DNA from: Campylobacterales bacterium
GTDB taxonomy: Bacteria; Campylobacterota; Campylobacteria; Campylobacterales; Sulfurimonadaceae
Assembly: GCA_026390075.1 (NCBI GenBank)
Contig: JAPLGP010000029.1
Span: 26,692-90,691, forward strand
Reading direction: 5' to 3'
Length of the DNA stretch: 64,000 bases
Both the position numbers and the translations under genes were made by a program. Shown here piece by piece: positions 1 through 64,000 of this stretch (positions within the stretch are counted from its first letter, which is position 1; each line of letters begins with the position of its first letter). Under the pieces are notes generated by a model. It was not told the DNA's origin. It did not search any database and saw nothing but the letters and a program-made list of their open reading frames with translations.

Positions 1-1
1 A

Positions 2-1576
2 CAACTCAATAAAATAATTATAGGGAGCATCATTAACCTAGTTTTACTATCTTTGTTATTTCTTTTGTCCCTTTTTATAATAATTCATTTTTTTATCTTG
101 AAACCACTTTCCGATATTATTAGCTGTATTAAGCATAGTGATCATGATGGAATACCAGTTGCATTAATACCTAACCATGGCTCTAAAGAAATTTTTCTCC
201 TTTCAAATACGATGAATAATATGATTATTTCTATAAGAGACTCAAGAGTCGCATTAAAAGCGCAAAAAAATGCCCTGCATTATCAAGCTAATCATGACGC
301 TCTCACAGGATTAGCAAATCGTATTCTCTTTAATGATAGGCTAGAACAATCCATAATAAAAGCTAAAAACAATAGTACCAAAGTCGCTCTTTTTTTTATC
401 GACCTTGATCACTTTAAAAAAATAAATGATTCACTTGGTCATGAAATAGGTGATAAAATTCTCAAAGTAGTAACACAAAGACTGAATGAAACGATATGCA
501 AAGAAGCTACTTTAGCCCGTTTAGGTGGGGATGAGTTCAGTATAATTGTTGAAGATTTAAGACAAGGTCAAGATGCTTCACTTTTAGCAAATAAACTTAT
601 AGAACTTCTTTCACAACCTCTCACTATTGAAGATAATCTTCTTTATATATCGAGTAGTATTGGTATAAGTATCTATCCAGATGATGGTGTATCTGCTCAA
701 AACCTTATAAAATATGCGGATGCAGCTATGTATAAGGCTAAAGATGAGGGAAGAAATAACTTTCAGTATTACAGTGCAGAAATGACAGAATTAGCATTTG
801 AGAGAGTTGTAATGGATACAAGTCTTAGGGAGGCACTTAAAAATGGAGATTTTGTAGTTTATTATCAGCCTCAAGTCAATGGTAATAATAATAAGCTTGT
901 AGGTATGGAAGCGCTTGTTCGATGGCAACACCCTATAATGGGACTTGTTGCGCCATCAAAATTTATTCCTCTAGCAGAAGAGACAGGAATGATTATACCA
1001 TTAGACCAATATGTTATGAGATGCGCTATGACACAAATAGCAAAATGGTATAAAGAGGGATTTAAACCAGGAGTTGTAGCTCTTAATCTTGCAATGAAAC
1101 AACTGCATCAAAAAGATTTTATATCTATACTTGAAACTATGCTCAAAGAGACAGAATGTAAAGCTGAGTGGATAGAGCTGGAAGTAACAGAGAGTCAGAT
1201 TATGACAAATCCAGAAGAGGCGATTAAAATCCTAAAACAGATTAACGACATGGGGATTAAGCTCGCCGTAGATGATTTTGGAACGGGCTACTCTTCTCTC
1301 TCTTATCTCAAACGATTGCCAATCGATAAGCTGAAAATTGACCAGTCCTTTATAAGAGACCTTCCTGAAGATGAAGAAGATGCGAGTATTACAAAAGCCG
1401 TTATTGCTCTTTCAAAAAGTCTCAATCTTAGAGTTATAGCTGAGGGCGTAGAAACAAAAGAGCAAAAAGAGTTTTTAATAGAAAATGGATGCAACAATAT
1501 TCAAGGATATTTTTATGGCAAACCTATGCCAGCGAATGAGATGGAAAAAGTTTTATCTAAAGGTTTTAACTCTTAA
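2..1576 (+). CDS. GGDEF-EAL c-di-GMP turnover protein, 5' end cut by window
   Basis: This is a membrane-bound protein with both a diguanylate cyclase (GGDEF) and a c-di-GMP phosphodiesterase (EAL) domain. The frame is open to the left edge, so the true start and probably a periplasmic sensor lie outside the window; TTG at 53 is only an internal candidate. Counting from 53, a hydrophobic helix covers residues 1-25 (and extends upstream), followed by a HAMP-like linker. The cyclase site reads GGDEF at 158-162, the EAL motif begins at about 286 and DDFGTGYSS at about 407, so both active sites look intact. I see no RxxD inhibitory site just before GGDEF. Net activity cannot be predicted. The gene is convergent with the fabL-like operon and is followed by a paired repeat acting as a likely terminator. 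Confidence 0.93.
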   Translation, partial: QLNKIIIGSIINLVLLSLLFLLSLFIIIHFFILKPLSDIISCIKHSDHDGIPVALIPNHGSKEIFLLSNTMNNMIISIRDSRVALKAQKNALHYQANHDALTGLANRILFNDRLEQSIIKAKNNSTKVALFFIDLDHFKKINDSLGHEIGDKILKVVTQRLNETICKEATLARLGGDEFSIIVEDLRQGQDASLLANKLIELLSQPLTIEDNLLYISSSIGISIYPDDGVSAQNLIKYADAAMYKAKDEGRNNFQYYSAEMTELAFERVVMDTSLREALKNGDFVVYYQPQVNGNNNKLVGMEALVRWQHPIMGLVAPSKFIPLAEETGMIIPLDQYVMRCAMTQIAKWYKEGFKPGVVALNLAMKQLHQKDFISILETMLKETECKAEWIELEVTESQIMTNPEEAIKILKQINDMGIKLAVDDFGTGYSSLSYLKRLPIDKLKIDQSFIRDLPEDEEDASITKAVIALSKSLNLRVIAEGVETKEQKEFLIENGCNNIQGYFYGKPMPANEMEKVLSKGFNS

Positions 1577-1592
1577 ATTTTTCAGCTCACTT

Positions 1593-1623
1593 CCACATGC
1601 CACAATTTTGACATGGCATGTGG
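1593..1623. terminator. Inverted pair of the GGCATGTGG word, probable bidirectional terminator
   Basis: TTCCACATGCCA (1591-1602) and TGGCATGTGGAA (1614-1625) are perfect inverted copies separated by 11 bases, giving a 12-bp stem. The pair sits between the convergent ends of the GGDEF-EAL gene and the fabL-like gene. This arrangement matches uptake-sequence pairs that double as terminators in Neisseria and Haemophilus. No long T run follows, so termination strength is uncertain. Confidence 0.6.
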
Positions 1624-1633
1624 AAATTGCTAT

Positions 1634-2401
1634 TTATTGAAAAGTAGTTCCACCATCGATAACGATTGTTTGACCAGTGAGCCATGAAGATTCATTGCCA
1701 CATAAAAAGAGACATGCACCAGTTAAATCTGTAGCCTCGCCCATGCGTGAGAGAGGAGAACGGCGAACCACTTCACTTTTTACTTCTTCATAATTTGGAA
1801 ATGCTTTGAGTGCGTCTGTGTCGATTGGACCGCCACTCACTGCATTTACGCGGATATTTTTTTCGCCAAGTTCAGCAGCAGCGTAGCGAACCATCGCTTC
1901 AACGGCCGCTTTGTTTGTTCCATGCCCTGCATAGTTTGGCGTGTAAACTAGGTTACCAGTTGAACTCATACTTATGATACTTCCACCACCCACTTTTTCC
2001 ATTCTCTTCGCTGCCTCTTGTGCGCCAACTACAAAAGCATCCACAGTCGCAGTATAGATGTTGTTTAGCCCTTTTGGTTTGAGTCGCATAAATGGACCAA
2101 AGCCACCAACAACAGCTCTTCCGGAGATAATAGCGTTAGATATAAAATAATCAAGTCTATCAAAATCTTCATCAAAAAGTTTATATACATCTTGATAGGT
2201 TAAGGGCTCTAAAATATCGAGTTTATACGCTCTACACTTCACACCATATTGCGCTTCCACATCCGCAATAATTTTATCTGCAGTATCAGCGTTTGAAGCG
2301 TAAGTAAATGCAACATTACAACCTTTTTGTGCGAAAGCGTAAACGATAGCTTTACCAATCCCCCGTGTTCCGCCACTTACAAATAGAGTTTTTCCTTGCA
2401 T
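1634..2401 (-). CDS. fabL: Enoyl-ACP reductase, FabL-like short-chain dehydrogenase
   Basis: This is an NAD(P)H-dependent short-chain dehydrogenase, most likely reducing trans-2-enoyl-ACP in fatty acid elongation. The glycine-rich cofactor loop is GGTRGIG near the start, and the YxxxK region appears as YAGHGTNK. The stretch VNAVSGGPIDTDALKAFPN closely resembles the matching stretch of Bacillus FabL, as does AQEAAKRMEK. I place the start at 2401 (protein MQGKTLF) because AAAGGA lies seven bases upstream and the dapA stop is one base before it; a longer version from 2422 would overlap dapA. It is the last gene of pyrD-M16-dapA-fabL. A homologous gene follows dapA in C. jejuni, where it has carried a steroid-dehydrogenase label. 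The substrate is inferred from family resemblance. Confidence 0.8.
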   Translation of the reverse strand: MQGKTLFVSGGTRGIGKAIVYAFAQKGCNVAFTYASNADTADKIIADVEAQYGVKCRAYKLDILEPLTYQDVYKLFDEDFDRLDYFISNAIISGRAVVGGFGPFMRLKPKGLNNIYTATVDAFVVGAQEAAKRMEKVGGGSIISMSSTGNLVYTPNYAGHGTNKAAVEAMVRYAAAELGEKNIRVNAVSGGPIDTDALKAFPNYEEVKSEVVRRSPLSRMGEATDLTGACLFLCGNESSWLTGQTIVIDGGTTFQ

Positions 2402-2402
2402 G

Positions 2403-3296
2403 TTATAGTCCTTTGATTTCATAGTTTTTCATAATAAGTTCAAGCTTTTTCATATTTTCAACGCTTGGATGTACGAGTGGAAGTCTATACTCTAAAGTTT
2501 CAATAAGTCCTGCGATATACATAGCAGCTTTTATCATCACTGGGTTTGATTCTAAAAAGAGAACTTTGTTGATAGGAAAAAGCATGTCATTTAAAGCTTT
2601 TGCACCTGCAAAATCACCAGCCAAAGCTTTATCGACTAATTGGCTTTTCAAATCAGGCAGTAAGTTTGAAGTTACAGAAGTTATTCCAGCCCCACCATTT
2701 GCTAAAATAGGAAAATCAATCGCATCATCTCCGCTAAATACTTTTAGCTCAGGTCTGCGTGAAAGAAGTTCAATAGTTCTCTCTAAACTCCCCGTCGCCT
2801 CTTTGATACCGTAGATATTTTTAACATCATCAAAGAGTCTTATAACAGTGTCCGCACTTATGTCAACAACGGTTCTCCCTGGAACATTATAGAGCATAAA
2901 TGGAACTTCACTCACAGAAGAAGCGATTGCTTTGTAGTGTTGGTAAAGTCCCTCTTGGGAGGGTTTATTGTAGTAAGGTGCAACTGAAAATATCGCATCC
3001 ACACCACATTTTTGAGCAGTTTTAGCAGCTTCTATCGCCTCAGCAGTTGAATTGCTTCCAGCACCTGCAAGAACTTTTGTTTTAGTTCCTTTACATACTG
3101 CAACAGCTATCTCCATACATCTTCTATCTTCATCGTAAGTGAGCGTCGCACTTTCTCCCGTAGTTCCAACAGGACATACTGCATTGATGCCATTTTTTAT
3201 CTGTCTTGCTATAAGGTCTGCATAAGCCGATTCATCTAATTTTCCATTTTTAAATGGTGTAATTAACGCTGTTGTTGAACCTGTTACAATGTCCAT
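2403..3296 (-). CDS. dapA: 4-hydroxy-tetrahydrodipicolinate synthase
   Basis: DapA condenses pyruvate with aspartate semialdehyde, the first committed step of lysine and meso-diaminopimelate synthesis in the cytoplasm. The 297-residue length is typical. GTTGES (44-49), the tyrosine in LYNVPGRT (Tyr135) and the Schiff-base lysine in GIKEATGS (Lys165) are all present. The ATG directly abuts the stop of the upstream M16 peptidase gene, and AAGG lies about nine bases before it, so translation is probably coupled. The next gene starts one base after the dapA stop. Confidence 0.97.
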   Translation of the reverse strand: MDIVTGSTTALITPFKNGKLDESAYADLIARQIKNGINAVCPVGTTGESATLTYDEDRRCMEIAVAVCKGTKTKVLAGAGSNSTAEAIEAAKTAQKCGVDAIFSVAPYYNKPSQEGLYQHYKAIASSVSEVPFMLYNVPGRTVVDISADTVIRLFDDVKNIYGIKEATGSLERTIELLSRRPELKVFSGDDAIDFPILANGGAGITSVTSNLLPDLKSQLVDKALAGDFAGAKALNDMLFPINKVLFLESNPVMIKAAMYIAGLIETLEYRLPLVHPSVENMKKLELIMKNYEIKGL

Positions 3297-4595
3297 TTAG
3301 TTGCCTTTTTTTAATATTAGAGTTGTTGACTTGTCAAAGTTGAAGTATTTATTCGCCACTTCTTTTACTTTTTGTGCTGTAATTTTGTTGATATTTTCTT
3401 CATAATTTAAAAGTGGAGTTAAATTGCCTCGTACAAAATAGCCTCCAAAAAGTTCTGACACTGAAGTTGAACTCTCCAAAGAGGAAATAAAGTCAGATTT
3501 TGTATTTATTTTTACTTTTTCTAACTCAGCATCGGTAACTTCTGTAGTTTTCATAAGTTCTATTTGAGTGATAAGCTCTTTTTCAACATCTTCAGCTTTG
3601 ACACCTTGATTACAAGTTGCCAAAAATATAAAGAGACTTGGGTCAATAGCTTCCATATTGTACGCATAAACAGAGTTTACAAGTTGTTTTTTATCTACTA
3701 ACTCTTTATAAAGTCTTGAACTTTTTCCAGAGTATAAAATCTCAGAAATCATGCTCAGAGTTGGTTGGTCTGCATCTTTAAAGTTTGGAATATGAAAAGT
3801 TATTGCTAACATTTCAACTTCATTCTCTTTGATAATATTGACTCTTTTTGCACCATCTTGTTCAGGCTCTACGAATTTAACCTCAGGAATTTTTGCTTTA
3901 TTCTTTATAGTACCGAACTCTTTTTCGGCTTTTTTAAATACCTCTTTTGGCTCAACATCGCCAGTTACCATCAAAATGGCATTACTTGGTTGGTAGTAAG
4001 TTTTATGAAAATCTTTGATATCTTTTATCGTCCATGTGCGGATATCATTCATGAAACCTATGGGTGTCCAGTGGTATGGGTGGTAAGTATAGGCATTGTT
4101 GAACATTTTAAAGTAAAGGTATCCAAGCGGAGAATTATCTGTTCTCCATTTTCTCTCTTCTGTTACAACATCGCGCTCTGGCTGAAACTCTTTATTTTTT
4201 AGATTGAGATTTTGCATGAGTTCTGCGAAAAGATGTACAGATTTTCCAAGATTTTCTGTACTTGATTTTATGAAGTAGTGCGTGTAGTCGAAGCTTGTTG
4301 AGGCATTGTTTACTCCACCAACACTTTTTACTTCTTTGTCAAATTCACCTGCTTGAAGATTTTTTGTGGATTTAAAATTCATATGTTCTAACATGTGAGC
4401 AATTCCAGTTTTGCCCATTACTTCGTTTCTGCTTCCAACTTTATAAAAGATGTCCGTGCTAATTACTTTGGTGTTGTTGTGAAGTGGAATGACAACGATT
4501 TGCAGTCCATTTTCAAGCGTTTTTGTTTCGTATTTTGGTAGCGATGATGCCATTAAAGTTCCTAAGATAAGTGTTATGCTGAGTAAAAATTTCAT
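3297..4595 (-). CDS. M16-family zinc peptidase, exported
   Basis: This is a single-unit M16 metallopeptidase of the pitrilysin/processing-peptidase type, probably periplasmic. The zinc motif HxxEH appears as HMLEH about 60 residues in, on the active N-terminal half; the C-terminal half is the usual inactive M16 domain. I start at 4595 (MKFLLSITL) because this gives a clean signal peptide ending near MASS and begins one base after the pyrD stop. The longer reading from 4643 would put 16 polar residues before the signal and overlap pyrD. The position between pyrD and dapA is, to my recollection, conserved in Campylobacter. Its natural substrate is unknown. Confidence 0.9.
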   Translation of the reverse strand: MKFLLSITLILGTLMASSLPKYETKTLENGLQIVVIPLHNNTKVISTDIFYKVGSRNEVMGKTGIAHMLEHMNFKSTKNLQAGEFDKEVKSVGGVNNASTSFDYTHYFIKSSTENLGKSVHLFAELMQNLNLKNKEFQPERDVVTEERKWRTDNSPLGYLYFKMFNNAYTYHPYHWTPIGFMNDIRTWTIKDIKDFHKTYYQPSNAILMVTGDVEPKEVFKKAEKEFGTIKNKAKIPEVKFVEPEQDGAKRVNIIKENEVEMLAITFHIPNFKDADQPTLSMISEILYSGKSSRLYKELVDKKQLVNSVYAYNMEAIDPSLFIFLATCNQGVKAEDVEKELITQIELMKTTEVTDAELEKVKINTKSDFISSLESSTSVSELFGGYFVRGNLTPLLNYEENINKITAQKVKEVANKYFNFDKSTTLILKKGN

Positions 4596-4596
4596 A

Positions 4597-5655
4597 TTAT
4601 TTTCTATTTGCACCGATAGCTTGAGTGATATTTGTATATCCATCCGTTTTTAAGAGTTCAATCAACCCTAAATTTACATCTCTAATCATATCAGGACCAT
4701 GAAACACAAGACCGCTATAGATTTGAACAAGCGAGGCACCTGCTTTTATGCGTCTGTAAGCTTCTTCGGCAGAGTCGATTCCACCAACGGAGATAAGTAT
4801 TGTTTTTCCATAAAGTTCCGCAGCTATTGCGTCAAAAATCTCAAAACTTTTCTCTTTTAATACAGCACCGCTTAACCCGCCAATATCTTTTGGGTTTTTA
4901 ACAAGCGAATAATCTATCGTAGTATTTGTAGCGATGATACCGTCCGCCCCTTTTTCAACAGCCATTTTTGTAAGAGCAACGGCATCTTCTTTGCTCATAT
5001 CAGGAGCAATTTTAAGTAAAATCGGTTTCTTTGTGATGGCTTTAGCTTCGGCAAAAAGTCTTGTGATAAACTCCTCATTTTGTAAATCTCGCAGACCTGG
5101 AGTGTTTGGTGAAGAGATGTTTATAACCAGATAATCTCCCAAAGAGTGGAGAGCTTTTATGAGCGTTGTGTAGTCATTTATAGCTTCGCTCTCAGGTGTG
5201 AGTTTATTTTTACCGATGTTTACACCGATAGGAGTTGTGTATGGATAGACTTTTTTGAGTTTTTGCTGTGCTTTGAGTAAACCATCATTATTAAAACCCA
5301 TGGCATTTTGAAGCGTCTCTTCTTCCACATGCCGAAACATTCGTGGTTTTGGATTTCCTTCTTGTGGTTTTGGCGTAACCGTTCCGATTTCGCTAAATCC
5401 AAAACCGAGTATTTGTACACCTCGAACCATTGTAGCATTTTTGTCAAATCCCGCACCAAGACCGACTGGATTGTAAAAAGTACGACCAAAAAGTTCTTGA
5501 TTTAAAATTTCATCGGCTATAAAGTGAGAGCTAAGAAATGCGTTAAAAGGCATCTGACAAAAGTTTGGAATTCGAAGAACACATTCAGCTAAATGGTGAG
5601 CAGATTCGGGCTGGAGTTTAAAAAGAAAGGGCTTAATGGCTTGATAATTTATCAT
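4597..5655 (-). CDS. pyrD: Dihydroorotate dehydrogenase (quinone), class 2
   Basis: PyrD oxidises dihydroorotate to orotate in pyrimidine synthesis and passes electrons to membrane quinones. The N-terminal helix rich in Phe, Leu and His marks the membrane-associated class 2 enzyme. FMN-site sequences GLGAGFDKNA, MGFNNDG, NISSPNTPGLRDLQ and VGGIDS are present, and 352 residues is the usual length. It is the first gene of the leftward operon. A minus-strand TATAAT lies about 32 bases upstream, overlapping the -10 of the divergent DJ-1 gene. One copy of the dispersed word (5325-5333) writes RHVEE here. Confidence 0.96.
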   Translation of the reverse strand: MINYQAIKPFLFKLQPESAHHLAECVLRIPNFCQMPFNAFLSSHFIADEILNQELFGRTFYNPVGLGAGFDKNATMVRGVQILGFGFSEIGTVTPKPQEGNPKPRMFRHVEEETLQNAMGFNNDGLLKAQQKLKKVYPYTTPIGVNIGKNKLTPESEAINDYTTLIKALHSLGDYLVINISSPNTPGLRDLQNEEFITRLFAEAKAITKKPILLKIAPDMSKEDAVALTKMAVEKGADGIIATNTTIDYSLVKNPKDIGGLSGAVLKEKSFEIFDAIAAELYGKTILISVGGIDSAEEAYRRIKAGASLVQIYSGLVFHGPDMIRDVNLGLIELLKTDGYTNITQAIGANRK

Positions 5656-5686
5656 TTATGTTTTATTCCACTTTTAAAATTTACAG

Positions 5687-5694
5687 ATTATACT
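5687..5694. promoter_or_regulatory. Overlapping divergent -10 elements, pyrD and DJ-1 gene
   Basis: The bases 5687-5692 read TATAAT on the minus strand, about 32 bases before the pyrD ATG. The bases 5689-5694 read TATACT on the plus strand, about 39 bases before the chosen DJ-1 start. The two elements share four bases, so RNA polymerase could occupy only one promoter at a time. Campylobacterota housekeeping promoters depend mainly on the -10 box, so no -35 is needed for the call. Confidence 0.5.
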
Positions 5695-5732
5695 AAAATA
5701 AAGGTAAAATTATGATAAACAAGGAGTTGCTC

Positions 5733-6299
5733 ATGAAGAATGTAAAAGTATTAGTTCCTTTGGCATGTGGATTTGAAGAGATTGAAGCGGTGAGTATCAT
5801 TGATGTTTTGAGACGAGCAAAAATAGAAGTATTGGTTGCTTCTTTAGATGAAAAAGCTTTTGTTTCAGGTGCGCATGGCATTACTGTTCAAGCAGATTTG
5901 GAGCTTATAGATGTTGATGTCGATATGCTGGATATGATAGTTCTTCCTGGTGGCTGGGGTGCAACTAAACTTCTTGCAGGAGATAAAACTATACAAAATA
6001 TTTTACAAGAGATGGATAAAAAAGGCAAAAATATTGGAGCAATTTGTGCTGCTCCGTTTGCTCTACATAAAGCGGGAGTTTTAAAGAAAAAATACACCTG
6101 TTTTCCATCCATCGAGCAACAAATACGAGAAGATGGCTATATGAATGATAGTGCAATGGTTGTAGAGGATGAAAATATTATGACATCAAGAGGACCTGCT
6201 ACGGCACTTTGTTTTGCTTTACAAATCGTTAAAAAGTTGAGAGGTGAAGAGATGTTTTTGAGTTTAAAAAGTGAGCTTTTGGCTGATTTTTGTGAGTAA
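5733..6299 (+). CDS. DJ-1/PfpI family protein (YajL-like)
   Basis: This is a small cytoplasmic DJ-1 superfamily protein, likely a glyoxalase, deglycase or redox chaperone of the YajL/ThiJ type. The nucleophile elbow is GAICAAPFAL with the reactive cysteine, and the partner glutamate is in CGFEEIE near the N-terminus. I choose the ATG at 5733 because AAGGAG lies seven bases before it; an earlier ATG at 5712 adds seven residues without such a site. The protein is 188 residues, normal for the family. The dispersed word at 5762-5770 writes the ACG just before the conserved glutamate. Confidence 0.9.
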   Translation: MKNVKVLVPLACGFEEIEAVSIIDVLRRAKIEVLVASLDEKAFVSGAHGITVQADLELIDVDVDMLDMIVLPGGWGATKLLAGDKTIQNILQEMDKKGKNIGAICAAPFALHKAGVLKKKYTCFPSIEQQIREDGYMNDSAMVVEDENIMTSRGPATALCFALQIVKKLRGEEMFLSLKSELLADFCE

Positions 6300-6335
6300 A
6301 TTCTTGTTATTTTAAGTCACTTGTCTCTTTGTTTT

Positions 6336-6359
6336 GGCATGTGGAAAAATCCACATGCC
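6336..6359. terminator. Inverted pair of the GGCATGTGG word between convergent genes
   Basis: TTGGCATGTGGA (6335-6345 region) and TCCACATGCCAA form a stem of about 11 bp with a loop of a few A residues. It lies between the stops of the DJ-1 gene and the heme-PilZ receptor, which converge. It is the tightest of the paired copies and should form a stable hairpin in RNA from either side. Confidence 0.65.
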
Positions 6360-6377
6360 AAAGATAAAGAAATACTT

Positions 6378-8300
6378 TTAAAATTGAGCTCCATAAAAAC
6401 ATACATTTTTCATAATTGCATCACTTTCATAAACAATTTTACAATCGATTACGCTTCTGCCATTAATCGGAGTCTCTAGCGTAAGTGTTATTTTCTCACC
6501 TTTACTTTTTTTGATTTGTTCATCAGCAAAATAAAAAGATACCCCAGTTTCAGAAATGTCAAATATATACGCTTGTCTATTGTTATTATCTAAGGCTAAA
6601 ACAGGAGGAGTTATAACCGTTCTTAAACTTCCTCTTGTGTTTAAAACGACTTCAAATCCATCAGCCAGTGTTTTAAGCTCCGCACTTTTATGTGAGATGA
6701 TTTCCATAATAGTTTTTGTTGATTCTGCATTTTCTGACAATAAGTTGCTTGAATTTTCAACATCAGTCAAGTTTTTATCTACTTCCTTGAGCATTTTTGA
6801 TTCATCAAGAAATTCATCGTTAAAGGTATGAAGTGAAGATGAAATTAGATCAAAACTTACTTTTATTTCATCAAAACTTTTGTTAATATTGTGAGAATTA
6901 CTAATGAGCGAGATAACACTCTCTTTAGAAGATATACCACTTTTTACAACCGTATCTATTTGGTTTTCAATTCGAGTGAGTGTTGAAGACATATCCAACG
7001 CATTTTGGCGTGATACATCGGCGAGTTCTCTAATCTTATCTGCAACTACAGAGAAACTTCTTCCATGTTCTCCCGCTCTTGCCGCTTCAATTGCTGCATT
7101 TAAAGAGATGAGATTTGTCTCATCGGCGATATCTGTTATAACTCCAACCATCTCTGAAACTTCATTGGAGAGGACTCTTAATCCATCAATGGTTCTTGAT
7201 GTTTCATCCATAGATTCAGCTGCATTGTTTCCTCTTTGGAGATTGTTATTTACATCTATTTGACTCTGTTCTATGATTTTTTTAGAGCTATTTGAACGAT
7301 TTATAAGGTTATCAAGTGAGCCTCTCATCAGCTCATTTTCATGTAAAACATCCATCAACTTTTCTTTTGAATTTTTTATATGAGTGTTTTGCGCTTGTAC
7401 ATGACCATTTGTTTTGTCAATTTTAACATAGCTATAACTTGACTGAAATGCCATGTTTTTACTAGTATCTACAACATTTGTGATAACTGGTTTGAGTGTG
7501 TCCACCATTGCTTTAAGGTGTCTAAAGAGTCTATCCACCTCATTCTTACTACTTCCATGTGCTAGTGATTCACCTTTAATAATATCATCTATTACAAAGT
7601 TTCCTTTTTCTACTCTAAAGATGAGTTGTAAAAGTTTGTTAATTCTGCTTGAAACATGTTGGTTAAATAAGAAGTGTGTGAGAACCATTATCATGAGTAT
7701 ATTTATAAAACCAGTCAATATATTTAAGAATATACTATTTTTAAGAGCGGAGTGAAAATCGTCCATGTCTATTCTTACATTTTCCATCGCAATAACATCG
7801 CCACTCGTCCATGTTGGATGACACATTTTACATTTATCCTCTGCAATCATAGGACGAGATAACATATAGTAATCTTTACCAGAATCAACAACGATTTTTT
7901 GTATCTCTTTGAGTTCTTTATTTTTTGCAAATGCATCAATTACTTCTGACTCATATTGTGTTGCAAGATTTTTGGAGCTAGTTGGTGTTTTTGAAGCTTC
8001 TTTAAAAAATACTTTTCCGCCAGACACGGTAGTAAATTTATCAAAAACTTCATTTTGTATAATCTGAGGTGTTTCCGCTGATTCTCCACTAAAAAATTTC
8101 TCATTTCTTGAGTCAAGCAAAACATCAGCAAAATCTAAAACAGATTTGGCTTGTGATTTTAGGTTTACATTCAAAGCATCGACTTGCTTTAAATAGTTAT
8201 AATAGTAAAAAAGACTAGAAATCGCTATGAATGCACCAGCAAACATAATGGAAAACATTGTAGCCAATTTGAATTTTTGAATTTTTTTATGAATACTCAT
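6378..8300 (-). CDS. Chemoreceptor with periplasmic heme-type sensor and C-terminal PilZ domain
   Basis: This is a membrane chemoreceptor-like protein of 640 residues. A first helix spans about 12-33 and a second about 188-210, enclosing a periplasmic region with CKMCH near 157-161, a c-type heme site typical of DUF3365/Tll0287-like sensors. A coiled signalling region contains [20 protein letters not shown] (about 390-410), the MCP hairpin tip. The C-terminus carries a PilZ domain: RGSLR at about 556-560 and DISETG from about 581, the two c-di-GMP-binding signatures. Redox or gas sensing through heme, coupled to c-di-GMP, is inferred. I see no methylation-helix or pentapeptide signature that I trust. 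The gene stands alone, downstream of cysS on the same strand. Confidence 0.88.
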   Translation of the reverse strand: MSIHKKIQKFKLATMFSIMFAGAFIAISSLFYYYNYLKQVDALNVNLKSQAKSVLDFADVLLDSRNEKFFSGESAETPQIIQNEVFDKFTTVSGGKVFFKEASKTPTSSKNLATQYESEVIDAFAKNKELKEIQKIVVDSGKDYYMLSRPMIAEDKCKMCHPTWTSGDVIAMENVRIDMDDFHSALKNSIFLNILTGFINILMIMVLTHFLFNQHVSSRINKLLQLIFRVEKGNFVIDDIIKGESLAHGSSKNEVDRLFRHLKAMVDTLKPVITNVVDTSKNMAFQSSYSYVKIDKTNGHVQAQNTHIKNSKEKLMDVLHENELMRGSLDNLINRSNSSKKIIEQSQIDVNNNLQRGNNAAESMDETSRTIDGLRVLSNEVSEMVGVITDIADETNLISLNAAIEAARAGEHGRSFSVVADKIRELADVSRQNALDMSSTLTRIENQIDTVVKSGISSKESVISLISNSHNINKSFDEIKVSFDLISSSLHTFNDEFLDESKMLKEVDKNLTDVENSSNLLSENAESTKTIMEIISHKSAELKTLADGFEVVLNTRGSLRTVITPPVLALDNNNRQAYIFDISETGVSFYFADEQIKKSKGEKITLTLETPINGRSVIDCKIVYESDAIMKNVCFYGAQF

Positions 8301-8356
8301 TTGTCACTCTCTTTATTTTAAATATCTTTACTAATTGTAACGCACACCTTTTTAAA

Positions 8357-9790
8357 TTAAACTTGTTCCCAAAAAGTTCCCTGAGGCGTATCCATAATTG
8401 TAACTCCACATGCCAAGATTTCATCACGAATCTTATCCGAGGTTAGAAAATCTTTTACTTTTTTAGCTTCATCTCTTAAAATAATTAACTCAGTTATTTT
8501 TGCTTTAGTTTTTTCATCAATTCCACTTTGAAAATACTCAAAGGGATTTTTTACTCCAAAGCCTAAAATTTCCTCTATGTACGCCAAGTTTGAGAGTGTC
8601 GCAGTTTTTAGCTCTTTATGTTTTCCTGCTGTGTCTAGCGTTTCGTTGGCATGTGTAATCATCGCATCTATGAGAGCCAATGCGTTTGAGATATTCATAT
8701 CATCACTTAAAGCTTTTAAAAGTTCTTCAGTAAAAAGAGTTTTTTCATTTTCAAAAGCAAGCCCAAAAAGGCGTTTTTTGAGTCTGTAAATTTTATCGAG
8801 GCGTTTTTTTGAAGCACTCAAATCCTCTTCATTAAAATTAAAATTACTTCTATAGTGTGTACTTAACAGATAAAATCTCAGCACTTCCCCATCATAAATT
8901 TTCAGAGCATCTTTTAAGAAAAAACTATTTCCTAAACTTTTTGACATTTTTTCGCCATCAATATTTACAAAACCGTTGTGCATCCAGTAGTTTGCGAGTG
9001 TATGGTTTGTTCCACATCTTGTTTGTGCCGCTTCGTTTTCATGGTGAGGAAAAAGCAAATCTGCTCCGCCGCCGTGGATATCCACAGCAAACTTGGTACC
9101 CCAAGGGCATTTGTCGCTTTGCTCGGGCACATGTTCCTTTATAAAGTGTTTTTCTATCATCGCAGAACATTCCACATGCCATCCTGGGCGACCTGCACCA
9201 AAAGGAGAATCAAAAGTCAGAGTGCCATCTTTTACATTTTTCCATAGAGCAAAGTCAGCACTGTTTTTCTTGTGTGATGAGTTTTGGACACGGTTTATTT
9301 TGTCCTCTTCCTCTTGAACTCTTTTACTAAGGCTAAGATATTCGCTATCACTTGAAGTGTCAAAATAGACATCGCCATCCACCGTTTTATAAGCGTGATT
9401 TGAGTCGATAAGCTTTTGAATGAGCGTAAACATAGCATCCAAACTCTCAGTTGCTTTTGGCTCTAAATCAGGTCGAGAAACGCCGATAGCTTCCATCTCT
9501 TTATGAAAAGCATTGGTATAAAACTCTGTAATCTCTTGAATAGTTTTGTTTTGCTCTTGTGCCTTTTTGATGATTTTATCGTCAATGTCGGTGATGTTTC
9601 GAGCGTAAGTGACAGCATAACCATTTGCTTTTAAGACACGAGTAAGTAAATCAAAAACCAAAGCACTCTTGGCATGACCTAAATGTGCATCATCATAAAC
9701 AGTTGGTCCGCAAACATAAAGAGTTGCTTTGCCCTCATTTTGAGGAGTAAAAAGTCGTTTTGTTTTTTGTACTGAGTCGTATATATACAT
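8357..9790 (-). CDS. cysS: Cysteine--tRNA ligase
   Basis: CysS charges tRNA-Cys in the cytoplasm. The class I signatures are HLGHA in place of HIGH near residue 35 and KMSKSLGN near 270. The zinc ligands are seen in CGPTVYDDAHLG, WHVECSAM and LLFPHHENE. At 477 residues it has the normal length. Two dispersed-word copies fall in it: one writes the family-conserved WHVEC at the zinc site, the other LACG near the C-terminus, where the family is variable. The next gene upstream is the toxin gene, 12 bases away. Confidence 0.97.
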   Translation of the reverse strand: MYIYDSVQKTKRLFTPQNEGKATLYVCGPTVYDDAHLGHAKSALVFDLLTRVLKANGYAVTYARNITDIDDKIIKKAQEQNKTIQEITEFYTNAFHKEMEAIGVSRPDLEPKATESLDAMFTLIQKLIDSNHAYKTVDGDVYFDTSSDSEYLSLSKRVQEEEDKINRVQNSSHKKNSADFALWKNVKDGTLTFDSPFGAGRPGWHVECSAMIEKHFIKEHVPEQSDKCPWGTKFAVDIHGGGADLLFPHHENEAAQTRCGTNHTLANYWMHNGFVNIDGEKMSKSLGNSFFLKDALKIYDGEVLRFYLLSTHYRSNFNFNEEDLSASKKRLDKIYRLKKRLFGLAFENEKTLFTEELLKALSDDMNISNALALIDAMITHANETLDTAGKHKELKTATLSNLAYIEEILGFGVKNPFEYFQSGIDEKTKAKITELIILRDEAKKVKDFLTSDKIRDEILACGVTIMDTPQGTFWEQV

Positions 9791-9802
9791 GAATTATTTC
9801 CT

Positions 9803-10108
9803 TTAAAAACCAGTTATCATAAAATCTATTGCTGAGATTATTTCATCTCTTTTATCTTCTACAGAACAGACAATTGAGCCTAGGTTGTTTGTTGCTATAC
9901 CTGCAAGTTCGGCTGTGGACATGGTAACTTTTGAGCCGTTTATTTCAAACTGTGGGTTGAGTATTTTTGCGGGTTTCATGTTTAAAACCAGAGGCACAAC
10001 TACTCTTGTGGATAAGTTTTTTAATATATCATTTTGAATGTCGAGTAAGAACGGTATCTCTTGATTTGTTCTTGTATTTAGGTTCTCATAAATATCAAAT
10101 TGCGCCAT
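9803..10108 (-). CDS. ccdB: CcdB-family gyrase toxin
   Basis: This 101-residue protein has the length and layout of CcdB, which poisons DNA gyrase. Family sequences recognisable here include YENLNTRTNQEIPFLLDIQ, VVPLV and the C-terminal helix SAIDFMITGF. The ATG overlaps the antitoxin stop as TGATG, which decides the start and implies coupling. In the F-plasmid toxin the last three residues are Trp-Gly-Ile and matter for gyrase poisoning; here they are Thr-Gly-Phe. The toxin may be altered in target or weakened. Chromosomal location next to cysS suggests a domesticated or transferred module. Confidence 0.87.
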   Translation of the reverse strand: MAQFDIYENLNTRTNQEIPFLLDIQNDILKNLSTRVVVPLVLNMKPAKILNPQFEINGSKVTMSTAELAGIATNNLGSIVCSVEDKRDEIISAIDFMITGF

Positions 10109-10353
10109 CAAAAACTTCTTATTTCATCGCTAAAAGTGCCATTTTTTGCAACTCTTTCGTTATAGCTGTGGATGGAACTTTTATTTTGAGACGCCCAGTT
10201 TTTCATCTCTTCTTCTTTAATAATCTCTATAAGTGTTTTTTCTAAGGAGTTAGAGATATTAATGTGAAGTTCTTTTGCTTTTTTGAGCAAATCAGAATTT
10301 ATACTAAGATTGGTCGCTCTTTTTTTGGCATGTGGATTATACAACGCTGTCAT
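10108..10353 (-). CDS. ccdA: CcdA-family antitoxin
   Basis: This 81-residue protein has the CcdA plan: a ribbon-helix-helix DNA-binding N-terminus (KKRATNLSINSDLLKKAKEL) and a C-terminal tail that would wrap the toxin (NWASQNKSSIHSYNERV, GTFSDEIRSF). It should neutralise the downstream toxin and repress its own promoter. AGGAG lies upstream of the ATG. A dispersed-word copy at 10327-10335 writes NPHAK right before the DNA-binding strand. Confidence 0.88.
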   Translation of the reverse strand: MTALYNPHAKKRATNLSINSDLLKKAKELHINISNSLEKTLIEIIKEEEMKNWASQNKSSIHSYNERVAKNGTFSDEIRSF

Positions 10354-10364
10354 TTACATCTCCT

Positions 10365-10385
10365 ATGTGTATAAAGTATGTGTAT
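10365..10385. promoter_or_regulatory. Direct repeats, possible ccdAB autoregulatory operator
   Basis: ATGTGTAT occurs at 10365-10372 and again at 10378-10385, a 13-base period, immediately upstream of the ccdA ribosome-binding site. Ribbon-helix-helix antitoxins commonly bind tandem half-sites over their own promoter, so this is a plausible operator. No binding evidence exists here beyond the repeats and their position. Confidence 0.4.
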
Positions 10386-10435
10386 GATTGTAGCACATTA
10401 AATCTTTTTTTAATTTACTAAAGAACTGTAATCGT

Positions 10436-11845
10436 TTATGAAACAAATTGAGCTAAAAAATCTTTAAAAATTATAAGTAAAATTGTAAATAAAATTGAAC
10501 TTGCGACCAAATAAACAGCATATTTGTTTAAAAGTATATCAAAAAAGTTTTTTGCTCCAAATGCTTTGATTGTTAAAATAAAACTAACAAAACCGCTAAT
10601 TGTACTTGCGAGAGCTAAGCCACTTGCTCCCATCGGTGTGACTAAAGAGATTGAAAAGAGCATATAAGCAAGAAGTGAAAAGGTTGAAATTTTTGCAGCA
10701 CGCATTTGCATCTCTTTTGCGTAAAGCCAGAGTAAAAGCAGTTTTTGAAGTCCAAAGGGGAGTAAGCCTACCATGTACATTTGTAAAACAAAAGTAGTAG
10801 TTTTTGTGTCTTCTTTAGTAAAAGCGCCTCTCTCAAACAAAAGCCAAGTTATTTCATGCGCTAAAATATATCCTAAAATAGTGCTTGCAGTGAGTAAAAA
10901 TGCTAAAAACCAAAAAGCTTTTTTCATGTAGCCAAGAGCTTTTTCTTCATCAGAATTTTTCAAAAATCTTGCTATTTTAGGAAAAAGAGCTATGGAAACT
11001 GCAATGGCAAAAATGGCTAAAGGAAGTTGAAAGATACGATTTGCATAGTAGAGATAACTGATAGAACCACTGACAAGAAATGAAGCGAAAAAAGTGTCTA
11101 AAAATCCACTTATTTGTGCGGTGGAGTTTCCCCAAACGGCAGGAAAAAATTGTGAGCGAAATTTTTTACTCTCTTTTTTTATGATTTTTGATTTTACTCG
11201 GAGGTATTTAAAACCACCAAAAATAAGTTTGCATAAGCCAAGTTTGTAAATAGCGATGGCATGTGCAATAAGCTGTAAAATCCCCCCAATTACAACACCA
11301 AAACTAAGATAATAGACTATTTCGTTTTGGCTTTTATGTTCAGAGAGATAAAGAGCTAAAATAAGTGAAATATTTAAGAGCGCTGTAGAAAAAGCGGATA
11401 TCGCAAAATGATGTTTATACTGTAGAAGAGTGCTTAAAAAGGTTACTATAAAAATAAGAGGAAGATACCAAAAATTTATAGCGACAAAAGGTGCGGCTAG
11501 TTCTATAGTCGTTTCATCAAATCCAACTGCTACAGCTTTTGTAGCTAAAGATGGCAAAAAATTTACAAGGAGTGTTATGATGAGTATGATAGATAAAAAA
11601 TTTACAAATATATTGACTGAAAAAACAGATTTGTGCGATGAACGGGCAAAAGCTGGCATAAAAGATTGTGTAAAAGCACCCTCGGCAAAAACACGACGAA
11701 AAAGATTTGGTAACTTAAAAGCGATAAAAAAAATATCGCTATAAATGTTTGCTCCCAGAGCCGAAGCAGTCATTAAATCTCTTAGAAATCCCAATATTCT
11801 TGAAACTAAAATTCCAGAACTGTTGGTAAAAATAGCTTTAAACAT
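10436..11845 (-). CDS. murJ: Lipid II flippase MurJ (MviN)
   Basis: MurJ flips lipid II across the inner membrane for peptidoglycan assembly. The N-terminus carries the family stretch SGILVSRILGFLRDLMTASALGA, followed by PNLFRRVFAEGAFTQSFMP, both hallmark MurJ sequences. About 13 hydrophobic segments run through the 469 residues. The gene lies divergent from the fapA-like gene. In C. jejuni mviN also lies between cysS and a DUF342 gene, as far as I recall. Confidence 0.95.
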   Translation of the reverse strand: MFKAIFTNSSGILVSRILGFLRDLMTASALGANIYSDIFFIAFKLPNLFRRVFAEGAFTQSFMPAFARSSHKSVFSVNIFVNFLSIILIITLLVNFLPSLATKAVAVGFDETTIELAAPFVAINFWYLPLIFIVTFLSTLLQYKHHFAISAFSTALLNISLILALYLSEHKSQNEIVYYLSFGVVIGGILQLIAHAIAIYKLGLCKLIFGGFKYLRVKSKIIKKESKKFRSQFFPAVWGNSTAQISGFLDTFFASFLVSGSISYLYYANRIFQLPLAIFAIAVSIALFPKIARFLKNSDEEKALGYMKKAFWFLAFLLTASTILGYILAHEITWLLFERGAFTKEDTKTTTFVLQMYMVGLLPFGLQKLLLLWLYAKEMQMRAAKISTFSLLAYMLFSISLVTPMGASGLALASTISGFVSFILTIKAFGAKNFFDILLNKYAVYLVASSILFTILLIIFKDFLAQFVS

Positions 11846-11942
11846 TTGAACTTCTTATTTTTTTACAAAATTTTAACAAATATTTAGTTAAAATGGAGAC
11901 TCAAAAAATTGAAAATTGAAAATTCGACAAGAAGGAAAGTGT

Positions 11943-13859
11943 ATGTCATTTTTTGGCTCGAGTGATAAGAGTGTAACAGCATCTAAAAAAATACGACCAA
12001 TTGTTGTACGCACTCAAAATGTTGCTAAAGAAATAATTGCACTCGCCAAAACGCATGATGAAAAAGTTGAAAATATAGATTTTAATATTTTTGAAGTTCA
12101 AACCTATGTAAGAACAAATGCAGACGCTAGAGAGAGTGAATGGGAAGAAATATCAGCAAATGAACTCTATGAACTCGATGAAAAAAAAGAATTTTTAAAT
12201 CCAAATTTTCAAATTAAACAGATGTATGAGATTGAATTGTTTCACAAAGAGGATGAAGAAGAGGACATATATAAAGATTTTCATCTTGCAGTAGGTGCAA
12301 ATGCCACAAAATGCAAGGTGTATTTAAGCATCAAGCAAGGCTCAAAAGTTCAATATAATCAAAATTTCACTAAAGACCTTCTTCTTATGATTAACAAAAG
12401 AAAAGTGCGTGCGGGTATATTAATAAATATTTTTGATGAAATGTTAAATGATGCGGTCTCTAAAATATCAGCGCATGTGAGAGTAGAAGAAAAAGTTGTT
12501 TATGATAAATCTGAAACTATTCTTATTGCGCAGAGCTATGAACCTACGATAACGATAGATGATAATTTGATTTTGCATTACAATAAAGAACAAGAAAAAG
12601 TAGTTCAAGAGAATGATAAAATTGATTATTCTGCTAGAGGATTTATAAATAGTGTCATCAAAGAAGAATTACTCATAGAATATATAAAACCAAAGATGGG
12701 TAAACCGGGAAGAAATTGTCGTGGTGAATATATGGTACCACAAGAGCCTGTAGTTAAAAATGAACCTACTTTTACTTTTGATGACACTATAAGAGTTGTT
12801 GAAGATGCAGTAAGCACCAAATATATCGCGAATGTAAATGGCTATATTTCGCATGAAGGAAATAATTTCACTATAAAAAAAGAGATGGATGTTGCTACAA
12901 TAGATTTTAAATCAACAGGTTCTATTTCGGCTGGTTTAAACTCCGATGTTACCATCAGTGTGAAAGAGGCAAACTCCGATAAAGATGCTATTGGCAATGG
13001 CATGGTCGTTGAAGTTACTGAAATAAATGTGGATGGAAATGTTGGTGCTGGTGCAAAAATAAATGCTATAAAAGCAGTTATTCAAGGTCAAACGCATACA
13101 GAATCTATGGTACGAGCGGAAAATTTAAGAATAAATATCCATAAGGGAGCTGCTTATGGAAAACAGGTTTATATAACAAGACTTGAACATGGTATTGTGG
13201 ATTGTGATGAAGTTACGATTACACAGGCTACAGGCGGTAACATACGCGCTAAAGAGATTACGATTGAAATATGTACATCGCATGTGAAAGCAACAGCATC
13301 AAGATTGATAGAGATAAAAAAACTTTTAGGTGGTGAAAATATTTTTACCATTGACCCACTTCTTAAAAAAGATGCAAGAGCTTCTTTAGATAAAAATAAA
13401 CATGAAATAAATGAGCTTGAAATAGAATTAAGAGATATTAGAAAAGAGATACTCAAGTATGAACAACTTGTAGAAGAGAATGCGGCTGCTTTTAATGATG
13501 TTAAAAAAAGATTATTGCACTATAAAAAAAATGGTGTGAAGATGCCAGAATCTTTTGTCAAACAATATAAAAGCTTTACTTCAGTGCAAGAAACACTCTC
13601 TACTTTAAAAAAAGATTCTGAGAGTAAACAAGATAAACTTGCACTCCTAACTGTGGGTAAAACATTATTGCAAGAAAATATTTTTGATGCAAGAATTATA
13701 AATAGAAGTCCATGGACTGGATACAATGAACTCAGATTTAAGTTAGTAAATCCACCTATTGAACTAAAATATTTTCCAAAAGAGGGCTCAAAGGATAAAG
13801 TTTTTGGTCTTGTTGAGGTTTCAGATGGTGAGTTTGAGATACAGGTAATGGAACAATGA
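11943..13859 (+). CDS. DUF342/FapA-family polymerising protein
   Basis: This 638-residue protein belongs to the DUF342 (FapA) family. The GxN/G-rich central repeats typical of its right-handed beta helix run from about residue 300 (VATIDFKSTGSISAG onward), and a coiled coil lies at about 470-560 (DKNKHEINELEIELRD onward). FapA members are thought to scaffold flagellar or cell-envelope functions, and the exact role is unknown. I start at 11943 (MSFFGSSDK), with AAGGAAAG upstream; an earlier ATG at 11916 adds nine residues with poor support. Its last codons overlap the ruvA ATG, so the two are translationally coupled. Confidence 0.85.
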   Translation: MSFFGSSDKSVTASKKIRPIVVRTQNVAKEIIALAKTHDEKVENIDFNIFEVQTYVRTNADARESEWEEISANELYELDEKKEFLNPNFQIKQMYEIELFHKEDEEEDIYKDFHLAVGANATKCKVYLSIKQGSKVQYNQNFTKDLLLMINKRKVRAGILINIFDEMLNDAVSKISAHVRVEEKVVYDKSETILIAQSYEPTITIDDNLILHYNKEQEKVVQENDKIDYSARGFINSVIKEELLIEYIKPKMGKPGRNCRGEYMVPQEPVVKNEPTFTFDDTIRVVEDAVSTKYIANVNGYISHEGNNFTIKKEMDVATIDFKSTGSISAGLNSDVTISVKEANSDKDAIGNGMVVEVTEINVDGNVGAGAKINAIKAVIQGQTHTESMVRAENLRINIHKGAAYGKQVYITRLEHGIVDCDEVTITQATGGNIRAKEITIEICTSHVKATASRLIEIKKLLGGENIFTIDPLLKKDARASLDKNKHEINELEIELRDIRKEILKYEQLVEENAAAFNDVKKRLLHYKKNGVKMPESFVKQYKSFTSVQETLSTLKKDSESKQDKLALLTVGKTLLQENIFDARIINRSPWTGYNELRFKLVNPPIELKYFPKEGSKDKVFGLVEVSDGEFEIQVMEQ

Positions 13860-14419
13860 TTGTAGGTTTAAGAGGTGTTGTTGCGTATAAAGAACCAGCT
13901 TTTGTGCATGTGGAAGTGAGTGGTGTTGTATATGAAGTTTTTATCTCTTTGCAGACATTTTCAGCACTTCCACATGCCGAGGTAAAACTTTTTACATCCC
14001 AAATCATTCGTGAAGATGCACACCTTTTGTTTGGATTTTTAGAGATGAGTGAAAAAAAACTCTTCGAGAGACTTATTAAGATAAATGGCGTTGGTCCAAA
14101 GGTTGCCATCGCAATTTGTTCGACTTATACACCCTCTCAGTTCGCAGCGGCGATAAATGCAAAAGATATCAAAGCGATTCAAAAAGTCCCTGGAATAGGT
14201 CCAAAAAGTGCAGGGCGCATACTTGTTGAGCTCAATGGTTTTGATGAGGAGATGTTAAGTGTCTCTTCTCCTAAGACAAAATCTTTCAATGAAGCAAGTG
14301 AGGCACTTGAATCTTTAGGATTTACAAAAGCAAAAATACTCAAAGCTCTTAGCGCATGCAGTGGAAGTGACACCGCTGCACTTGTTAAAGAAGCACTAAA
14401 ATTATTACAAACCATATAA
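13856..14419 (+). CDS. ruvA: Holliday junction branch migration protein RuvA
   Basis: RuvA binds four-way DNA junctions and, with RuvB, drives branch migration. The OB-fold start MIVGLRGVV is followed by two helix-hairpin-helix motifs, LIKINGVGPKVA and IQKVPGIGPKSAGRI, and a C-terminal RuvB-binding domain ending KEALKLLQ. At 187 residues it is normal. The ATG overlaps the upstream stop by four bases. The dispersed word at 13970-13978 writes LPHAE in the OB fold, and a one-mismatch copy at 13905 writes HVEVS. Confidence 0.96.
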   Translation: MIVGLRGVVAYKEPAFVHVEVSGVVYEVFISLQTFSALPHAEVKLFTSQIIREDAHLLFGFLEMSEKKLFERLIKINGVGPKVAIAICSTYTPSQFAAAINAKDIKAIQKVPGIGPKSAGRILVELNGFDEEMLSVSSPKTKSFNEASEALESLGFTKAKILKALSACSGSDTAALVKEALKLLQTI

Positions 14420-14430
14420 GGATATAACTG

Positions 14431-15468
14431 TTGAAATTAACTATTTTATTTGGAGGTGCTAGTTACGAACACGAAATTAGCATCGTAAGTGCGATAACTC
14501 TCAAAGCAAAGTTATCTGGATTTGATTTAAGTTTCGTTTTTTGTGACCAAGACCACACTTTTTATTTTGTGCCCTCTTCAAAAATGAAGGCGACTACTTT
14601 TTCAAAAGGCGAACATAAAAAAATGCCAAAGTTGAGCCTTGAAAATGGTTGTTTTGCCCAAAAAACTATGTTTTCAACTGTGAAACATAAAGATTTAGTG
14701 ATAAATCTTATCCATGGTGGTGATGGCGAAGATGGAACTGTTCCTGCACTTTTAGACTTTTTTTCTATCAAATATATTGGTCCACGCGTGAATGCAAGTG
14801 TATTTTCGTATGACAAAAGATATACGAAGTACCTCTGTGAAGCAAAAGGAATAAAAAGTGTTTCGTATGAAACTTTAAGTGCAAAAGAGCATAAAGATGT
14901 CACTTTGTCGTATCCAGTAATCATCAAACCTGCAAGTTTGGGTAGCTCTATCGGTGTGAGCATAGTACGAGATGAAAGTGAACTTGATTATGCGCTGGAC
15001 AGTGCTTTTGAATTTGACAATAATGTACTCGTTGAGCCATTTATAGAGGGTGTAAAAGAGTATAACTTAGCTGGATTTATGGCAGATGGGAAGATGCATT
15101 TCTCCATAGTAGAAGAGCCTCAAAAAAATGAGTTTTTAGATTTTGAAAAAAAATATATGGATTTTTCAAGAAGTGAACAAGTTTTAAAAGCAGATATCAG
15201 TGAAGTGTTAGTGAGTAAACTCAGAACAAATTTTGAAAAAATTTATAGAGGTCTTTTTGAAGGTGCTCTGATTCGATGCGACTTTTTTGTTATAGATGGA
15301 GAGGTGTATTTAAATGAGATAAACCCGATTCCAGGGTCTATGGCGAACTATCTTTTTGAAGATTTCAAAGGGTGCATTGAAGCGTTGTCAAAATCACTTC
15401 CACATGCCAAGAGAGCAAAAGTTTCTTACGAGTATATTCATTCAATTTCCAGTGCCAAAGGGAAATAA
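14431..15468 (+). CDS. ddl: D-alanine--D-alanine ligase
   Basis: Ddl joins two D-alanines for the peptidoglycan stem peptide. ATP-grasp sequences are clear: LFGGASYEHEIS at the N-terminus, KPASLGSSIGVS, VEPFIEGVKEY and NEINPIPGSM near the end. The start is TTG at 14431 with an AAGGATAT upstream. At 345 residues the length is normal. The stop overlaps the next start as TAATG. A dispersed-word copy at 15400-15408 writes LPHAK in the C-terminal tail. It sits with murF, which uses its product. Confidence 0.96.
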   Translation: MKLTILFGGASYEHEISIVSAITLKAKLSGFDLSFVFCDQDHTFYFVPSSKMKATTFSKGEHKKMPKLSLENGCFAQKTMFSTVKHKDLVINLIHGGDGEDGTVPALLDFFSIKYIGPRVNASVFSYDKRYTKYLCEAKGIKSVSYETLSAKEHKDVTLSYPVIIKPASLGSSIGVSIVRDESELDYALDSAFEFDNNVLVEPFIEGVKEYNLAGFMADGKMHFSIVEEPQKNEFLDFEKKYMDFSRSEQVLKADISEVLVSKLRTNFEKIYRGLFEGALIRCDFFVIDGEVYLNEINPIPGSMANYLFEDFKGCIEALSKSLPHAKRAKVSYEYIHSISSAKGK

Positions 15469-16202
15469 TGGCTCTAAAGTCGATTCAATACAATCAACAT
15501 ACGCTCGAAATAAGTTATGAAATTTTAAATCCACATGCCAAGGTTGACTTGATAATCTTGCATGGTTGGGGAAGTAACAAAAACTTGATGAAACAGGTTT
15601 TTTCGCCTTATATGGATAGTTTTCGTCATATTTATATTGATTTACCAGGGTTTGGAAACAGCACTTGTAACACTCCACTTAAAACCGCGGACTATGCAAG
15701 AATAGTGGAGCTTCTCATGGTGCATATCAATGCCTCAAAAGATATTATTTTAGGGCATTCGTTTGGTGGGAAAGTGGCACTTTTGCTTGAGCCGAGAGTT
15801 TTGGTTCTTGTTGCGAGTGCAGGGATTTATGTAAAAAAATCTTTCAAAGTCCAAGCAAAAATCGCACTTTTTAAACTCCTTAAACTCTCTGGATTTACCA
15901 TGCTTAGAAACTTTTTTGTTGCAGAAGATGCAAAAAGTTTAAGTGAACCGATGTATCAAACTTTTAAAAATGTTGTCAATGAAGATTTTAAAAATGAATT
16001 TGCGGGTTTTGAAGGAAAAGCACTTCTGTGTTGGGGAAAATCTGACACGGCAACGCCTCTTAGTTCTGCAAAAAAGATAGATAAACTTATCAAAGACTCT
16101 TCGTTAGCAGTGTATGAGGGTGACCACTACTTTTTTATGAAAAATGCAGAGGATATTTCTAAAAAAATAGAAACAACATTTTTAAAAACTTTGGAGCATT
16201 AA
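15468..16202 (+). CDS. Alpha/beta hydrolase
   Basis: This 244-residue cytoplasmic protein has the alpha/beta hydrolase fold. The oxyanion sequence is LHGWGSN, the nucleophile elbow GHSFGG carries the catalytic serine, the aspartate is in GKSDTATP and the histidine in GDHYFF, so it should be active as an esterase or related enzyme. It lies between ddl and murF with overlapping or near-touching ends, an arrangement I recall in C. jejuni too, which hints at a link to cell-wall metabolism; the substrate is unknown. The dispersed word at 15531-15539 writes NPHAK just before the first core strand. Confidence 0.87.
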   Translation: MALKSIQYNQHTLEISYEILNPHAKVDLIILHGWGSNKNLMKQVFSPYMDSFRHIYIDLPGFGNSTCNTPLKTADYARIVELLMVHINASKDIILGHSFGGKVALLLEPRVLVLVASAGIYVKKSFKVQAKIALFKLLKLSGFTMLRNFFVAEDAKSLSEPMYQTFKNVVNEDFKNEFAGFEGKALLCWGKSDTATPLSSAKKIDKLIKDSSLAVYEGDHYFFMKNAEDISKKIETTFLKTLEH

Positions 16203-16203
16203 G

Positions 16204-17649
16204 ATGCAAGAATATGAAATTTTAATCGCGTTTATTACAAATGTTCTTTTTGTTATGGTTTTGGGTTGGTATTTAATCACAAATCTTCAATGGTATGACT
16301 ATAAACTCTCGCGTGTGCTACTCAAACATCACAAGCCACAGTGGCATTTTTTTTACTTTTTTATCCCTTTTATAGCCTATTACACGATGGGACAATTTTT
16401 TGTTATTTTCTTTTATCTCGCTCTTCTACCAGCTATGTTTCTTTGGCATAGAAAACTCGATAAAAAGCTTGTTTTAACATGGCGAGTGAAAAGATTTCTC
16501 ATTCTTTTAATCTCTTTGGTACTTTTTTTCGATGTGCTTTGTACACTCAAGTCGGCATGTGGAATTTATGGTGTATTTATGCCTTTAGCTTTAGCGTATA
16601 TCTTGAGTACGATGGTGGAAAAGTTTCTTTTTATGGTCTATAAAAAAGAGGCAAAAAAGAAACTCTTTGAGATGAAAAACTTGCAAATCATCTGTATAAC
16701 GGGAAGTTACGGAAAGACAAGTATTAAAAATTTTGTTGCGCAGATTTTGGCTAAAAAATACAAAGTTTATGCAACACCGCGAAGTGTTAATACGCTTGGC
16801 GGAATTATGGGTGACATAAACAACGCACTTCCAGCAGATAGTGAGATGTATATTTGTGAAGCGGGAGCGAGAGAAATGGGCGATATTTATGATATTACTA
16901 CATTTATCGAACCTCAAACGGTGGTTGTTGGTAAAGTCGGCGCGGCGCATATCGAGTACTTTAAATCGTTACAAAATATCATAGCAACAAAGCTTGAAAT
17001 CATGCAATCGCCTCGTTTAGAGAGAGCCTTTATCCATACCTCTGTAACCAACGAACCACATGCCAAAGTTACATTTTTTGGGGATGATATAATAAATCCA
17101 CATGCCACACTTGATGGAGTAGATTTTGATTTGAAAATTGATGATGAAGTTTTATCTCTGCATACAGATATTTTAGGTGAATTTCAAAGTATGAACATCG
17201 CTGTAGCGGTGAGAATCGCTAAAAAATTTGGCATGAGTAATGAAGAGATAATCAAAGCTGTAAAAGAGTTAAAACCCGTAGAACACAGACTCCAAATGAT
17301 AAAAGCTGGTGGAAAAATCATAATAGATGATGGCTACAACGGAAACATTGACGGAATGCTCGAAGGTGTACGACTCTGCTCACTTCATGATGGACGCAAA
17401 GTCATCGTAACACCAGGTTTAGTTGAGAGTTCTGATGCGTTAAATCTAAAACTGATAGAAGCCATAAATAAAGTTTTTGACATCGTTATAGTGACAGGAA
17501 GTCTTAATGCAAAACTCTTTGAGAAAAATTTGGATGTAAAAACAAAAATAATGCTAAGTGATAAATCAAAACTTGTAGATGTATTGGCAGAGCAAACGAA
17601 GGCTGGAGATATCATTTTGTTCGCAAATGATGCACCGAATTTTATTTGA
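16204..17649 (+). CDS. murF: Membrane-anchored UDP-MurNAc-tripeptide--D-Ala-D-Ala ligase
   Basis: MurF adds D-Ala-D-Ala to the UDP-MurNAc tripeptide. Unlike most MurF proteins, this one begins with about 150 residues holding four or five hydrophobic segments, so the Mur ligase is tethered to the inner membrane. The ligase then shows the ATP loop GSYGKTS (about 166-172), SVNTLGGIMGDIN and a C-terminal domain with RLQMIKAGGKIIIDDGYNGN. Three dispersed-word copies lie inside (16554, 17056, 17098), the last two only 42 bases apart and writing EPHAK and NPHAT in a variable loop. The neighbouring ddl supplies its substrate. Confidence 0.93.
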   Translation: MQEYEILIAFITNVLFVMVLGWYLITNLQWYDYKLSRVLLKHHKPQWHFFYFFIPFIAYYTMGQFFVIFFYLALLPAMFLWHRKLDKKLVLTWRVKRFLILLISLVLFFDVLCTLKSACGIYGVFMPLALAYILSTMVEKFLFMVYKKEAKKKLFEMKNLQIICITGSYGKTSIKNFVAQILAKKYKVYATPRSVNTLGGIMGDINNALPADSEMYICEAGAREMGDIYDITTFIEPQTVVVGKVGAAHIEYFKSLQNIIATKLEIMQSPRLERAFIHTSVTNEPHAKVTFFGDDIINPHATLDGVDFDLKIDDEVLSLHTDILGEFQSMNIAVAVRIAKKFGMSNEEIIKAVKELKPVEHRLQMIKAGGKIIIDDGYNGNIDGMLEGVRLCSLHDGRKVIVTPGLVESSDALNLKLIEAINKVFDIVIVTGSLNAKLFEKNLDVKTKIMLSDKSKLVDVLAEQTKAGDIILFANDAPNFI

Positions 17650-17673
17650 TGAAATCAATAATAGGTTGATATT

Positions 17674-18165
17674 ATGAAAGACATTTTATACGCACCATGG
17701 AGAGATGAGTATATTGCTGGGCATGAATACGATGGGTGTGTTTTTTGTCATATAAGTTCACACGCACAAGAGGATGAGGAGTTGCAGGTGCTTTATCGAG
17801 ATGAGCACTGTTTTATTGTTATGAACCGATACCCTTATACTCCGGGGCATTTTATGATAATTCCACATGCCCATACTGATAAACTTGAAACGCTCAATTC
17901 TGCTGTTTGGTTGCACATGAGTGTATTGGCTCAAAAATGTGTACGGCTTTTAAAAGAGGGGTTTCATGCTCAGGGTGTAAATATAGGAATGAACCTTGGA
18001 GCTGCCGCTGGAGCAGGGATAGCGGAACATATCCACATGCATTTAGTCCCTCGTTATAACAGAGATACAAATTTTCTAACTTCTATTGCTCAAAATAGGG
18101 TTTATTCCACAGATTTTTTTAAAATATACAAAAAACTTCAAGCTTTAATTCCTAAATATTTATAG
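17674..18165 (+). CDS. HIT-family nucleotide hydrolase or phosphorylase
   Basis: This 163-residue protein has the histidine triad HIHMH followed by LVPR, which hydrolyses or phosphorolyses nucleotide-phosphate bonds. The CVFCHI near the N-terminus suggests a zinc-bound, Ap4A phosphorylase-like HIT subfamily. Conserved NRYPYTPGHFMIIPHAH precedes the triad; the dispersed word at 17863-17871 coincides with PHAH, a position where the family itself favours P-H-H/R. The natural substrate is not known. It follows murF by 24 bases and probably shares its transcript. Confidence 0.9.
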   Translation: MKDILYAPWRDEYIAGHEYDGCVFCHISSHAQEDEELQVLYRDEHCFIVMNRYPYTPGHFMIIPHAHTDKLETLNSAVWLHMSVLAQKCVRLLKEGFHAQGVNIGMNLGAAAGAGIAEHIHMHLVPRYNRDTNFLTSIAQNRVYSTDFFKIYKKLQALIPKYL

Positions 18166-18166
18166 A

Positions 18167-18222
18167 AACTAAAAAATAAAGTTCATGCTATCACGATGAA
18201 CAAGTACATATAGTTTTTAGTT
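18167..18222. repeat. Nested inverted repeat between HIT and Sel1 genes
   Basis: AACTAAAAA (18167-18175) pairs with TTTTTAGTT (18214-18222), and GTTCAT (18181-18186) pairs with ATGAAC (18196-18201) inside it. The structure begins right after the HIT stop and ends on the -10 box of the Sel1 gene. It could attenuate read-through or serve as a regulator site; neither is shown. Confidence 0.35.
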
Positions 18223-18227
18223 ATAAT
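18222..18227 (+). promoter_or_regulatory. -10 element of the Sel1-repeat gene
   Basis: TATAAT lies about 30 bases before the ATG at 18258, which itself has AAGGAAAG upstream. It gives the Sel1 gene its own promoter, separate from the murF operon. Confidence 0.5.
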
Positions 18228-18257
18228 ACAAAGAATGCAATAAAAAAAGGAAAGAAA

Positions 18258-18887
18258 ATGAAAAAATTAGTTTTAGGGTTAGGTTTAGTATTTGGTGTAA
18301 ATTTATGTGCTGATTTAGTGTCTGATGGGTTTGTACAGTACAAAAGTAACAATTATAAAGAAGCTATTGCATTATGGAGCGCGGCGTGTGATAGTAAAAA
18401 TATGGATGGATGTTACAACCTTGCATATATGTATGAAAATGGCAAAGGTACAATGCATGATGAAGTAAAAGCTACAGAAATTTATGCTGTTGCTTGTGAT
18501 GCTGGAGACGCTAGAGCGTGTTCTAATTTAGGAGTTATTTATGAAAATGGAAAAGGGAGTGTAAAACAAGATTTTTCCAAATCGAGCCAACTCTATGCAA
18601 AGTCTTGTAATGCTGGAAATATTAATGGATGTTTTAATCTAGGAGTTGCGTATCATAGGGGAAGAGGTACATCAAAAGATTATGAAATGGCAAGTGTACT
18701 TTATGATTATACTTGTAATCAAGGACAAATTGAAGGATGTTATTCTTTAGCTGAAATGTATAGAAATGGTAAAGGAATACAACAAAATAAAAGTCAAGCG
18801 AAAAAACTCTATGGAAAAGTTTGTGATATGGGAAGCAGTAGTGGATGTAGTAAATACAGAAGACTCACGGATGAGGGCGTGCAATAG
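18258..18887 (+). CDS. Exported Sel1-repeat, cysteine-rich (Hcp-like) protein
   Basis: This 209-residue protein has a signal peptide (about 1-18, ending LCADL) and about five Sel1-type repeats of 36 residues, each with the pattern GCYNLAYMYENGKG and a pair of cysteines seven to eight residues apart (for example AACDSKNMDGC). Such disulfide-stapled repeats are known in the Helicobacter cysteine-rich proteins (Hcp), exported and bound to cell wall or host partners. Here a periplasmic scaffold role is inferred. It has its own promoter and is followed by a single dispersed-word copy. Confidence 0.88.
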   Translation: MKKLVLGLGLVFGVNLCADLVSDGFVQYKSNNYKEAIALWSAACDSKNMDGCYNLAYMYENGKGTMHDEVKATEIYAVACDAGDARACSNLGVIYENGKGSVKQDFSKSSQLYAKSCNAGNINGCFNLGVAYHRGRGTSKDYEMASVLYDYTCNQGQIEGCYSLAEMYRNGKGIQQNKSQAKKLYGKVCDMGSSSGCSKYRRLTDEGVQ

Positions 18888-18899
18888 CACTCAATAAAC

Positions 18900-18908
18900 C
18901 CACATGCC
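18900..18908 (-). repeat. Single intergenic copy of the dispersed word
   Basis: CCACATGCC lies 13 bases after the Sel1 stop and before the convergent antiporter stop. No inverted partner is near, so unlike the paired copies it cannot form a strong hairpin. Confidence 0.7.
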
Positions 18909-18916
18909 AACTTCAA

Positions 18917-20086
18917 CTAGAAATGGTTGGGGGTTTTCTTATGCGTGCCGTAATTTGTAACTGTTTTAATAATAGTCATCATTGATACAGCTGCAATCAT
19001 CCCCGCAATTACAAGTGCATAATACTCAGTAGGTGTAATTGCATTGGCGCTTTTTCCAATCGTTGCTACCGCCAATAAAAAAGTGAGTGGCATCGAATCT
19101 CCCATCGCAAACATAAGCGTATTTTTAAGTCCGAGTTCTCTTAAATATATCATTGAACTTACAATGCGTAATGCTAAAATGATACCTACGATTTGAAGTG
19201 CTAGTAGCATAATAGAGGAAGATACAAGGGCTTTTAAATCAACTGTAGAGCCAACATAAATAAAGAAAATTGGAACAAGAAATCCAAATCCAAGGGATGA
19301 GAGTTTATGTGGCAAATCTGTTTTATGTTCAAAGAAAGTTGCAATGAACATTCCAGCGATAAAAGCTCCAAGAACCATATCAAGCCCAAGATGTATCATC
19401 ACTCCAATCATTATAAAAAAGAGAGCCATCGAAATACGAACATCTTTATCGCTTCTATCGCCTTCAGGCATAATCGTTCTTCTTGAATTAGGAAACCACC
19501 AAAAAAGAATTTTTGCTATTTTAAATATCAAAACTGCCACAACTAAAAATAAAATTAATGTTCCAATTGCTAGGAAAAAGTTTTTAGTTAAACCGTACTC
19601 TAAAACCCCACTCAGAAGGGTGAGTGCTGCAATACTAATAAGCTCACCCAAAATCCCAATAATTAAAACAAGCCTAATCCAAGCTTTTTCTTTACCAAGT
19701 TCCTTTACTAGAGCCATAATCATACCCAGTGACACGATAGGAAAAGCAACAAGGTAAATAATTGAAAAGTCAAATCGCCATACAATAAAAGCTGAGAGAG
19801 TATAAAGGATTACAAAATAGCCGATAGCCCGTTTAAGGAGTGATGATTGCATCGTGAGAAAGGCTTTAAGATTTACTTCCATACCAGCTAAAAACATGAG
19901 AAATAAGAAGCCTGTTTTAGCGATGATAGGAATATACATATTTCCTTCTAAAATACCCAAGTAACCAACGCCACATCCTAAAAGAATCTCAATTACAGCT
20001 AGTGGCATACGCAGAGTCTGTGCAATAAATGGAGCAAAAAGAACAACTCCAGAAAGGGTAATGATTATTAAAGGAACATTTGTCAT
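18917..20086 (-). CDS. Monovalent cation:proton antiporter (CPA2 type)
   Basis: This is a polytopic membrane protein of 389 residues with about twelve hydrophobic segments, matching the KefB/NapA-like Na+(K+)/H+ exchanger family. Family-like sequences include ILLGCGVGYLGILEG, LFLMFLAGMEVNL and DMVLGAFIAGMF with a transport-type aspartate. It lacks the C-terminal TrkA-N domain of Kef channels, so it is a bare transport core. The paired dispersed word lies upstream, between it and guaB, so it likely has its own promoter. Confidence 0.87.
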   Translation of the reverse strand: MTNVPLIIITLSGVVLFAPFIAQTLRMPLAVIEILLGCGVGYLGILEGNMYIPIIAKTGFLFLMFLAGMEVNLKAFLTMQSSLLKRAIGYFVILYTLSAFIVWRFDFSIIYLVAFPIVSLGMIMALVKELGKEKAWIRLVLIIGILGELISIAALTLLSGVLEYGLTKNFFLAIGTLILFLVVAVLIFKIAKILFWWFPNSRRTIMPEGDRSDKDVRISMALFFIMIGVMIHLGLDMVLGAFIAGMFIATFFEHKTDLPHKLSSLGFGFLVPIFFIYVGSTVDLKALVSSSIMLLALQIVGIILALRIVSSMIYLRELGLKNTLMFAMGDSMPLTFLLAVATIGKSANAITPTEYYALVIAGMIAAVSMMTIIKTVTNYGTHKKTPNHF

Positions 20087-20189
20087 ATTTTTTTACCTTT
20101 TTTTACTTCGCGTGATTTGATTAATGTATAGTAATAAAATTAGATTTTTTATTTTTGTTAAAATCATAAATAGTTCTTGCAGAGTTTAT

Positions 20190-20215
20190 GGCATGTGGAT
20201 TTATTTCCACATGCC
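20190..20215. terminator. Inverted pair of the dispersed word, probable guaB terminator
   Basis: TGGCATGTGGA (20189-20199) and TTCCACATGCCA (20205-20216) face each other with a short AT loop. On the minus strand it lies 12 bases past the guaB stop and ahead of the antiporter gene, the place for a terminator. The stem is about 10 bp. Confidence 0.6.
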
Positions 20216-20227
20216 AAGATAATTAAT

Positions 20228-21697
<1,470 letters not shown>

Positions 21698-21725
21698 TTA
21701 TTTATGTTGCTATAAAATTCTTTGG

Positions 21726-21731
21726 ATTATA
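21726..21731 (-). promoter_or_regulatory. -10 element of guaB
   Basis: The minus strand reads TATAAT here, about 53 bases before the guaB ATG. It shares the 223-base divergent region with the rpsA promoter. I searched this leader for a purine riboswitch-like core and saw none. Confidence 0.5.
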
Positions 21732-21858
21732 GCTTTGTTAGGGTTAAAAAGAGGTAAAGGCATTTAAAACAAGAATTTGATAGGAGATATTTTAGTTTAC
21801 TTACGCTAAAAAGTATAATATTTACATGCAATTAATCTAAAAACAATCAATTGTCAGA

Positions 21859-21864
21859 TATAAT
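21859..21864 (+). promoter_or_regulatory. -10 element of rpsA
   Basis: TATAAT lies 33 bases before the rpsA ATG. A second TATAAT at 21814-21819 could be an upstream alternative promoter, giving a leader of about 75 bases. AGAGGATAGGTA precedes the ATG. Confidence 0.5.
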
Positions 21865-21896
21865 CTCAGCAATTTTTATGTAACAGAGGATAGGTA

Positions 21897-23555
21897 ATGG
21901 CGTTCGATAACGAATTATTTGAAGAAGAAGAAAATTTTGCGGAGATGTTTGCAGCTAGTGAAAAGCAGCAAGAGACCAGTCGTATTGTAGAGGGTGAGAT
22001 AGTTGAAATCCAAGAGGATGAAAACAGAGCATTAGTTGGTGTAGGCGATAAGCTAGAGGGTATTTTAAGTCTTGATGAAATTCGTGGTGAAGACGGAACA
22101 TTGAAGTTCGCAACTGGCGATAAGATAAAAGTAATGGTTATGGGATACTACAATGAGCGTCCTAAAATTTCTTATAGAAAAGTTTTAGAGCAACAAAAAA
22201 CTATAGATTTTATTGATGCACATAAAGATAATTTTGAAGAATTAATTATCGACGGTATCATCACAAAGAAAAATCGTGGTGGATATGTTGTAGAAGCTGA
22301 CGATGTAGCTTTCTTTATGCCTCGTTCATTAGCAGCATTTAAAGATACTGATGATGTTGTGGGTCGTAAAATTAAAGCACAAGTTGTGAAAATAGACCCT
22401 GCAGAAAACTCAATTATAGTTTCTCGTCGTAAACTGTTCAACGAAGAGAGAAAAAAGAAAAAAGAAGTTATTGACCAGTTAATGGAAAGTGGCGCAATAG
22501 TTGAAGGTACTATCAAAAAAATTACTAGCTACGGAATGTTTGTAGATGTTGGTGGTGTTGATGGTTTAGTTCACTATAATGAAATCAGCTACAAAGGTCC
22601 AGTAAACCCGTCAAAACTTTATAAAGATGGCGATGTAGTAATTGTTAAAGCTATTGGCTATGACAAAGATAAAAGACATCTTTCTTTATCTATAAAAGCT
22701 GTTCAATCTGACCCATGGGCAGAAGTTGAGAGTGAATTAGATGAAGGCGATACAATTACAGTGACTGTTTCAAACATTGAAGCATACGGTGTATTCGTTG
22801 ATTTAGGAAATGATATCGAAGGTTTTTTACATATTTCAGAAATCACATGGAATAAAAATGTTAAAAATCCTAATGACTATTTAACTGTTGGTCAAGAAAT
22901 TGATGTTGAAGTTATAGAAATAAATTCTAAAACGCATAAACTTCGTGTTTCATTAAAAAGACTTTTAGCGAAGCCTTTTGATGAATTTATGAAGAATCAC
23001 AAAGAGGGTGACCTTGTAACTGGAACGGTTACTTCACTTACTGATTTTGGTGCTTTTGTTCGTATCGATGGTGTTGAAGGTCTTTTACATAATCAAGATG
23101 TATCTTGGGATAAAAATGTAAAATGTAAAGATATCTTAAAATCTGGCGATGAAGTTGAAGTGAAAATCGCTAAAATTTCTCCAGAAGATCAAAAAATATC
23201 TTTAAATCGTAAAACATTACTAGAAAGCCCAATAGATAAATTTGCTACTACACATACAATGAATTCTATCGTAACTGGTACTATTAGAGATATTAAAGAC
23301 TTCGGTGTTTTTGTATTACTAGAAGATGGTGTAGATGCACTTATTCGTGATGAAGACTTAGCACCTTTGGTAAAAGAAGAGTTAGAAATAGGTCAAAAAA
23401 TCGAAGCTGCTATAGCTGTTATTGATACGCGTCGTGACCGTATCCGTTTATCTGTTAAAAAATTAGATTATATTAAAAATCAAGCTTTACTTGAAGAGAT
23501 TAATGATAATCAGTCACACTCGTTAGGTGACTTGATAAAAGATAAATTTAAGTAA
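21897..23555 (+). CDS. rpsA: 30S ribosomal protein S1
   Basis: S1 binds mRNA and helps the 30S subunit start translation. The 552-residue protein has six S1 (OB-fold) repeats; clear examples start GTIKKITSYGMFVDVGGVDG, VSNIEAYGVFVDLG, GTVTSLTDFGAFVRIDG and GTIRDIKDFGVFVLLEDG. The length matches six-repeat S1 proteins of the phylum. Codon choice is typical of a highly expressed gene, and it contains no copy of the dispersed word in 1.66 kb. Confidence 0.96.
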   Translation: MAFDNELFEEEENFAEMFAASEKQQETSRIVEGEIVEIQEDENRALVGVGDKLEGILSLDEIRGEDGTLKFATGDKIKVMVMGYYNERPKISYRKVLEQQKTIDFIDAHKDNFEELIIDGIITKKNRGGYVVEADDVAFFMPRSLAAFKDTDDVVGRKIKAQVVKIDPAENSIIVSRRKLFNEERKKKKEVIDQLMESGAIVEGTIKKITSYGMFVDVGGVDGLVHYNEISYKGPVNPSKLYKDGDVVIVKAIGYDKDKRHLSLSIKAVQSDPWAEVESELDEGDTITVTVSNIEAYGVFVDLGNDIEGFLHISEITWNKNVKNPNDYLTVGQEIDVEVIEINSKTHKLRVSLKRLLAKPFDEFMKNHKEGDLVTGTVTSLTDFGAFVRIDGVEGLLHNQDVSWDKNVKCKDILKSGDEVEVKIAKISPEDQKISLNRKTLLESPIDKFATTHTMNSIVTGTIRDIKDFGVFVLLEDGVDALIRDEDLAPLVKEELEIGQKIEAAIAVIDTRRDRIRLSVKKLDYIKNQALLEEINDNQSHSLGDLIKDKFK

Positions 23556-23563
23556 TCGTTATC

Positions 23564-24043
23564 ATGCAAAAGATATTAAAATGGTTCGCTCCAGTCCTAG
23601 CACTCGGGGTTGCCGTTTTTATTGTCTTCTTTTTACTTTCTATAAACTCTTCAGAAGAACTTCACTCTAGCGATCCTTTAGTCTATAAAAGTGAAGTAAT
23701 TCCAAAAGAGCAAGAAAAAGTTTGGTTAAATCAATTTTCTCAAGTTGAGAAATTGGGCTTTTCTTATCCTGTCAATGAAGTCTATATCCAAGTAGATTTA
23801 AATGAAAAAACAATTAAAACTATCATATATAAATTATCCGCTTCTCTTTTAGATCCCTATCAGCTTTTTTGTTTAAAACAAGAGTTGAAGCAACATCAAT
23901 TAAAGTATTATCTTCAAAAAGATAAAAGTGGGATAGAGTTACTTATTTATTCAAAAGATATTGATAAATTAAACTCTTTGATAAAAGTATTGAAAAATTA
24001 TCAAATTTCGGCAACTCTAAAGCCGTATAACGAAGAAGTATAA
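23564..24043 (+). CDS. Membrane-anchored protein of unknown function
   Basis: I do not recognise this 159-residue protein. It has one N-terminal membrane helix (about residues 9-27) and a mostly charged periplasmic or cytoplasmic remainder without cysteines in recognisable motifs. The ATG is eight bases after the rpsA stop, so it is probably co-transcribed with rpsA. The tail ISATLKPYNEEV has no known targeting motif. Confidence 0.72.
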   Translation: MQKILKWFAPVLALGVAVFIVFFLLSINSSEELHSSDPLVYKSEVIPKEQEKVWLNQFSQVEKLGFSYPVNEVYIQVDLNEKTIKTIIYKLSASLLDPYQLFCLKQELKQHQLKYYLQKDKSGIELLIYSKDIDKLNSLIKVLKNYQISATLKPYNEEV

Positions 24044-24076
24044 TTAGACGCAATAAATCTAATAGAAAGTGAAAAA

Positions 24077-24502
24077 ATGAATAAAAAAATTCAAGAAGTT
24101 TTAACAATCTGGCATGCGCATTTTGCGCATGATGAAAATCAATACTCAGAGTTTGAAAGCTCGGATATAGAGTATTTTGTGGGGTGTATGCTTTATAACC
24201 ATTTTGCGTTTTCAAAAGCACTTGAAAATCTCAAAACTATGGATTTGTCGTATGATTTTTTGTCGGCATGTGGAAATGAATATGATGTTATTAAAGAGAT
24301 AATAAATGCTATAGAGTTCGATGATGAACTTCAAAAATTAGAGTTTTTACAAGGTTACATACTAGAGTCAAAATCAAAATACTCAGGCGATGCACTTTAT
24401 CTTCTGAACCGTTTACAATACCATACCAATGCTATGGCAGAACGCTATACTAAAGGTGTAAATGCACAAAAAGTTGATTTTAAAAACCCACTTTATAGAT
24501 AA
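24077..24502 (+). CDS. Small soluble protein of unknown function
   Basis: This 141-residue protein has no signal peptide or membrane helix and is predicted to be largely helical. Several His residues cluster near the N-terminus (IWHAHFAHDENQY), but I cannot tie them to a known metal site. The dispersed word at 24265-24273 writes SACGN. It lies between the rpsA-linked unknown gene and the ThiE-like gene, on the same strand, and ends five bases before the latter. Confidence 0.7.
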   Translation: MNKKIQEVLTIWHAHFAHDENQYSEFESSDIEYFVGCMLYNHFAFSKALENLKTMDLSYDFLSACGNEYDVIKEIINAIEFDDELQKLEFLQGYILESKSKYSGDALYLLNRLQYHTNAMAERYTKGVNAQKVDFKNPLYR

Positions 24503-24507
24503 CTTTT

Positions 24508-25029
24508 TTGAAAAAATACCTCATAACCGCAACGCCATTTTGCGAAGAACAGCTTCAAACCCACATGCCAGACTATGTTTTGTATAGAGATAAAACAACT
24601 CCTTATTATGAAACACAAGCAGAGCATTTTATGGAAGTTTGCTCAAATTTTGAGGGCATAAAAAGTTTTATACATCGGCATGTGGAACTTGCATATAAAA
24701 TAGGTGCAACGGGCGTTCATCTCACATCAACGCAGTTTGAAAAAATAAAGCGTGCCAAAGAGTTGGGGCTTGAAGTTATCATCAGTACGCATACGCATGA
24801 AGAGGTTTTAAAAGCTGAGCGTTTGGGTGCAGATGCAGTTACTTACAGCCCAATTTTTGTTTCGCCAGAAAAAGGTACGCCAAAAGGTGTAGAAGATTTA
24901 AAAGAGTTGCTTCAAAAATGTACTCTAAAAGTATTTGCTCTTGGAGGAATTGTTGAACCTTGGCATGTGGAAATGATTGAGGAAACCAAAGTTTATGGTT
25001 TTGCCTCAATTAGATATTTTACAAATTAA
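24508..25029 (+). CDS. ThiE/TenI-like thiamine phosphate synthase family protein
   Basis: This 173-residue TIM-barrel protein resembles thiamine phosphate synthase and its TenI relatives. GVHLTS, the SPIFVSPEKGTPKG phosphate loop (family form SPIFPTxTK) and FALGGI are recognisable. It is about 30-40 residues shorter than full ThiE and lacks a clear DDR-type diphosphate site, so a TenI-like or altered role is possible. The start is TTG at 24508, directly after the previous stop. Three exact dispersed-word copies fall in 522 bases (24561, 24677, 24962), the highest density of any gene here. Confidence 0.78.
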   Translation: MKKYLITATPFCEEQLQTHMPDYVLYRDKTTPYYETQAEHFMEVCSNFEGIKSFIHRHVELAYKIGATGVHLTSTQFEKIKRAKELGLEVIISTHTHEEVLKAERLGADAVTYSPIFVSPEKGTPKGVEDLKELLQKCTLKVFALGGIVEPWHVEMIEETKVYGFASIRYFTN

Positions 25030-25046
25030 AATTTTTTATGCTTTGA

Positions 25047-26644
25047 TTATTTTTTAGATGCGATTTCTATAATGGCATCTAAAGCCTTTTGTAAAGGTTC
25101 TATTTTCAGTCCGCTCTTTATGAGTAGTGTTTCAATTTTTTTTGGTATGACAGGTTCTATTTCACCGTTATATTTTACCAATCTATACACAATATGATTT
25201 GCAAGACAAAGAGTATAAATCTCCTCAGGGGCGTTTTGTGGATAATCACTAAAGCGAACTGAATCTACAATATCTTTATCCAACTGCCAATAACTTAGAA
25301 TGTCACTACTTACACATGCCGTAGTTGTGTGCATAAACTTCTCTTCTGTATGTTGTACATCTTTTTCATTTAACTCTTTTAAAAAATCACTTTTTATATT
25401 TAATTTATCAACTTCTTGAGCGATAAGAAGTTGTCCTATATTGCCTAAAATAGCTGTTGTAGAGAGAACTGATAAGGAAGAAATAGAGACTTTAGAATAC
25501 CATTTAATCATAAGTGTCAATCGCAATGCCGACACATTTGAAAAAATGGATTGTATGCACTTAAATCTATTTTGCCAAACTCATCCACCATCTGACTCAG
25601 AGCAATAGCTTGAACTCGCATCTTTCCAAAAATACTTATCGCACGGTCAACCGTATTTACTTCCTCCAAACAATACAAGGGATTTCTTGCCGCTTTGAGT
25701 ATCATGCCAGAAATTATGGGGTCATTTTTAACCACTTTTATAAGCTCTTTTATAGACATTTCATCATCATTGCACACCTGTTGTATTTGCAAAATAGATG
25801 CAGAAAGAGGTTGAAGATTATCTATAAAATCTTTTATTTTTTGATTCGTTATGAGATAGCGTCTTGAAGTAAAATGAGAATCTGTAACAGTGATAAGTTC
25901 TCGATTAAGGACATCTAGCATAATTGGATTGGTGATTATATGATACACGCCTTCAACGCCTAGTTTGAGATATGTATTGCGGTCAGATGTATCTAAAATT
26001 ACAATGATTGCAGATGTAGGAACATGCTTTTGACATAATTTTGCTGCTGTGAGGCAATCATCACCAAAATTGATTAAACATATATTTGGTTTTTCATTTA
26101 TGAGTTTCTTTTGGAAATCAGCTAGTTGATTTGTTTGCTCAACTTTTAAAAATCTTTTTTCTAACTCAATAACTACTTGATTGGTACGCTTTACATTTGT
26201 ATCCAAATAAATTATTGACATTTTTTTCATTATTGAGGATGGTTTTTCATCCGAAGTAGTTATAGCAACTTCTTTTAGTAACAATGGATTTGCTTGAGAA
26301 AATTCAGTTGCTTCACTTTCCATCTCCTCCATCCAAACACAACATTGTTCTTTGACTTTTAAAAGCCACTCAATTATATTTCTATCTGCAGGTCCACTTT
26401 CATCTCTCAGTGAACTTAGTATTTTTTCAACTTTGTCTGCAACAATTGTGATAGGTTCAAAATGAAAATAACGGCTATTTGCTTTTATACCATGAAATAT
26501 TCTAAATAAATTGTTTACTGCAATTTTATAAGTTGCAATATTCTGGAGTTTAAAAATATTTTTTTTGAAATGGGACATGTTATATATAAATTGGTCTCTA
26601 AATATTTCATAAATTTCATATTCATAGCTATTTTTATCTATCAT
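25047..26644 (-). pseudogene. HDOD-domain signalling protein broken by a 2-base frameshift
   Basis: The two reading frames 25517-26644 and 25047-25535 are parts of one gene. The first part has an Hpt-like helical N-terminus (LFRIFHGIKANSRYFHF, about 45-65), a degenerate receiver-like middle (about 140-255) and the first half of an HDOD domain from LSASILQIQQVC. The second continues the HDOD domain with LMIKWYSKVSISSLSVLSTT and GNIGQLLIAQEV. At 25533-25536 the coding strand has TGTG; removing one TG restores FFQMSALRLTLMIKWYSKV, as HDOD relatives read, and gives 531 residues. This is a recent inactivation, a phase-variable site, or a sequencing error. It ends the chemotaxis operon and follows a 34-aa ORF. 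Confidence 0.8.
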
Positions 26645-26660
26645 TGGAATTTGTTCCTTA

Positions 26661-26765
26661 TTAAAAAAATTCTAAAATATCTTCGTCATTTATCTTTTTT
26701 TCATTTACAAGGATATTTACATTTTTAGCGTTCTCTTTGATAATTTGTGTAATAATATTTTTCAT
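26661..26765 (-). CDS. 34-aa ORF between cheB and the HDOD gene
   Basis: This short ORF begins with ATG preceded by AAGGAATGAAATT and ends 16 bases before the HDOD start, whose own ribosome site AAGGAA overlaps its end. The protein is charged and ends ILEFF. The next upstream unknown gene (27811-28707) also ends in LEFF, and the MCP of the operon ends in FERF. These tails resemble the aromatic-x-x-Phe pentapeptide that tethers CheR or CheB in other bacteria, but this is only a resemblance. Tight packing and a ribosome site support translation. Confidence 0.5.
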   Translation of the reverse strand: MKNIITQIIKENAKNVNILVNEKKINDEDILEFF

Positions 26766-26776
26766 AATTTCATTCC

Positions 26777-27811
26777 TTATCGTATTTCATTAATACTTTC
26801 TGCAACTTGACTAATCTCAAGTTCCACATCAACCGCACCTATCTCTTTGGCGACTCTGGGCATTCCATAAACAACTGCAGATTTTTCGCTCTCTCCAAAA
26901 GTTTTTGCACCAGCTTCACGCATCATTTTAAGACCTATCGCACCATCACTCCCCATTCCAGTTAATAAATAGCCATAGGCATTACTCAGAGCAGATTTTG
27001 CTACGGATTTAAACAAAACAGTAACACTTGGTTTATGTGAATGCACTTTAGGAAAATCTTTTAAATGCACTTTATAAACATTTCCAATGCTATAAACCTC
27101 CATGTGGATTCCCCCTGGAGCGATGAGCATCTGACCATCTTTAACGATATCATCATTTTGAGCTTCTTTTACATAAGCGTAGGGTGCGATTTGATTTAAT
27201 CTTTTGGCGAATGAAGCGGTAAATCCTTGAGGCATATGTTGTGTTACTACAATTCCTGCATGATTTTTTTTGAGTCCTAAAACAATTTTTTCTAAGGCTT
27301 GAACTCCGCCTGTTGATGAACCAATTGCCACTACTATTTTACTAGGAATAAGTGCATCTATATTTTTATCATTGTTACTTATTGGTTCTTGAATATCTTT
27401 TATAACTTTAACATGTGCATTAATGGCTGATTTTATTTTTTTGCTAAGTTCATTTTGATAATCTAAAAAAAAGTTTTCTAAATTTACTTTTGGTTTTTCA
27501 ATAATATCTACCGCACCGTAACGGAGTGCATCAATGGCAGCATCAGACCCTTCTGTAACTAAGGTTGAACAGATAATTACTGGAATAGGTTTTTGTTCAG
27601 AAATTTTTCTTAAAAAAGTGATGCCATCCATTTTTGGCATTACAATATCTAAAATAAATAAATCAGGAAACCCAACTTTTTTAAAGACTTCAAATGCATC
27701 AATAGGATTGCTAGCTTCTGCAAAAAGTTCAACACCAGAAATTTTACTAATCAATTTTGAAAAACCACGGCGAACTGCCATCGAATCATCAATCACCATC
27801 ACTTTAATCAT
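26777..27811 (-). CDS. cheB: Chemotaxis protein-glutamate methylesterase CheB
   Basis: CheB removes methyl groups from chemoreceptors when phosphorylated by CheA. The receiver domain has the phosphoacceptor Asp55 in FILDIVMPKMDG, with MVIDDS at the start. The esterase domain has its triad in AIGSSTGG (Ser), QHMPQGF (His) and GMGSDGA (Asp). The 344-residue full-length form contrasts with the receiver-less CheB of Campylobacter and Helicobacter relatives. Its ATG overlaps the previous stop as TAATG. Confidence 0.96.
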   Translation of the reverse strand: MIKVMVIDDSMAVRRGFSKLISKISGVELFAEASNPIDAFEVFKKVGFPDLFILDIVMPKMDGITFLRKISEQKPIPVIICSTLVTEGSDAAIDALRYGAVDIIEKPKVNLENFFLDYQNELSKKIKSAINAHVKVIKDIQEPISNNDKNIDALIPSKIVVAIGSSTGGVQALEKIVLGLKKNHAGIVVTQHMPQGFTASFAKRLNQIAPYAYVKEAQNDDIVKDGQMLIAPGGIHMEVYSIGNVYKVHLKDFPKVHSHKPSVTVLFKSVAKSALSNAYGYLLTGMGSDGAIGLKMMREAGAKTFGESEKSAVVYGMPRVAKEIGAVDVELEISQVAESINEIR

Positions 27812-28707
27812 TAAAAAAACTCCAATTCACTTTTAGTATCTTCGCGATTGTTTAGACGATTAATCATAAAGATTATGGAATCTTGTAAAGAGTGTTCAAA
27901 CACATAAACATCCGAAAAAATCCGTTTTACAAAAAAGTTGTCAATGTAACAACGAATATCTTGTAAAATCTCGACTAAATAATCGAACCCTTCTAATGCC
28001 TCTATCTCAACATCATCAAAACTATAAATACGCAAAAATGCAGCCATCTCATCAAATACTGTTGTCATGTGTGCAGTATAGTGGTGATAGGCAAAAATTT
28101 TACCTATTTTTTCTAGCTCACTTGCAATTTCACAAAAAAATTCATGGCTTAGTTCACCACTTTTTACTCTTTCACTTAAAGCAGACAGTATTTCAATAAG
28201 AATTGTAATATCTCCCTGATAAGCGTCTAAATAAGCATCTATCCCTGTATCATTCAAAAACTTTTTATGAGTATTTATTGTATGCATCATTCCATAAAGC
28301 ATTAATTTTGCACTTAAAGCAATACTGATTTTTTTATTCAAAGTTTCTGTTTCAAAAGGTGCATATACTAGGGTGTCAGCGAGATTAGCAATTTTTAGAC
28401 ATGTTTCATTATGCTCTTCAAGAATAACTGTTATAACAATATTTTTGTCATATTTTAAAATTTCATTGCATAAGTAGAGGACTTTTTCATAATCATTTGA
28501 ATAAATTAGAACCATGTCCACTTTAACAGAAATTAATATATTTGAGATATGAGAAATAGCGGCATCGTTGACATTATTGTAGCGATAAAGCTCAAAAGCT
28601 TCTAAAATATCTTTATGATTTTTTAGAAGCTTTCCATCATCATAGACCAGTAAATGGCGTGTTTTCGCCAGTAGAGAAATAAAATTTTTGTAGTTATAAT
28701 TTATCAT
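27811..28707 (-). CDS. Chemotaxis-operon protein of unknown function with degenerate receiver-like N-terminus
   Basis: I do not recognise this 298-residue protein. The first 130 residues have alternating hydrophobic strands resembling a receiver fold (HLLVYDDGKLL, VDMVLIYSND, NIVITVILEEHN, DTLVYAPFETE), but without a complete phosphorylation site. The second half is helical (about 140-285), perhaps a dimerisation bundle. It ends SELEFF. It sits between cheR and cheB with touching or overlapping ends, so it likely acts in receptor adaptation; that is an inference from context. Confidence 0.7.
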   Translation of the reverse strand: MINYNYKNFISLLAKTRHLLVYDDGKLLKNHKDILEAFELYRYNNVNDAAISHISNILISVKVDMVLIYSNDYEKVLYLCNEILKYDKNIVITVILEEHNETCLKIANLADTLVYAPFETETLNKKISIALSAKLMLYGMMHTINTHKKFLNDTGIDAYLDAYQGDITILIEILSALSERVKSGELSHEFFCEIASELEKIGKIFAYHHYTAHMTTVFDEMAAFLRIYSFDDVEIEALEGFDYLVEILQDIRCYIDNFFVKRIFSDVYVFEHSLQDSIIFMINRLNNREDTKSELEFF

Positions 28708-29519
28708 ATTTGTACCTTTTGGTAAATGGAAGTATCCACTTGTTTAAGCATTCTGTTGTTAATGTTACGAAGATTTTCTGTGAGTGAAATTATTAAATAT
28801 CCGCTATTCTTAAGATTTTTGATAACATTCTCTATAACCAAAGCTTTAATTTCATCATTAAAATATATGAGTACATTGCGTAAAAATATAATATCAAATC
28901 TACCTATTTCTGATTGAACTTCAAGTAAATTAGCCTGTGAAAAATAAACATTTTTTTGTAATTCATGATTTATCAAAAACTGCTTATCGTATTGATTTTT
29001 TCCTTTGAGACAATAGCTTTGTTTATATGCATTGGATATTTTATCCGCCCAAGACAAAGGATAACACCCTTTTTTTGCGATTTGTAGTACTTCTGTATTT
29101 ATGTCTGTTGCAAATACTTCATATCTTGAATCGCCCAATATACTATCGAGTACCATGGCTATTGAGTATGCTTCAGCTCCAAGTGAAGTAGCGGCACTCC
29201 ATACTCTTAGCATTTCATCAGCTTTTACTTGTTTTACTATGTCTTGTAAAAAGTCAAAGTGAACTTGCTCACGAAAAAAATAAGTTTCATTTGTTGTGAT
29301 TTGATTTATCATCTCCGAAGCTTCATCACGGTTAAACTGAGCGATACGAAGATAATCACTAAATTTACTCAGACCATAAAAATTTAAACGCTTCATTAAT
29401 CTATTTTTAACTAAGCTTTTTTTACTTTCATCGAGTGTAATGCCAACATTTTTAAAAATCAGCTTCTGAATAAGGACAAATTCTGAATCATATAATGTTA
29501 TATCATTCACAATACTCAT
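28704..29519 (-). CDS. cheR: Chemotaxis protein methyltransferase CheR
   Basis: CheR methylates receptor glutamates with S-adenosylmethionine. The N-terminal helical domain (about 10-80) leads to TNETYFFREQVHFDFL, then the SAM site VWSAATSLGAEAYSIAMVL and the late motif FDIIFLRNVLIYFN, all standard. The start at 29519 (MSIVND) overlaps the previous stop as ATGA; a start at 29537 would add six residues and overlap more. At about 271 residues it is the usual size. Confidence 0.95.
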   Translation of the reverse strand: MSIVNDITLYDSEFVLIQKLIFKNVGITLDESKKSLVKNRLMKRLNFYGLSKFSDYLRIAQFNRDEASEMINQITTNETYFFREQVHFDFLQDIVKQVKADEMLRVWSAATSLGAEAYSIAMVLDSILGDSRYEVFATDINTEVLQIAKKGCYPLSWADKISNAYKQSYCLKGKNQYDKQFLINHELQKNVYFSQANLLEVQSEIGRFDIIFLRNVLIYFNDEIKALVIENVIKNLKNSGYLIISLTENLRNINNRMLKQVDTSIYQKVQI

Positions 29520-30097
29520 AATATATGCTCTGTGCATAGAGGTTCGGCATGTGGATTTGTCGCTATTGTATCCTCGCCATATAAATCATATAAAAGTTTA
29601 TCGGTATCAAAGATAGTACATAGAAGTGTTTTTTTGCCAATAGTTATTTTCGCTATAAATGTTGTTAACTCATTTTGTTTGGAATTGCTAAACATTTGCT
29701 CAGCATTTATACTCACTATATCAATGACTTGTTTTACTATTAAGCCTAAATATCCTGAAGAAAAATGACACAATATAAGGAGTTCATATGCCGTTTTTTC
29801 AAAGTTTTTATTCCCAAACCATGCATCAAAATAAATTAAAGGTGTCATGTGGGAACGAATGTCAGCTGTGCCGATAATGATGTTTTTTTTGTCATTATTT
29901 ACAGCAATATTATCTTTTTGAAAAACAAATAACTCTGTGACTTTTGCAACATTTATAGCATAATACTCTGCATTTGAACCCTCAAATATAACATACTGAC
30001 TTGCAATATCAGCGCTACTACTGACAAGTTTTACAAGATCTATCTCGTCTTCATCAAGATAAGCTTCAGATAGGATTTGTGTATTGTTATGTGGCAT
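29516..30097 (-). CDS. CheW-like scaffold protein, second copy
   Basis: This 193-residue protein is a divergent CheW domain (about 33-170) linking receptors to CheA. CheW-like sequences include YYAINVAKVTELF, IIIGTADIRSHMTPLIYF and LGLIVKQVIDIV, with a shorter match than its neighbour. Its ATG lies inside a dispersed-word copy (30093-30101), which also encodes the last residues of the upstream cheW in another frame; the genes overlap by 11 bases. A second copy at 29546 writes NPHAE near its end. It may serve a receptor subset. Confidence 0.85.
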   Translation of the reverse strand: MPHNNTQILSEAYLDEDEIDLVKLVSSSADIASQYVIFEGSNAEYYAINVAKVTELFVFQKDNIAVNNDKKNIIIGTADIRSHMTPLIYFDAWFGNKNFEKTAYELLILCHFSSGYLGLIVKQVIDIVSINAEQMFSNSKQNELTTFIAKITIGKKTLLCTIFDTDKLLYDLYGEDTIATNPHAEPLCTEHIL

Positions 30098-30608
30098 GTG
30101 GATTTTCCCTTTGACTTAGAAACTCTATGTCAGCTACACTCTTTAACGACAAAAGAGGAATAAAGTCACCTTTATAAGGTATCATGGCTTCTACATATTT
30201 TGAATCAATTGGTAAGCCAAAACTAGGAACACTTTGGAGTTCATTTGCTTCAAAAACTTCAACTTCATAGACTTCATCAATAAGAAGACCTATTTTATGA
30301 GAAACTTCTTCCTCTGCTACTTTTACTATTACTAAAGAGGTGCGGTTTGTATTTGTGAAATCATTTTGCATTAAACGCTCGGAAATATCAAGTACCCCAA
30401 CAATAGTTCCACGAATATTACAAACACCTTTCACACAAGGTTGCATCCATGGGACTTTAGTAATCTCTGGCAGTTCAACAATCTCAGTGATACATTCACC
30501 TCTGAGTGCAAAAAGATTTGATTGTAAATAAAATAGCAAATACTGAGGACCCTCTTTAATTGCCATTTCATCGTCATCATCGATGAGTATCTGCGAATAC
30601 ATTTGCAC
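30087..30608 (-). CDS. cheW: Chemotaxis coupling protein CheW
   Basis: CheW bridges receptors and the kinase CheA. The single CheW domain shows YLLFYLQSNLFALRGECITEI, ITKVPWMQPCVKGVCNIRG and KIGLLIDEVYEVEV, a close match to the family. At 173 residues with an acidic N-terminal tail it is normal. Its C-terminus ENPHAT is created by the dispersed word shared with the next start. It starts three bases after the MCP stop. Confidence 0.94.
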   Translation of the reverse strand: MQMYSQILIDDDDEMAIKEGPQYLLFYLQSNLFALRGECITEIVELPEITKVPWMQPCVKGVCNIRGTIVGVLDISERLMQNDFTNTNRTSLVIVKVAEEEVSHKIGLLIDEVYEVEVFEANELQSVPSFGLPIDSKYVEAMIPYKGDFIPLLSLKSVADIEFLSQRENPHAT

Positions 30609-30610
30609 TC

Positions 30611-32443
30611 CTAAAAGCGTTCAAAATCTCGTAAATCGAGTGTATCTTCTGATTCACTTTTATTACCGAGGGTATAATCTTGTGAAGTTCTACCCATTTT
30701 TAGTGAACTTTTTTCTTTCACAGAGGGGTTGATGCTATGGATATTTAATTTGAAAAATTTCATCATATCTGTTAAAGATGATGCTTGTCCATTGAGCTCT
30801 TCAGCAATAGTAGCAAGTTGTTGTGAGGATGAAGCATTTTCCTGAGTAACTTGATCAAGTTGATTCATAGCAATTGAAATTTGTTCTACACCTATCGCTT
30901 GTTCACTTGCTGCGGCTGTAATATCTCTCACAAGTTTTGCAGTTTCTTCAATTTTTGGCAGAGTAGTGGAGATGAGCATTCCAGCTTCTTCAGAGATAAA
31001 AACACTATCTTGTGTTATTTTACTTATCTCTTGTGCGGCGATTTGTGAGCGTTTTGCTAGTTTTCTAACCTCAGCCGCTACAACTGCAAATCCTTTTCCA
31101 TGCTCACCAGCACGAGCAGCTTCAATCGCAGCATTGAGTGCCAATAAATTTGTTTGATAAACGATATCTTCAATAACCTTGATTCTTGTAGAAATATCAT
31201 GCATAGCAACCACTGTTTTACTTACAGCTTCTCCACCTTTTTGAGCCATTTCAGATGCATCTGAAGCTAATTTATTTGTTAGTTTGGCATTCTCTGCAGT
31301 TTCTGAAACTGAGCCACTCATCTCTTCTATAGAGCTTGTTGTTTCTTCGATTGAAGAAGCTTGCGTCTCCGCTCCAGAAGAGATAGAACTAGAAGAGCTG
31401 CTTACTTCACTTGAAGCGGTACTGATTTCATTGGCACTCATAACTATCTGTGTAATAATTTCAGAAAGGGATTCAATAAATGAATTAATAGAATTTTTGA
31501 TTTCGTTAAGTTCACCAGGCATTTCAAGAGAAATCTTTTTTGTAAGATTACCGTTTTTCATCTCATGAAGAGTATCGCGTAATTCAGTAAGAATCTTACT
31601 GAGGATAACAATAAAGCTATTTGTTGATTCCTTGATTGCATCCATGTCTCCAGGGAGATTCACATCGATGCGCTCAGATAAATGACCATTGCTTAGTTCT
31701 CTCATAACTCTTGTTAATTCAACAATAGAGCTTTGCATCATAGAGGCTAAGCCATTCACAGCCTCAGTAATGACAGCATAATCGCCTACATATTCTGTTT
31801 GAATCTTAGCATTAAAATCGCCATGACTAAGGAGTACAAGGTTTTCTGTGACCTCTTGCAATATACTGACAACAGCGTCCATAGTATCATTTAAACCAGA
31901 ACAAATTAATGCATACTCACCTTTGTACTTAGATGAATCAAGGCGTACTGTAAGATTCCCTTGACGCATAGCGGTTGTTGCGAGTTTAGCATCCACTGCA
32001 AGACCATGCAGACTTGCTATTACGGCATTTACAGATTCTTTGAGTTTATCAAATGCACCATAATAAGAAGTAGTAACTCTTGCAGAAAAGTCTCCATCTG
32101 CAACACGATCCATAACCAAAGAGATATCACTCAATAAACAAGCAATTAAATCAACATTATAATTAAAAGCATTGCTTAAATTACCAAGCATCCCATCATA
32201 ATTTTTCATATCAATTCTCTCAGTCATATTCCCTAATAAAACTGCTTCATTGATACTATTTACATCATTGTTGAGTGTTCGCATCTTAGCACGCATAGCG
32301 TCGATTTTTAAAAAAAGAGGAGTAAATTCCTCACTATTTGCACTAAATACTTGTTCAAAATCACCATTCATTATTGCATCAACAGCCTGTTCTGCTAAAT
32401 AGATATCTTTTGTATGCTTGTTTTTCATAATTTTTTTACTCAT
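30611..32443 (-). CDS. Cytoplasmic poly-HAMP chemoreceptor
   Basis: This 610-residue methyl-accepting protein has no membrane helix. From about residue 20 to 330 it has a chain of HAMP-like units recognisable by repeated GDF/GNL motifs (GDFSARV, GNLTVRL, GDFNAKI, GHLSERI, GNLTKKI). The signalling part contains [26 protein letters not shown] at the tip, flanked by Glu- and Ala-rich adaptation helices. It ends DFERF, resembling the aromatic-x-x-Phe tether for CheR. The adjacent PAS-CZB gene touches its start, so the two probably form a split receptor, analogous to the CetA/CetB pair of Campylobacter. The layout recalls the Pseudomonas Aer2/McpB poly-HAMP receptor. Confidence 0.93.
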
Positions 32444-33327
32444 TACAGACCCTTTTCTTCAACATAGTTGTCAATCACATCACGCAAAGCAGAAAATAAT
32501 TTTAATGTATCTTTTTCAACTTCAACTAAAATACTATCAAGTTCTTCTTTTGAACTGTTTTTATACGCTCTATCTACATATTTTTGCATTAAACTATGGA
32601 CATTATTGTGGTGCTGATGCACCTTGCTCCACGAAGGATGCGCTGTAAATGACATTCCTTCTAATGATTTTAATTTTTTTCCAAAATTACAACAACAAGA
32701 TTCTGTTACAACGACATCTTTTTTGCCAAGCGATACACTGCGAGATATATTTGTCTTAAAAATCATATGGTCTATGTAATAGCTATCTATATCTATGTTC
32801 AAAGCATCAGGACTACTGACTGAGCGATTGAGTGTTAATCTATCAATAAATTGTTCATAAGTTAAATTTCTGTCTTTTAAATAATGAAGCATAAATTCAA
32901 AAGTTTCATTAAGAGAGTGTGATTTTTCATGTTCCAATAGTACTTTGTATAATTTTGTAATCTCTTGTTTTACAAAAGAACTAATCGGTTTTCTGTAAGA
33001 AGTAATACGAATAATTTCTCCATTCGTTATAATTGGAGCTACATAAGCTTTTACCCAATAATAATTTCCATCTTTTGTACGATTTTTAACAAAAGCTGTC
33101 ACGGGTTTACCCCTGAGAACAGTGTCCCATAGCAGTTTAAATATAACGCGTGGCATATCTGCATGACGAACTATATTATGAGGTGCACCAATTAACTCAT
33201 TGCGAGAATAACCTGCAATGTGACAAAAAACATTATTTACATAAGTAATTTTCCCCTTTGCATCCGTCATACTTACAATTAAATCATGTTCATCAAACAA
33301 AACCTCTTGTTCATTTATCGTATCCAT
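32443..33327 (-). CDS. Aer-like PAS sensor with zinc-binding CZB domain
   Basis: This 294-residue cytoplasmic protein starts with an Aer-type PAS domain: [34 protein letters not shown] and [16 protein letters not shown], the sequence class that binds FAD in Aer. The C-terminal third has [30 protein letters not shown], the Cys-Phe-Gly and His pattern of a chemoreceptor zinc-binding (CZB) domain. It has no signalling hairpin of its own and its stop touches the MCP start, so it probably signals through that receptor. Energy or oxidant taxis is inferred. Confidence 0.9.
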
Positions 33328-33342
33328 ATTTATTCTCCTTAA

Positions 33343-35337
33343 TTATTTTATCTTTAGTATTTCAAACAAAGTTGGGATATCAAATATCAAAGCAATCTCT
33401 CCACTTCCTAAAATGGATGCACCGTAAAGTCCTGGTGCATTTTTAAAAAGTTTCCCTAGTGGTTTTATGACGGTTTGGTACTCGCCAAATAATTCATCCA
33501 CTAAAAGACCTATTTTATGATGTCCATACTTTACTACAATAATATTTTGTCTCTCACACATTTCACAAGGAAGTTCTTTATAGTAATTTCTAACATCCAA
33601 TAAAGGCAATAAAGTACCACGCAAATCAAATAACTGACTCTCTCGAATATTTACATGGTACTCGGATGTGTATTCTATAACTTCAGAGACCATATCAAGC
33701 GGGATAATATAATGTGTTTGACCTACTTGAAATAAAAAGCCATCGATAATTGCCAATGTTAATGGCAAACGGATTGTAAAACAACTCCCTTTACCAACTT
33801 TGCTTACTAATGCTACTTCACCTTTTAAAGCTTCTATGTTCTTTTTAACGACATCCATTCCAACGCCACGACCTGAAATATCTGAAACAACTTCAGCGGT
33901 TGAAAAGCCAGGTTCAAAAATCAACTTATAAGCCTCAGCATCTGAGAGTTGCTGTGTTTGACTGATAATTCCTTTTGCTCTTGCTTTAGAAATAATTGCA
34001 TCGAGAGCTAAGCCTTTCCCATCATCTTCTATTTCAATTACGATAGAACCAGATTCTGGATACGCACGAAGTTCAACAGTTCCATATTCAGGTTTGCCGT
34101 TTTGAACCCTTTGTGCTGGCAGTTCAATTCCATGGTCAACAGAATTACGCAGCATGTGCAAAAGTGGGTCAGCAATCTTTTCAATGACTGTTTTATCGAG
34201 TTCTGTCTCGCCACCCTTGATGGTAAAATTTATTTTTTTATTCAGTTTATGCGCAACATCGTTTACAACTCTGCGGAATTTCTCAAAGGATTCACCTACT
34301 TGAACCATGCGAATATTCATCACATTATTTCGTAACTCTTCAAGCAATCCACTCAGTTCTATTGCGACTTCTTCAAGTTCTGCATCTGCATACTTTTCAA
34401 CATAGCGATTGACTTTAGCATTTGCTATTACCATTTCACTAATCGTGTCAATGAGGATATCAATTTTGCTAGAATCAACACGCAATGACTGTGAAATGGG
34501 AGTGATTTGCTTGTTATTTGATTCTTGTTTGGGTTGTATATCTTCGATTTTTGCTTGTAAAACTTCGATAATAACAGGTTTAGTTTGTTCTGGAAGTTCT
34601 TCTTTTTGAGGTTCTTCTTTTTGTATTTTATCAACTGAAAAAACATTTAACTCTATATCATCTTCAACAAATTCAAATACCTCTATAATATCTTCTTTTT
34701 TTACATCGCCTTCAAATTCTATTTCAAATCCGAGGTAGGGTTTATACGGGTCGATTTCTTCTAAAGTTGGAAGATTTTCTACGAGAGTAGATACACTATG
34801 CAGAGTTCCGAGGCGTTTAAGAAAAGCTATAATGGAGATTAAATCCATCCCAGTTTCAAAAAAATATTCCTTTAAATGAAGAGAGATATGCCATAGATTT
34901 GAGCTTATAGTCTCTATTGGTAAGGTTTGAGTTGGTACAAATTTCTCTGGTGGGGATTGTAAATAATTGTTGATTGTTGCTTTAAGAAGTTTATCTTTAT
35001 CGAGTATATTTTTAGGTAATGGAGCAGATTCTACCGCGTAATCTACCAATGTGCTTACATGGTCTTTACATTTTAAAAGAAGCATTAATAGATTTTCATC
35101 TAATTCTATCTTCCCATTACGAACAGCATCCATCAGATTTTCTGCGATATGAGTAAACGAGATAATAGCATCAAAACTGAACATTCCCGCAACACCCTTA
35201 ATGGTATGCATTGCACGAAAGATAGTTCCTATATATTCATCATTTACACCTTTGTCCATTGCATCGAGTAATGCACTCTCCATCATTTGAAGTTGTTCTT
35301 GAGCATCCTCATTGAAATATTGTAGTTCTTCACTCAT
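33343..35337 (-). CDS. cheA: Chemotaxis histidine kinase CheA
   Basis: CheA phosphorylates CheY and CheB in response to receptors. The Hpt domain carries the phosphohistidine in AMHTIKGVAGMFSF near residue 45. A linker region follows, then dimerisation (from about 295), the ATPase with DPLLHMLRNSVDHGIE, DDGKGLA and GRGVGMDVVKKNIEALKG, and a C-terminal CheW domain. I start at 35337 (MSEELQYF), which overlaps the STAS stop by eight bases; 35376 would add 13 residues and overlap more. There is no C-terminal receiver, unlike the CheAY of Campylobacter, so the separate CheY next door is the likely target. Confidence 0.95.
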   Translation of the reverse strand: MSEELQYFNEDAQEQLQMMESALLDAMDKGVNDEYIGTIFRAMHTIKGVAGMFSFDAIISFTHIAENLMDAVRNGKIELDENLLMLLLKCKDHVSTLVDYAVESAPLPKNILDKDKLLKATINNYLQSPPEKFVPTQTLPIETISSNLWHISLHLKEYFFETGMDLISIIAFLKRLGTLHSVSTLVENLPTLEEIDPYKPYLGFEIEFEGDVKKEDIIEVFEFVEDDIELNVFSVDKIQKEEPQKEELPEQTKPVIIEVLQAKIEDIQPKQESNNKQITPISQSLRVDSSKIDILIDTISEMVIANAKVNRYVEKYADAELEEVAIELSGLLEELRNNVMNIRMVQVGESFEKFRRVVNDVAHKLNKKINFTIKGGETELDKTVIEKIADPLLHMLRNSVDHGIELPAQRVQNGKPEYGTVELRAYPESGSIVIEIEDDGKGLALDAIISKARAKGIISQTQQLSDAEAYKLIFEPGFSTAEVVSDISGRGVGMDVVKKNIEALKGEVALVSKVGKGSCFTIRLPLTLAIIDGFLFQVGQTHYIIPLDMVSEVIEYTSEYHVNIRESQLFDLRGTLLPLLDVRNYYKELPCEMCERQNIIVVKYGHHKIGLLVDELFGEYQTVIKPLGKLFKNAPGLYGASILGSGEIALIFDIPTLFEILKIK

Positions 35338-35602
35338 AAGTACACTCAAATAATTTAGAACATCCACAAAGCTCAAGAGCTTCTATGACACTGTTTGTAC
35401 AGTTGATAAGAGTCATATTGCGATTTTGATTATGAAGGCTTTTTTGTAGGCTTAAGAAAAGTTGTATGACAGATAAGTCAATTTTATTTATATTACGAAG
35501 ATCCAATTTTACTGTAGGTTCTTCATTTTTAAGGCACAGCATCAACGCATCTTTTATCATCTGTGCCTCTTCAACCTCAAGAACATCCGATTCAAATATC
35601 AT
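35330..35602 (-). CDS. STAS-domain protein in chemotaxis operon
   Basis: This 90-residue protein is a single STAS domain, similar to anti-sigma factor antagonists. Features include VKLDLRNINKIDLSVIQLFLSL with a serine at the usual phosphorylation position (Asp-x-Ser) and INCTNSVIEALELCG. Small STAS proteins occur in some chemotaxis operons, and their role is unclear. It sits between cheY and cheA with an eight-base overlap into cheA. Confidence 0.85.
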   Translation of the reverse strand: MIFESDVLEVEEAQMIKDALMLCLKNEEPTVKLDLRNINKIDLSVIQLFLSLQKSLHNQNRNMTLINCTNSVIEALELCGCSKLFECTYE

Positions 35603-35606
35603 GAAA

Positions 35607-35969
35607 TCAGCCTAGCAACTTTTGAAGAACCATTACAAATTTTTCTTTATTAAAAGGCTTTAACATCCACGCTTTAACTCCAAGTGCTTTGCCTTTTTCT
35701 TTGAGTTCTTCAGAACTTTCAGTAGTGAGCATAACAATGGGTATAAATTTATAGGCTCTTACTTGCTTAATATTTTCAACCATTTCAAGTCCGCCCATTA
35801 TCGGCATATTTACATCACTAAAAATTAAATCAAATTGATGATGTTTTAATGCTTCAAGCCCCTCAGCACCATTTTCAACAACAACCGCTTCATGCCCCAC
35901 CACTTCAATCGCTTTTTTAGCAACCATTCGGATTAAACCTGCATCATCAGCTACTAATATCTTAGCCAT
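35607..35969 (-). CDS. cheY: Chemotaxis response regulator CheY
   Basis: This single receiver domain of 120 residues has the acidic pair in LVADDAG, the phosphoacceptor aspartate in LIFSDVNMPIMGG, TTES for the threonine, and KPF for the lysine. CheY-P would switch the flagellar motor. It is the first gene of the leftward operon; AAGGAA lies upstream and a TATAAT is at 36014-36019 on the minus strand. Confidence 0.93.
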   Translation of the reverse strand: MAKILVADDAGLIRMVAKKAIEVVGHEAVVVENGAEGLEALKHHQFDLIFSDVNMPIMGGLEMVENIKQVRAYKFIPIVMLTTESSEELKEKGKALGVKAWMLKPFNKEKFVMVLQKLLG

Positions 35970-36013
35970 AAAATTCCTTTTGAAAAAAATTAAAAATTAT
36001 TCACTACTAAAAT

Positions 36014-36019
36014 ATTATA
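36014..36019 (-). promoter_or_regulatory. -10 element of the chemotaxis operon
   Basis: The minus strand reads TATAAT about 45 bases before the cheY ATG. No other good promoter appears down to the HDOD gene, and most genes overlap or nearly touch, so about 11 kb is probably one transcript. Confidence 0.5.
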
Positions 36020-36063
36020 TCAAGTTTTATTCAACTTTAACATATAAAAATAAGTTTTATAAT

Positions 36064-37296
36064 CTACTTTTGTAACATACCCGCCAACGCTCCACTAGAA
36101 AAAGACCATTGTAAGTTGTAGCCCCCACATGGACCATCAAGATTCATAACTTCTCCACAAAAGTATAAGCCATTTATAATTTTACTCTGCATCGTTTTAG
36201 GATTTATCTCTTTTAGATGTATTCCTCCACGCGTTATCATCGCCATTTTAAAGCCATCATGACCCGTAACTGTAAGTGGTGTCCATGCTAAAAGTTGGAT
36301 GAGTTTGGCTCTGTTTGCACCCTCTATCTCTTTGTTCTTGGCATGTGGATTTATGTTTGAGAGTAAACAAAGTTCATGAGAGATGGCATGTGGAAGGAGA
36401 GTTGTGATGTGTTCAATTATCTTGGCATGTGGATTTTTTGCTATTTCATTCTTTATATGCATTGCGATTTGCTCTTCATTCATCCCTTTTGTGAGATTTA
36501 AAAGCAGAGGAACTTCGCCATATTGCTCTAAAAGTGGAGTGATTTCTCTTGCAAAGTCCAAAATAACTGGACCTCGCAAACCGTTGTTTGTAAAAATCAA
36601 ATCACCGAGTGCTCTTAGTTTTTTATGTTTTGGTAAATCCACTCGAAGTTCAACTTTTGCGATGGTGTCCGCACGACAATTTTTGACCCACTCCTCTTTT
36701 ACTTTGAGTGGCATCATGGCAGGGTGAAGCTCAGTTATTTTATGTCCAAGTTCACTTGCTAGAGTGTAGCCATCTCCCTCAGCCCCTAAAGTTGGGTAGC
36801 CTAAACCGCCTGTTGCAACGATGACATTAGGTGCAAAAAAGGAGTCTGTTTGCGTTTTTACACCTGTGATTTGATTGTTGTTTTGGAGTATCTGTTCTAC
36901 TTTTTGTGCGCATTTTAAATCAATGTTCAACTTGTTCATTTCATTTTCGAGTGCCAAAATAATGGTTAATGCACTGTGTGAAGTTGGAAAAATTCTAAAT
37001 CCATCGGGTGCGTGTGTTTCAACGCCGATTTGCGCAAAAAAACTTACTAAAGCAGTAGAATCAAATGCTCCAAGCGCATCTTGCATAAAACGACCATCGC
37101 GTCCAAACTGACGCATAAATTCTTCATTTGATAGCGTGTTTGTGAGGTTACAACGACCGCCACCCGTTGCTTTGAGTTTCGAGGCGATTTGCGGGAGTTT
37201 TTCTAAGAGAAGAACCTTTTTTCCTGCTCGTGCAGAAATTATGGCAGACATCATCCCCGATGCTCCAGAACCGATAACTATAAGGTCGTATTTCAC
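36064..37296 (-). CDS. HI0933-type flavoprotein (NAD(P)/FAD-dependent oxidoreductase)
   Basis: This 410-residue protein belongs to the HI0933/YhiN flavoprotein family of uncertain reaction. The FAD fold starts DLIVIGSGASGMMSA, followed by KLKATGGGRCNLTN, VIVATGGLGYPTLG and the C-terminal CGEVMNLDGPCGGYNLQWSFSSG, all family hallmarks. I start at GTG 37296 because the fold begins there. A longer reading to 37407 adds residues translated from a palindromic repeat and should be rejected. Three dispersed-word copies (36340, 36385, 36424) fall within 93 bases and write NPHAK, LPHAI and NPHAK in one variable region. Confidence 0.9.
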   Translation of the reverse strand: MKYDLIVIGSGASGMMSAIISARAGKKVLLLEKLPQIASKLKATGGGRCNLTNTLSNEEFMRQFGRDGRFMQDALGAFDSTALVSFFAQIGVETHAPDGFRIFPTSHSALTIILALENEMNKLNIDLKCAQKVEQILQNNNQITGVKTQTDSFFAPNVIVATGGLGYPTLGAEGDGYTLASELGHKITELHPAMMPLKVKEEWVKNCRADTIAKVELRVDLPKHKKLRALGDLIFTNNGLRGPVILDFAREITPLLEQYGEVPLLLNLTKGMNEEQIAMHIKNEIAKNPHAKIIEHITTLLPHAISHELCLLSNINPHAKNKEIEGANRAKLIQLLAWTPLTVTGHDGFKMAMITRGGIHLKEINPKTMQSKIINGLYFCGEVMNLDGPCGGYNLQWSFSSGALAGMLQK

Positions 37297-37351
37297 ACTC
37301 AAATCAGTTGCCTTTTCTGCAATTAATAGTATTAGACTTCTTGTAAAACTA

Positions 37352-37410
37352 AGATTGCTTCGTCGTCCCTCCTCGCAATGACCGTCATTGCGAACGAAGT
37401 GAAGCAATCT
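37352..37410. repeat. Palindromic interspersed repeat of the ATTGCGA type
   Basis: AGATTGCTTCGTCG opens the element and AAGTGAAGCAATCT closes it; the middle has CGCAATGAC facing GTCATTGCG. The 59-base element is an imperfect palindrome of the widespread class that often yields spurious peptides of the form HCEER or HCEEGRRSN. It lies between the flavoprotein and the TPR gene and could fold into a long hairpin in RNA. Only one copy is in this window. Confidence 0.75.
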
Positions 37411-37434
37411 AAAAAGAGAGTTTACTATCTCATT

Positions 37435-38274
37435 TTACCATTTATCATCGCTAGAATCAGACATATCATCGGAAGAGTTATCATCCCATGAAGAGTCGTC
37501 TTTTATTCCAAAATCGTTTCCTCCCATATCATCAGAAGAAGGATTGTTATTTACAAATGATTGATTATTCATATTTTCATGCGGGGCAGTTGTCGAACCA
37601 TCCATAAAATGATGCATCAATGCTTCTCCTGCGACAATACCAACTCCCGCAGCAGCTCCTGTTGCTAGACCTGTCATAATTCCGCTTCCCAAACCGCCAC
37701 TTTGTTGAGGATAAGGTTGTTGTGCAGCACCAAAACCTGGTTGTGGATTATTAGAATTATTTTGGTTAGGATATCCGCCAACACCATTATTGCCATTGTT
37801 TTGAGCAGGGTAAGTGCCTGTATTGCGTGTTGAAAAAGCTCGAATTGCTAACCAAATTAGTAAAATAGCACCCAATCCCAGAATCACCATCATCCATGGA
37901 AAAGGTTGACTACTTGAGTGAGCAGTTCCCATGGCAGTACTTTTATGAGCGGTTGAAGGATTGTCAAGAAGCTGTTTTAAACTCTCAACTGCTTGGGGTT
38001 TTGCAAACGGTAAACCAGGAGCAAGTTTTTCAGCTATTTTAAGTTCATTCTTAGCCTCAGATGCATGACCCTGACGCACAAGTATCTCTGCATCAACGAA
38101 ATGTGCTTTTGCACTTTCAGGATGTTCTTTTAATACTTGCACAGCCATTTGATGCGCACCATTAAGATCTCCAGATTCGACTGCTTGATAAATCTGGTGT
38201 ATTGTAGGAACATTATCAGCAAATGCTATGGTTCCAACTATTATTGAGAATGCTACTAATTTAAATAAAAACAT
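37435..38274 (-). CDS. Exported TPR protein with transmembrane helix and acidic tail
   Basis: This 279-residue protein has a signal peptide (MFLFKLVAFSIIVG, cleaved near FAD), two TPR-like repeats at about 20-100 (VESGDLNGAHQMAVQVLKEH), a single membrane helix at about 125-145, a Gly/Gln/Asn-rich linker with a GLATGAAAGVGIVAGEAL hydrophobic patch, and a disordered Asp/Ser tail ending DDKW. The start at 38274 has AAAGGAT seven bases upstream; an ORF start at 38337 is rejected. The function is unknown; the layout suggests an envelope adaptor. Confidence 0.82.
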   Translation of the reverse strand: MFLFKLVAFSIIVGTIAFADNVPTIHQIYQAVESGDLNGAHQMAVQVLKEHPESAKAHFVDAEILVRQGHASEAKNELKIAEKLAPGLPFAKPQAVESLKQLLDNPSTAHKSTAMGTAHSSSQPFPWMMVILGLGAILLIWLAIRAFSTRNTGTYPAQNNGNNGVGGYPNQNNSNNPQPGFGAAQQPYPQQSGGLGSGIMTGLATGAAAGVGIVAGEALMHHFMDGSTTAPHENMNNQSFVNNNPSSDDMGGNDFGIKDDSSWDDNSSDDMSDSSDDKW

Positions 38275-38419
38275 ATATATCCTTTGGATTACTCGAATTG
38301 TAATTTGTCTCGAATTATAGATAAAATATATTAACAAATGCGAAGATTTTTATCACACTTCGTTTCTTTATAATCTAAAATCTTCACGAAATCTTCATTT
38401 TTAAGTTATATAGTTTTGC

Positions 38420-38474
38420 AATGTAAAAAAGGAATTAGAATTGCTTGTTGTCTAGGTCTATTTTTTTTTACATT
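38420..38474. repeat. Inverted repeat in leader of the small Gln/Met-rich gene
   Basis: AATGTAAAAAA (38420-38430) pairs perfectly with TTTTTTACATT (38464-38474), with a 33-base loop. It ends about 12 bases before the AAGGAGG ribosome site of the 38500 gene. It may be an RNA structure affecting that gene or a terminator for leftward leader transcription. Confidence 0.35.
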
Positions 38475-38499
38475 TTAGATAAATTTCAAGGAGGTTATT

Positions 38500-38766
38500 A
38501 TGAATATCAATAGTATGACTCAGTCTAACAATTTAGCTCAAATGCAGAGCAGTTCAAGGGTTCAAAGTCAAAGTAGTGCGAGTGGTATGGCACCAGAATC
38601 AAAAAGTGCTTATATGGATAAAGCAGAGTTTAGCCAGATGGCTATGCAATTAGCACAAAATCAAAATGCAGATTCAAATCAGATGCCACCGATGCATAAA
38701 GCGTCAAATACAAATAATATGCAATCAATTTTGATGAAAAACATATTATCTGCTTATGGTAGCTAA
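38500..38766 (+). CDS. Small Gln/Met/Ser-rich protein of unknown function
   Basis: This 88-residue protein is unrecognised. It is low in complexity, rich in Gln, Met, Ser and Asn, without cysteine, signal peptide or membrane helix. A near-perfect ribosome site AAGGAGG eight bases before the ATG shows it is strongly translated. It precedes the ApbE-like gene by 14 bases. Its tail ILMKNILSAYGS may be a helix. Confidence 0.78.
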   Translation: MNINSMTQSNNLAQMQSSSRVQSQSSASGMAPESKSAYMDKAEFSQMAMQLAQNQNADSNQMPPMHKASNTNNMQSILMKNILSAYGS

Positions 38767-38780
38767 AAAGCGTAAAAGAG

Positions 38781-39608
38781 GTGTTTTTTTATAATTTTGA
38801 AGCTTTTACTTCTGTGTGTGAACTCCATATAGGGATTGCAGATAAAGCTCTCTCTGACACAGTAGCGCATGCGATTTATTTGAATGCAAAAAGATTAGAA
38901 AACGAATACAGCTTTTTTAAAACATCTTCACAACTCTATGCATTAAATCATAGAACAAAAAATAGACAAGTTGTGAGCGATGAGTTAGCTGGTCTCATGC
39001 AACTCTCACTCTTTTATAATAAACAAACAGATGGTGCTTTTGACATAGCAATTGCAGGAACACTCAAAGAGGCATCATTTGCATCATCGCTTCAAGAGTA
39101 CAATAAAAAAATAGCTACATTACTCCCATTTGCTTCCTCTTCACATCTAAAAATCAATGAAAATGAAGTTACATTTTCAAATAATTTTACAAAAATAGAT
39201 TTGGGTGGCTTAGTAAAAGAGTATGCCGTTGATGCGTCTATCCTCATGCTCAAAGAAGCTGGTATTTCATCTGCTTTGGTAAATTTTGGCGGTGATGTGG
39301 CGGCATGTGGAACGATTAACTCCTCTTTATGGTGTGTAGGAGTACAAAATCCAGATATACAAGAGCAAAATCTTTGTGAAGTTCCACTGGGCGAAAGTGC
39401 ACTCTGTACTTCAGGACATTCAAAGCGTTTTTATCAAATAGAAAAAGAGAAAAAATCTCATATTATTGCGACAAAACAAAAGTATTACTCTCAAATAAGT
39501 GTCATAGCACCAACTGCAACGGATGCTGGAGTTTGGAGTACTGCAATGCTAGTAAATCCAAATTTAACCCTTCCATCCCATGTAAAAATAGCTCACTCTG
39601 TTTTTTAA
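38781..39608 (+). CDS. ApbE-like FAD:protein FMN transferase
   Basis: ApbE proteins attach FMN covalently to Thr or Ser in partner flavoproteins. This 275-residue version starts at GTG 38781. It shows DLGGLVKEYAVD (family form DLGGIAKGYAVD), VNFGGDVA and the metal site TATDAGVWSTAM, with ALCTSGHSKR. It has no signal peptide or lipobox, although most ApbE proteins are exported, so it may act in the cytoplasm or be a degenerate member. The Gly to Glu change in the K-G-Y motif is notable. A dispersed word at 39302-39310 writes AACGT. Confidence 0.82.
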   Translation: MFFYNFEAFTSVCELHIGIADKALSDTVAHAIYLNAKRLENEYSFFKTSSQLYALNHRTKNRQVVSDELAGLMQLSLFYNKQTDGAFDIAIAGTLKEASFASSLQEYNKKIATLLPFASSSHLKINENEVTFSNNFTKIDLGGLVKEYAVDASILMLKEAGISSALVNFGGDVAACGTINSSLWCVGVQNPDIQEQNLCEVPLGESALCTSGHSKRFYQIEKEKKSHIIATKQKYYSQISVIAPTATDAGVWSTAMLVNPNLTLPSHVKIAHSVF

Positions 39609-39688
39609 TTTTTGCTATTTTTAAATCCTCCTCTTTACAATTCATAAATCATAGTATTATTCCAATAATTTTTTAAGTAGGTTTAGCG

Positions 39689-40339
39689 ATGCAAACAGAG
39701 TTCAGAGATAGAGAAAAATGCTACTCTTGTTATAGACCAAAAACTTCTTGCATGTGTGAACATGTCCATACCATAGACACGCAGACAAAATTTATCATAC
39801 TTATGCATCCAAAAGAGTTTAAAAAAGTAAAAAATGGAACGGGGCATTTGACGCATCTTTCCCTCAAAAATTCAGAACTTTTTATAGGAATTGATTTTAC
39901 AAACCATAAAGAGATGAATGAGATTATCGCTACACATGAGAGTTTTGTTTTGTATCCATCCAAAGATGCGATAAATTTAAGTGACACACATCCACATGCC
40001 GAACTATTTCCACATGCCAAAAAGATGGCAATTTTTATCATAGACTCAACTTGGGCATGTTCTTTGAAAATGTTGCGAGAGAGTAAAAATCTACAAGTTT
40101 TAAAACATCTCAGTTTTGAGAGTACAAAACTTTCACAGTTTAAGATAAAAGAACAACCCGCAGAATATTGTCTCTCAACCATAGAATCGACTTTAGAAGT
40201 GCTGGAACTTCTCAATGTTTGGCATGTGGAAAGCTTAGAAAAAAAAGACTTAGCGATGTTTTTAAATCCTTTTCATAAGATGATTGCGTATCAGTTGGAG
40301 TGTATAAAAAATTCATCCAGACAAGCTGTTAGATTTTAA
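39689..40339 (+). CDS. DTW-domain tRNA-uridine aminocarboxypropyltransferase
   Basis: This 216-residue protein belongs to the DTW (TapT/Tsr3-like) family, which adds an aminocarboxypropyl group from SAM to uridine in tRNA. The motif DSTW (IIDSTWACSLKMLRES) is clear, the N-terminal Cys cluster CYSCYRPKTSCMC binds zinc, and EYCLSTIESTLEVLELL is the second conserved block. Three exact dispersed-word copies (39992, 40010, 40221) write HPHAE, FPHAK and WHVES, two of them 18 bases apart in a variable loop. Confidence 0.88.
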   Translation: MQTEFRDREKCYSCYRPKTSCMCEHVHTIDTQTKFIILMHPKEFKKVKNGTGHLTHLSLKNSELFIGIDFTNHKEMNEIIATHESFVLYPSKDAINLSDTHPHAELFPHAKKMAIFIIDSTWACSLKMLRESKNLQVLKHLSFESTKLSQFKIKEQPAEYCLSTIESTLEVLELLNVWHVESLEKKDLAMFLNPFHKMIAYQLECIKNSSRQAVRF

Positions 40340-40347
40340 AATTTAGT

Positions 40348-40353
40348 TATAAT
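40348..40353 (+). promoter_or_regulatory. -10 element of the carbonic anhydrase gene
   Basis: TATAAT lies 32 bases before the ATG at 40385. It makes the carbonic anhydrase gene a separate unit ending at the hairpin at 41148-41176. Confidence 0.5.
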
Positions 40354-40384
40354 CCTAGCTTAAATTTAGTACAAAGGTTTATGA

Positions 40385-41143
40385 ATGAAATTAGGAAAAA
40401 TAATAGTTAGTGGCTTTGTAGCGACTTTTTTGAGTGTCACACTTTTAGCAGATGGACATGGAACGCACTGGGGTTATACAGGGCATGAGGGTGCAGAAAA
40501 CTGGGGTGATTTGTCTCCTGAATACAGCATGTGCAAACTAGGGAAAGCGCAAACGCCAATCAACATAGAAAAAAAAGTTCTTGCATGTACAAATGATTTA
40601 CAAAAAATAAATTTTAATTATATTACAGCTTCGTCAGAGGTTATTAACAACGGTCATACGATACAAGTAAACATAGAAGATGGCAGTAGCATAGAAATTG
40701 ATGGTATCAAGTTTACTTTAAAACAATTGCATTTTCACACACCGAGTGAAAACCAAATAGAAGGTAAAAATTTTCCACTTGAAGCACATCTTGTTCATGC
40801 TTCAAAAGATGGTGCATTAGCGGTTATAGCTTTAATGTTTGAAAATGGAGCAGAAAATCCACTCATTAAAAAAGTGTGGGAAGCAATGCCTTATGAAGTT
40901 GATAAAAAAACTCCATTAGTACTCTCAGCTAAAGATATTAATGCATTCTTACCAGAAAAAAGGGAATATTACAGATTTGATGGTTCATTAACAACTCCCC
41001 CGTGTAGTGAGGGTGTGAGATGGTTTGTTCTTAAAAAGTATGCAACTATTTCACCAGCACAAGTTGAAGAGTTTTTACATACGGTTCATCATGAAAATAA
41101 CAGACCAATCCAGCCAATAAATGCTAGAAAAGTAATGAATTAG
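40385..41143 (+). CDS. Periplasmic alpha-carbonic anhydrase
   Basis: This enzyme interconverts CO2 and bicarbonate in the periplasm. A signal peptide covers about 1-22 (ending LLADG). The mature protein shows WGYTGHEGAENWGDL, the zinc histidines in LHFHTPSEN and EAHLVH, and SLTTPPCSEGVRWFVL near the C-terminus, all hallmarks of the alpha class. At 252 residues it is standard for bacteria. It may help carbon uptake or pH control in a CO2-fixing organism. Confidence 0.96.
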   Translation: MKLGKIIVSGFVATFLSVTLLADGHGTHWGYTGHEGAENWGDLSPEYSMCKLGKAQTPINIEKKVLACTNDLQKINFNYITASSEVINNGHTIQVNIEDGSSIEIDGIKFTLKQLHFHTPSENQIEGKNFPLEAHLVHASKDGALAVIALMFENGAENPLIKKVWEAMPYEVDKKTPLVLSAKDINAFLPEKREYYRFDGSLTTPPCSEGVRWFVLKKYATISPAQVEEFLHTVHHENNRPIQPINARKVMN

Positions 41144-41147
41144 CGAG

Positions 41148-41176
41148 ATGCGTTTATAGTTTTTCTATAAACGCAT
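41148..41176. terminator. Perfect 12-bp hairpin after the carbonic anhydrase gene
   Basis: ATGCGTTTATAG (41148-41159) and CTATAAACGCAT (41165-41176) form a perfect stem with a TTTTT loop, five bases after the stop. The genes on either side converge, so it likely stops both transcripts. A T-rich tract follows only partly. Confidence 0.65.
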
Positions 41177-41188
41177 TACTTCTAAGTA

Positions 41189-41524
41189 TTACTTATTCGC
41201 TATAGATTTAGCCCAACTTTGTGTTAGTTCATGGAGTTGTTCGTTGGGAACTTCCAAAAAGTCTATCATAAATGAATTTTCTAGTTCACTCACTCCTATG
41301 CTTCTTGGACGAACTGCCAATACTTTAGTCGTAGGAATTTGTTTTCCAAAACAAAAGATTAAGTTTTTTGCATCTTTTATTTCAGGATTTATAACTCCAT
41401 CTGGCATGGAAGAGGTATGTTCGTAGTGGTCAAAAATAGCTATATAAGTCGCTATTGGATGTGTGTCAATTAAATCTTTTAAATAACCAATAATCCTATT
41501 TTTTGCCTTTAGTGTTATTTGGAA
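41189..41524 (-). pseudogene. N-terminally truncated small protein, possibly DUF6858 family
   Basis: The frame runs without a stop from the yggS stop codon to 41189, giving 111 codons, but has no good start: the first ATG is at 41407, in the middle of the conserved part. The upstream part (YLKDLIDTHPIATYIAIFDHY) and the later part (AKNLIFCFGKQIP, LAVRPRSIGVSELENSF) look like one intact domain. I think it matches a small uncharacterised cytoplasmic family (DUF6858) of about 130 residues, with roughly the first 20 missing. It lies in the same frame as yggS, right after its stop. It may be a decayed gene or one starting at a non-standard codon. Confidence 0.55.
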
Positions 41525-42199
41525 TTATTTATTAAACATTATAGAGCCAAGTCTTATCATATTTGAGCCACATTCGATGGCTAGTTCAAAATCTCCGCTC
41601 ATTCCCATAGAACAAATTGTTGCCCCGTCGCATTGTTTATAAATAGCGTAAGTTGTCTCAAAACTTTTTTTGATTATCCCTTTATCTTCGCTGTGTGCAC
41701 CGATGCTCATAACACCTTTGAGATTTATATTTGGGCACTCTTTTTTGATTTGTTCGTAAGTTCCACATGCCAACTCTGGCATAACTCCGTGCTTAGACTC
41801 TTCTTTTGCGGAGTTTATTTGCAGAAGTGCATCTAAAGTCATATTTCTAGCTTCAAGCTTTTTTTGAAGTTCTTGTGCCAACTCGAGTGAATCAAGCGCA
41901 TGAAAGAGAGTAGGGTGTATGTCGAGTAAATTATTGATTTTGTTTTTTTGCAGATTTCCTACAAAGTGCCATTCAAGCGGCAAATCTTCAAGCTCATGTG
42001 CTTTGGTTTTTAAATCTTGAACCTTGTTCTCGCCATACGCTCTTTGTCCAATTTCATAAAGTTTTTTTATCTCATCCGAGGTTGAATATTTGCTAATGGC
42101 TACGATTTTAACGATGTGATGGGGGCTTACTTTGAGCCTTGCATTCTCAACTCTTCGTATGACATTATCTATATATATTTTGTACTCTATCGTGTTCAT
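41525..42199 (-). CDS. PLP homeostasis protein, YggS family
   Basis: YggS/PROSC proteins bind pyridoxal phosphate and help keep its level safe. This 224-residue barrel has the PLP lysine in IVAISKYST (about 29-37), GENKVQDL, EWHFVGNLQKNKIN and the C-terminal SMGMSGDFELAIECGSNMIRLGS, all typical. It lies downstream of rseP by three bases. One dispersed-word copy at 41763-41771 writes ACGT. Confidence 0.93.
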   Translation of the reverse strand: MNTIEYKIYIDNVIRRVENARLKVSPHHIVKIVAISKYSTSDEIKKLYEIGQRAYGENKVQDLKTKAHELEDLPLEWHFVGNLQKNKINNLLDIHPTLFHALDSLELAQELQKKLEARNMTLDALLQINSAKEESKHGVMPELACGTYEQIKKECPNINLKGVMSIGAHSEDKGIIKKSFETTYAIYKQCDGATICSMGMSGDFELAIECGSNMIRLGSIMFNK

Positions 42200-42202
42200 T
42201 TT

Positions 42203-43255
42203 TTAGCCTATTAGTCTATTTATATCGTTGAAAAGCCCAAGTCCCATGAGTGAAAAAAGCAGAACCCATCCAGCGATTGTGAGCTTCATGATGACAGCTT
42301 GGCTAGGTGCGCGTCTTGAGATAAACTCATAGAAGTTAAACATAATATGTCCACCATCAAGTGCAGGAATAGGAAGCAGATTTAAAACGCCTAAGTTCAC
42401 AGAAATGAGTGCTGCAAAAAACAAAACACTCATCCAGCCCGCATCTGTAGCATCGGATGTAAGTTTTACAATGCTGATTACACCGCCAAGTTCTTTTGCA
42501 GGAACTTCCCCAATGATGAGCTTACGCAGACCATTAAATATAAGTGTCGAGGCAAAAACTGTCTGCTCTGAGGCATAAGCAAAAGTTTCACTTAAACCTA
42601 ATTCGAGTTTGTGTGAAACCCCAGCACTTCCAATGCCTATCATTTTTTTCTGAACTACTTCGTTGTACATATTTGTAGCTTCTCGATAGCTTGGAGTGAG
42701 AGTTAAAAATTTGATAAGTCCATCTCTGTGTACTTCTATGTACAAAGAGTTGTCAGATTTTTCGATGATGTCCGCCATCTCTTTCCACGATGAAATCTCT
42801 TTGCCATTGATTGCTTTGATAGTATCGTTTGTTTGAAGTCCTGCAATTTTTGCGGGTGAATTATCAACAACTTTTCCTATGACAGGAGATAAAACACTAG
42901 GACCTCCAAGTGCTATCGCAAAATACAAAACAAAAGCTAACGCAAAATTTGCAAGAGGACCAGCTAGGAGTATAAATATTTTTTGCAAAGGAGTTTTAAC
43001 TGTGTAGCTATCAGCATCTAAGCTTATATTTGTTGGGTCGCTATCATCTTGACCTTTCATTTTTACATAACCGCCAAGAGGTATCGCCGAGATGCTCCAC
43101 TGTGTTCCCCATTTGTCAAAGGAGAAGAGTTTTTTTCCAAAACCGATACTAAAAACTTCAACAAAAACACCCATAGATCTTGCTGCAAGGTAATGACCTA
43201 ACTCGTGAAAAAAGATAAGGGCTGAGAGAACTAAAAGAGAAACCAACCAACTCAT
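42203..43255 (-). CDS. rseP: RIP site-2 metalloprotease RseP
   Basis: This inner-membrane zinc protease of 350 residues cuts membrane-embedded substrates such as anti-sigma factors or signal peptides. HELGH is near residue 18 in FFHELGHYLAARSM, one PDZ domain is at about 120-200, and the second zinc site LNLLPIPALDGGH lies near 300. Its ATG overlaps the pgsA stop by four bases. No anti-sigma factor is nearby. Confidence 0.95.
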   Translation of the reverse strand: MSWLVSLLVLSALIFFHELGHYLAARSMGVFVEVFSIGFGKKLFSFDKWGTQWSISAIPLGGYVKMKGQDDSDPTNISLDADSYTVKTPLQKIFILLAGPLANFALAFVLYFAIALGGPSVLSPVIGKVVDNSPAKIAGLQTNDTIKAINGKEISSWKEMADIIEKSDNSLYIEVHRDGLIKFLTLTPSYREATNMYNEVVQKKMIGIGSAGVSHKLELGLSETFAYASEQTVFASTLIFNGLRKLIIGEVPAKELGGVISIVKLTSDATDAGWMSVLFFAALISVNLGVLNLLPIPALDGGHIMFNFYEFISRRAPSQAVIMKLTIAGWVLLFSLMGLGLFNDINRLIG

Positions 43256-43806
43256 GAATTATTATCCTTTGAAAGTGCAGTTTTAAAGCCATAAAGATAC
43301 TCTAAACCTGAATAAACCGTGAGGGCAACAGCAAACCAAAGAAGCTCACTTGCAAATGCCCAGTGCATAAGTAAAAAACCAATAGCTATCATTTGTACGA
43401 CTGTTTTTACTTTTCCAGCTAAAGAAGCTTTGACGCTAATGCCTTCACTTATAGCAATCGTTCGTATTCCCGTTATAAAAAGCTCACGAACAATGATGAT
43501 GTAAATAGCCCATGCACTAGCTTCGCCAATCATCATAAGCCCTAAAAATGCAGCAAGTGTAAGCATTTTATCTGCCAAAGGGTCTAAAATAGCTCCAAGC
43601 ATAGTGGATTGATTCCACTCTCTCGCGATGTAACCGTCGAAAAAGTCTGTTGCACTTGCGAGAACAAATAAAAGTGAAGCAGTATAATAATTCCAGCTTA
43701 TGTGGTAGCCGTTGTCAGTAAAAAATTGCGGGTTTAATATAATCCAAAACATAAGTGGTGCTAAAAGTATTCGAAGGGATGCTAAGGCATTTGGGAGATT
43801 TAACAA
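43252..43806 (-). CDS. pgsA: CDP-diacylglycerol--glycerol-3-phosphate 3-phosphatidyltransferase
   Basis: PgsA makes phosphatidylglycerol phosphate in the membrane. The CDP-alcohol phosphotransferase motif DFFDGYIAREWNQSTMLGAILDPLADK is present with its aspartates, in a 184-residue multi-helix protein. It is followed by rseP with a four-base overlap. In the phylum this pair is commonly adjacent. Confidence 0.95.
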   Translation of the reverse strand: MLNLPNALASLRILLAPLMFWIILNPQFFTDNGYHISWNYYTASLLFVLASATDFFDGYIAREWNQSTMLGAILDPLADKMLTLAAFLGLMMIGEASAWAIYIIIVRELFITGIRTIAISEGISVKASLAGKVKTVVQMIAIGFLLMHWAFASELLWFAVALTVYSGLEYLYGFKTALSKDNNS

Positions 43807-43953
43807 ATGTATCCTTGTTGTTATTTTGCTGTGATTTTAGCTTTTTATTACTTATTTAGACTTTAGACTATTTTTCTTGTTCTAATTGACAAATATCAAG
43901 TTAAATTTCAGATTATCAATATACAATTAGCAATCAATTTTAGGAGATGTAAA

Positions 43954-44235
43954 ATGAAAAAAATAGTTGTATTATTCGCGGTTTTAGGTTTAAGTTCTGT
44001 ATTAATGGCAGATGCGTTTGCAAAATGTGCTGGTTGTCATGGTGCTGCAGGTGAAAAAGCTGCACTTGGTAAAAGTAAAGTAATCGCTGATATGAGTAAA
44101 GCAGATATCGCGGCAGCAATTAAAGGGTACAAAGATGGAAGTTACGGTGGACCTATGAAAGGCTTAATGGTAGCTCAAGTTAAAGATTTAACTGATGCTG
44201 ATGTAGCTGAAATTACTGGTAAAATCGGTAAATAA
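43954..44235 (+). CDS. Small periplasmic c-type cytochrome (c553-like)
   Basis: This 93-residue protein has a signal peptide (about 1-20, ending LMADAF) and one heme site KCAGCHG right after it, with an axial methionine candidate in GGPMKGLM. It is a mobile electron carrier of the c553 class, serving terminal oxidases or denitrification. GGAGAT-like ribosome site precedes the ATG. A hairpin terminator follows. Confidence 0.94.
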   Translation: MKKIVVLFAVLGLSSVLMADAFAKCAGCHGAAGEKAALGKSKVIADMSKADIAAAIKGYKDGSYGGPMKGLMVAQVKDLTDADVAEITGKIGK

Positions 44236-44247
44236 TTTCTTCCTCAT

Positions 44248-44268
44248 TTCCCAAGTTTTACTTGGGAA
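44248..44268 (+). terminator. Hairpin after the cytochrome c gene
   Basis: TTCCCAAG (44248-44255) and CTTGGGAA (44261-44268) enclose TTTTA, followed by TGTTTCC. It lies 13 bases after the stop and ends that short transcript. Confidence 0.6.
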
Positions 44269-44313
44269 TGTTTCCTCGTAACCTAACAACTTCAACAAAA
44301 AAAAGAGTTTAAA

Positions 44314-44946
44314 ATGACACATATTTGTCCACTTTGCGGTACTATTGGACATGCCTATTTTCAAGATAAAACTGCAAAGTATTACCATTGTGAAAATTGC
44401 TATGGCATATTTGAAGATGAAAATGATAGACCAAGCCATGAAGCAGAAAAATCACGCTATGAAATTCATACGAATGATGTAGAAGATAAAAGTTATCAAA
44501 GATTTGTCTCACCAATCACTAAAACTATTATAAAAGATTTTACTCCAAAGAGTTGTGGACTTGATTTTGGTGCTGGAGCAGGACCAATCGTTTCTAAAGT
44601 ACTGCAAGATAATGGTTTCTCAGTTGCTCAATATGATCCCTATTTTCATAACCACCTAGAGTTATTGGAAAAAAAATATGACTATATAGCTTGTTGTGAA
44701 GTGATAGAACATTTTTATAATCCAAATAAAGAGTTTAAACTCCTCAAATCCTTGCTAAAGCCAAATGCAAAATTATACTGCATGACAAATATATATAATG
44801 AAGATACCAATTTTGCTTCGTGGTACTATAAAAATGATCCAACGCATGTCTTTTTTTACCATAAGAAAACATTTGAGTGGATTAAAAAAGAGTTTGGTTT
44901 TTTAGATGTGAAAGTAGAAAAAGCGCTTATTATTTTTAGCGTTTAA
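44314..44946 (+). CDS. Class I SAM-dependent methyltransferase with N-terminal zinc ribbon
   Basis: This 210-residue protein starts with a zinc ribbon, CPLCG and CENCYG (residues about 5-33), then a Rossmann methyltransferase: LDFGAGAGPIVS is motif I and DYIACCEVIEHF motif IV region. The substrate is unknown; the ribbon suggests an RNA, protein or glycan target. It follows the cytochrome gene after a terminator and precedes a paired dispersed word. Confidence 0.85.
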   Translation: MTHICPLCGTIGHAYFQDKTAKYYHCENCYGIFEDENDRPSHEAEKSRYEIHTNDVEDKSYQRFVSPITKTIIKDFTPKSCGLDFGAGAGPIVSKVLQDNGFSVAQYDPYFHNHLELLEKKYDYIACCEVIEHFYNPNKEFKLLKSLLKPNAKLYCMTNIYNEDTNFASWYYKNDPTHVFFYHKKTFEWIKKEFGFLDVKVEKALIIFSV

Positions 44947-44949
44947 TTT

Positions 44950-44980
44950 CCACATGCCATGTCAAAGTTGTGGCATGTGG
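44950..44980. terminator. Inverted pair of the dispersed word between convergent genes
   Basis: TTTCCACATGCCA and TGGCATGTGGAAA form a 13-bp perfect inverted repeat with an 11-base loop that also holds ATGTCAAAGTT. It lies three bases after the methyltransferase stop and before the convergent periplasmic-protein stop. The loop can extend pairing, making this the longest such stem in the window. Confidence 0.65.
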
Positions 44981-44986
44981 AAATAG

Positions 44987-46333
44987 TTACTCTTCAAGAC
45001 CTGATTGAAGTTTTACAAATCTATACTGTGTAGGCTTTAGAAGTTCTATCTCATGTTTTACTTGATTGTTTTCTAGGGGAATATTGTATTCTCTATTCCC
45101 TTTTGTAATAAGATTGAAAAAATAATCAATACCGATAGTAGTTGTATAGTTAATCCAATCATACACAATGTCATTATCGAGTAAAGAGTTTGTTTCTATA
45201 AGTGTGTTATTTTGTAGAGTTATAGAGTTTGCCACTATCATATTTTTTCTATCGTCATATTGCGTCATAGAGAGTAAAAGTGGGTCGTAGTTTATCTGCG
45301 TTGACAAAACATTTGTAGCACTTACATCATAGAGTGTGAGTTGAGACATAATCATACCCGTTTTAACAATAGGGGTATTTATAAAATACGACCCATTTTT
45401 TATATTATTTTTATCTTTTAGATAAGTAGATAGATTTGTAGTTGTAGCGGGAATAGAGTAGTTAATAACTCTTGAGCTTGGTAACTCTCTCTTTTTAAAT
45501 TGTTCTTCTTCATATAAAGCGAGTTTACTGCTGATAGATGATTTGTCATAAAAGATGACTAAAGGTGATACTGCTTCTTTGGTTAATAATTCACTCTGTG
45601 CTTTATAGTCAATACCGCCAAAATAGAGATAAGAAGATTGTGTGTTTGACTCATTCTTATTTATAGTAGGAAAAAAGATATTGATATCAGGATTTATCTT
45701 GGCAACTGTGTCTGCACCCTCACTAGTAAGCGGAGCGATGATATATATAAACCCATCTTGTTTTATTTGAGTAAGAGCTTTTTGAATGTCGTTTATGGAT
45801 TCACTCTCTATTTTATAACTTTTAAGTTCAAAAGAGTGATTTTTAGCGATGAGATACGAGAGTACCGCATTTGTAGTCGAAGCAGCATATTTACCTATTT
45901 TTTTATAAGGTAAAAGTATTGCAATTTTAATGTCACCATTTATAACGCTTGGATTTACATTTGTAGTTAAAGCTACACTTATTGGCTCTACATGTGTGTT
46001 TATCTCAGTATTTGCATTGGGAGTTATATTTGCAATAGCATTTGTATTTGAAGGTACATTTGGAGTAAAACTCACACTTGAACCTAAATTTAAAATGGCA
46101 ATTTGTTTTGTTCTTACTTCCTCATGTTTTGGATTTTCTAGCGTAGTGTTTGCATGAGAAAGAAATGAGAAAATCATTCCATTGTTTAGATACATCTGCA
46201 TACATTTTTCATTACATGGATAAGGGTCTAAGTCCTGAATGTATGTACTCGGAAGAGGAACAGGCGACACAATGTGAGTTTTTGCATAAACAATGATTGG
46301 AAGAAGTAAAAGTGTAGAAATCAGTTTTTTCAT
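44987..46333 (-). CDS. Exported periplasmic-binding-fold protein, LpoA-like outline
   Basis: This 448-residue protein has a signal peptide (MKKLISTLLLLPIIVYA), a low-complexity Asn/Thr segment at about 95-135, and a region from about 140 resembling a type 1 periplasmic-binding fold (IKIAILLPYKKIGKYAAST, IYIIAPLTSEGADTVA). The family LppC/LpoA activates penicillin-binding proteins in other bacteria, but the match is weak. The ATG overlaps the UDG-like stop, so the two are one operon. Confidence 0.65.
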   Translation of the reverse strand: MKKLISTLLLLPIIVYAKTHIVSPVPLPSTYIQDLDPYPCNEKCMQMYLNNGMIFSFLSHANTTLENPKHEEVRTKQIAILNLGSSVSFTPNVPSNTNAIANITPNANTEINTHVEPISVALTTNVNPSVINGDIKIAILLPYKKIGKYAASTTNAVLSYLIAKNHSFELKSYKIESESINDIQKALTQIKQDGFIYIIAPLTSEGADTVAKINPDINIFFPTINKNESNTQSSYLYFGGIDYKAQSELLTKEAVSPLVIFYDKSSISSKLALYEEEQFKKRELPSSRVINYSIPATTTNLSTYLKDKNNIKNGSYFINTPIVKTGMIMSQLTLYDVSATNVLSTQINYDPLLLSMTQYDDRKNMIVANSITLQNNTLIETNSLLDNDIVYDWINYTTTIGIDYFFNLITKGNREYNIPLENNQVKHEIELLKPTQYRFVKLQSGLEE

Positions 46334-46986
46334 AGGCAGCTCTTTATGGTTTTTAAATCGTTGAGTGTTATTTTTTTTAACTCAGGGTTTCTCAGTAAAA
46401 ATTGAGGATGATACATCGGAATAAGTTTATACTTTTTACAGTCTATAACATGTCCTCTTACATTTTCAAAGTTTTCATGTTCACCCATAACTTTATAGTA
46501 GGCATCATTCCCAAGCGTTACAATTACTTTTGGTTTGACAAATTCTATTTGTGAAAAAAGATAGGATTTACAAGAATCCCATTCTGACGAAGATGGAATA
46601 TTTGAGTTGAGTGTTTTACATTTTATGGCATGTGTAAAATAGACATCTTCAATGGTTAAACCTAAAACATTTTCACACATATTTTTCAAACTCTCGCCTG
46701 AGCGACCAGTGTAGTAGCCATTTTGTGAGTCGTCTGAATGTGAAACAGTAAAATCAATAATCATCAAATCAGCACTTTCGTTTCCATAACCACTCATGCT
46801 TTGCGTTCTTGATTTACTCAAATCACAAAGATGGCATGTGGAAATAGTTTGGCAGAGGTGTTTTAAGTTCATAGGCACATCATCTGAATTTTTTTCATTC
46901 ACAGAAAATGGGTCACTGTACTCAAATCCGAGTGCTTTTAGGCGGTAAAGGTTTTGAAGTAAAACAAGATTTTGAAAAGACTTCAA
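46330..46986 (-). CDS. Uracil-DNA glycosylase superfamily protein (type 4-like, altered active site)
   Basis: This 218-residue protein resembles family 4 uracil-DNA glycosylases, which carry a 4Fe-4S cluster. Cys residues TCHLC, IKCK and SSEWDSCKSY match that pattern, and YHPQFLLRNP is the C-terminal HPS-like motif. However, where active enzymes read GEAPG, this one reads DFTVSHSDD, so the catalytic loop is changed. It may bind or process DNA differently or be inactive. The dispersed word at 46833-46841 coincides with the first Cys motif STCHLC. Confidence 0.75.
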   Translation of the reverse strand: MKSFQNLVLLQNLYRLKALGFEYSDPFSVNEKNSDDVPMNLKHLCQTISTCHLCDLSKSRTQSMSGYGNESADLMIIDFTVSHSDDSQNGYYTGRSGESLKNMCENVLGLTIEDVYFTHAIKCKTLNSNIPSSSEWDSCKSYLFSQIEFVKPKVIVTLGNDAYYKVMGEHENFENVRGHVIDCKKYKLIPMYHPQFLLRNPELKKITLNDLKTIKSCL

Positions 46987-47103
46987 CGACCATCCTTGAA
47001 GAGTAAAAATATTTATGAGAGTATAGTTAAAATGCAGTTGAATCTGGCTTAAAGTTTTGCATCTATCTATCTTGGGATTTAGACATAGTGAGTTGGAAAA
47101 TGA

Positions 47104-47109
47104 TATAAT
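47104..47109 (+). promoter_or_regulatory. -10 element of the small membrane protein gene
   Basis: TATAAT lies about 31 bases before the ATG at 47140. The 153-base gap between the UDG-like gene and this one holds nothing else that I recognise. Confidence 0.5.
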
Positions 47110-47139
47110 GAAAAAATAAAAATATAGGTGAGGAAATCT

Positions 47140-47532
47140 ATGAATGAAATAAAACTTTTAGTAAAAGATGAAAATTTAGCAACTGTATTGACTGTATTAA
47201 ATAATTTAGAAAGTGGGTTGGTTAGTACAATTGAGACTACATCTAAGGTTACTGCTCGTGCATGTGATATATCGAACAAGACTAAAGTGATTAAAAATAA
47301 TTATATTGATGTTGATGAAAAAAGAAAAAAACTTTTTTCTTTTGCATTTGTTACATTGATTGTGTTATCTATAGCAGCTGTATATTTTGAAGTTTATGAT
47401 AAAACTTATGTACCTCCTTTTTTAAGAGTTGTTTTAGCAGCGTATTGGGTTTATTCATTCATTGGAATTATAATATCGAAGCGGGGAAGTGATTATTGGG
47501 TATCTAAAGTATATTTTAATGTATCAAAGTAA
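47140..47532 (+). CDS. Small two-helix membrane protein of unknown function
   Basis: I do not recognise this 130-residue protein. It has a soluble helical N-terminus (about 1-70) and two membrane helices at about 75-95 and 100-120. The start at 47140 (MNEIKLLVKD) has GAGGAAA upstream; GTG at 47128 is an alternative. Its repetitive-looking VLTVLNNLESGLVSTIETTSK region may form a coiled coil. It converges with the second GGDEF-EAL gene. Confidence 0.72.
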   Translation: MNEIKLLVKDENLATVLTVLNNLESGLVSTIETTSKVTARACDISNKTKVIKNNYIDVDEKRKKLFSFAFVTLIVLSIAAVYFEVYDKTYVPPFLRVVLAAYWVYSFIGIIISKRGSDYWVSKVYFNVSK

Positions 47533-47547
47533 AAGATGATTGCTACT

Positions 47548-47556
47548 CCACATGCC
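47548..47556 (-). repeat. Single intergenic copy of the dispersed word
   Basis: CCACATGCC lies 16 bases past the small membrane protein stop, in the 31-base space before the convergent GGDEF-EAL stop. It has no inverted partner. Confidence 0.7.
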
Positions 47557-47563
47557 AAAGAGT

Positions 47564-49495
47564 TTAAAATGGCTGTTTTTGTAGTAATTCTATAAAATCT
47601 TTTTCACACATAGGTTTAGCAAAGTAATAGCCTTGAATGATGTCACACTCTTTATCTCTAAGATAGTTGAATTGATACTCCTCTTCAACTCCCTCTGCTA
47701 TGACAGTTAGCTTAAGGCTTTTTCCCATTTCAAGGATTGTATTTATAAGAAGTGATTCATTTTTAGTGTTATCTCTACTTATGTCATCTACGAAACTTTT
47801 ATCTATTTTGAGTGTATCTATTGGAAATTTTTTAAGATACGACAAAGATGAATAGCCTGTTCCAAAATCATCCAAATATAAAGAAATACCTAACTTTTTA
47901 ATTTTTTCTAAAATGGATACAGCAGTATCTACATACTTAATCATTATTCCTTCCGTTATTTCGATTGCTAATTGTTTTGGATTTATTTCATTTATATTTA
48001 TCTCGTTTTCCAAATCTTTGTATAAATCAGAGTGCTGAAACTGTCTTGTTGAAATATTGATAGATATGATTAAATCATGAAAACCTAAGTCATTCAATCT
48101 TTTTATAGCTTGAGTACTCTCTTTTATAACAAAACTGCCCAAATTGAGTATAAAACCTGTACTCTCAGCAAGAGGAATAAATATATTTGGTCCAATTAAG
48201 CCTTTGCTATGGTGTTGCCATCGTATGAGCGCTTCTGCTCCAATTATTTTTTTAGTTTTTGTATCTACTTTTGGTTGGTAAAAGAGTTTAAATTCATTGT
48301 CATAAAAGGCTCTTTGCATATCATTGATAATATCCACTTCAGTATGTATTTTTTTGTTGAGTGTTTGTGTGAAAAAGCTAAAATTATCTCGTCCGTCAGC
48401 TTTTGCCTTATACATGGCAATATCCGCATATTTCATAAGTTCTCGCACACTCGTTGCATCATCAGGATATATGGAAATCCCAATACTCGCCGAGAGCCTT
48501 AAAGAGTACCCTTTTATAAATAACTCTTGTCTAAACACATTGAGTAAACTCGTAATGGTTGTCAGTAAATTATTTGTATTGGTAAAGTTTGAAAGTACTA
48601 TTATAAATTCATCTCCGCCGATTCTCGCAATAAGAGCATCTTCTGTAACATTAGTTTTTAAAATATTGGCAACTGTTTTTAAAAGTGCGTCTCCAACATC
48701 ATGTCCTAGTGTGTCATTTATATTTTTAAAGTGATCCAAATCTAAAAAAATAATCGCAAATTTGTCACTGTTCTTAATCGCATTTTGTTTTATAGTTTTT
48801 ACTTGTTGTCTTAAATAAAGCCTATTTGGAAGATTTGTCAGAGAATCATGCAAAGAGGTATGTTCAAGTTCTTGGTTTAATTTGTTTATCTGATTTTGAG
48901 TTATATTTAAATCAATATGATGTTCTCTTTGTAATCTTATAATGTACCCTAAAACAGCTAATTCACTGAGTACAAAAATAGCATGTAATAAAACAATATC
49001 AAATCCACAACCGTAGTTAAATATCATCACTGGCATATCAAAAAGTGATACTTCATAGAGTTGCAAATAGTTAAAGATTAAATGGTGCAGTACAGTTGTA
49101 GTTGCTGCGATGAGGAGTGGAAAAATATCTTTGTAAAGTGTTAATATAGCCATTGCAATAAAAACATGAAAGTGCATCTCTATGCGACCTAGATATTGTT
49201 GAATATATATAACAGAAAAGAGCATCATAGCTATTGCAATAAAATATCTGAAGTATTTTTCACCCTTAAAAAATGGATATAAAAATAAAATAGGTAAAAC
49301 GACAAGCGCTCCGCCAAAAAAACCGTAAAAATAAGTGTCGTATTGAACAGATGTTACAAAGGTAGATATGAACCACTGTAAGAGAAGTAAACCTATCATC
49401 ACTTTGTCAGATTGTATATTGAAAAGTTTAAAACTATCTTTTGCAAATTGTGGCATTTTCGGATAGGAAAATATATAATTTATTACTTCTTTCAT
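47564..49495 (-). CDS. Membrane GGDEF-EAL c-di-GMP protein with a His-rich multi-helix sensor
   Basis: The protein has 643 residues: six membrane helices over about 30-190 (with EMHFHVF and TTTVLHHLIF, a histidine pair often seen in the membrane sensors of this type), then GGDEF (RIGGDEFIIV, about 300) and EAL (GAEALIRWQHH, about 410; DDFGTGYSSL about 530). Both enzyme domains look complete. The histidines facing a membrane core suggest a metal, heme or gas ligand site, not proven. It follows the SCO-like gene by 11 bases, so redox sensing is plausible. Confidence 0.93.
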   Translation of the reverse strand: MKEVINYIFSYPKMPQFAKDSFKLFNIQSDKVMIGLLLLQWFISTFVTSVQYDTYFYGFFGGALVVLPILFLYPFFKGEKYFRYFIAIAMMLFSVIYIQQYLGRIEMHFHVFIAMAILTLYKDIFPLLIAATTTVLHHLIFNYLQLYEVSLFDMPVMIFNYGCGFDIVLLHAIFVLSELAVLGYIIRLQREHHIDLNITQNQINKLNQELEHTSLHDSLTNLPNRLYLRQQVKTIKQNAIKNSDKFAIIFLDLDHFKNINDTLGHDVGDALLKTVANILKTNVTEDALIARIGGDEFIIVLSNFTNTNNLLTTITSLLNVFRQELFIKGYSLRLSASIGISIYPDDATSVRELMKYADIAMYKAKADGRDNFSFFTQTLNKKIHTEVDIINDMQRAFYDNEFKLFYQPKVDTKTKKIIGAEALIRWQHHSKGLIGPNIFIPLAESTGFILNLGSFVIKESTQAIKRLNDLGFHDLIISINISTRQFQHSDLYKDLENEININEINPKQLAIEITEGIMIKYVDTAVSILEKIKKLGISLYLDDFGTGYSSLSYLKKFPIDTLKIDKSFVDDISRDNTKNESLLINTILEMGKSLKLTVIAEGVEEEYQFNYLRDKECDIIQGYYFAKPMCEKDFIELLQKQPF

Positions 49496-49506
49496 TTATT
49501 CTACTC

Positions 49507-50088
49507 TCATTTTTTATTGCTTGTTACTTGTATAATATCATTTATTAGCTTTTTTGTTTTTAAGGGATGTGTTAAATAGATAGTTTTAAGTACTTTATTG
49601 TCTGCATTATTCTCAATGAGGTAAATATTGTCTGTATGGTTCAGTTGTGTCTTGTCACTCAAATCTTTTGAAAAATAGACTCCAAAGACTCTTTCGATAC
49701 TGAGTGTCTCTTTTTTTGAGAGATAGATTCCTTTGAAGTTTTTGTTAAAAAACTTTGCAAATAAATCTGGTTGCAACTCTTCTATTTCAGGTGTAAGATT
49801 AACAAAGATAATTTCCACATGCTCTTTGAGCGTTTCAAACTCTTTTGATTCATATAAACTATTGAGTTCTTGCAAGAGTGGTGTACAAATATCTTTACAT
49901 CCAACATATCCAAAAAAAACTAAAACAAATTTCTTATCGCTTTTGATAAAAGATGCTTCAACGCTTTTGTTTACTTCTATAGCACCCTGTTTATCGGTAC
50001 TAAATAAAACCGATTGAAAAAATGGCACAGTAAAAAAAAATAAAAACACCAATAAAATAGCAAATAATTTATATTTACTATTTTTCAA
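49507..50088 (-). CDS. SCO1/SenC-family copper/redox protein, membrane-anchored
   Basis: This 193-residue protein has a membrane anchor at about 7-27 and a thioredoxin fold with the CxxxC pair GCKDIC and a distal histidine in NHTDNIYLIE, the copper ligands of SCO proteins. These serve copper insertion into cytochrome oxidase or act as thiol redox sensors. It overlaps the upstream sensor gene by 11 bases and precedes a c-di-GMP enzyme, so a signalling role is as likely as oxidase assembly; no oxidase gene is in the window. Confidence 0.85.
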   Translation of the reverse strand: MKNSKYKLFAILLVFLFFFTVPFFQSVLFSTDKQGAIEVNKSVEASFIKSDKKFVLVFFGYVGCKDICTPLLQELNSLYESKEFETLKEHVEIIFVNLTPEIEELQPDLFAKFFNKNFKGIYLSKKETLSIERVFGVYFSKDLSDKTQLNHTDNIYLIENNADNKVLKTIYLTHPLKTKKLINDIIQVTSNKK

Positions 50089-51593
50089 ATTTAATGATTC
50101 CTATAAGTAACGATGCTGCATCATGCATCTCTTGTGTATAAATTAAATGAGTTGCTTCTAAAACAACTTTACTCGAAGTAATAATTCTATGGTTAAACTT
50201 TACAGATGATTTTGATTGCTTTGCTAATTTCAATTTTTCTTTAAAGAGTTGCTTGTCATCTAAATGTATAAAATAAAAGAGTAGATTTGAATCATCTTTG
50301 TATATATCATCTTTTATTTCCAGTATGTGAAATAACTCCTTTGAAACAAAAAGTTTGTTGGTTAGAGTATCGAGTTTCCAGTAGCCAACATCATTAAAAC
50401 TAAGGAGATTTTCTAAAAATTGCTCTTGTAAATTGAATGTTACTTTTATATTTTCAAGTTCTTGTAGCTTTTTCGCTTGTTTATTACATTTTTTTCTTTG
50501 TAAGGCAAATATTGTTATTGCTCCAAAAATAGAAAAAACAAGAGCAATTGTAAGAATATTTAAGAGCATAGATCGATTTTTTTCTACAAAATCTTCATTT
50601 TTACCAACAAAAGTTGCATCTCTCGCAATATATTCCGAGAGTATAATTCTTGAATTTACTAGCTCTTTAGAATTAAACATATAGACATTTGGGCTTTCTG
50701 CTATGGATTCTATATTTAGAAGTGATTTTTGTCTTAAGTATTGCAAAACTAAATGGGCTGCTTTTTTACCTTGTTTATTACCACTCGTTACATAACCACC
50801 TACAACTCCTTGAATCATGTAGCTGTCTTGCATAGTTAAAATAATTATATTTTTATTTTCTTTTATCTTTTCTATGGACTCTTCGATTAAAAGTGTTTCA
50901 TTGTTATCATTTTTGAGGTGACCGATAGTCGTTAAAACTACAAAACTTCTTGGAGTATTTGGTAACATTGCTTGGATGTTTGAAATGTGTTCGTCACTTA
51001 TAAAATGGAAGGTTAAATTTTTAAAATTTTCTTGTTGGAGTAAAATCTCTTTTTGCATGTTCAAATAAGTGCTTGAGCTATCACCTATAAAGTATATATC
51101 TCTAGTTTGTGGAGAAAATTGTTTGATGAGCTCAATATTTTGTCTTATCTCTTCTACTTGATAAACACCTGCAAAATGCTCTTTAGGTAAAATAGTTTGC
51201 ATCTGCAAGTTATTGATCCCTGAAAAAAAGATAGGTATGTTGTTCGCATCGTTAAATAATTCTTTATAGTTTCTTAGTATAAATTCAAGTGCATCATCAT
51301 CCGTTACATAGATGACATCTGGGTTTGTATCTTTGTATTTATTTTTTAAATATTCAAAGAAATTTTTTTCATATTCTGGAGTGAGTTGTACTCTTTTTGT
51401 ATCCAAATATTCAGTGTAAAATTCAAATGTTTTATTTGTTATATTCAGTGCCGATACAAATCCCACATGCTGATTTTTTGTCCAAGCGTACTCTTGCGAA
51501 TAAGAATGCAAAGCAAAAACTTTTACCTTATCTGCACTCAACAAGGGTAGGGTTAAACATAAAATAAATAAAATATTTTTAAGAAATTTCAAT
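50078..51593 (-). CDS. Periplasmic-binding sensor with membrane helix and cytoplasmic PAS-like domain
   Basis: This protein starts with a signal or anchor (LKFLKNILFILCLTLPLLSA), then a periplasmic ABC-type substrate-binding-like domain of about 300 residues (VKVFALHSYSQEYAW, DVIYVTDDDALEFIL, GVVGGYVTSGNKQGKKAA), a membrane helix near 375, and a PAS-like tail (FNDVGYWKLDTLTNKLFVSKEL). It ends with no kinase or cyclase output. The start is uncertain: TTG at 51593 is where the signal peptide begins, while TTG at 51670 would add about 26 residues. Its stop overlaps the SCO-like gene, so it may pass its signal to the GGDEF-EAL partner. Confidence 0.82.
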
Positions 51594-51693
51594 AGAACTA
51601 CTTTTTTTGAGATTTTAATACTTTGAAAGTTTATAATTATAATGCTAAAAAAGTGTTTACGATGGGACAATACGAAAAAAAAGTTTTAGGAAT

Positions 51694-53361
51694 CTACCGA
51701 ACAGCAACTCGTTTCATAGGTGGTTTATAGTTCGGGTCTTTTCCCTCTACTGTCCATAACTTTTTACTCAAAGCACTCGTAGCTTTAAAAAAATTCTCGT
51801 CTATTAAATCTAAAGATTCAAGTTTTGGAAAAAATCGTTCCAATAGCTCTTTTTCATACGCAAATTGCTCTTGTTCACTTAAGTTTTTAGTCTCGTTTGG
51901 TAGTAGTTTTAGAGATTGATTTGTTTGAAGATTTGCTAAAAGCCACATGCCAAGAAATCCCATAGAATATTTGTTGAGTATGTGTATGGAAAATTCCTCA
52001 AAGTCCTTGTAACCGCTTTGTTCATAAGTGATAATGATGAGAGTCAGAAGTGCGTGAAGATGCACCAGCGGAACCATTGAAAAAAGCATGCGTCCAACGC
52101 TCACACCATGCGAATGCTCCGCACCGATGAACACTCTCGCACCGCCTTCGGTATCGCCAAAGTTATTTGTTTTTAAACCAATAAGTCCAATGTCTGTATG
52201 ATGATGTCTTGCACACCCTTTTGCACATCCAGAAAAACCAACTTGAATGCGGTGTTTGGCTATAAGTTCAAGTGGAAGATAGATGGTTTCATTTTTAATG
52301 CTCCAAAATGAGTAAGGACAAAGATTTCCTGCACATGCCAAGATTGTCGCACTTTGTTTGGGTGATGCGAAGGGTGTTTCACTTTCTTGAAGTCCAAGTA
52401 AGTATATATTTTGGTCAACTCCGATGCGAATCTCTGCTTTATGTTTTGTTGCGTATTCTGAAATTTGTTGTATCTCATCTGCATTTACGCGTGCAAAATC
52501 TGTATGATAACAAAATGCGTAAGTTCCATCTTTGAGTATTTCACTTTGAGAGAACTCTTTTTTTTCAAGAAGTAACGCTCCAGAACTCTGGAGTTTGTTT
52601 ACATATTGCGTTTGGATAAGTTCTTTGAGTGCGTTCATACCGACAGTCTCAATCATATCAAAGAGACGAATTTTTGCGCGTGAAGTGCGCGGACCATGCA
52701 GATAAAAAGTTTCAACAAAGGCTTTAAAAAAATCAAACACGGCATGTGGAAGTAAAAAGATATCAGCATCCTCTGCCACTTCTGAATTTTTCCCGCCCAT
52801 ATAAACATTAAAACCGAAATTTTCATCTTTTTGTGCCAAAGCAAAATAGATGTCATTGGCAAAAAATGAAGAAACATTCGCACGATTTCCAGAAAGAGCG
52901 ATGGACACTCTTCGTGGAAGCATCCCAACATAGCGAGGATTTTTCAAAATAAACTCTTGCATCTGCATGATAATCGGGTAAGTTTCAATCTCACTATATT
53001 GCCCACGACCATCATAGACATCGGTTACGATATTGCGAATATTATCGCCAAAACTTTGCCATGAAGTAAGACCAAGAGCGTTTATTTGTTTGAAAATTTC
53101 TAAAATATTGTGTGATTCAATGCCATGAAGTTGAATACCAGCTCTCGCTGTAAGAATGATGTGAAGGTTATGTTTTGTCGCAATATCGCCAATAAAAGAA
53201 AATTGCTCTGCGCTTAATCTTCCAGCAGGAATACGAAGTCTGAGCGTAAATTCATCTTCTAAAAAATCAGTTGTGAAGATACCAAAATCTTGAAGATAGT
53301 ACCTATCTCCCTCTCCAAGATTTTCAAAATCAAGATTTTCAAACTCTGATCTTGCATGCAA
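51694..53361 (-). CDS. Siroheme nitrite/sulfite reductase
   Basis: This 555-residue protein carries the siroheme and 4Fe-4S ligand pattern: ACAGNLCPYSFWS gives Cys-x5-Cys and GFSGCAKGCARHH gives Cys-x3-Cys. Two ferredoxin-like half-repeats and the siroheme-binding arginines in TARAGIQLHG and PRRVSIALSGN fit assimilatory nitrite or sulfite reductases. Which substrate is reduced cannot be read from sequence alone. Two dispersed-word copies (51943, 52741) write LGMWL and LPHAV, and it lies upstream of the PBP-like sensor by 23 bases. Confidence 0.9.
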   Translation of the reverse strand: MHARSEFENLDFENLGEGDRYYLQDFGIFTTDFLEDEFTLRLRIPAGRLSAEQFSFIGDIATKHNLHIILTARAGIQLHGIESHNILEIFKQINALGLTSWQSFGDNIRNIVTDVYDGRGQYSEIETYPIIMQMQEFILKNPRYVGMLPRRVSIALSGNRANVSSFFANDIYFALAQKDENFGFNVYMGGKNSEVAEDADIFLLPHAVFDFFKAFVETFYLHGPRTSRAKIRLFDMIETVGMNALKELIQTQYVNKLQSSGALLLEKKEFSQSEILKDGTYAFCYHTDFARVNADEIQQISEYATKHKAEIRIGVDQNIYLLGLQESETPFASPKQSATILACAGNLCPYSFWSIKNETIYLPLELIAKHRIQVGFSGCAKGCARHHHTDIGLIGLKTNNFGDTEGGARVFIGAEHSHGVSVGRMLFSMVPLVHLHALLTLIIITYEQSGYKDFEEFSIHILNKYSMGFLGMWLLANLQTNQSLKLLPNETKNLSEQEQFAYEKELLERFFPKLESLDLIDENFFKATSALSKKLWTVEGKDPNYKPPMKRVAVR

Positions 53362-53444
53362 TGCTCCAGTTTTATAAAAAGAGAATGTTACATAATGAAG
53401 CGATACTTTGGGATGATATGTGTCAATAATCTATCTTGTTCAAT

Positions 53445-53468
53445 GGCATGTGAAAATTTCCACATGCC
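53445..53468. terminator. Imperfect inverted pair of the dispersed word
   Basis: TGGCATGTGAAA (53444-53455, one mismatch) faces TTTCCACATGCCA (53457-53469). It lies just after the nrdG stop on the minus strand and before the siroheme reductase promoter. The mismatched arm suggests a decaying or half-formed pair. Confidence 0.5.
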
Positions 53469-53474
53469 AATGTT

Positions 53475-54176
53475 TTATCTCCAAACTACCTCAATATCAT
53501 CCAACAAGAGTGAATCATCAAAAGAGTTGGAAGCTGATGTAATGTCACCAATATTGTTTTGGGTATCTAAAAATTTTTGTAGATAATATTTTTTAGTATA
53601 ACCTCTACTTTTTAAATCTTTGATGATATAATTTATATCTTCTTCATTCAGCAAATCCGCATGTACCGTTGTTCGGACTTCAAAATCTATAGAGCTTTCT
53701 ATGAGGTATTGCAAAGTTATTGAAAATACATTGAATTTATTGGATTTTGTAATCTCTTTATGCTTGTAAGCAGGTGCTTTATAGTCAAGTGCTATAAAAT
53801 CTATGAGCTTCGATTTGCATAGGAGTTGAATATTTTTGAAATTCGTACCGTTTGTATCAAGCTTTATTTTAAATCCAAGTTGTTTAATCTCTTTACACAA
53901 TTCCACTAAATCGTAATCTGTAGCTTCTCCGCCTGAGAGAACTACACCATCGAGTAAATTAACTCTTTGTTTTAAAAAGTCAAGCACATCGTGTAAGCTA
54001 AAGTTCGCATCTTTTGCAAAGACTATATCCTTGTTATAGCAGTAATCACATCTCATGTTGCAACCTTTAAACCAAATTACACATGCCAAATGATTTGGAT
54101 AATCAAGATGTGTAAATTTTGTTATGTCATAAACAATTTTGTTGTTCAACAAACTGTTTTCTTTGTCTGTGTTCAC
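53475..54176 (-). CDS. nrdG: Anaerobic ribonucleotide reductase activating protein
   Basis: NrdG is the radical SAM enzyme that generates the glycyl radical on NrdD. The iron-sulfur motif CNMRCDYCYNK (CxxxCxxC) is near residue 35, and GGEATDYDLVELC is the SAM site GGE. The GTG start at 54176 lies inside the 54-aa glycyl-domain ORF, overlapping it by 50 bases in another frame, so the two must be translated from the same mRNA. At 233 residues it is slightly long compared with the 150-residue E. coli NrdG, nearer to the NrdG2/PflA-like group. Confidence 0.92.
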   Translation of the reverse strand: MNTDKENSLLNNKIVYDITKFTHLDYPNHLACVIWFKGCNMRCDYCYNKDIVFAKDANFSLHDVLDFLKQRVNLLDGVVLSGGEATDYDLVELCKEIKQLGFKIKLDTNGTNFKNIQLLCKSKLIDFIALDYKAPAYKHKEITKSNKFNVFSITLQYLIESSIDFEVRTTVHADLLNEEDINYIIKDLKSRGYTKKYYLQKFLDTQNNIGDITSASNSFDDSLLLDDIEVVWR

Positions 54177-54291
54177 CTGTTTTTCCTACATTAAAACTCT
54201 CAACTGGTCTGTGATACCCCATAACTCTTGTATAAACTGTACACTTTTGTCTTTTCTCATTTAAGAGCACTAAAATTTCATTTTTATTCAT
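54127..54291 (-). CDS. Detached glycyl-radical domain of class III ribonucleotide reductase
   Basis: This 54-residue ORF encodes the C-terminal radical segment that normally ends NrdD. It reads TRVMGYHRPVESFNVGK from residue 21; the family has R-x-x-G-Y around its radical glycine (here Gly25), then R-P-V, F-N and G-K. AAAGGAAG precedes the ATG at 54291. NrdD itself, upstream, ends after its zinc cysteines, exactly where this part would follow, so the enzyme appears split into two chains. An analogous detached domain is YfiD/GrcA for pyruvate formate-lyase. Its 3' end overlaps nrdG. Confidence 0.85.
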   Translation of the reverse strand: MNKNEILVLLNEKRQKCTVYTRVMGYHRPVESFNVGKTGEHRQRKQFVEQQNCL

Positions 54292-54426
54292 TTTAACTTC
54301 CTTTATTTTAGTATCTAAAATGAAGGAAACCCTCCATTTATTTTAGACGATGTCGGAAGTAATTCCGCCATCTACGCTAACGCTTAGTTTACCTCGGCGG
54401 TAAGCCCACGCACCTCGGTGCTTTAA
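54292..54426 (-). other. GC-rich structured spacer between nrdD and the glycyl-domain ORF
   Basis: This 135-base spacer is richer in G+C in its first half than its neighbours. On the minus strand, CCGCC (near 54396) can pair with GGCGG (near 54366), enclosing CUAA-GCG-UUAG. CGGAA-UUAC-UUCCG forms a second perfect hairpin, competing with the first. ACCGAGGT appears twice at the upstream end, the second time preceded by GCCGC. No open frame joins the two ORFs across it. It may be a regulatory RNA, a recoding element or a remnant of an insertion. Confidence 0.5.
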
Positions 54427-56523
54427 TTATGATGCAATTTCTTGCTGTTGTATCAACGCATCATCACATTTTGGACAGTATTCATGTTCTCCTGCGATAT
54501 ATCCATGTTTTGGACACACGGAAAAGAGCGGAGTGATAGTGATGTAGGGAAGTCTGAAATTTGTGATGACATTTTTCACAAGTTTGCGACAAGCCTCAGC
54601 AGAACTTACTTGCTCTTGCATGTAAAGATGTAGCACCGTTCCGCCAGTGTATTTGCACTGTAAATCATCTTGAAGTGTGAGGGCTTCAAACGGGTCATCT
54701 GTCAAATCTACTGGAATTTGTGAAGAGTTTGTATAATAAATATTTTCATCCATTCCAGCTTGAAGTATAGAATCACCATATCTTTTCTTGTCTTCTTTGG
54801 CAAATCTGTAAGTTGTTCCCTCTGCAGGAGTCGCTTCAAGGTTATAAAGGTTTCCACTCTCTTCTTGAAATTCAACCATTTTATCTCTCATATGATTTAA
54901 AATTTCAGTGGCAAACGCTATTCCTTTGGGCGAACTAATATCATAAGTTTCACTCGTGAAATTTCGTATCATCTCATTCATTCCATTTACGCCTATTGTT
55001 GAAAAGTGATTTCTAAATCCTGGTAAATATCTTTTCGTGTAAGGAAAAAGACCTTTATCAAACATCTCTTGGATGAAGACTCTCTTTTTTTCTAAGGTTG
55101 ATTTTGCATGATTCATTAACTCATCAATTCGAAGCATAAGAGCCTCTTTATCACCCTTATGTAAAAATCCAAGTCTTGCCATATTGAGCGTTACCACGCC
55201 GATACTTCCCGTCATCTCCGCACTACCAAAAAGTCCACCTCCTCGTTTTAGTAACTCCCTTAAATCAAGTTGGAGTCTGCAACACATACTTCTTACATGC
55301 CCAGGTTTATAGGCTTCTTCATTAGGAACTAAGTCTCCATTATCGCCTCTTTTATACTGACTTCCTATAAAATTCTGAAAGTAGGATGAGCCAATTTTTG
55401 CGGTGTTTTCAAATAAAACATCTGTATTTTCTCCATACCAGTCAAAATCTTCCGTAATGTTTACTGTTGGGATAGGAAAGGTAAAAGGTTGCCCAGTTTT
55501 GTCTCCCTCTGTCATGATTTCATAGTACGCTTTGTTGATTTGATTCATTTCGCTTTGAAAATGTTTATAGGTCATGTCTTCAAGTCGTTTACATCCTCTT
55601 TTATTTGCTTCTTCTATAAGTTCACTATCGAAACTATCTTTGAGTAAGTGGAGTTGTTTTCTAGTAGGAATTTGATTTTTCAAATCATCAGGCACAGTCC
55701 AGTCAATAGTGATGTTTGTAAAAGGAGACTGTCCCCATCTTGCAGGAACATTAAGGTTGTAAATAAAGCTACGCACAGCTTTTTTTATCTCTTTATAAGA
55801 TAATTTATCTCTAAAAACATAAGGTGCTAAATAGGTGTCAAAGGATGAAAAAGCCTGTGCTCCAGCCCACTCACTCTGAAGTATTCCTAAAAAGTTTGCC
55901 ATCTGTCCAAGTGCTTCACGAAAATGTTTTGGTGCATCACTCTCAACTCTTCCTCGCACACCGTTAAACCCTTCATCCAGAAGAACTCTTAAGCTCCATC
56001 CAGCACAATATCCAGTTAAACAATCAAGGTCATGGATGTGATAATCACCATTTCTATGTGCATAACCTTCCTCTTTTGAGTAAATTTTATCGAGCCAGTA
56101 GTTTGCTATAACTTTTCCAGCTGTGTTATTTACAAGACCTGCATTTGAGTAACCAGTATTTGAATTTGCTTTGATTCTCCAGTCACTTCCATTAATGTAC
56201 TCTTCGATTGTTTGCGTAGAATTGATATAAGTCGTATCTATTTCTAATACGCTATCTCTTTGCATTTTGTGCATGTGGCGGTAGAGTATAAAAGAGCGCA
56301 TGACATCAAAATATCTTGCTTTGTATAACTCTTTTTCTATTAAATCTTGAATATCTTCGACAGCTATGACTCTTTTGTTTTTTAGTTTTTCTAGTACATT
56401 GAAAAATATTGAATTATCATAAGTTATATGTTCGCTATTAAAAGCTTTTTTAATTGCATCTTCTATCTTAAATGCAGCAAACTCTTTACTCGTTCCATCT
56501 CTTTTTAAAATGCTCTGAATCAT
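54427..56523 (-). CDS. nrdD: Anaerobic ribonucleoside-triphosphate reductase, catalytic part
   Basis: NrdD reduces ribonucleotides without oxygen. The 698-residue protein starts with an ATP-cone regulatory domain (MIQSILKRDGTSKEF), followed by the catalytic barrel, with HIHDLDCLTGYC and MCCRLQLDLREL among recognisable parts. The C-terminal zinc site has Cys670, His673, Cys683 and Cys686 (CPKHG, CPKCDD), and the protein stops 12 residues later. The radical glycine segment that should come next is missing and is found in the 54-aa ORF at 54127-54291. It shares its leader with the divergent glucan cluster. Confidence 0.94.
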   Translation of the reverse strand: MIQSILKRDGTSKEFAAFKIEDAIKKAFNSEHITYDNSIFFNVLEKLKNKRVIAVEDIQDLIEKELYKARYFDVMRSFILYRHMHKMQRDSVLEIDTTYINSTQTIEEYINGSDWRIKANSNTGYSNAGLVNNTAGKVIANYWLDKIYSKEEGYAHRNGDYHIHDLDCLTGYCAGWSLRVLLDEGFNGVRGRVESDAPKHFREALGQMANFLGILQSEWAGAQAFSSFDTYLAPYVFRDKLSYKEIKKAVRSFIYNLNVPARWGQSPFTNITIDWTVPDDLKNQIPTRKQLHLLKDSFDSELIEEANKRGCKRLEDMTYKHFQSEMNQINKAYYEIMTEGDKTGQPFTFPIPTVNITEDFDWYGENTDVLFENTAKIGSSYFQNFIGSQYKRGDNGDLVPNEEAYKPGHVRSMCCRLQLDLRELLKRGGGLFGSAEMTGSIGVVTLNMARLGFLHKGDKEALMLRIDELMNHAKSTLEKKRVFIQEMFDKGLFPYTKRYLPGFRNHFSTIGVNGMNEMIRNFTSETYDISSPKGIAFATEILNHMRDKMVEFQEESGNLYNLEATPAEGTTYRFAKEDKKRYGDSILQAGMDENIYYTNSSQIPVDLTDDPFEALTLQDDLQCKYTGGTVLHLYMQEQVSSAEACRKLVKNVITNFRLPYITITPLFSVCPKHGYIAGEHEYCPKCDDALIQQQEIAS

Positions 56524-56587
56524 CTGTTTTCCTAAACTATTTTGGCGTAGTTTATAGAAATGTGAATTAAGAGCGTATAATAAAATG

Positions 56588-56606
56588 TGTCACGACAATG
56601 TCACGA
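56588..56606. promoter_or_regulatory. Direct repeats in the nrdD/glucan divergent region
   Basis: TGTCACGA occurs at 56588-56595 and 56599-56606, an 11-base period that puts both on one DNA face, between the divergent nrdD and GT35-like starts. This suggests a regulator site, but it does not look like the NrdR box consensus. No matching regulator is in the window. Confidence 0.35.
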
Positions 56607-56637
56607 GAAAAATAGATTTTATCTGATTATTTCGTGC

Positions 56638-56643
56638 TATAAT
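56638..56643 (+). promoter_or_regulatory. -10 element of the glucan cluster
   Basis: TATAAT lies about 45 bases before the TTG start at 56689. The transcript probably covers all four genes to the right edge. Confidence 0.5.
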
Positions 56644-56688
56644 TTAGTCATAAATTTGCAAAAGACAAGTATCTAAAGGAAAAAAAGA

Positions 56689-58329
56689 TTGAAATTACAT
56701 AGTTATCATATTGACCAAAAATATAAGACGAGTGTTGCTTACTTTTCGATGGAGTTTGCTATACATCAGGGGTTAAAGATTTATTCTGGTGGATTGGGGT
56801 TTTTAGCTGGTTCTCATTTGCGCAGTGCGTATGATTTACATCAAAATACAATTGGTATCGGTATATTGTGGAGTTTCGGTTATTACGACCAAGGGCGTAA
56901 GTCAGATGGTAGTTTAAATGCCGAGTTTATTAGAAAACATTACTACTTCTTAGAAGATTTAGACATTACGGTAAAAGTTAAAATTCATTCTGAAGATGTG
57001 TATATAAAAGCATGGTTACTGCCGCCTGATGTTTTTGGTACGGCTCCACTTATACTACTCTCAACAGATATTGAAGAAAATAATTTTTTAGCGCGTACAA
57101 TCACGCATAAACTTTATGATGCAAATGAAGAGACGCGTATATCTCAAGAGATAGTTCTTGGAATTGGCGGTGTGAAAGTTCTCGATGCACTTAACCATAA
57201 AGTAGATATGTACCATATGAATGAAGGACATGCCTTACCAATGGTATATGAACTTTATGCACAACATAAAGATATAGATGAGATTAGAAAAAAAGTTATT
57301 TTTACAACACACACACCAGAAGATGCTGGGAATGAAAAGCACAATATATATCTACTTCATAAATTTGGCTTTTTCAATGGTTTATCTATAGAAGAAGTGC
57401 GTCAAATTACGATGATAAATGATGATGATTTTTCACTTACTGTAGGTGCTCTGCGAGCAGCAAAAATTTCAAATGCAGTTTCAAGGTTTCATGGCGAAGT
57501 ATCAAACCGCATGTGGAAAGATTGCACGGGTAAGTCAGAGATTATCTATATTACAAATGCACAAAATCGCCGTTTTTGGACAGATAGAGGAATGCTGAAT
57601 GCCTTTGATGCACATGAAGATTATGAACTCATTGCTAGAAAAAAACATTTAAAACGCCAATTATTTGATGTTGTAGCGGATCAAACAGGACAGATGTTTG
57701 ACCCTGAGGTGCTTACGATAGTTTGGGCTAGACGCTTTGCAGAGTACAAGCGACCAGGGCTTTTGAAACAAGATTTTGAGCGATTTAAAAAAATGATTTC
57801 CAGAGTAGATTATCCAGTCCAAATAATTTGGGCGGGGAAGCCTTACCCTTTTGATACAAATGCTATCAATAGTTTTAATGAACTTATTCATTTGAGTAGT
57901 CAGTTTAAAAATATAGCCGTTTTGATTGGATATGAACTTGAACTCTCTCGCATACTTAAAAAAGGAAGTGATGTTTGGCTTAACACACCACGCGTTTCAA
58001 GAGAAGCGAGTGGTACAAGTGGAATGAGTGCAAGTATGAATGGTTCAGTGCATCTCTCCACTGATGATGGATGGCATCCAGAGTTTGCAAAAGATGGCGT
58101 AAACTCTTTTACAATACCTCCTGTTGATAGCTCTTTATCCATAGAACAACAAGATCATGAAGACAATAAAAATCTTTTAGATATCATAGAACATAAAATT
58201 ATTCCACTCTATTATGATGAACCTAAAGAGTGGATAAAAATTGTTAAAAATGCAATGTCAGATGTTATTCCAGCCTTTGATTCAGGGCGAATGGTGCATG
58301 AATACTATGTTAAGATGTATGATGTATAA
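56689..58329 (+). CDS. GT35-family alpha-glucan phosphorylase homologue lacking the PLP lysine
   Basis: This 546-residue protein is a short alpha-glucan phosphorylase-type enzyme, starting at TTG 56689 with AAAGGAAAA upstream. Sequences YFSMEFAIHQGLKIYSGGLG, HMNEGHALPM, TTHTPEDAGN and WARRFAEYKRPGLL match short GT35 enzymes of Thermus type. At the PLP site, active members read EASGTSGMKAALNG with the cofactor lysine. Here the sequence reads EASGTSGMSASMNG, with Ser447 at the lysine position. Without PLP it cannot work as a normal phosphorylase. It may be a lectin-like or transferase variant. It heads the glucan cluster with the fusion and two GH57 genes. Confidence 0.87.
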   Translation: MKLHSYHIDQKYKTSVAYFSMEFAIHQGLKIYSGGLGFLAGSHLRSAYDLHQNTIGIGILWSFGYYDQGRKSDGSLNAEFIRKHYYFLEDLDITVKVKIHSEDVYIKAWLLPPDVFGTAPLILLSTDIEENNFLARTITHKLYDANEETRISQEIVLGIGGVKVLDALNHKVDMYHMNEGHALPMVYELYAQHKDIDEIRKKVIFTTHTPEDAGNEKHNIYLLHKFGFFNGLSIEEVRQITMINDDDFSLTVGALRAAKISNAVSRFHGEVSNRMWKDCTGKSEIIYITNAQNRRFWTDRGMLNAFDAHEDYELIARKKHLKRQLFDVVADQTGQMFDPEVLTIVWARRFAEYKRPGLLKQDFERFKKMISRVDYPVQIIWAGKPYPFDTNAINSFNELIHLSSQFKNIAVLIGYELELSRILKKGSDVWLNTPRVSREASGTSGMSASMNGSVHLSTDDGWHPEFAKDGVNSFTIPPVDSSLSIEQQDHEDNKNLLDIIEHKIIPLYYDEPKEWIKIVKNAMSDVIPAFDSGRMVHEYYVKMYDV

Positions 58330-58420
58330 AAAGTAAGTATTTTGTTTTTTTGAGTTAAAAGAGTTACAAATAAGGTCAAGAGATAATTTTTAAATTTAAT
58401 TCATAAAAAGGGATGTATAA

Positions 58421-60928
58421 ATGAAAGCAGTAGTACTAGCAGGTGGATTTGGTACAAGAATTCAGCCATTAACAAATTCATGTCCAAAACCAATGTTGCC
58501 AATCATAAATAGACCGATGATGGAACATACGATGATGGCGTTAAAAAATCTTGGAATAAAAGATTTTATTATTCTTCTTTATTTTAAACCAGAGGTTATA
58601 GAAGATTATTTTGGTGATGGAAGCAAATTTGGTATCAATATTTCTTACATCATTCCAGATGATGATTATGGTACGGCTGGCGCAGTAAAACTTGCACAAG
58701 AGTTAATAGGGGATGAAAATTTTATTATTATTAGCGGTGACCTTGTAACAGATTTTGAGTTTGAAAAAATATTTGCTTCTCATAAAGAGCGTCAAGCAAA
58801 GTTAACCATAACACTGACTTCTGTTAAAAATCCTCTTCAGTTTGGTGTTGTAATTGCAAATGAAGATGGAAAAATTGAAAAATTTTTAGAAAAACCAAGC
58901 TGGGGTGAGGTTTTTAGTGACACAATAAATACAGGTATTTATATTATAGAACCAGAAATATTAGATTATATTCCTAGCAATACAAATTATGATTTTGCAA
59001 AAGATTTATTTCCACTTTTAATGAAAAAGGATATCGACTTAAACGGTTATAGCTTATCTGGATATTGGAGAGATGTCGGAAATCCTGAGAGTTATAGAGA
59101 AGTGTATGATGATATTTTGAGCGGCAGAGTAGATTTTAATTTTGGTAGTGATGAAAAAGTTTTTCCTGATGGCATACTTTATGGTGGCAAAGAGTATGAA
59201 CAACTCAGTGGGATTGAAATATTAGGAAAAGTAGTTTTAGGAAAAAATGTAACTATCGGAAAGTGGGTTAAACTTCATAATGTAGTTATTGGCGACAATA
59301 CTGTAATCGGCGACTTTTGTAAAATAAGAAACACAGTAATATGGAATGACACAACGATAGGAAATGATGTAGCACTTGATAGCTGTGTTATCTGTAACAA
59401 TGTTTCTATTGGAAATAACACCCAAGCCAAAGCTGGTATGATTTTGGCGGAAGGGTGTGAGATAGGTATGTTGGTATCTGTAGATAAAGATATTACTATC
59501 TGGCCTAACAAAGTTATAGATAGTGCATCTATTGTCACAAATAATGTAATTTGGGGAACTAAATATAAAAATTCTATCTTTGAAAATGGGGTAGTATCGG
59601 GTATTAGCAATGTTGAACTTTCATGTGAAATGACAACAAAACTGGCAGAAGCGTTCTCTTCTCAACTTCCAATTGGAAGTAAAATTTATGTTGCAAGAGA
59701 TTATCATAAAAGTTCAAGAATGCTTAAACGGGCATTTTTGGGTGGAATTTTGGCTTCGGGTGTAGATGTTATAGATTTGCGTTCTTTCCCCTCTTCGGTA
59801 ATGCGATATAACTTAGCTGCGAATGATATGATTGTCGCTGGGGTTCATTTTAGACAACATATTGAAGATCCTGCAAGTACTAAAATTGTATTTTTTAATG
59901 AAGATGGATTGGAAATAAATTCAAGTATGGCAAAAAACATAGAAAAAGCATTTTTTAAAGAAGAGTTTAGAAGAGTCAATTATAGAGAAATTGGTGAAAT
60001 TTTTGAAACGCAACATAATCATAATGAGTGCATGAGTTACAAAAAGTTTATTGAGAATAAAATTGATAAAGAGGTTCTTAGTAAAAAACAGTTTCACATC
60101 ATAGTTGACCTTATGTTTGGTGGAACAGCAGAGATATTTCCAAAAATTTTAAATATTTTACAAATAAATAACATTGTTTTAAATGCCTATGCGGATGAGC
60201 GAAGATTAGGAAATATACAAAGTGTAGTAAAACGCTCAAAAAAAGAGGTTTCAGCTATTATAAAGAGTCTCAATTTAGATATTGGACTTATGATTTATCC
60301 AAATAACCAAACGCTTACAATCATAACAGATGAGGGTAAAGTTCTAGAGAAAGAAATGGCACTTTTTGCAATTCTCTATCTTATGAACAAAGAAAATAAA
60401 CAAGTAAAACAAAAAGTTCTTTTGCCAACATGGGCGCCTGATATCATGGATGCAACATTTGAAAATCTTGAGATAGAACGCGGTAAATCTTTAGAATATA
60501 AAGCATCTAAATTAAAAGAGTATGATTTAATTGCTACTGTCGATGGAAATTTTGCTTTTACGGAGTTTACTCTTCATCATGATTCTATGTTTGCTGGTCT
60601 AAAAATCATTGAATTACTTATCAAACATGATTTGAAACTCTCAGAGATTGTGAATCAGATTGAAAATTTTTACTATAGTTATACAAAAGTTCCATGTATT
60701 CAAGCTCTTAAGGGAACGATGATGCGTAAATTCTTAGAAGATGCCAAAAATAAAGAGTCCTCTTCTTTAGATGGTGTGAAAATATGGACAGATAAACATG
60801 ATTGGATACTTATGATACCTGATCAGTATGAAGATGCACTTAACCTTTACATACAAGCAAAAAGTAAAACAAGCGGTGAAGCACTTTATGAGATGTATAG
60901 AGCAAAAATAGAAGAGTGGTCAAAATAA
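58421..60928 (+). CDS. Nucleotidyltransferase-phosphomannomutase fusion with degenerate mutase half
   Basis: This 835-residue protein has an N-terminal sugar-phosphate nucleotidyltransferase (AGGFGTRIQPLTNSCPKPM, about 8-26), a left-handed beta-helix (hexapeptide repeats, about 240-375) and a phosphohexomutase-like C-terminal half. The transferase may make GDP-mannose or a related NDP-sugar. In the mutase half, the phosphoserine loop TASHNP is replaced by AGVHFRQHIEDPAST, and the metal loop DGDxDR is replaced by IYPNNQT, so it should be inactive as a mutase. Such fusions are annotated as mannose-1-phosphate guanylyltransferase; the pairing with glucan enzymes suggests regulation or sugar-nucleotide supply. 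Confidence 0.85.
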   Translation: MKAVVLAGGFGTRIQPLTNSCPKPMLPIINRPMMEHTMMALKNLGIKDFIILLYFKPEVIEDYFGDGSKFGINISYIIPDDDYGTAGAVKLAQELIGDENFIIISGDLVTDFEFEKIFASHKERQAKLTITLTSVKNPLQFGVVIANEDGKIEKFLEKPSWGEVFSDTINTGIYIIEPEILDYIPSNTNYDFAKDLFPLLMKKDIDLNGYSLSGYWRDVGNPESYREVYDDILSGRVDFNFGSDEKVFPDGILYGGKEYEQLSGIEILGKVVLGKNVTIGKWVKLHNVVIGDNTVIGDFCKIRNTVIWNDTTIGNDVALDSCVICNNVSIGNNTQAKAGMILAEGCEIGMLVSVDKDITIWPNKVIDSASIVTNNVIWGTKYKNSIFENGVVSGISNVELSCEMTTKLAEAFSSQLPIGSKIYVARDYHKSSRMLKRAFLGGILASGVDVIDLRSFPSSVMRYNLAANDMIVAGVHFRQHIEDPASTKIVFFNEDGLEINSSMAKNIEKAFFKEEFRRVNYREIGEIFETQHNHNECMSYKKFIENKIDKEVLSKKQFHIIVDLMFGGTAEIFPKILNILQINNIVLNAYADERRLGNIQSVVKRSKKEVSAIIKSLNLDIGLMIYPNNQTLTIITDEGKVLEKEMALFAILYLMNKENKQVKQKVLLPTWAPDIMDATFENLEIERGKSLEYKASKLKEYDLIATVDGNFAFTEFTLHHDSMFAGLKIIELLIKHDLKLSEIVNQIENFYYSYTKVPCIQALKGTMMRKFLEDAKNKESSSLDGVKIWTDKHDWILMIPDQYEDALNLYIQAKSKTSGEALYEMYRAKIEEWSK

Positions 60929-60932
60929 TACA

Positions 60933-62960
60933 ATGAGCAAAACAATGAAGCTCTCTTTTTTATGGCATATGCACCAACCTGATTACAGAGATGCTGATGG
61001 TGTTATGAAGATGCCATGGGTTTTTCTACATGCGATAAAAGATTATTATGATATGCCTTGGACACTCTCTTTATTTCCTACACTTAGAGCAACATTCAAC
61101 CTTACCCCATCTTTAATTGAGCAGTTAAGACTCTATAGTGAACCTCTAAAATATGATTATTTTTTACAACTTTGGAGTAAACATCCATCCGAACTCTCAT
61201 TTGCTGAGAGAGAGTGGGTGATTAAAATCTGTAAATCTCCAAACTATGAGACTATGATTCATCCAATGCCTCGTTTTGCTGAACTTTATGCTCTTGAATC
61301 ACTTGATGATGAGCAGTTTTTGGATTTGCAAATGCAGTTTATGCTCTCTTGGTGTGGTAATTATCTGCGTCAAAATAGTGAAGTCATAAAAAGTATGTTT
61401 ATTCAAGAGAGAGATTATGCTTTTGCTGATAAAGCTCGTTTGTTAAATACGCTTACAACTTTTGTAGGCGAGATACTTCCCTACTATAAAACTTTGTTGC
61501 AAAGCGGAGTTATATCTGTCTCTACAACACCTTATTTTCACCCGATATTGCCACTTCTCATAGATATGGATAATGTACAAAAAGCAAATATTCACACGAA
61601 GCCTCCACAAAATGCTCTCTCTTTTAAAGCCGATGCCATAGAACATGTGAGAAGAGCAATCGCACTCTATAAAGAGACTTTTGATACAGACCCCATTGGC
61701 TTTTGGCCAGCAGAGGGAGCGGTGGATGAAGAGAGCGTCAAGATTTATAAAAATGAGGGTATAAAATGGATTGCAACAGATGAAGCTATTCTTTTTAAAT
61801 CTCTTCATAACACATCAAGAGACAACCTCTATAAACTTTATAATTATGATGGACTTTGTGTTGCTTTTCGTGACCATGGAATAAGTGATTTATTAGGATT
61901 TGATTATAGATTTAAGCCTTCAGATGAAGCTACAGAACATTTTGTCCATACAATTAAATCTATCGCTTTTGATGATGAAGATACGACACTCTTTATTATA
62001 CTTGATGGAGAAAACGCTTGGGAATATTATCCACAAAACGCGTATCCATTTTTTACACAACTTTATGAAAAACTTTCAAATCTCTCTTGGTGTGAAAGCG
62101 TTCGTATGGATGATTTACTTCATGATGAGGTTGCACCACTTCATACACTAAGCCCTGGAAGCTGGATAGGTGGCGATTTTTCGACATGGAGTGGGCATGT
62201 GGAAAAAAATCGTGCATGGGAATTTCTCTTTCAAACACGCCGAGATGTAGATAATTATACGCATGAGATAAATGAACAAAATGCAAAACTCATAGAAAAT
62301 CATTTTTTAGCAGCCGAGTGCAGTGACTGGTTTTGGTGGTATGGGGATGATCATTTTACAGATTTTGCTATGGAATTTGATGCTCTTTTTAGAAAACATC
62401 TTATAAGTATCTATCATCTTTTAAACATGCAACCTCCAGCGGATTTGTTTGAACCTATCATAAAACACAAAAGTACAGCCTCTTTTATGGTACAACCACA
62501 GGCACCTATTTATCCAAAAATTGATGGAAAGTTTTCTTCATTTTTTGAATGGATTGGATGTGGTGTTATCGATGAGAGCCGCCTTTTTTCTACGATGGAC
62601 AGAGCGCGTGGACCTATTCAAACAATTCGTTATGGACATAATGAAACTATGGTTTTTGTAGCTTTTTATGGAGATATTATTCACTTAGAGAAAGAAAAAA
62701 TCACTGTAAATATTATTATTGAAGAGTTATCAGAAGTAGTTTCGTTGAAGTTAAATCAAGAAAAATATCCACATGCCATAATAATGCAAGTAGAGAGTAG
62801 TTTTGAAATTGCTTTGCCAAAAACAATGTTTGCAAAATTACAAAAAGTACATTTGCGTTTTGAGATTGAAGAAGATAAAAAGATTATTCAAACTCTTCCT
62901 GGATTTGGCGCGCTTGAAGTGCAATTAAATGAAGATTACAGCTCTGTCTGGTTTATTTAG
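60933..62960 (+). CDS. GH57 family glucan-active enzyme
   Basis: This 675-residue protein is a glycoside hydrolase family 57 enzyme. The first motif is FLWHMHQPDYRD, the nucleophile Glu261 is in FWPAEGAVDE and the acid Asp358 in ILDGENAWEYY, so both catalytic residues are present. GH57 includes amylopullulanase, alpha-amylase and branching enzymes. The start is four bases after the previous stop. Dispersed-word copies at 62194 and 62769 write GHVEK and YPHAI. Confidence 0.9.
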   Translation: MSKTMKLSFLWHMHQPDYRDADGVMKMPWVFLHAIKDYYDMPWTLSLFPTLRATFNLTPSLIEQLRLYSEPLKYDYFLQLWSKHPSELSFAEREWVIKICKSPNYETMIHPMPRFAELYALESLDDEQFLDLQMQFMLSWCGNYLRQNSEVIKSMFIQERDYAFADKARLLNTLTTFVGEILPYYKTLLQSGVISVSTTPYFHPILPLLIDMDNVQKANIHTKPPQNALSFKADAIEHVRRAIALYKETFDTDPIGFWPAEGAVDEESVKIYKNEGIKWIATDEAILFKSLHNTSRDNLYKLYNYDGLCVAFRDHGISDLLGFDYRFKPSDEATEHFVHTIKSIAFDDEDTTLFIILDGENAWEYYPQNAYPFFTQLYEKLSNLSWCESVRMDDLLHDEVAPLHTLSPGSWIGGDFSTWSGHVEKNRAWEFLFQTRRDVDNYTHEINEQNAKLIENHFLAAECSDWFWWYGDDHFTDFAMEFDALFRKHLISIYHLLNMQPPADLFEPIIKHKSTASFMVQPQAPIYPKIDGKFSSFFEWIGCGVIDESRLFSTMDRARGPIQTIRYGHNETMVFVAFYGDIIHLEKEKITVNIIIEELSEVVSLKLNQEKYPHAIIMQVESSFEIALPKTMFAKLQKVHLRFEIEEDKKIIQTLPGFGALEVQLNEDYSSVWFI

Positions 62961-62969
62961 GAGTTAATT

Positions 62970-64000
62970 ATGCAACACAGAACAACACTTTTATTTGGAA
63001 TTCACATGCATCAGCCTGTTGATAATTTTAAAGAGGTAATTACACATGCCGTAGATGTTTGTTACGCACCCTTTTTTGAAGTGTTAAGTCGTTATCCAGA
63101 TTTTAAATTTTCAGTCCACTGCAGCGGTTGGTTGATGCAACAAATAGAGACCGACCATCCCACACTTTTTAAAACCATACAAGAACTTGCACAAAAAGGG
63201 AGTATCGAATTTTTGAGTGCAGGGTATTATGAGCCGATACTCAGCGTAATTCCCTCTTGTGACCGTGTGGCACAGATAAATAAACTTAGTGAGGACATAC
63301 AAAAGAAATTCAATCAAAAGCCAGAAGGACTTTGGCTCACGGAAAGAGTTTGGGACGCTTCACTCATTCCTGACCTTAAAGAGGCAAATATCGCCTATAC
63401 CGTACTCGATGATTATCATTTTCAAGCCGCTGGTTTTGATGAAGAGATTTTGGATGGATACTACACAACAGAAGAGGGTGGAAAAAGTTTAGCTGTTTTT
63501 CCAATCAGTAAAAAACTGCGTTACGCACTTCCTTTTATAAGCGTTGAGAGTGCGTTGGAGAGTATAAAATCATACAACAAAGAAAATGATTCTGCCGCCA
63601 TTATCTTTGATGATGCGGAAAAGTTCGGCATGTGGCCGGGGACATATAGTTGGGTGTATGAGAAAGGATGGCTTGAAAAATTTATAAGTGCTGTGCTCAA
63701 AGATGAAAATATTATTTGTGAGCATTATGGCGAATATTTTCAAAAACATAAGCCAAGAGGCATCGCCTATTTGCCAAATGTCTCTTATTACGAGATGGGA
63801 GAATGGAGTCTTAGAGCTGATGATGCCCTAAAACTTGAAGCCTTTAAGAATGAAATGGGTGAAGAGCGATACAACAAAGGCGGAGTGAAATTTCTCAAAG
63901 GCGGCATGTGGAAAAACTTTTTTGTGAAGTATGAAGAGAGCAATCGTATCCATAAGCGAATGTTGGAACTCTCAAAGATAAGAGAAGAGATAAACGATAA
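62970..64000 (+). CDS. GH57 4-alpha-glucanotransferase or alpha-amylase, 3' end cut by window
   Basis: The second GH57 gene starts at 62970 with AGGAG upstream and continues past the right edge; 343 codons are visible. The first motif is FGIHMHQPVDNF, the nucleophile Glu125 is in LTERVWDAS and the acid Asp214 in IFDDAEKFGMWPG. These positions match the Thermococcus litoralis 4-alpha-glucanotransferase numbering closely (Glu123 and Asp214). Two dispersed-word copies lie in it: one at 63627 in the conserved FGMWP motif and one at 63903 in GGMWKN. Confidence 0.9.
   Translation, partial: MQHRTTLLFGIHMHQPVDNFKEVITHAVDVCYAPFFEVLSRYPDFKFSVHCSGWLMQQIETDHPTLFKTIQELAQKGSIEFLSAGYYEPILSVIPSCDRVAQINKLSEDIQKKFNQKPEGLWLTERVWDASLIPDLKEANIAYTVLDDYHFQAAGFDEEILDGYYTTEEGGKSLAVFPISKKLRYALPFISVESALESIKSYNKENDSAAIIFDDAEKFGMWPGTYSWVYEKGWLEKFISAVLKDENIICEHYGEYFQKHKPRGIAYLPNVSYYEMGEWSLRADDALKLEAFKNEMGEERYNKGGVKFLKGGMWKNFFVKYEESNRIHKRMLELSKIREEIND

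What the first reader, a model, noticed from the sequence alone, without database searches (positions are those of the whole stretch)
1593..63911. A candidate, apparently undescribed DNA uptake sequence: TGGCATGTGGAA
Seen: 44 exact copies of GGCATGTGG/CCACATGCC, 22 in each orientation, with extended consensus YGGCATGTGGAW. By a hand estimate at 35% G+C, fewer than one is expected. Exact copies clearly outnumber one-mismatch copies (I noticed about 15), the reverse of what drift from a background word gives. About a quarter of copies are intergenic, though intergenic DNA is only some 6% of the window. Known: Neisseria DUS and Pasteurellaceae USS share these properties (10-12 bases, both orientations, intergenic inverted pairs, tolerated in variable parts of proteins). 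To my knowledge Campylobacterota are not known to use one; Campylobacter jejuni uptake depends instead on a methylated motif. Inference: this lineage has biased uptake for this word.
Basis: partly seen in the sequence, partly recalled or inferred. Interest (0 to 1): 0.95.

Follow-up and report, generated by a model that had tools for sequence, protein, structure and literature searches.

The report
New DNA-uptake word in Campylobacterota
A nine-letter DNA word, GGCATGTGG, occurs 1,427 times in this bacterium's genome and stays letter-perfect at nearly all of the same places compared in its closest word-keeping relative; it likely works as a password by which the cells would take in DNA of their own kind, a trait so far described mainly in two unrelated bacterial families.

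Summary
GGCATGTGG occurs 44 times in the window (22+/22-; 0.14 expected) and 1,427 times in the 2.40-Mb genome (backwards control: 2). In a 379-kb sample, exact copies outnumber all 27 one-mismatch neighbours together, 238 to 89. Copies are 4-fold enriched between genes, densest where gene ends meet, often as hairpin-forming inverted pairs. At about 79% flank identity, 17 of 19 copies are exact at the same place in relative G034, but only 1 of 35 in the about equally close G067 and G132 (Fisher 6e-11). So the word is held by a factor acting in trans, which that clade has probably lost. High counts occur only in part of one genus (probably Sulfurimonas); none of 366 sampled phylum genomes outside it exceeds 11. 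ComEC, DprA and a type-II-secretion-like machine are present. Relatives carry related words (AGCATGTGG; perhaps TACATGTA), like Neisseria dialects. Best reading: an independently evolved DNA-uptake sequence. Uptake was not tested and no receptor was identified; priA-linked pilins are candidates, but their tree does not follow the word. No paper listed in seven searches (three partial lists) reports it.

The parts
1593..1601 (-). GGCATGTGG copy; hairpin pair with 1615 (intergenic)
1615..1623 (+). GGCATGTGG copy; hairpin pair with 1593 (intergenic)
5325..5333 (-). GGCATGTGG copy
5762..5770 (+). GGCATGTGG copy (in gene, read as ACG)
6336..6344 (+). GGCATGTGG copy; hairpin pair with 6351 (intergenic)
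6351..6359 (-). GGCATGTGG copy; hairpin pair with 6336 (intergenic)
8406..8414 (-). GGCATGTGG copy (in gene, read as ACG)
9172..9180 (-). GGCATGTGG copy
10327..10335 (+). GGCATGTGG copy
13970..13978 (-). GGCATGTGG copy
15400..15408 (-). GGCATGTGG copy
15531..15539 (-). GGCATGTGG copy
16554..16562 (+). GGCATGTGG copy (in gene, read as ACG)
17056..17064 (-). GGCATGTGG copy
17098..17106 (-). GGCATGTGG copy
17863..17871 (-). GGCATGTGG copy
18900..18908 (-). GGCATGTGG copy
20190..20198 (+). GGCATGTGG copy; hairpin pair with 20207 (intergenic)
20207..20215 (-). GGCATGTGG copy; hairpin pair with 20190 (intergenic)
24265..24273 (+). GGCATGTGG copy (in gene, read as ACG)
24561..24569 (-). GGCATGTGG copy
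24677..24685 (+). GGCATGTGG copy
24962..24970 (+). GGCATGTGG copy
29546..29554 (+). GGCATGTGG copy
30093..30101 (+). GGCATGTGG copy
36340..36348 (+). GGCATGTGG copy
36385..36393 (+). GGCATGTGG copy
36424..36432 (+). GGCATGTGG copy
39302..39310 (+). GGCATGTGG copy (in gene, read as ACG)
39992..40000 (-). GGCATGTGG copy
40010..40018 (-). GGCATGTGG copy
40221..40229 (+). GGCATGTGG copy
41763..41771 (-). GGCATGTGG copy (in gene, read as ACG)
44950..44958 (-). GGCATGTGG copy; hairpin pair with 44972 (intergenic)
44972..44980 (+). GGCATGTGG copy; hairpin pair with 44950 (intergenic)
46833..46841 (+). GGCATGTGG copy
47548..47556 (-). GGCATGTGG copy
51943..51951 (-). GGCATGTGG copy
52741..52749 (+). 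GGCATGTGG copy
53460..53468 (-). GGCATGTGG copy; inverted neighbour of the one-mismatch copy at 53445
62194..62202 (+). GGCATGTGG copy
62769..62777 (-). GGCATGTGG copy
63627..63635 (+). GGCATGTGG copy
63903..63911 (+). GGCATGTGG copy

Best explanation
GGCATGTGG (consensus YTYGGCATGTGGAAWT) is likely a DNA-uptake sequence, a word predicted to be recognised at the cell surface during natural transformation, so that a competent cell would take in DNA of its own lineage in preference to foreign DNA. Shown: the word is present about once per 1.7 kb in both orientations, has few near-miss forms, is held at the same places between diverged species, and is left to decay in one clade as a whole. [quoted passage not shown] the machine pulls the DNA through its secretin, ComEC passes one strand inwards and DprA and RecA bring it into the chromosome. 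Because word-bearing DNA would be taken up more often, recombination would keep restoring and spreading the word (molecular drive). Inverted pairs near gene ends are perhaps also used as transcript-ending hairpins.
For: Abundance: 1,427 against 2 for the backwards word; 238 exact against 89 one-mismatch; 179 coding copies against 9.5 expected with proteins held fixed. Distribution: no local strand bias in the four longest pieces; 25.6% of copies in the 6.1% non-coding DNA, with 18 intergenic inverted pairs, two of which share a copy; 7.2 copies per kb between convergent genes, 2.7 between co-directional, 0.8 between divergent. Conservation: of the sites exact in G000, G034 has 17/19 exact, G031 7/8 and G050 6/8, against 13%, 9% and 2.5% for same-composition control 9-mers. 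Copies inside genes are conserved too: 29 of 35 in five word-keeping genomes, 1 of 34 in G067 and G132. Joint loss: G067 1/14 and G132 0/21, with motif identity about equal to flank identity, and exact/one-mismatch counts inverted genome-wide (G067 179/660, G132 226/749, G123 165/540 against G000 1427/596). Machinery: ComEC in 108 of 114 genomes, DprA in 22 of 23; secretin, T2SSE ATPase, T2SSF and GspG genes in G000, with three further pilins only weakly like GspH/I/J. Two pilin genes lie next to priA, with two small genes between in G000; that is the position of Cj0683, which is needed to start DNA uptake in C. jejuni (PMC10046745). Dialect-like variants: AGCATGTGG in G117 (30 against 11); TACATGTA at three or more times its control in 27 of 135 genomes and in none of the 11 GGCATGTGG-rich ones (my count).
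Against: No uptake or transformation data exist here. No gene was found whose presence tracks the word: the decayed clade keeps the T2SS-like cluster (G067, G132), DprA (G067, G132, G123) and, in G123, an uninterrupted comEC. comEC is broken in G067; in G132 neither dnaB nor comEC was found, probably an assembly gap; so ComEC loss is not shown to be the shared cause. DprA was not found in word-rich G024 (91% complete). The tree of the priA-linked pilins, for the genomes in which they were recovered, does not follow the word. No small ComEA-like protein was found in G000 or G034, the two genomes richest in the word. After the hairpin stems there are at most 7 T in 12 bases, usually fewer, and a terminator scan of window 1-20000 did not exceed its shuffles (14 against 12.0). 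Spacing is random-like (CV 0.96). In two of three TACATGTA genomes examined the word is not enriched between genes (1 of 36, 1 of 21; the third 5 of 22), so its being a dialect is uncertain. G026 says nothing on conservation, since its controls were also 0 of 84.
Confidence: 0.85

Rival explanations
1. The word is a binding site for a chromosomal protein (a Chi-like recombination signal, an FtsK/KOPS-type polar signal, or a nucleoid-organising factor) and is kept by selection on chromosome biology, not by uptake.
For: Such sites can also number in the hundreds to thousands, be conserved in place, and decay together once the protein is lost (recalled), which would fit as well.
Against: Chi- and KOPS-type words are strand-biased (recalled); here the four longest pieces show 22/22, 37/35, 19/23 and 12/13. 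Inverted hairpin pairs between genes, densest where gene ends meet, recall the terminators built of uptake words in Neisseria and Pasteurellaceae (PMC1852404, passages). Variant words between relatives would be unusual for a core chromosome factor (recalled).
Confidence: 0.1
2. The copies are remnants of a mobile or self-replicating repeat (REP/MITE-like) that spread through the genome.
For: High copy number, inverted pairs and intergenic enrichment are also seen in such elements (recalled).
Against: No similarity between copies beyond about 16 bases; 177 of 238 copies are in genes, in all six frame and orientation classes; copies are held exactly at the same place between species, and exact copies outnumber near copies.
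Confidence: 0.02
3. The word is mainly a transcription terminator or RNA-processing element and has nothing to do with DNA uptake.
For: Intergenic copies are densest between convergent genes, and the 16 closest intergenic inverted pairs fold at -16.5 to -28.3 kcal/mol.
Against: 177 of 238 copies are inside genes, 92 against and 85 along the gene's direction, and such in-gene copies are conserved in place: 29 of 35 in five word-keeping genomes, 1 of 34 in G067 and G132. The hairpins mostly lack a strong T tract.
Confidence: 0.01

Closest known systems
DNA uptake sequence (DUS) of Neisseriaceae, read by minor pilin ComP
   Same: 10-12-base word, hundreds to thousands of copies, both orientations, hairpin pairs in terminators, related dialects around a fixed core (CTG there, PMC3630211; possibly CATGT here)
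   Different: Unrelated word; different phylum; no ComP-like receptor identified here; one clade here has ceased to keep the word
Uptake signal sequence (USS) of Pasteurellaceae (predicted receptor ComN/PpdA)
   Same: 9-base word, generally 1,000 or more copies, pairs in terminators (PMC1852404)
   Different: Unrelated word; no downstream AT-rich tracts beyond +12 here; other machinery
Methylated RAATTY requirement of Campylobacter jejuni uptake (CtsM)
   Same: Same phylum; self-DNA recognition; T2SS/T4P-type uptake machine; pilin-like gene beside priA (PMC10046745)
   Different: There the signal is a methylated short degenerate motif, here a long fixed word; methylation was not examined here
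HIP1-type over-represented octamer of cyanobacteria (recalled, from no call)
   Same: A short word greatly over-represented in a lineage; compare palindromic TACATGTA in relatives
   Different: GGCATGTGG is not palindromic and is enriched between genes

Membership tests
Uptake sequences as a kind | Gross over-representation, exact copies exceeding near-miss copies | tested here: met
Uptake sequences as a kind | Both orientations without replication-strand bias | tested here: met
   balanced in the four longest pieces; contig orientation in the draft is arbitrary, so the genome total says nothing on this and whole replichores were not compared
Uptake sequences as a kind | Inverted pairs forming hairpins near gene ends | tested here: met
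   a strong T tract is mostly missing
Uptake sequences as a kind | Carrier has competence machinery | tested here: met
   ComEC, DprA, T2SS-like genes in G000; small ComEA-like protein not found in G000
Uptake sequences as a kind | DNA with the word is taken up preferentially | not testable with these tools
   needs a bench assay
Uptake sequences as a kind | Identified receptor that reads the word | tested here: inconclusive
   priA-linked pilins are positional candidates, but their tree does not follow the word
Neisseriaceae DUS | Word is a dialect of ATGCCGTCTGAA with the CTG core | tested here: not met
   GGCATGTGG and its reverse complement hold no CTG (core from PMC3630211 passages)
Pasteurellaceae USS | Word is AAGTGCGGT or ACAAGCGGT with downstream AT tracts | tested here: not met
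   words from PMC5031613 and PMC3630211 passages
C. jejuni methylated-motif recognition | Uptake depends on CtsM-methylated RAATTY | not tested
   no methylation data; ctsM was not sought
Chi/KOPS-type polar signal | Strong strand bias relative to replication | tested here: not met
   locally in four pieces of 58-120 kb

The most novel reading that the evidence does not exclude
Probability: 0.5. Interest if true: 0.93.

Novelty: new variant of a known kind. Interest (0 to 1): 0.87.

Why it matters
The passages I saw name uptake sequences only from Neisseriaceae and Pasteurellaceae, so whether they are a rare accident or a repeatable outcome of competence is open. An unrelated case in Campylobacterota would make that testable, and the natural contrast found here (a clade that keeps most of the machinery looked at but no longer keeps the word, next to close relatives that do) is a direct handle for finding the receptor. 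It would also mark which species freely exchange genes with each other, and give a practical tag for transforming these bacteria.

Tried and rejected
Mobile repeat: rejected, flanks unrelated beyond about 16 bases. Codon or protein bias: rejected by synonymous permutation. Chi/KOPS: no local strand bias. Terminator only: rejected, in-gene copies are conserved as well. Lipoprotein lipobox as cause (LACG, 21 copies, is second to PHAK, 22, among peptides at in-gene copies): rejected, since most of the 47 copies read as ACG lie well inside proteins. ComEC loss as the cause of decay: attractive because comEC is split by an insertion in G067, but not shown to be the shared cause, because G123 is decayed with an uninterrupted comEC, and G132 lacks hits to both dnaB and comEC, probably an assembly gap. 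priA-linked pilins as the dialect-setting receptor: p162 is 88% identical in G034 and 53% in G067, but the pilin tree mixes words (only pilins fitting a motif pattern were included, so G050 and G051 lack p162), so not supported. ComEA as required reader: not found where the word is commonest. Loss of the T2SS-like cluster: intact in G067 and G132; the one stop seen in GspE is its natural end. The literal-word search of papers held 379 papers, 20 listed, none of whose titles concerned bacterial uptake; the other 359 were not viewed. Searches also listed only part (30 of 43, 25 of 609).
Full report
OBSERVATION. The 44 copies are real (22 per strand; 0.14 expected), with 17 one-mismatch copies besides. 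The window is G000:C5:26692-90691 of a 2,403,259-base draft in 61 contigs, 99.99% complete; it holds 724 + 703 copies, against 1 + 1 for the word read backwards, or one per 1,684 bases. In 379,373 bases sampled from this genome (window included) there are 238 exact copies and 89 copies of all 27 one-mismatch neighbours together. The consensus is YTYGGCATGTGGAAWT; no position outside -4 to +12 carries more than 0.08 bits. The two commonest near misses change the last base.

WHERE THE COPIES LIE. By my own codon-score gene calls the sample is 93.9% coding; 61 of 238 copies are not wholly inside a gene. Between convergent genes there are 7.2 copies per kb, between co-directional genes 2.7, between divergent genes 0.8 (17, 37 and 4 copies; 3 at piece edges). 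Eighteen intergenic inverted pairs of neighbours lie within 60 bases, two of them sharing a copy; the 16 that start within 40 bases of each other fold at -16.5 to -28.3 kcal/mol, with at most 7 T in the next 12 bases on either side. A general terminator scan of window 1-20000 found 14 sites against 12.0 in shuffles. In genes, all six frame and orientation classes occur. With proteins held fixed and synonymous codons permuted, 9.5 coding copies are expected (maximum 15 of 100 runs), and 179 are seen. Strands are balanced in the four longest pieces (22/22, 37/35, 19/23, 12/13). The five shorter pieces are less even (10/6, 7/3, 4/7, 3/8, 3/4), but small. Spacing after merging pairs is random-like (CV 0.96).

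WHO HAS IT. Among 135 genomes of the genus, 12 have more than 200 copies. Among 201 genomes of the family at 80% completeness or more, none of the 87 outside the genus exceeds 21. Among 397 phylum genomes drawn evenly at 90% completeness or more, GGCATGTGGA exceeds 15 only in G000 (1,302), G031 (887), G050 (859) and G026 (71), all of this genus; the 366 outside it have at most 11.

MAINTENANCE AND DECAY. In 30 genomes compared for exact and up-to-one-mismatch counts, 11 have more exact than near copies (G000 1427/596, G034 1393/557, G031 915/407, G050 905/359, G062 893/351, G024 786/358, G051 754/393, G055 623/349, G095 500/281, G053 487/255, G064 411/165). Eleven have the reverse, with 19-226 exact copies (G132 226/749, G067 179/660, G123 165/540, G108 122/861, G056 96/280, G026 90/337, G117 85/557, G131 50/358, G006 27/261, G022 21/244, G004 19/215). 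Eight are at background (1-6 exact). G108 also has the highest backwards control (220), so its near misses are partly chance. In a tree of up to eight conserved proteins, G000, G034 and the clade G067/G132/G123 form one group (support 1.00; inner order unresolved, 0.27).

Aligned at the same places, G000's copies are exact in 17 of 19 cases in G034, 7 of 8 in G031 and 6 of 8 in G050, against 17/131, 6/69 and 1/40 for 9-mers of the same composition. In G067 it is 1 of 14 (control 14/85) and in G132 0 of 21 (21/152). G026 has 0 of 12, but its control is also 0 of 84, so it says nothing. G034 against G067+G132 gives Fisher p = 6e-11. Sites with alignment gaps were set aside (1 in G067, 4 in G132, 1 in G026). 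Other alignments: G062 2 of 2, G051 1 of 3, G123 1 of 5, G131 0 of 2, L001 2 of 6, L002 3 of 4. In G067 and G132 the motif is no more conserved than its flanks (0.778 against 0.756; 0.757 against 0.756). Split by place, in-gene copies are exact in 29 of 35 cases over G034, G031, G050, G062 and G051, and in 1 of 34 in G067 and G132; intergenic copies in 4 of 5 and 0 of 1. Near misses in G067 and G132 are spread over many neighbours, as in decay, whereas in G117 one variant, AGCATGTGG, dominates (30 of 82 near misses; 11 exact), as in a dialect.

OTHER WORDS. TACATGTA reaches at least three times its control in 27 of 135 genomes (my count; up to 848 against 57) and in none of the 11 GGCATGTGG-rich ones. 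It shares CATGT. It is palindromic and, in two of three genomes examined, not enriched between genes (1 of 36, 1 of 21, 5 of 22), so calling it a dialect is a hypothesis. G131 has TACATGTA (271 against 51) plus a decayed GGCATGTGG set, as a switch would leave. G017 has an unrelated word, TGCGTGAG (37 in 60 kb, 1.3 expected); G013 and G009 showed no strong word in 40-60 kb.

MACHINERY. ComEC is found in 108 of 114 genomes of the genus at 80% completeness or more and DprA in 22 of 23 (the miss is motif-rich G024). G000 has type-II-secretion-like genes on two contigs (C54, C38; the counterparts lie together in G034, G067, G132 and G026): secretin and GspG above NCBIfam's cut-offs, T2SSE and T2SSF above Pfam's, and three pilins only weakly like GspJ, GspI and GspH. 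Two pilin genes lie near priA (two small genes between in G000; the pilin directly precedes priA in G031 and G002), with dnaB and comEC in the same 10 kb. In C. jejuni the pilin-like Cj0683, in an operon preceding priA, is needed to start DNA uptake, and uptake uses a T2SS/T4P-type system (PMC10046745, passages and section 15). These pilins vary strongly, and their tree does not follow the word. A small ComEA-like HHH protein was not found in G000, G034, G067, G132, G123, G062, G064 or G095 (G123, G064 and G095 are 65-75% complete); it was found in the other 15. In G067 comEC is split by about 8.1 kb carrying a TnsA-like and a KwaB-like gene; G123's comEC is uninterrupted.

MECHANISM. Shown: abundance, sharpness, placement, conservation and joint decay. 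Inferred: a surface receptor reads the word, uptake is biased, and recombination then spreads and repairs copies. No step of uptake was tested.

LITERATURE. Passages seen in PMC5031613, PMC3630211, PMC12616744 and PMC1852404 treat uptake sequences in Neisseriaceae and Pasteurellaceae. PMC3630211 gives eight Neisseriaceae dialects with a fixed CTG core. PMC1852404 ties such words to terminators. PMC8308473 was seen in passages only. My seven searches listed no paper, by title and start of abstract, that reports such a word in this group; the library is open-access only and holds no preprints, and searches listed only part of what they found.

Noticed in passing
L242:about 5229-13351 (G067:C15): comEC is split by an insertion of about 8.1 kb with a TnsA-like gene, a KwaB (Kiwa-like) gene, a uracil-DNA-glycosylase-family gene and, by eye, a prepilin-like gene without a Pfam match; GTCTC stands at both edges, as a 5-base target duplication would (seen by eye).
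   Followed up: partly
27 of 135 genus genomes: Palindromic TACATGTA is strongly over-represented, and in none of the 11 GGCATGTGG-rich genomes.
   Followed up: partly
G017 stretches L134, L277, L278: A different word, TGCGTGAG, occurs 37 times in 60 kb against 1.3 expected.
   Followed up: no
G051, G055, G062, G095, G117 dnaB: DnaB matches in two parts within single open frames of 826-834 residues, as an intein would give.
   Followed up: no
window:53469-62193: Longest stretch of the window without an exact copy (8.7 kb); it holds an anaerobic ribonucleotide reductase and carbohydrate enzymes (phosphorylase, nucleotidyl transferase/phosphomutase, GH57).
   Followed up: partly
L173:13700-14695 and counterparts: The two pilins near priA vary far more than their neighbours and their tree conflicts with the species tree.
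   Followed up: partly
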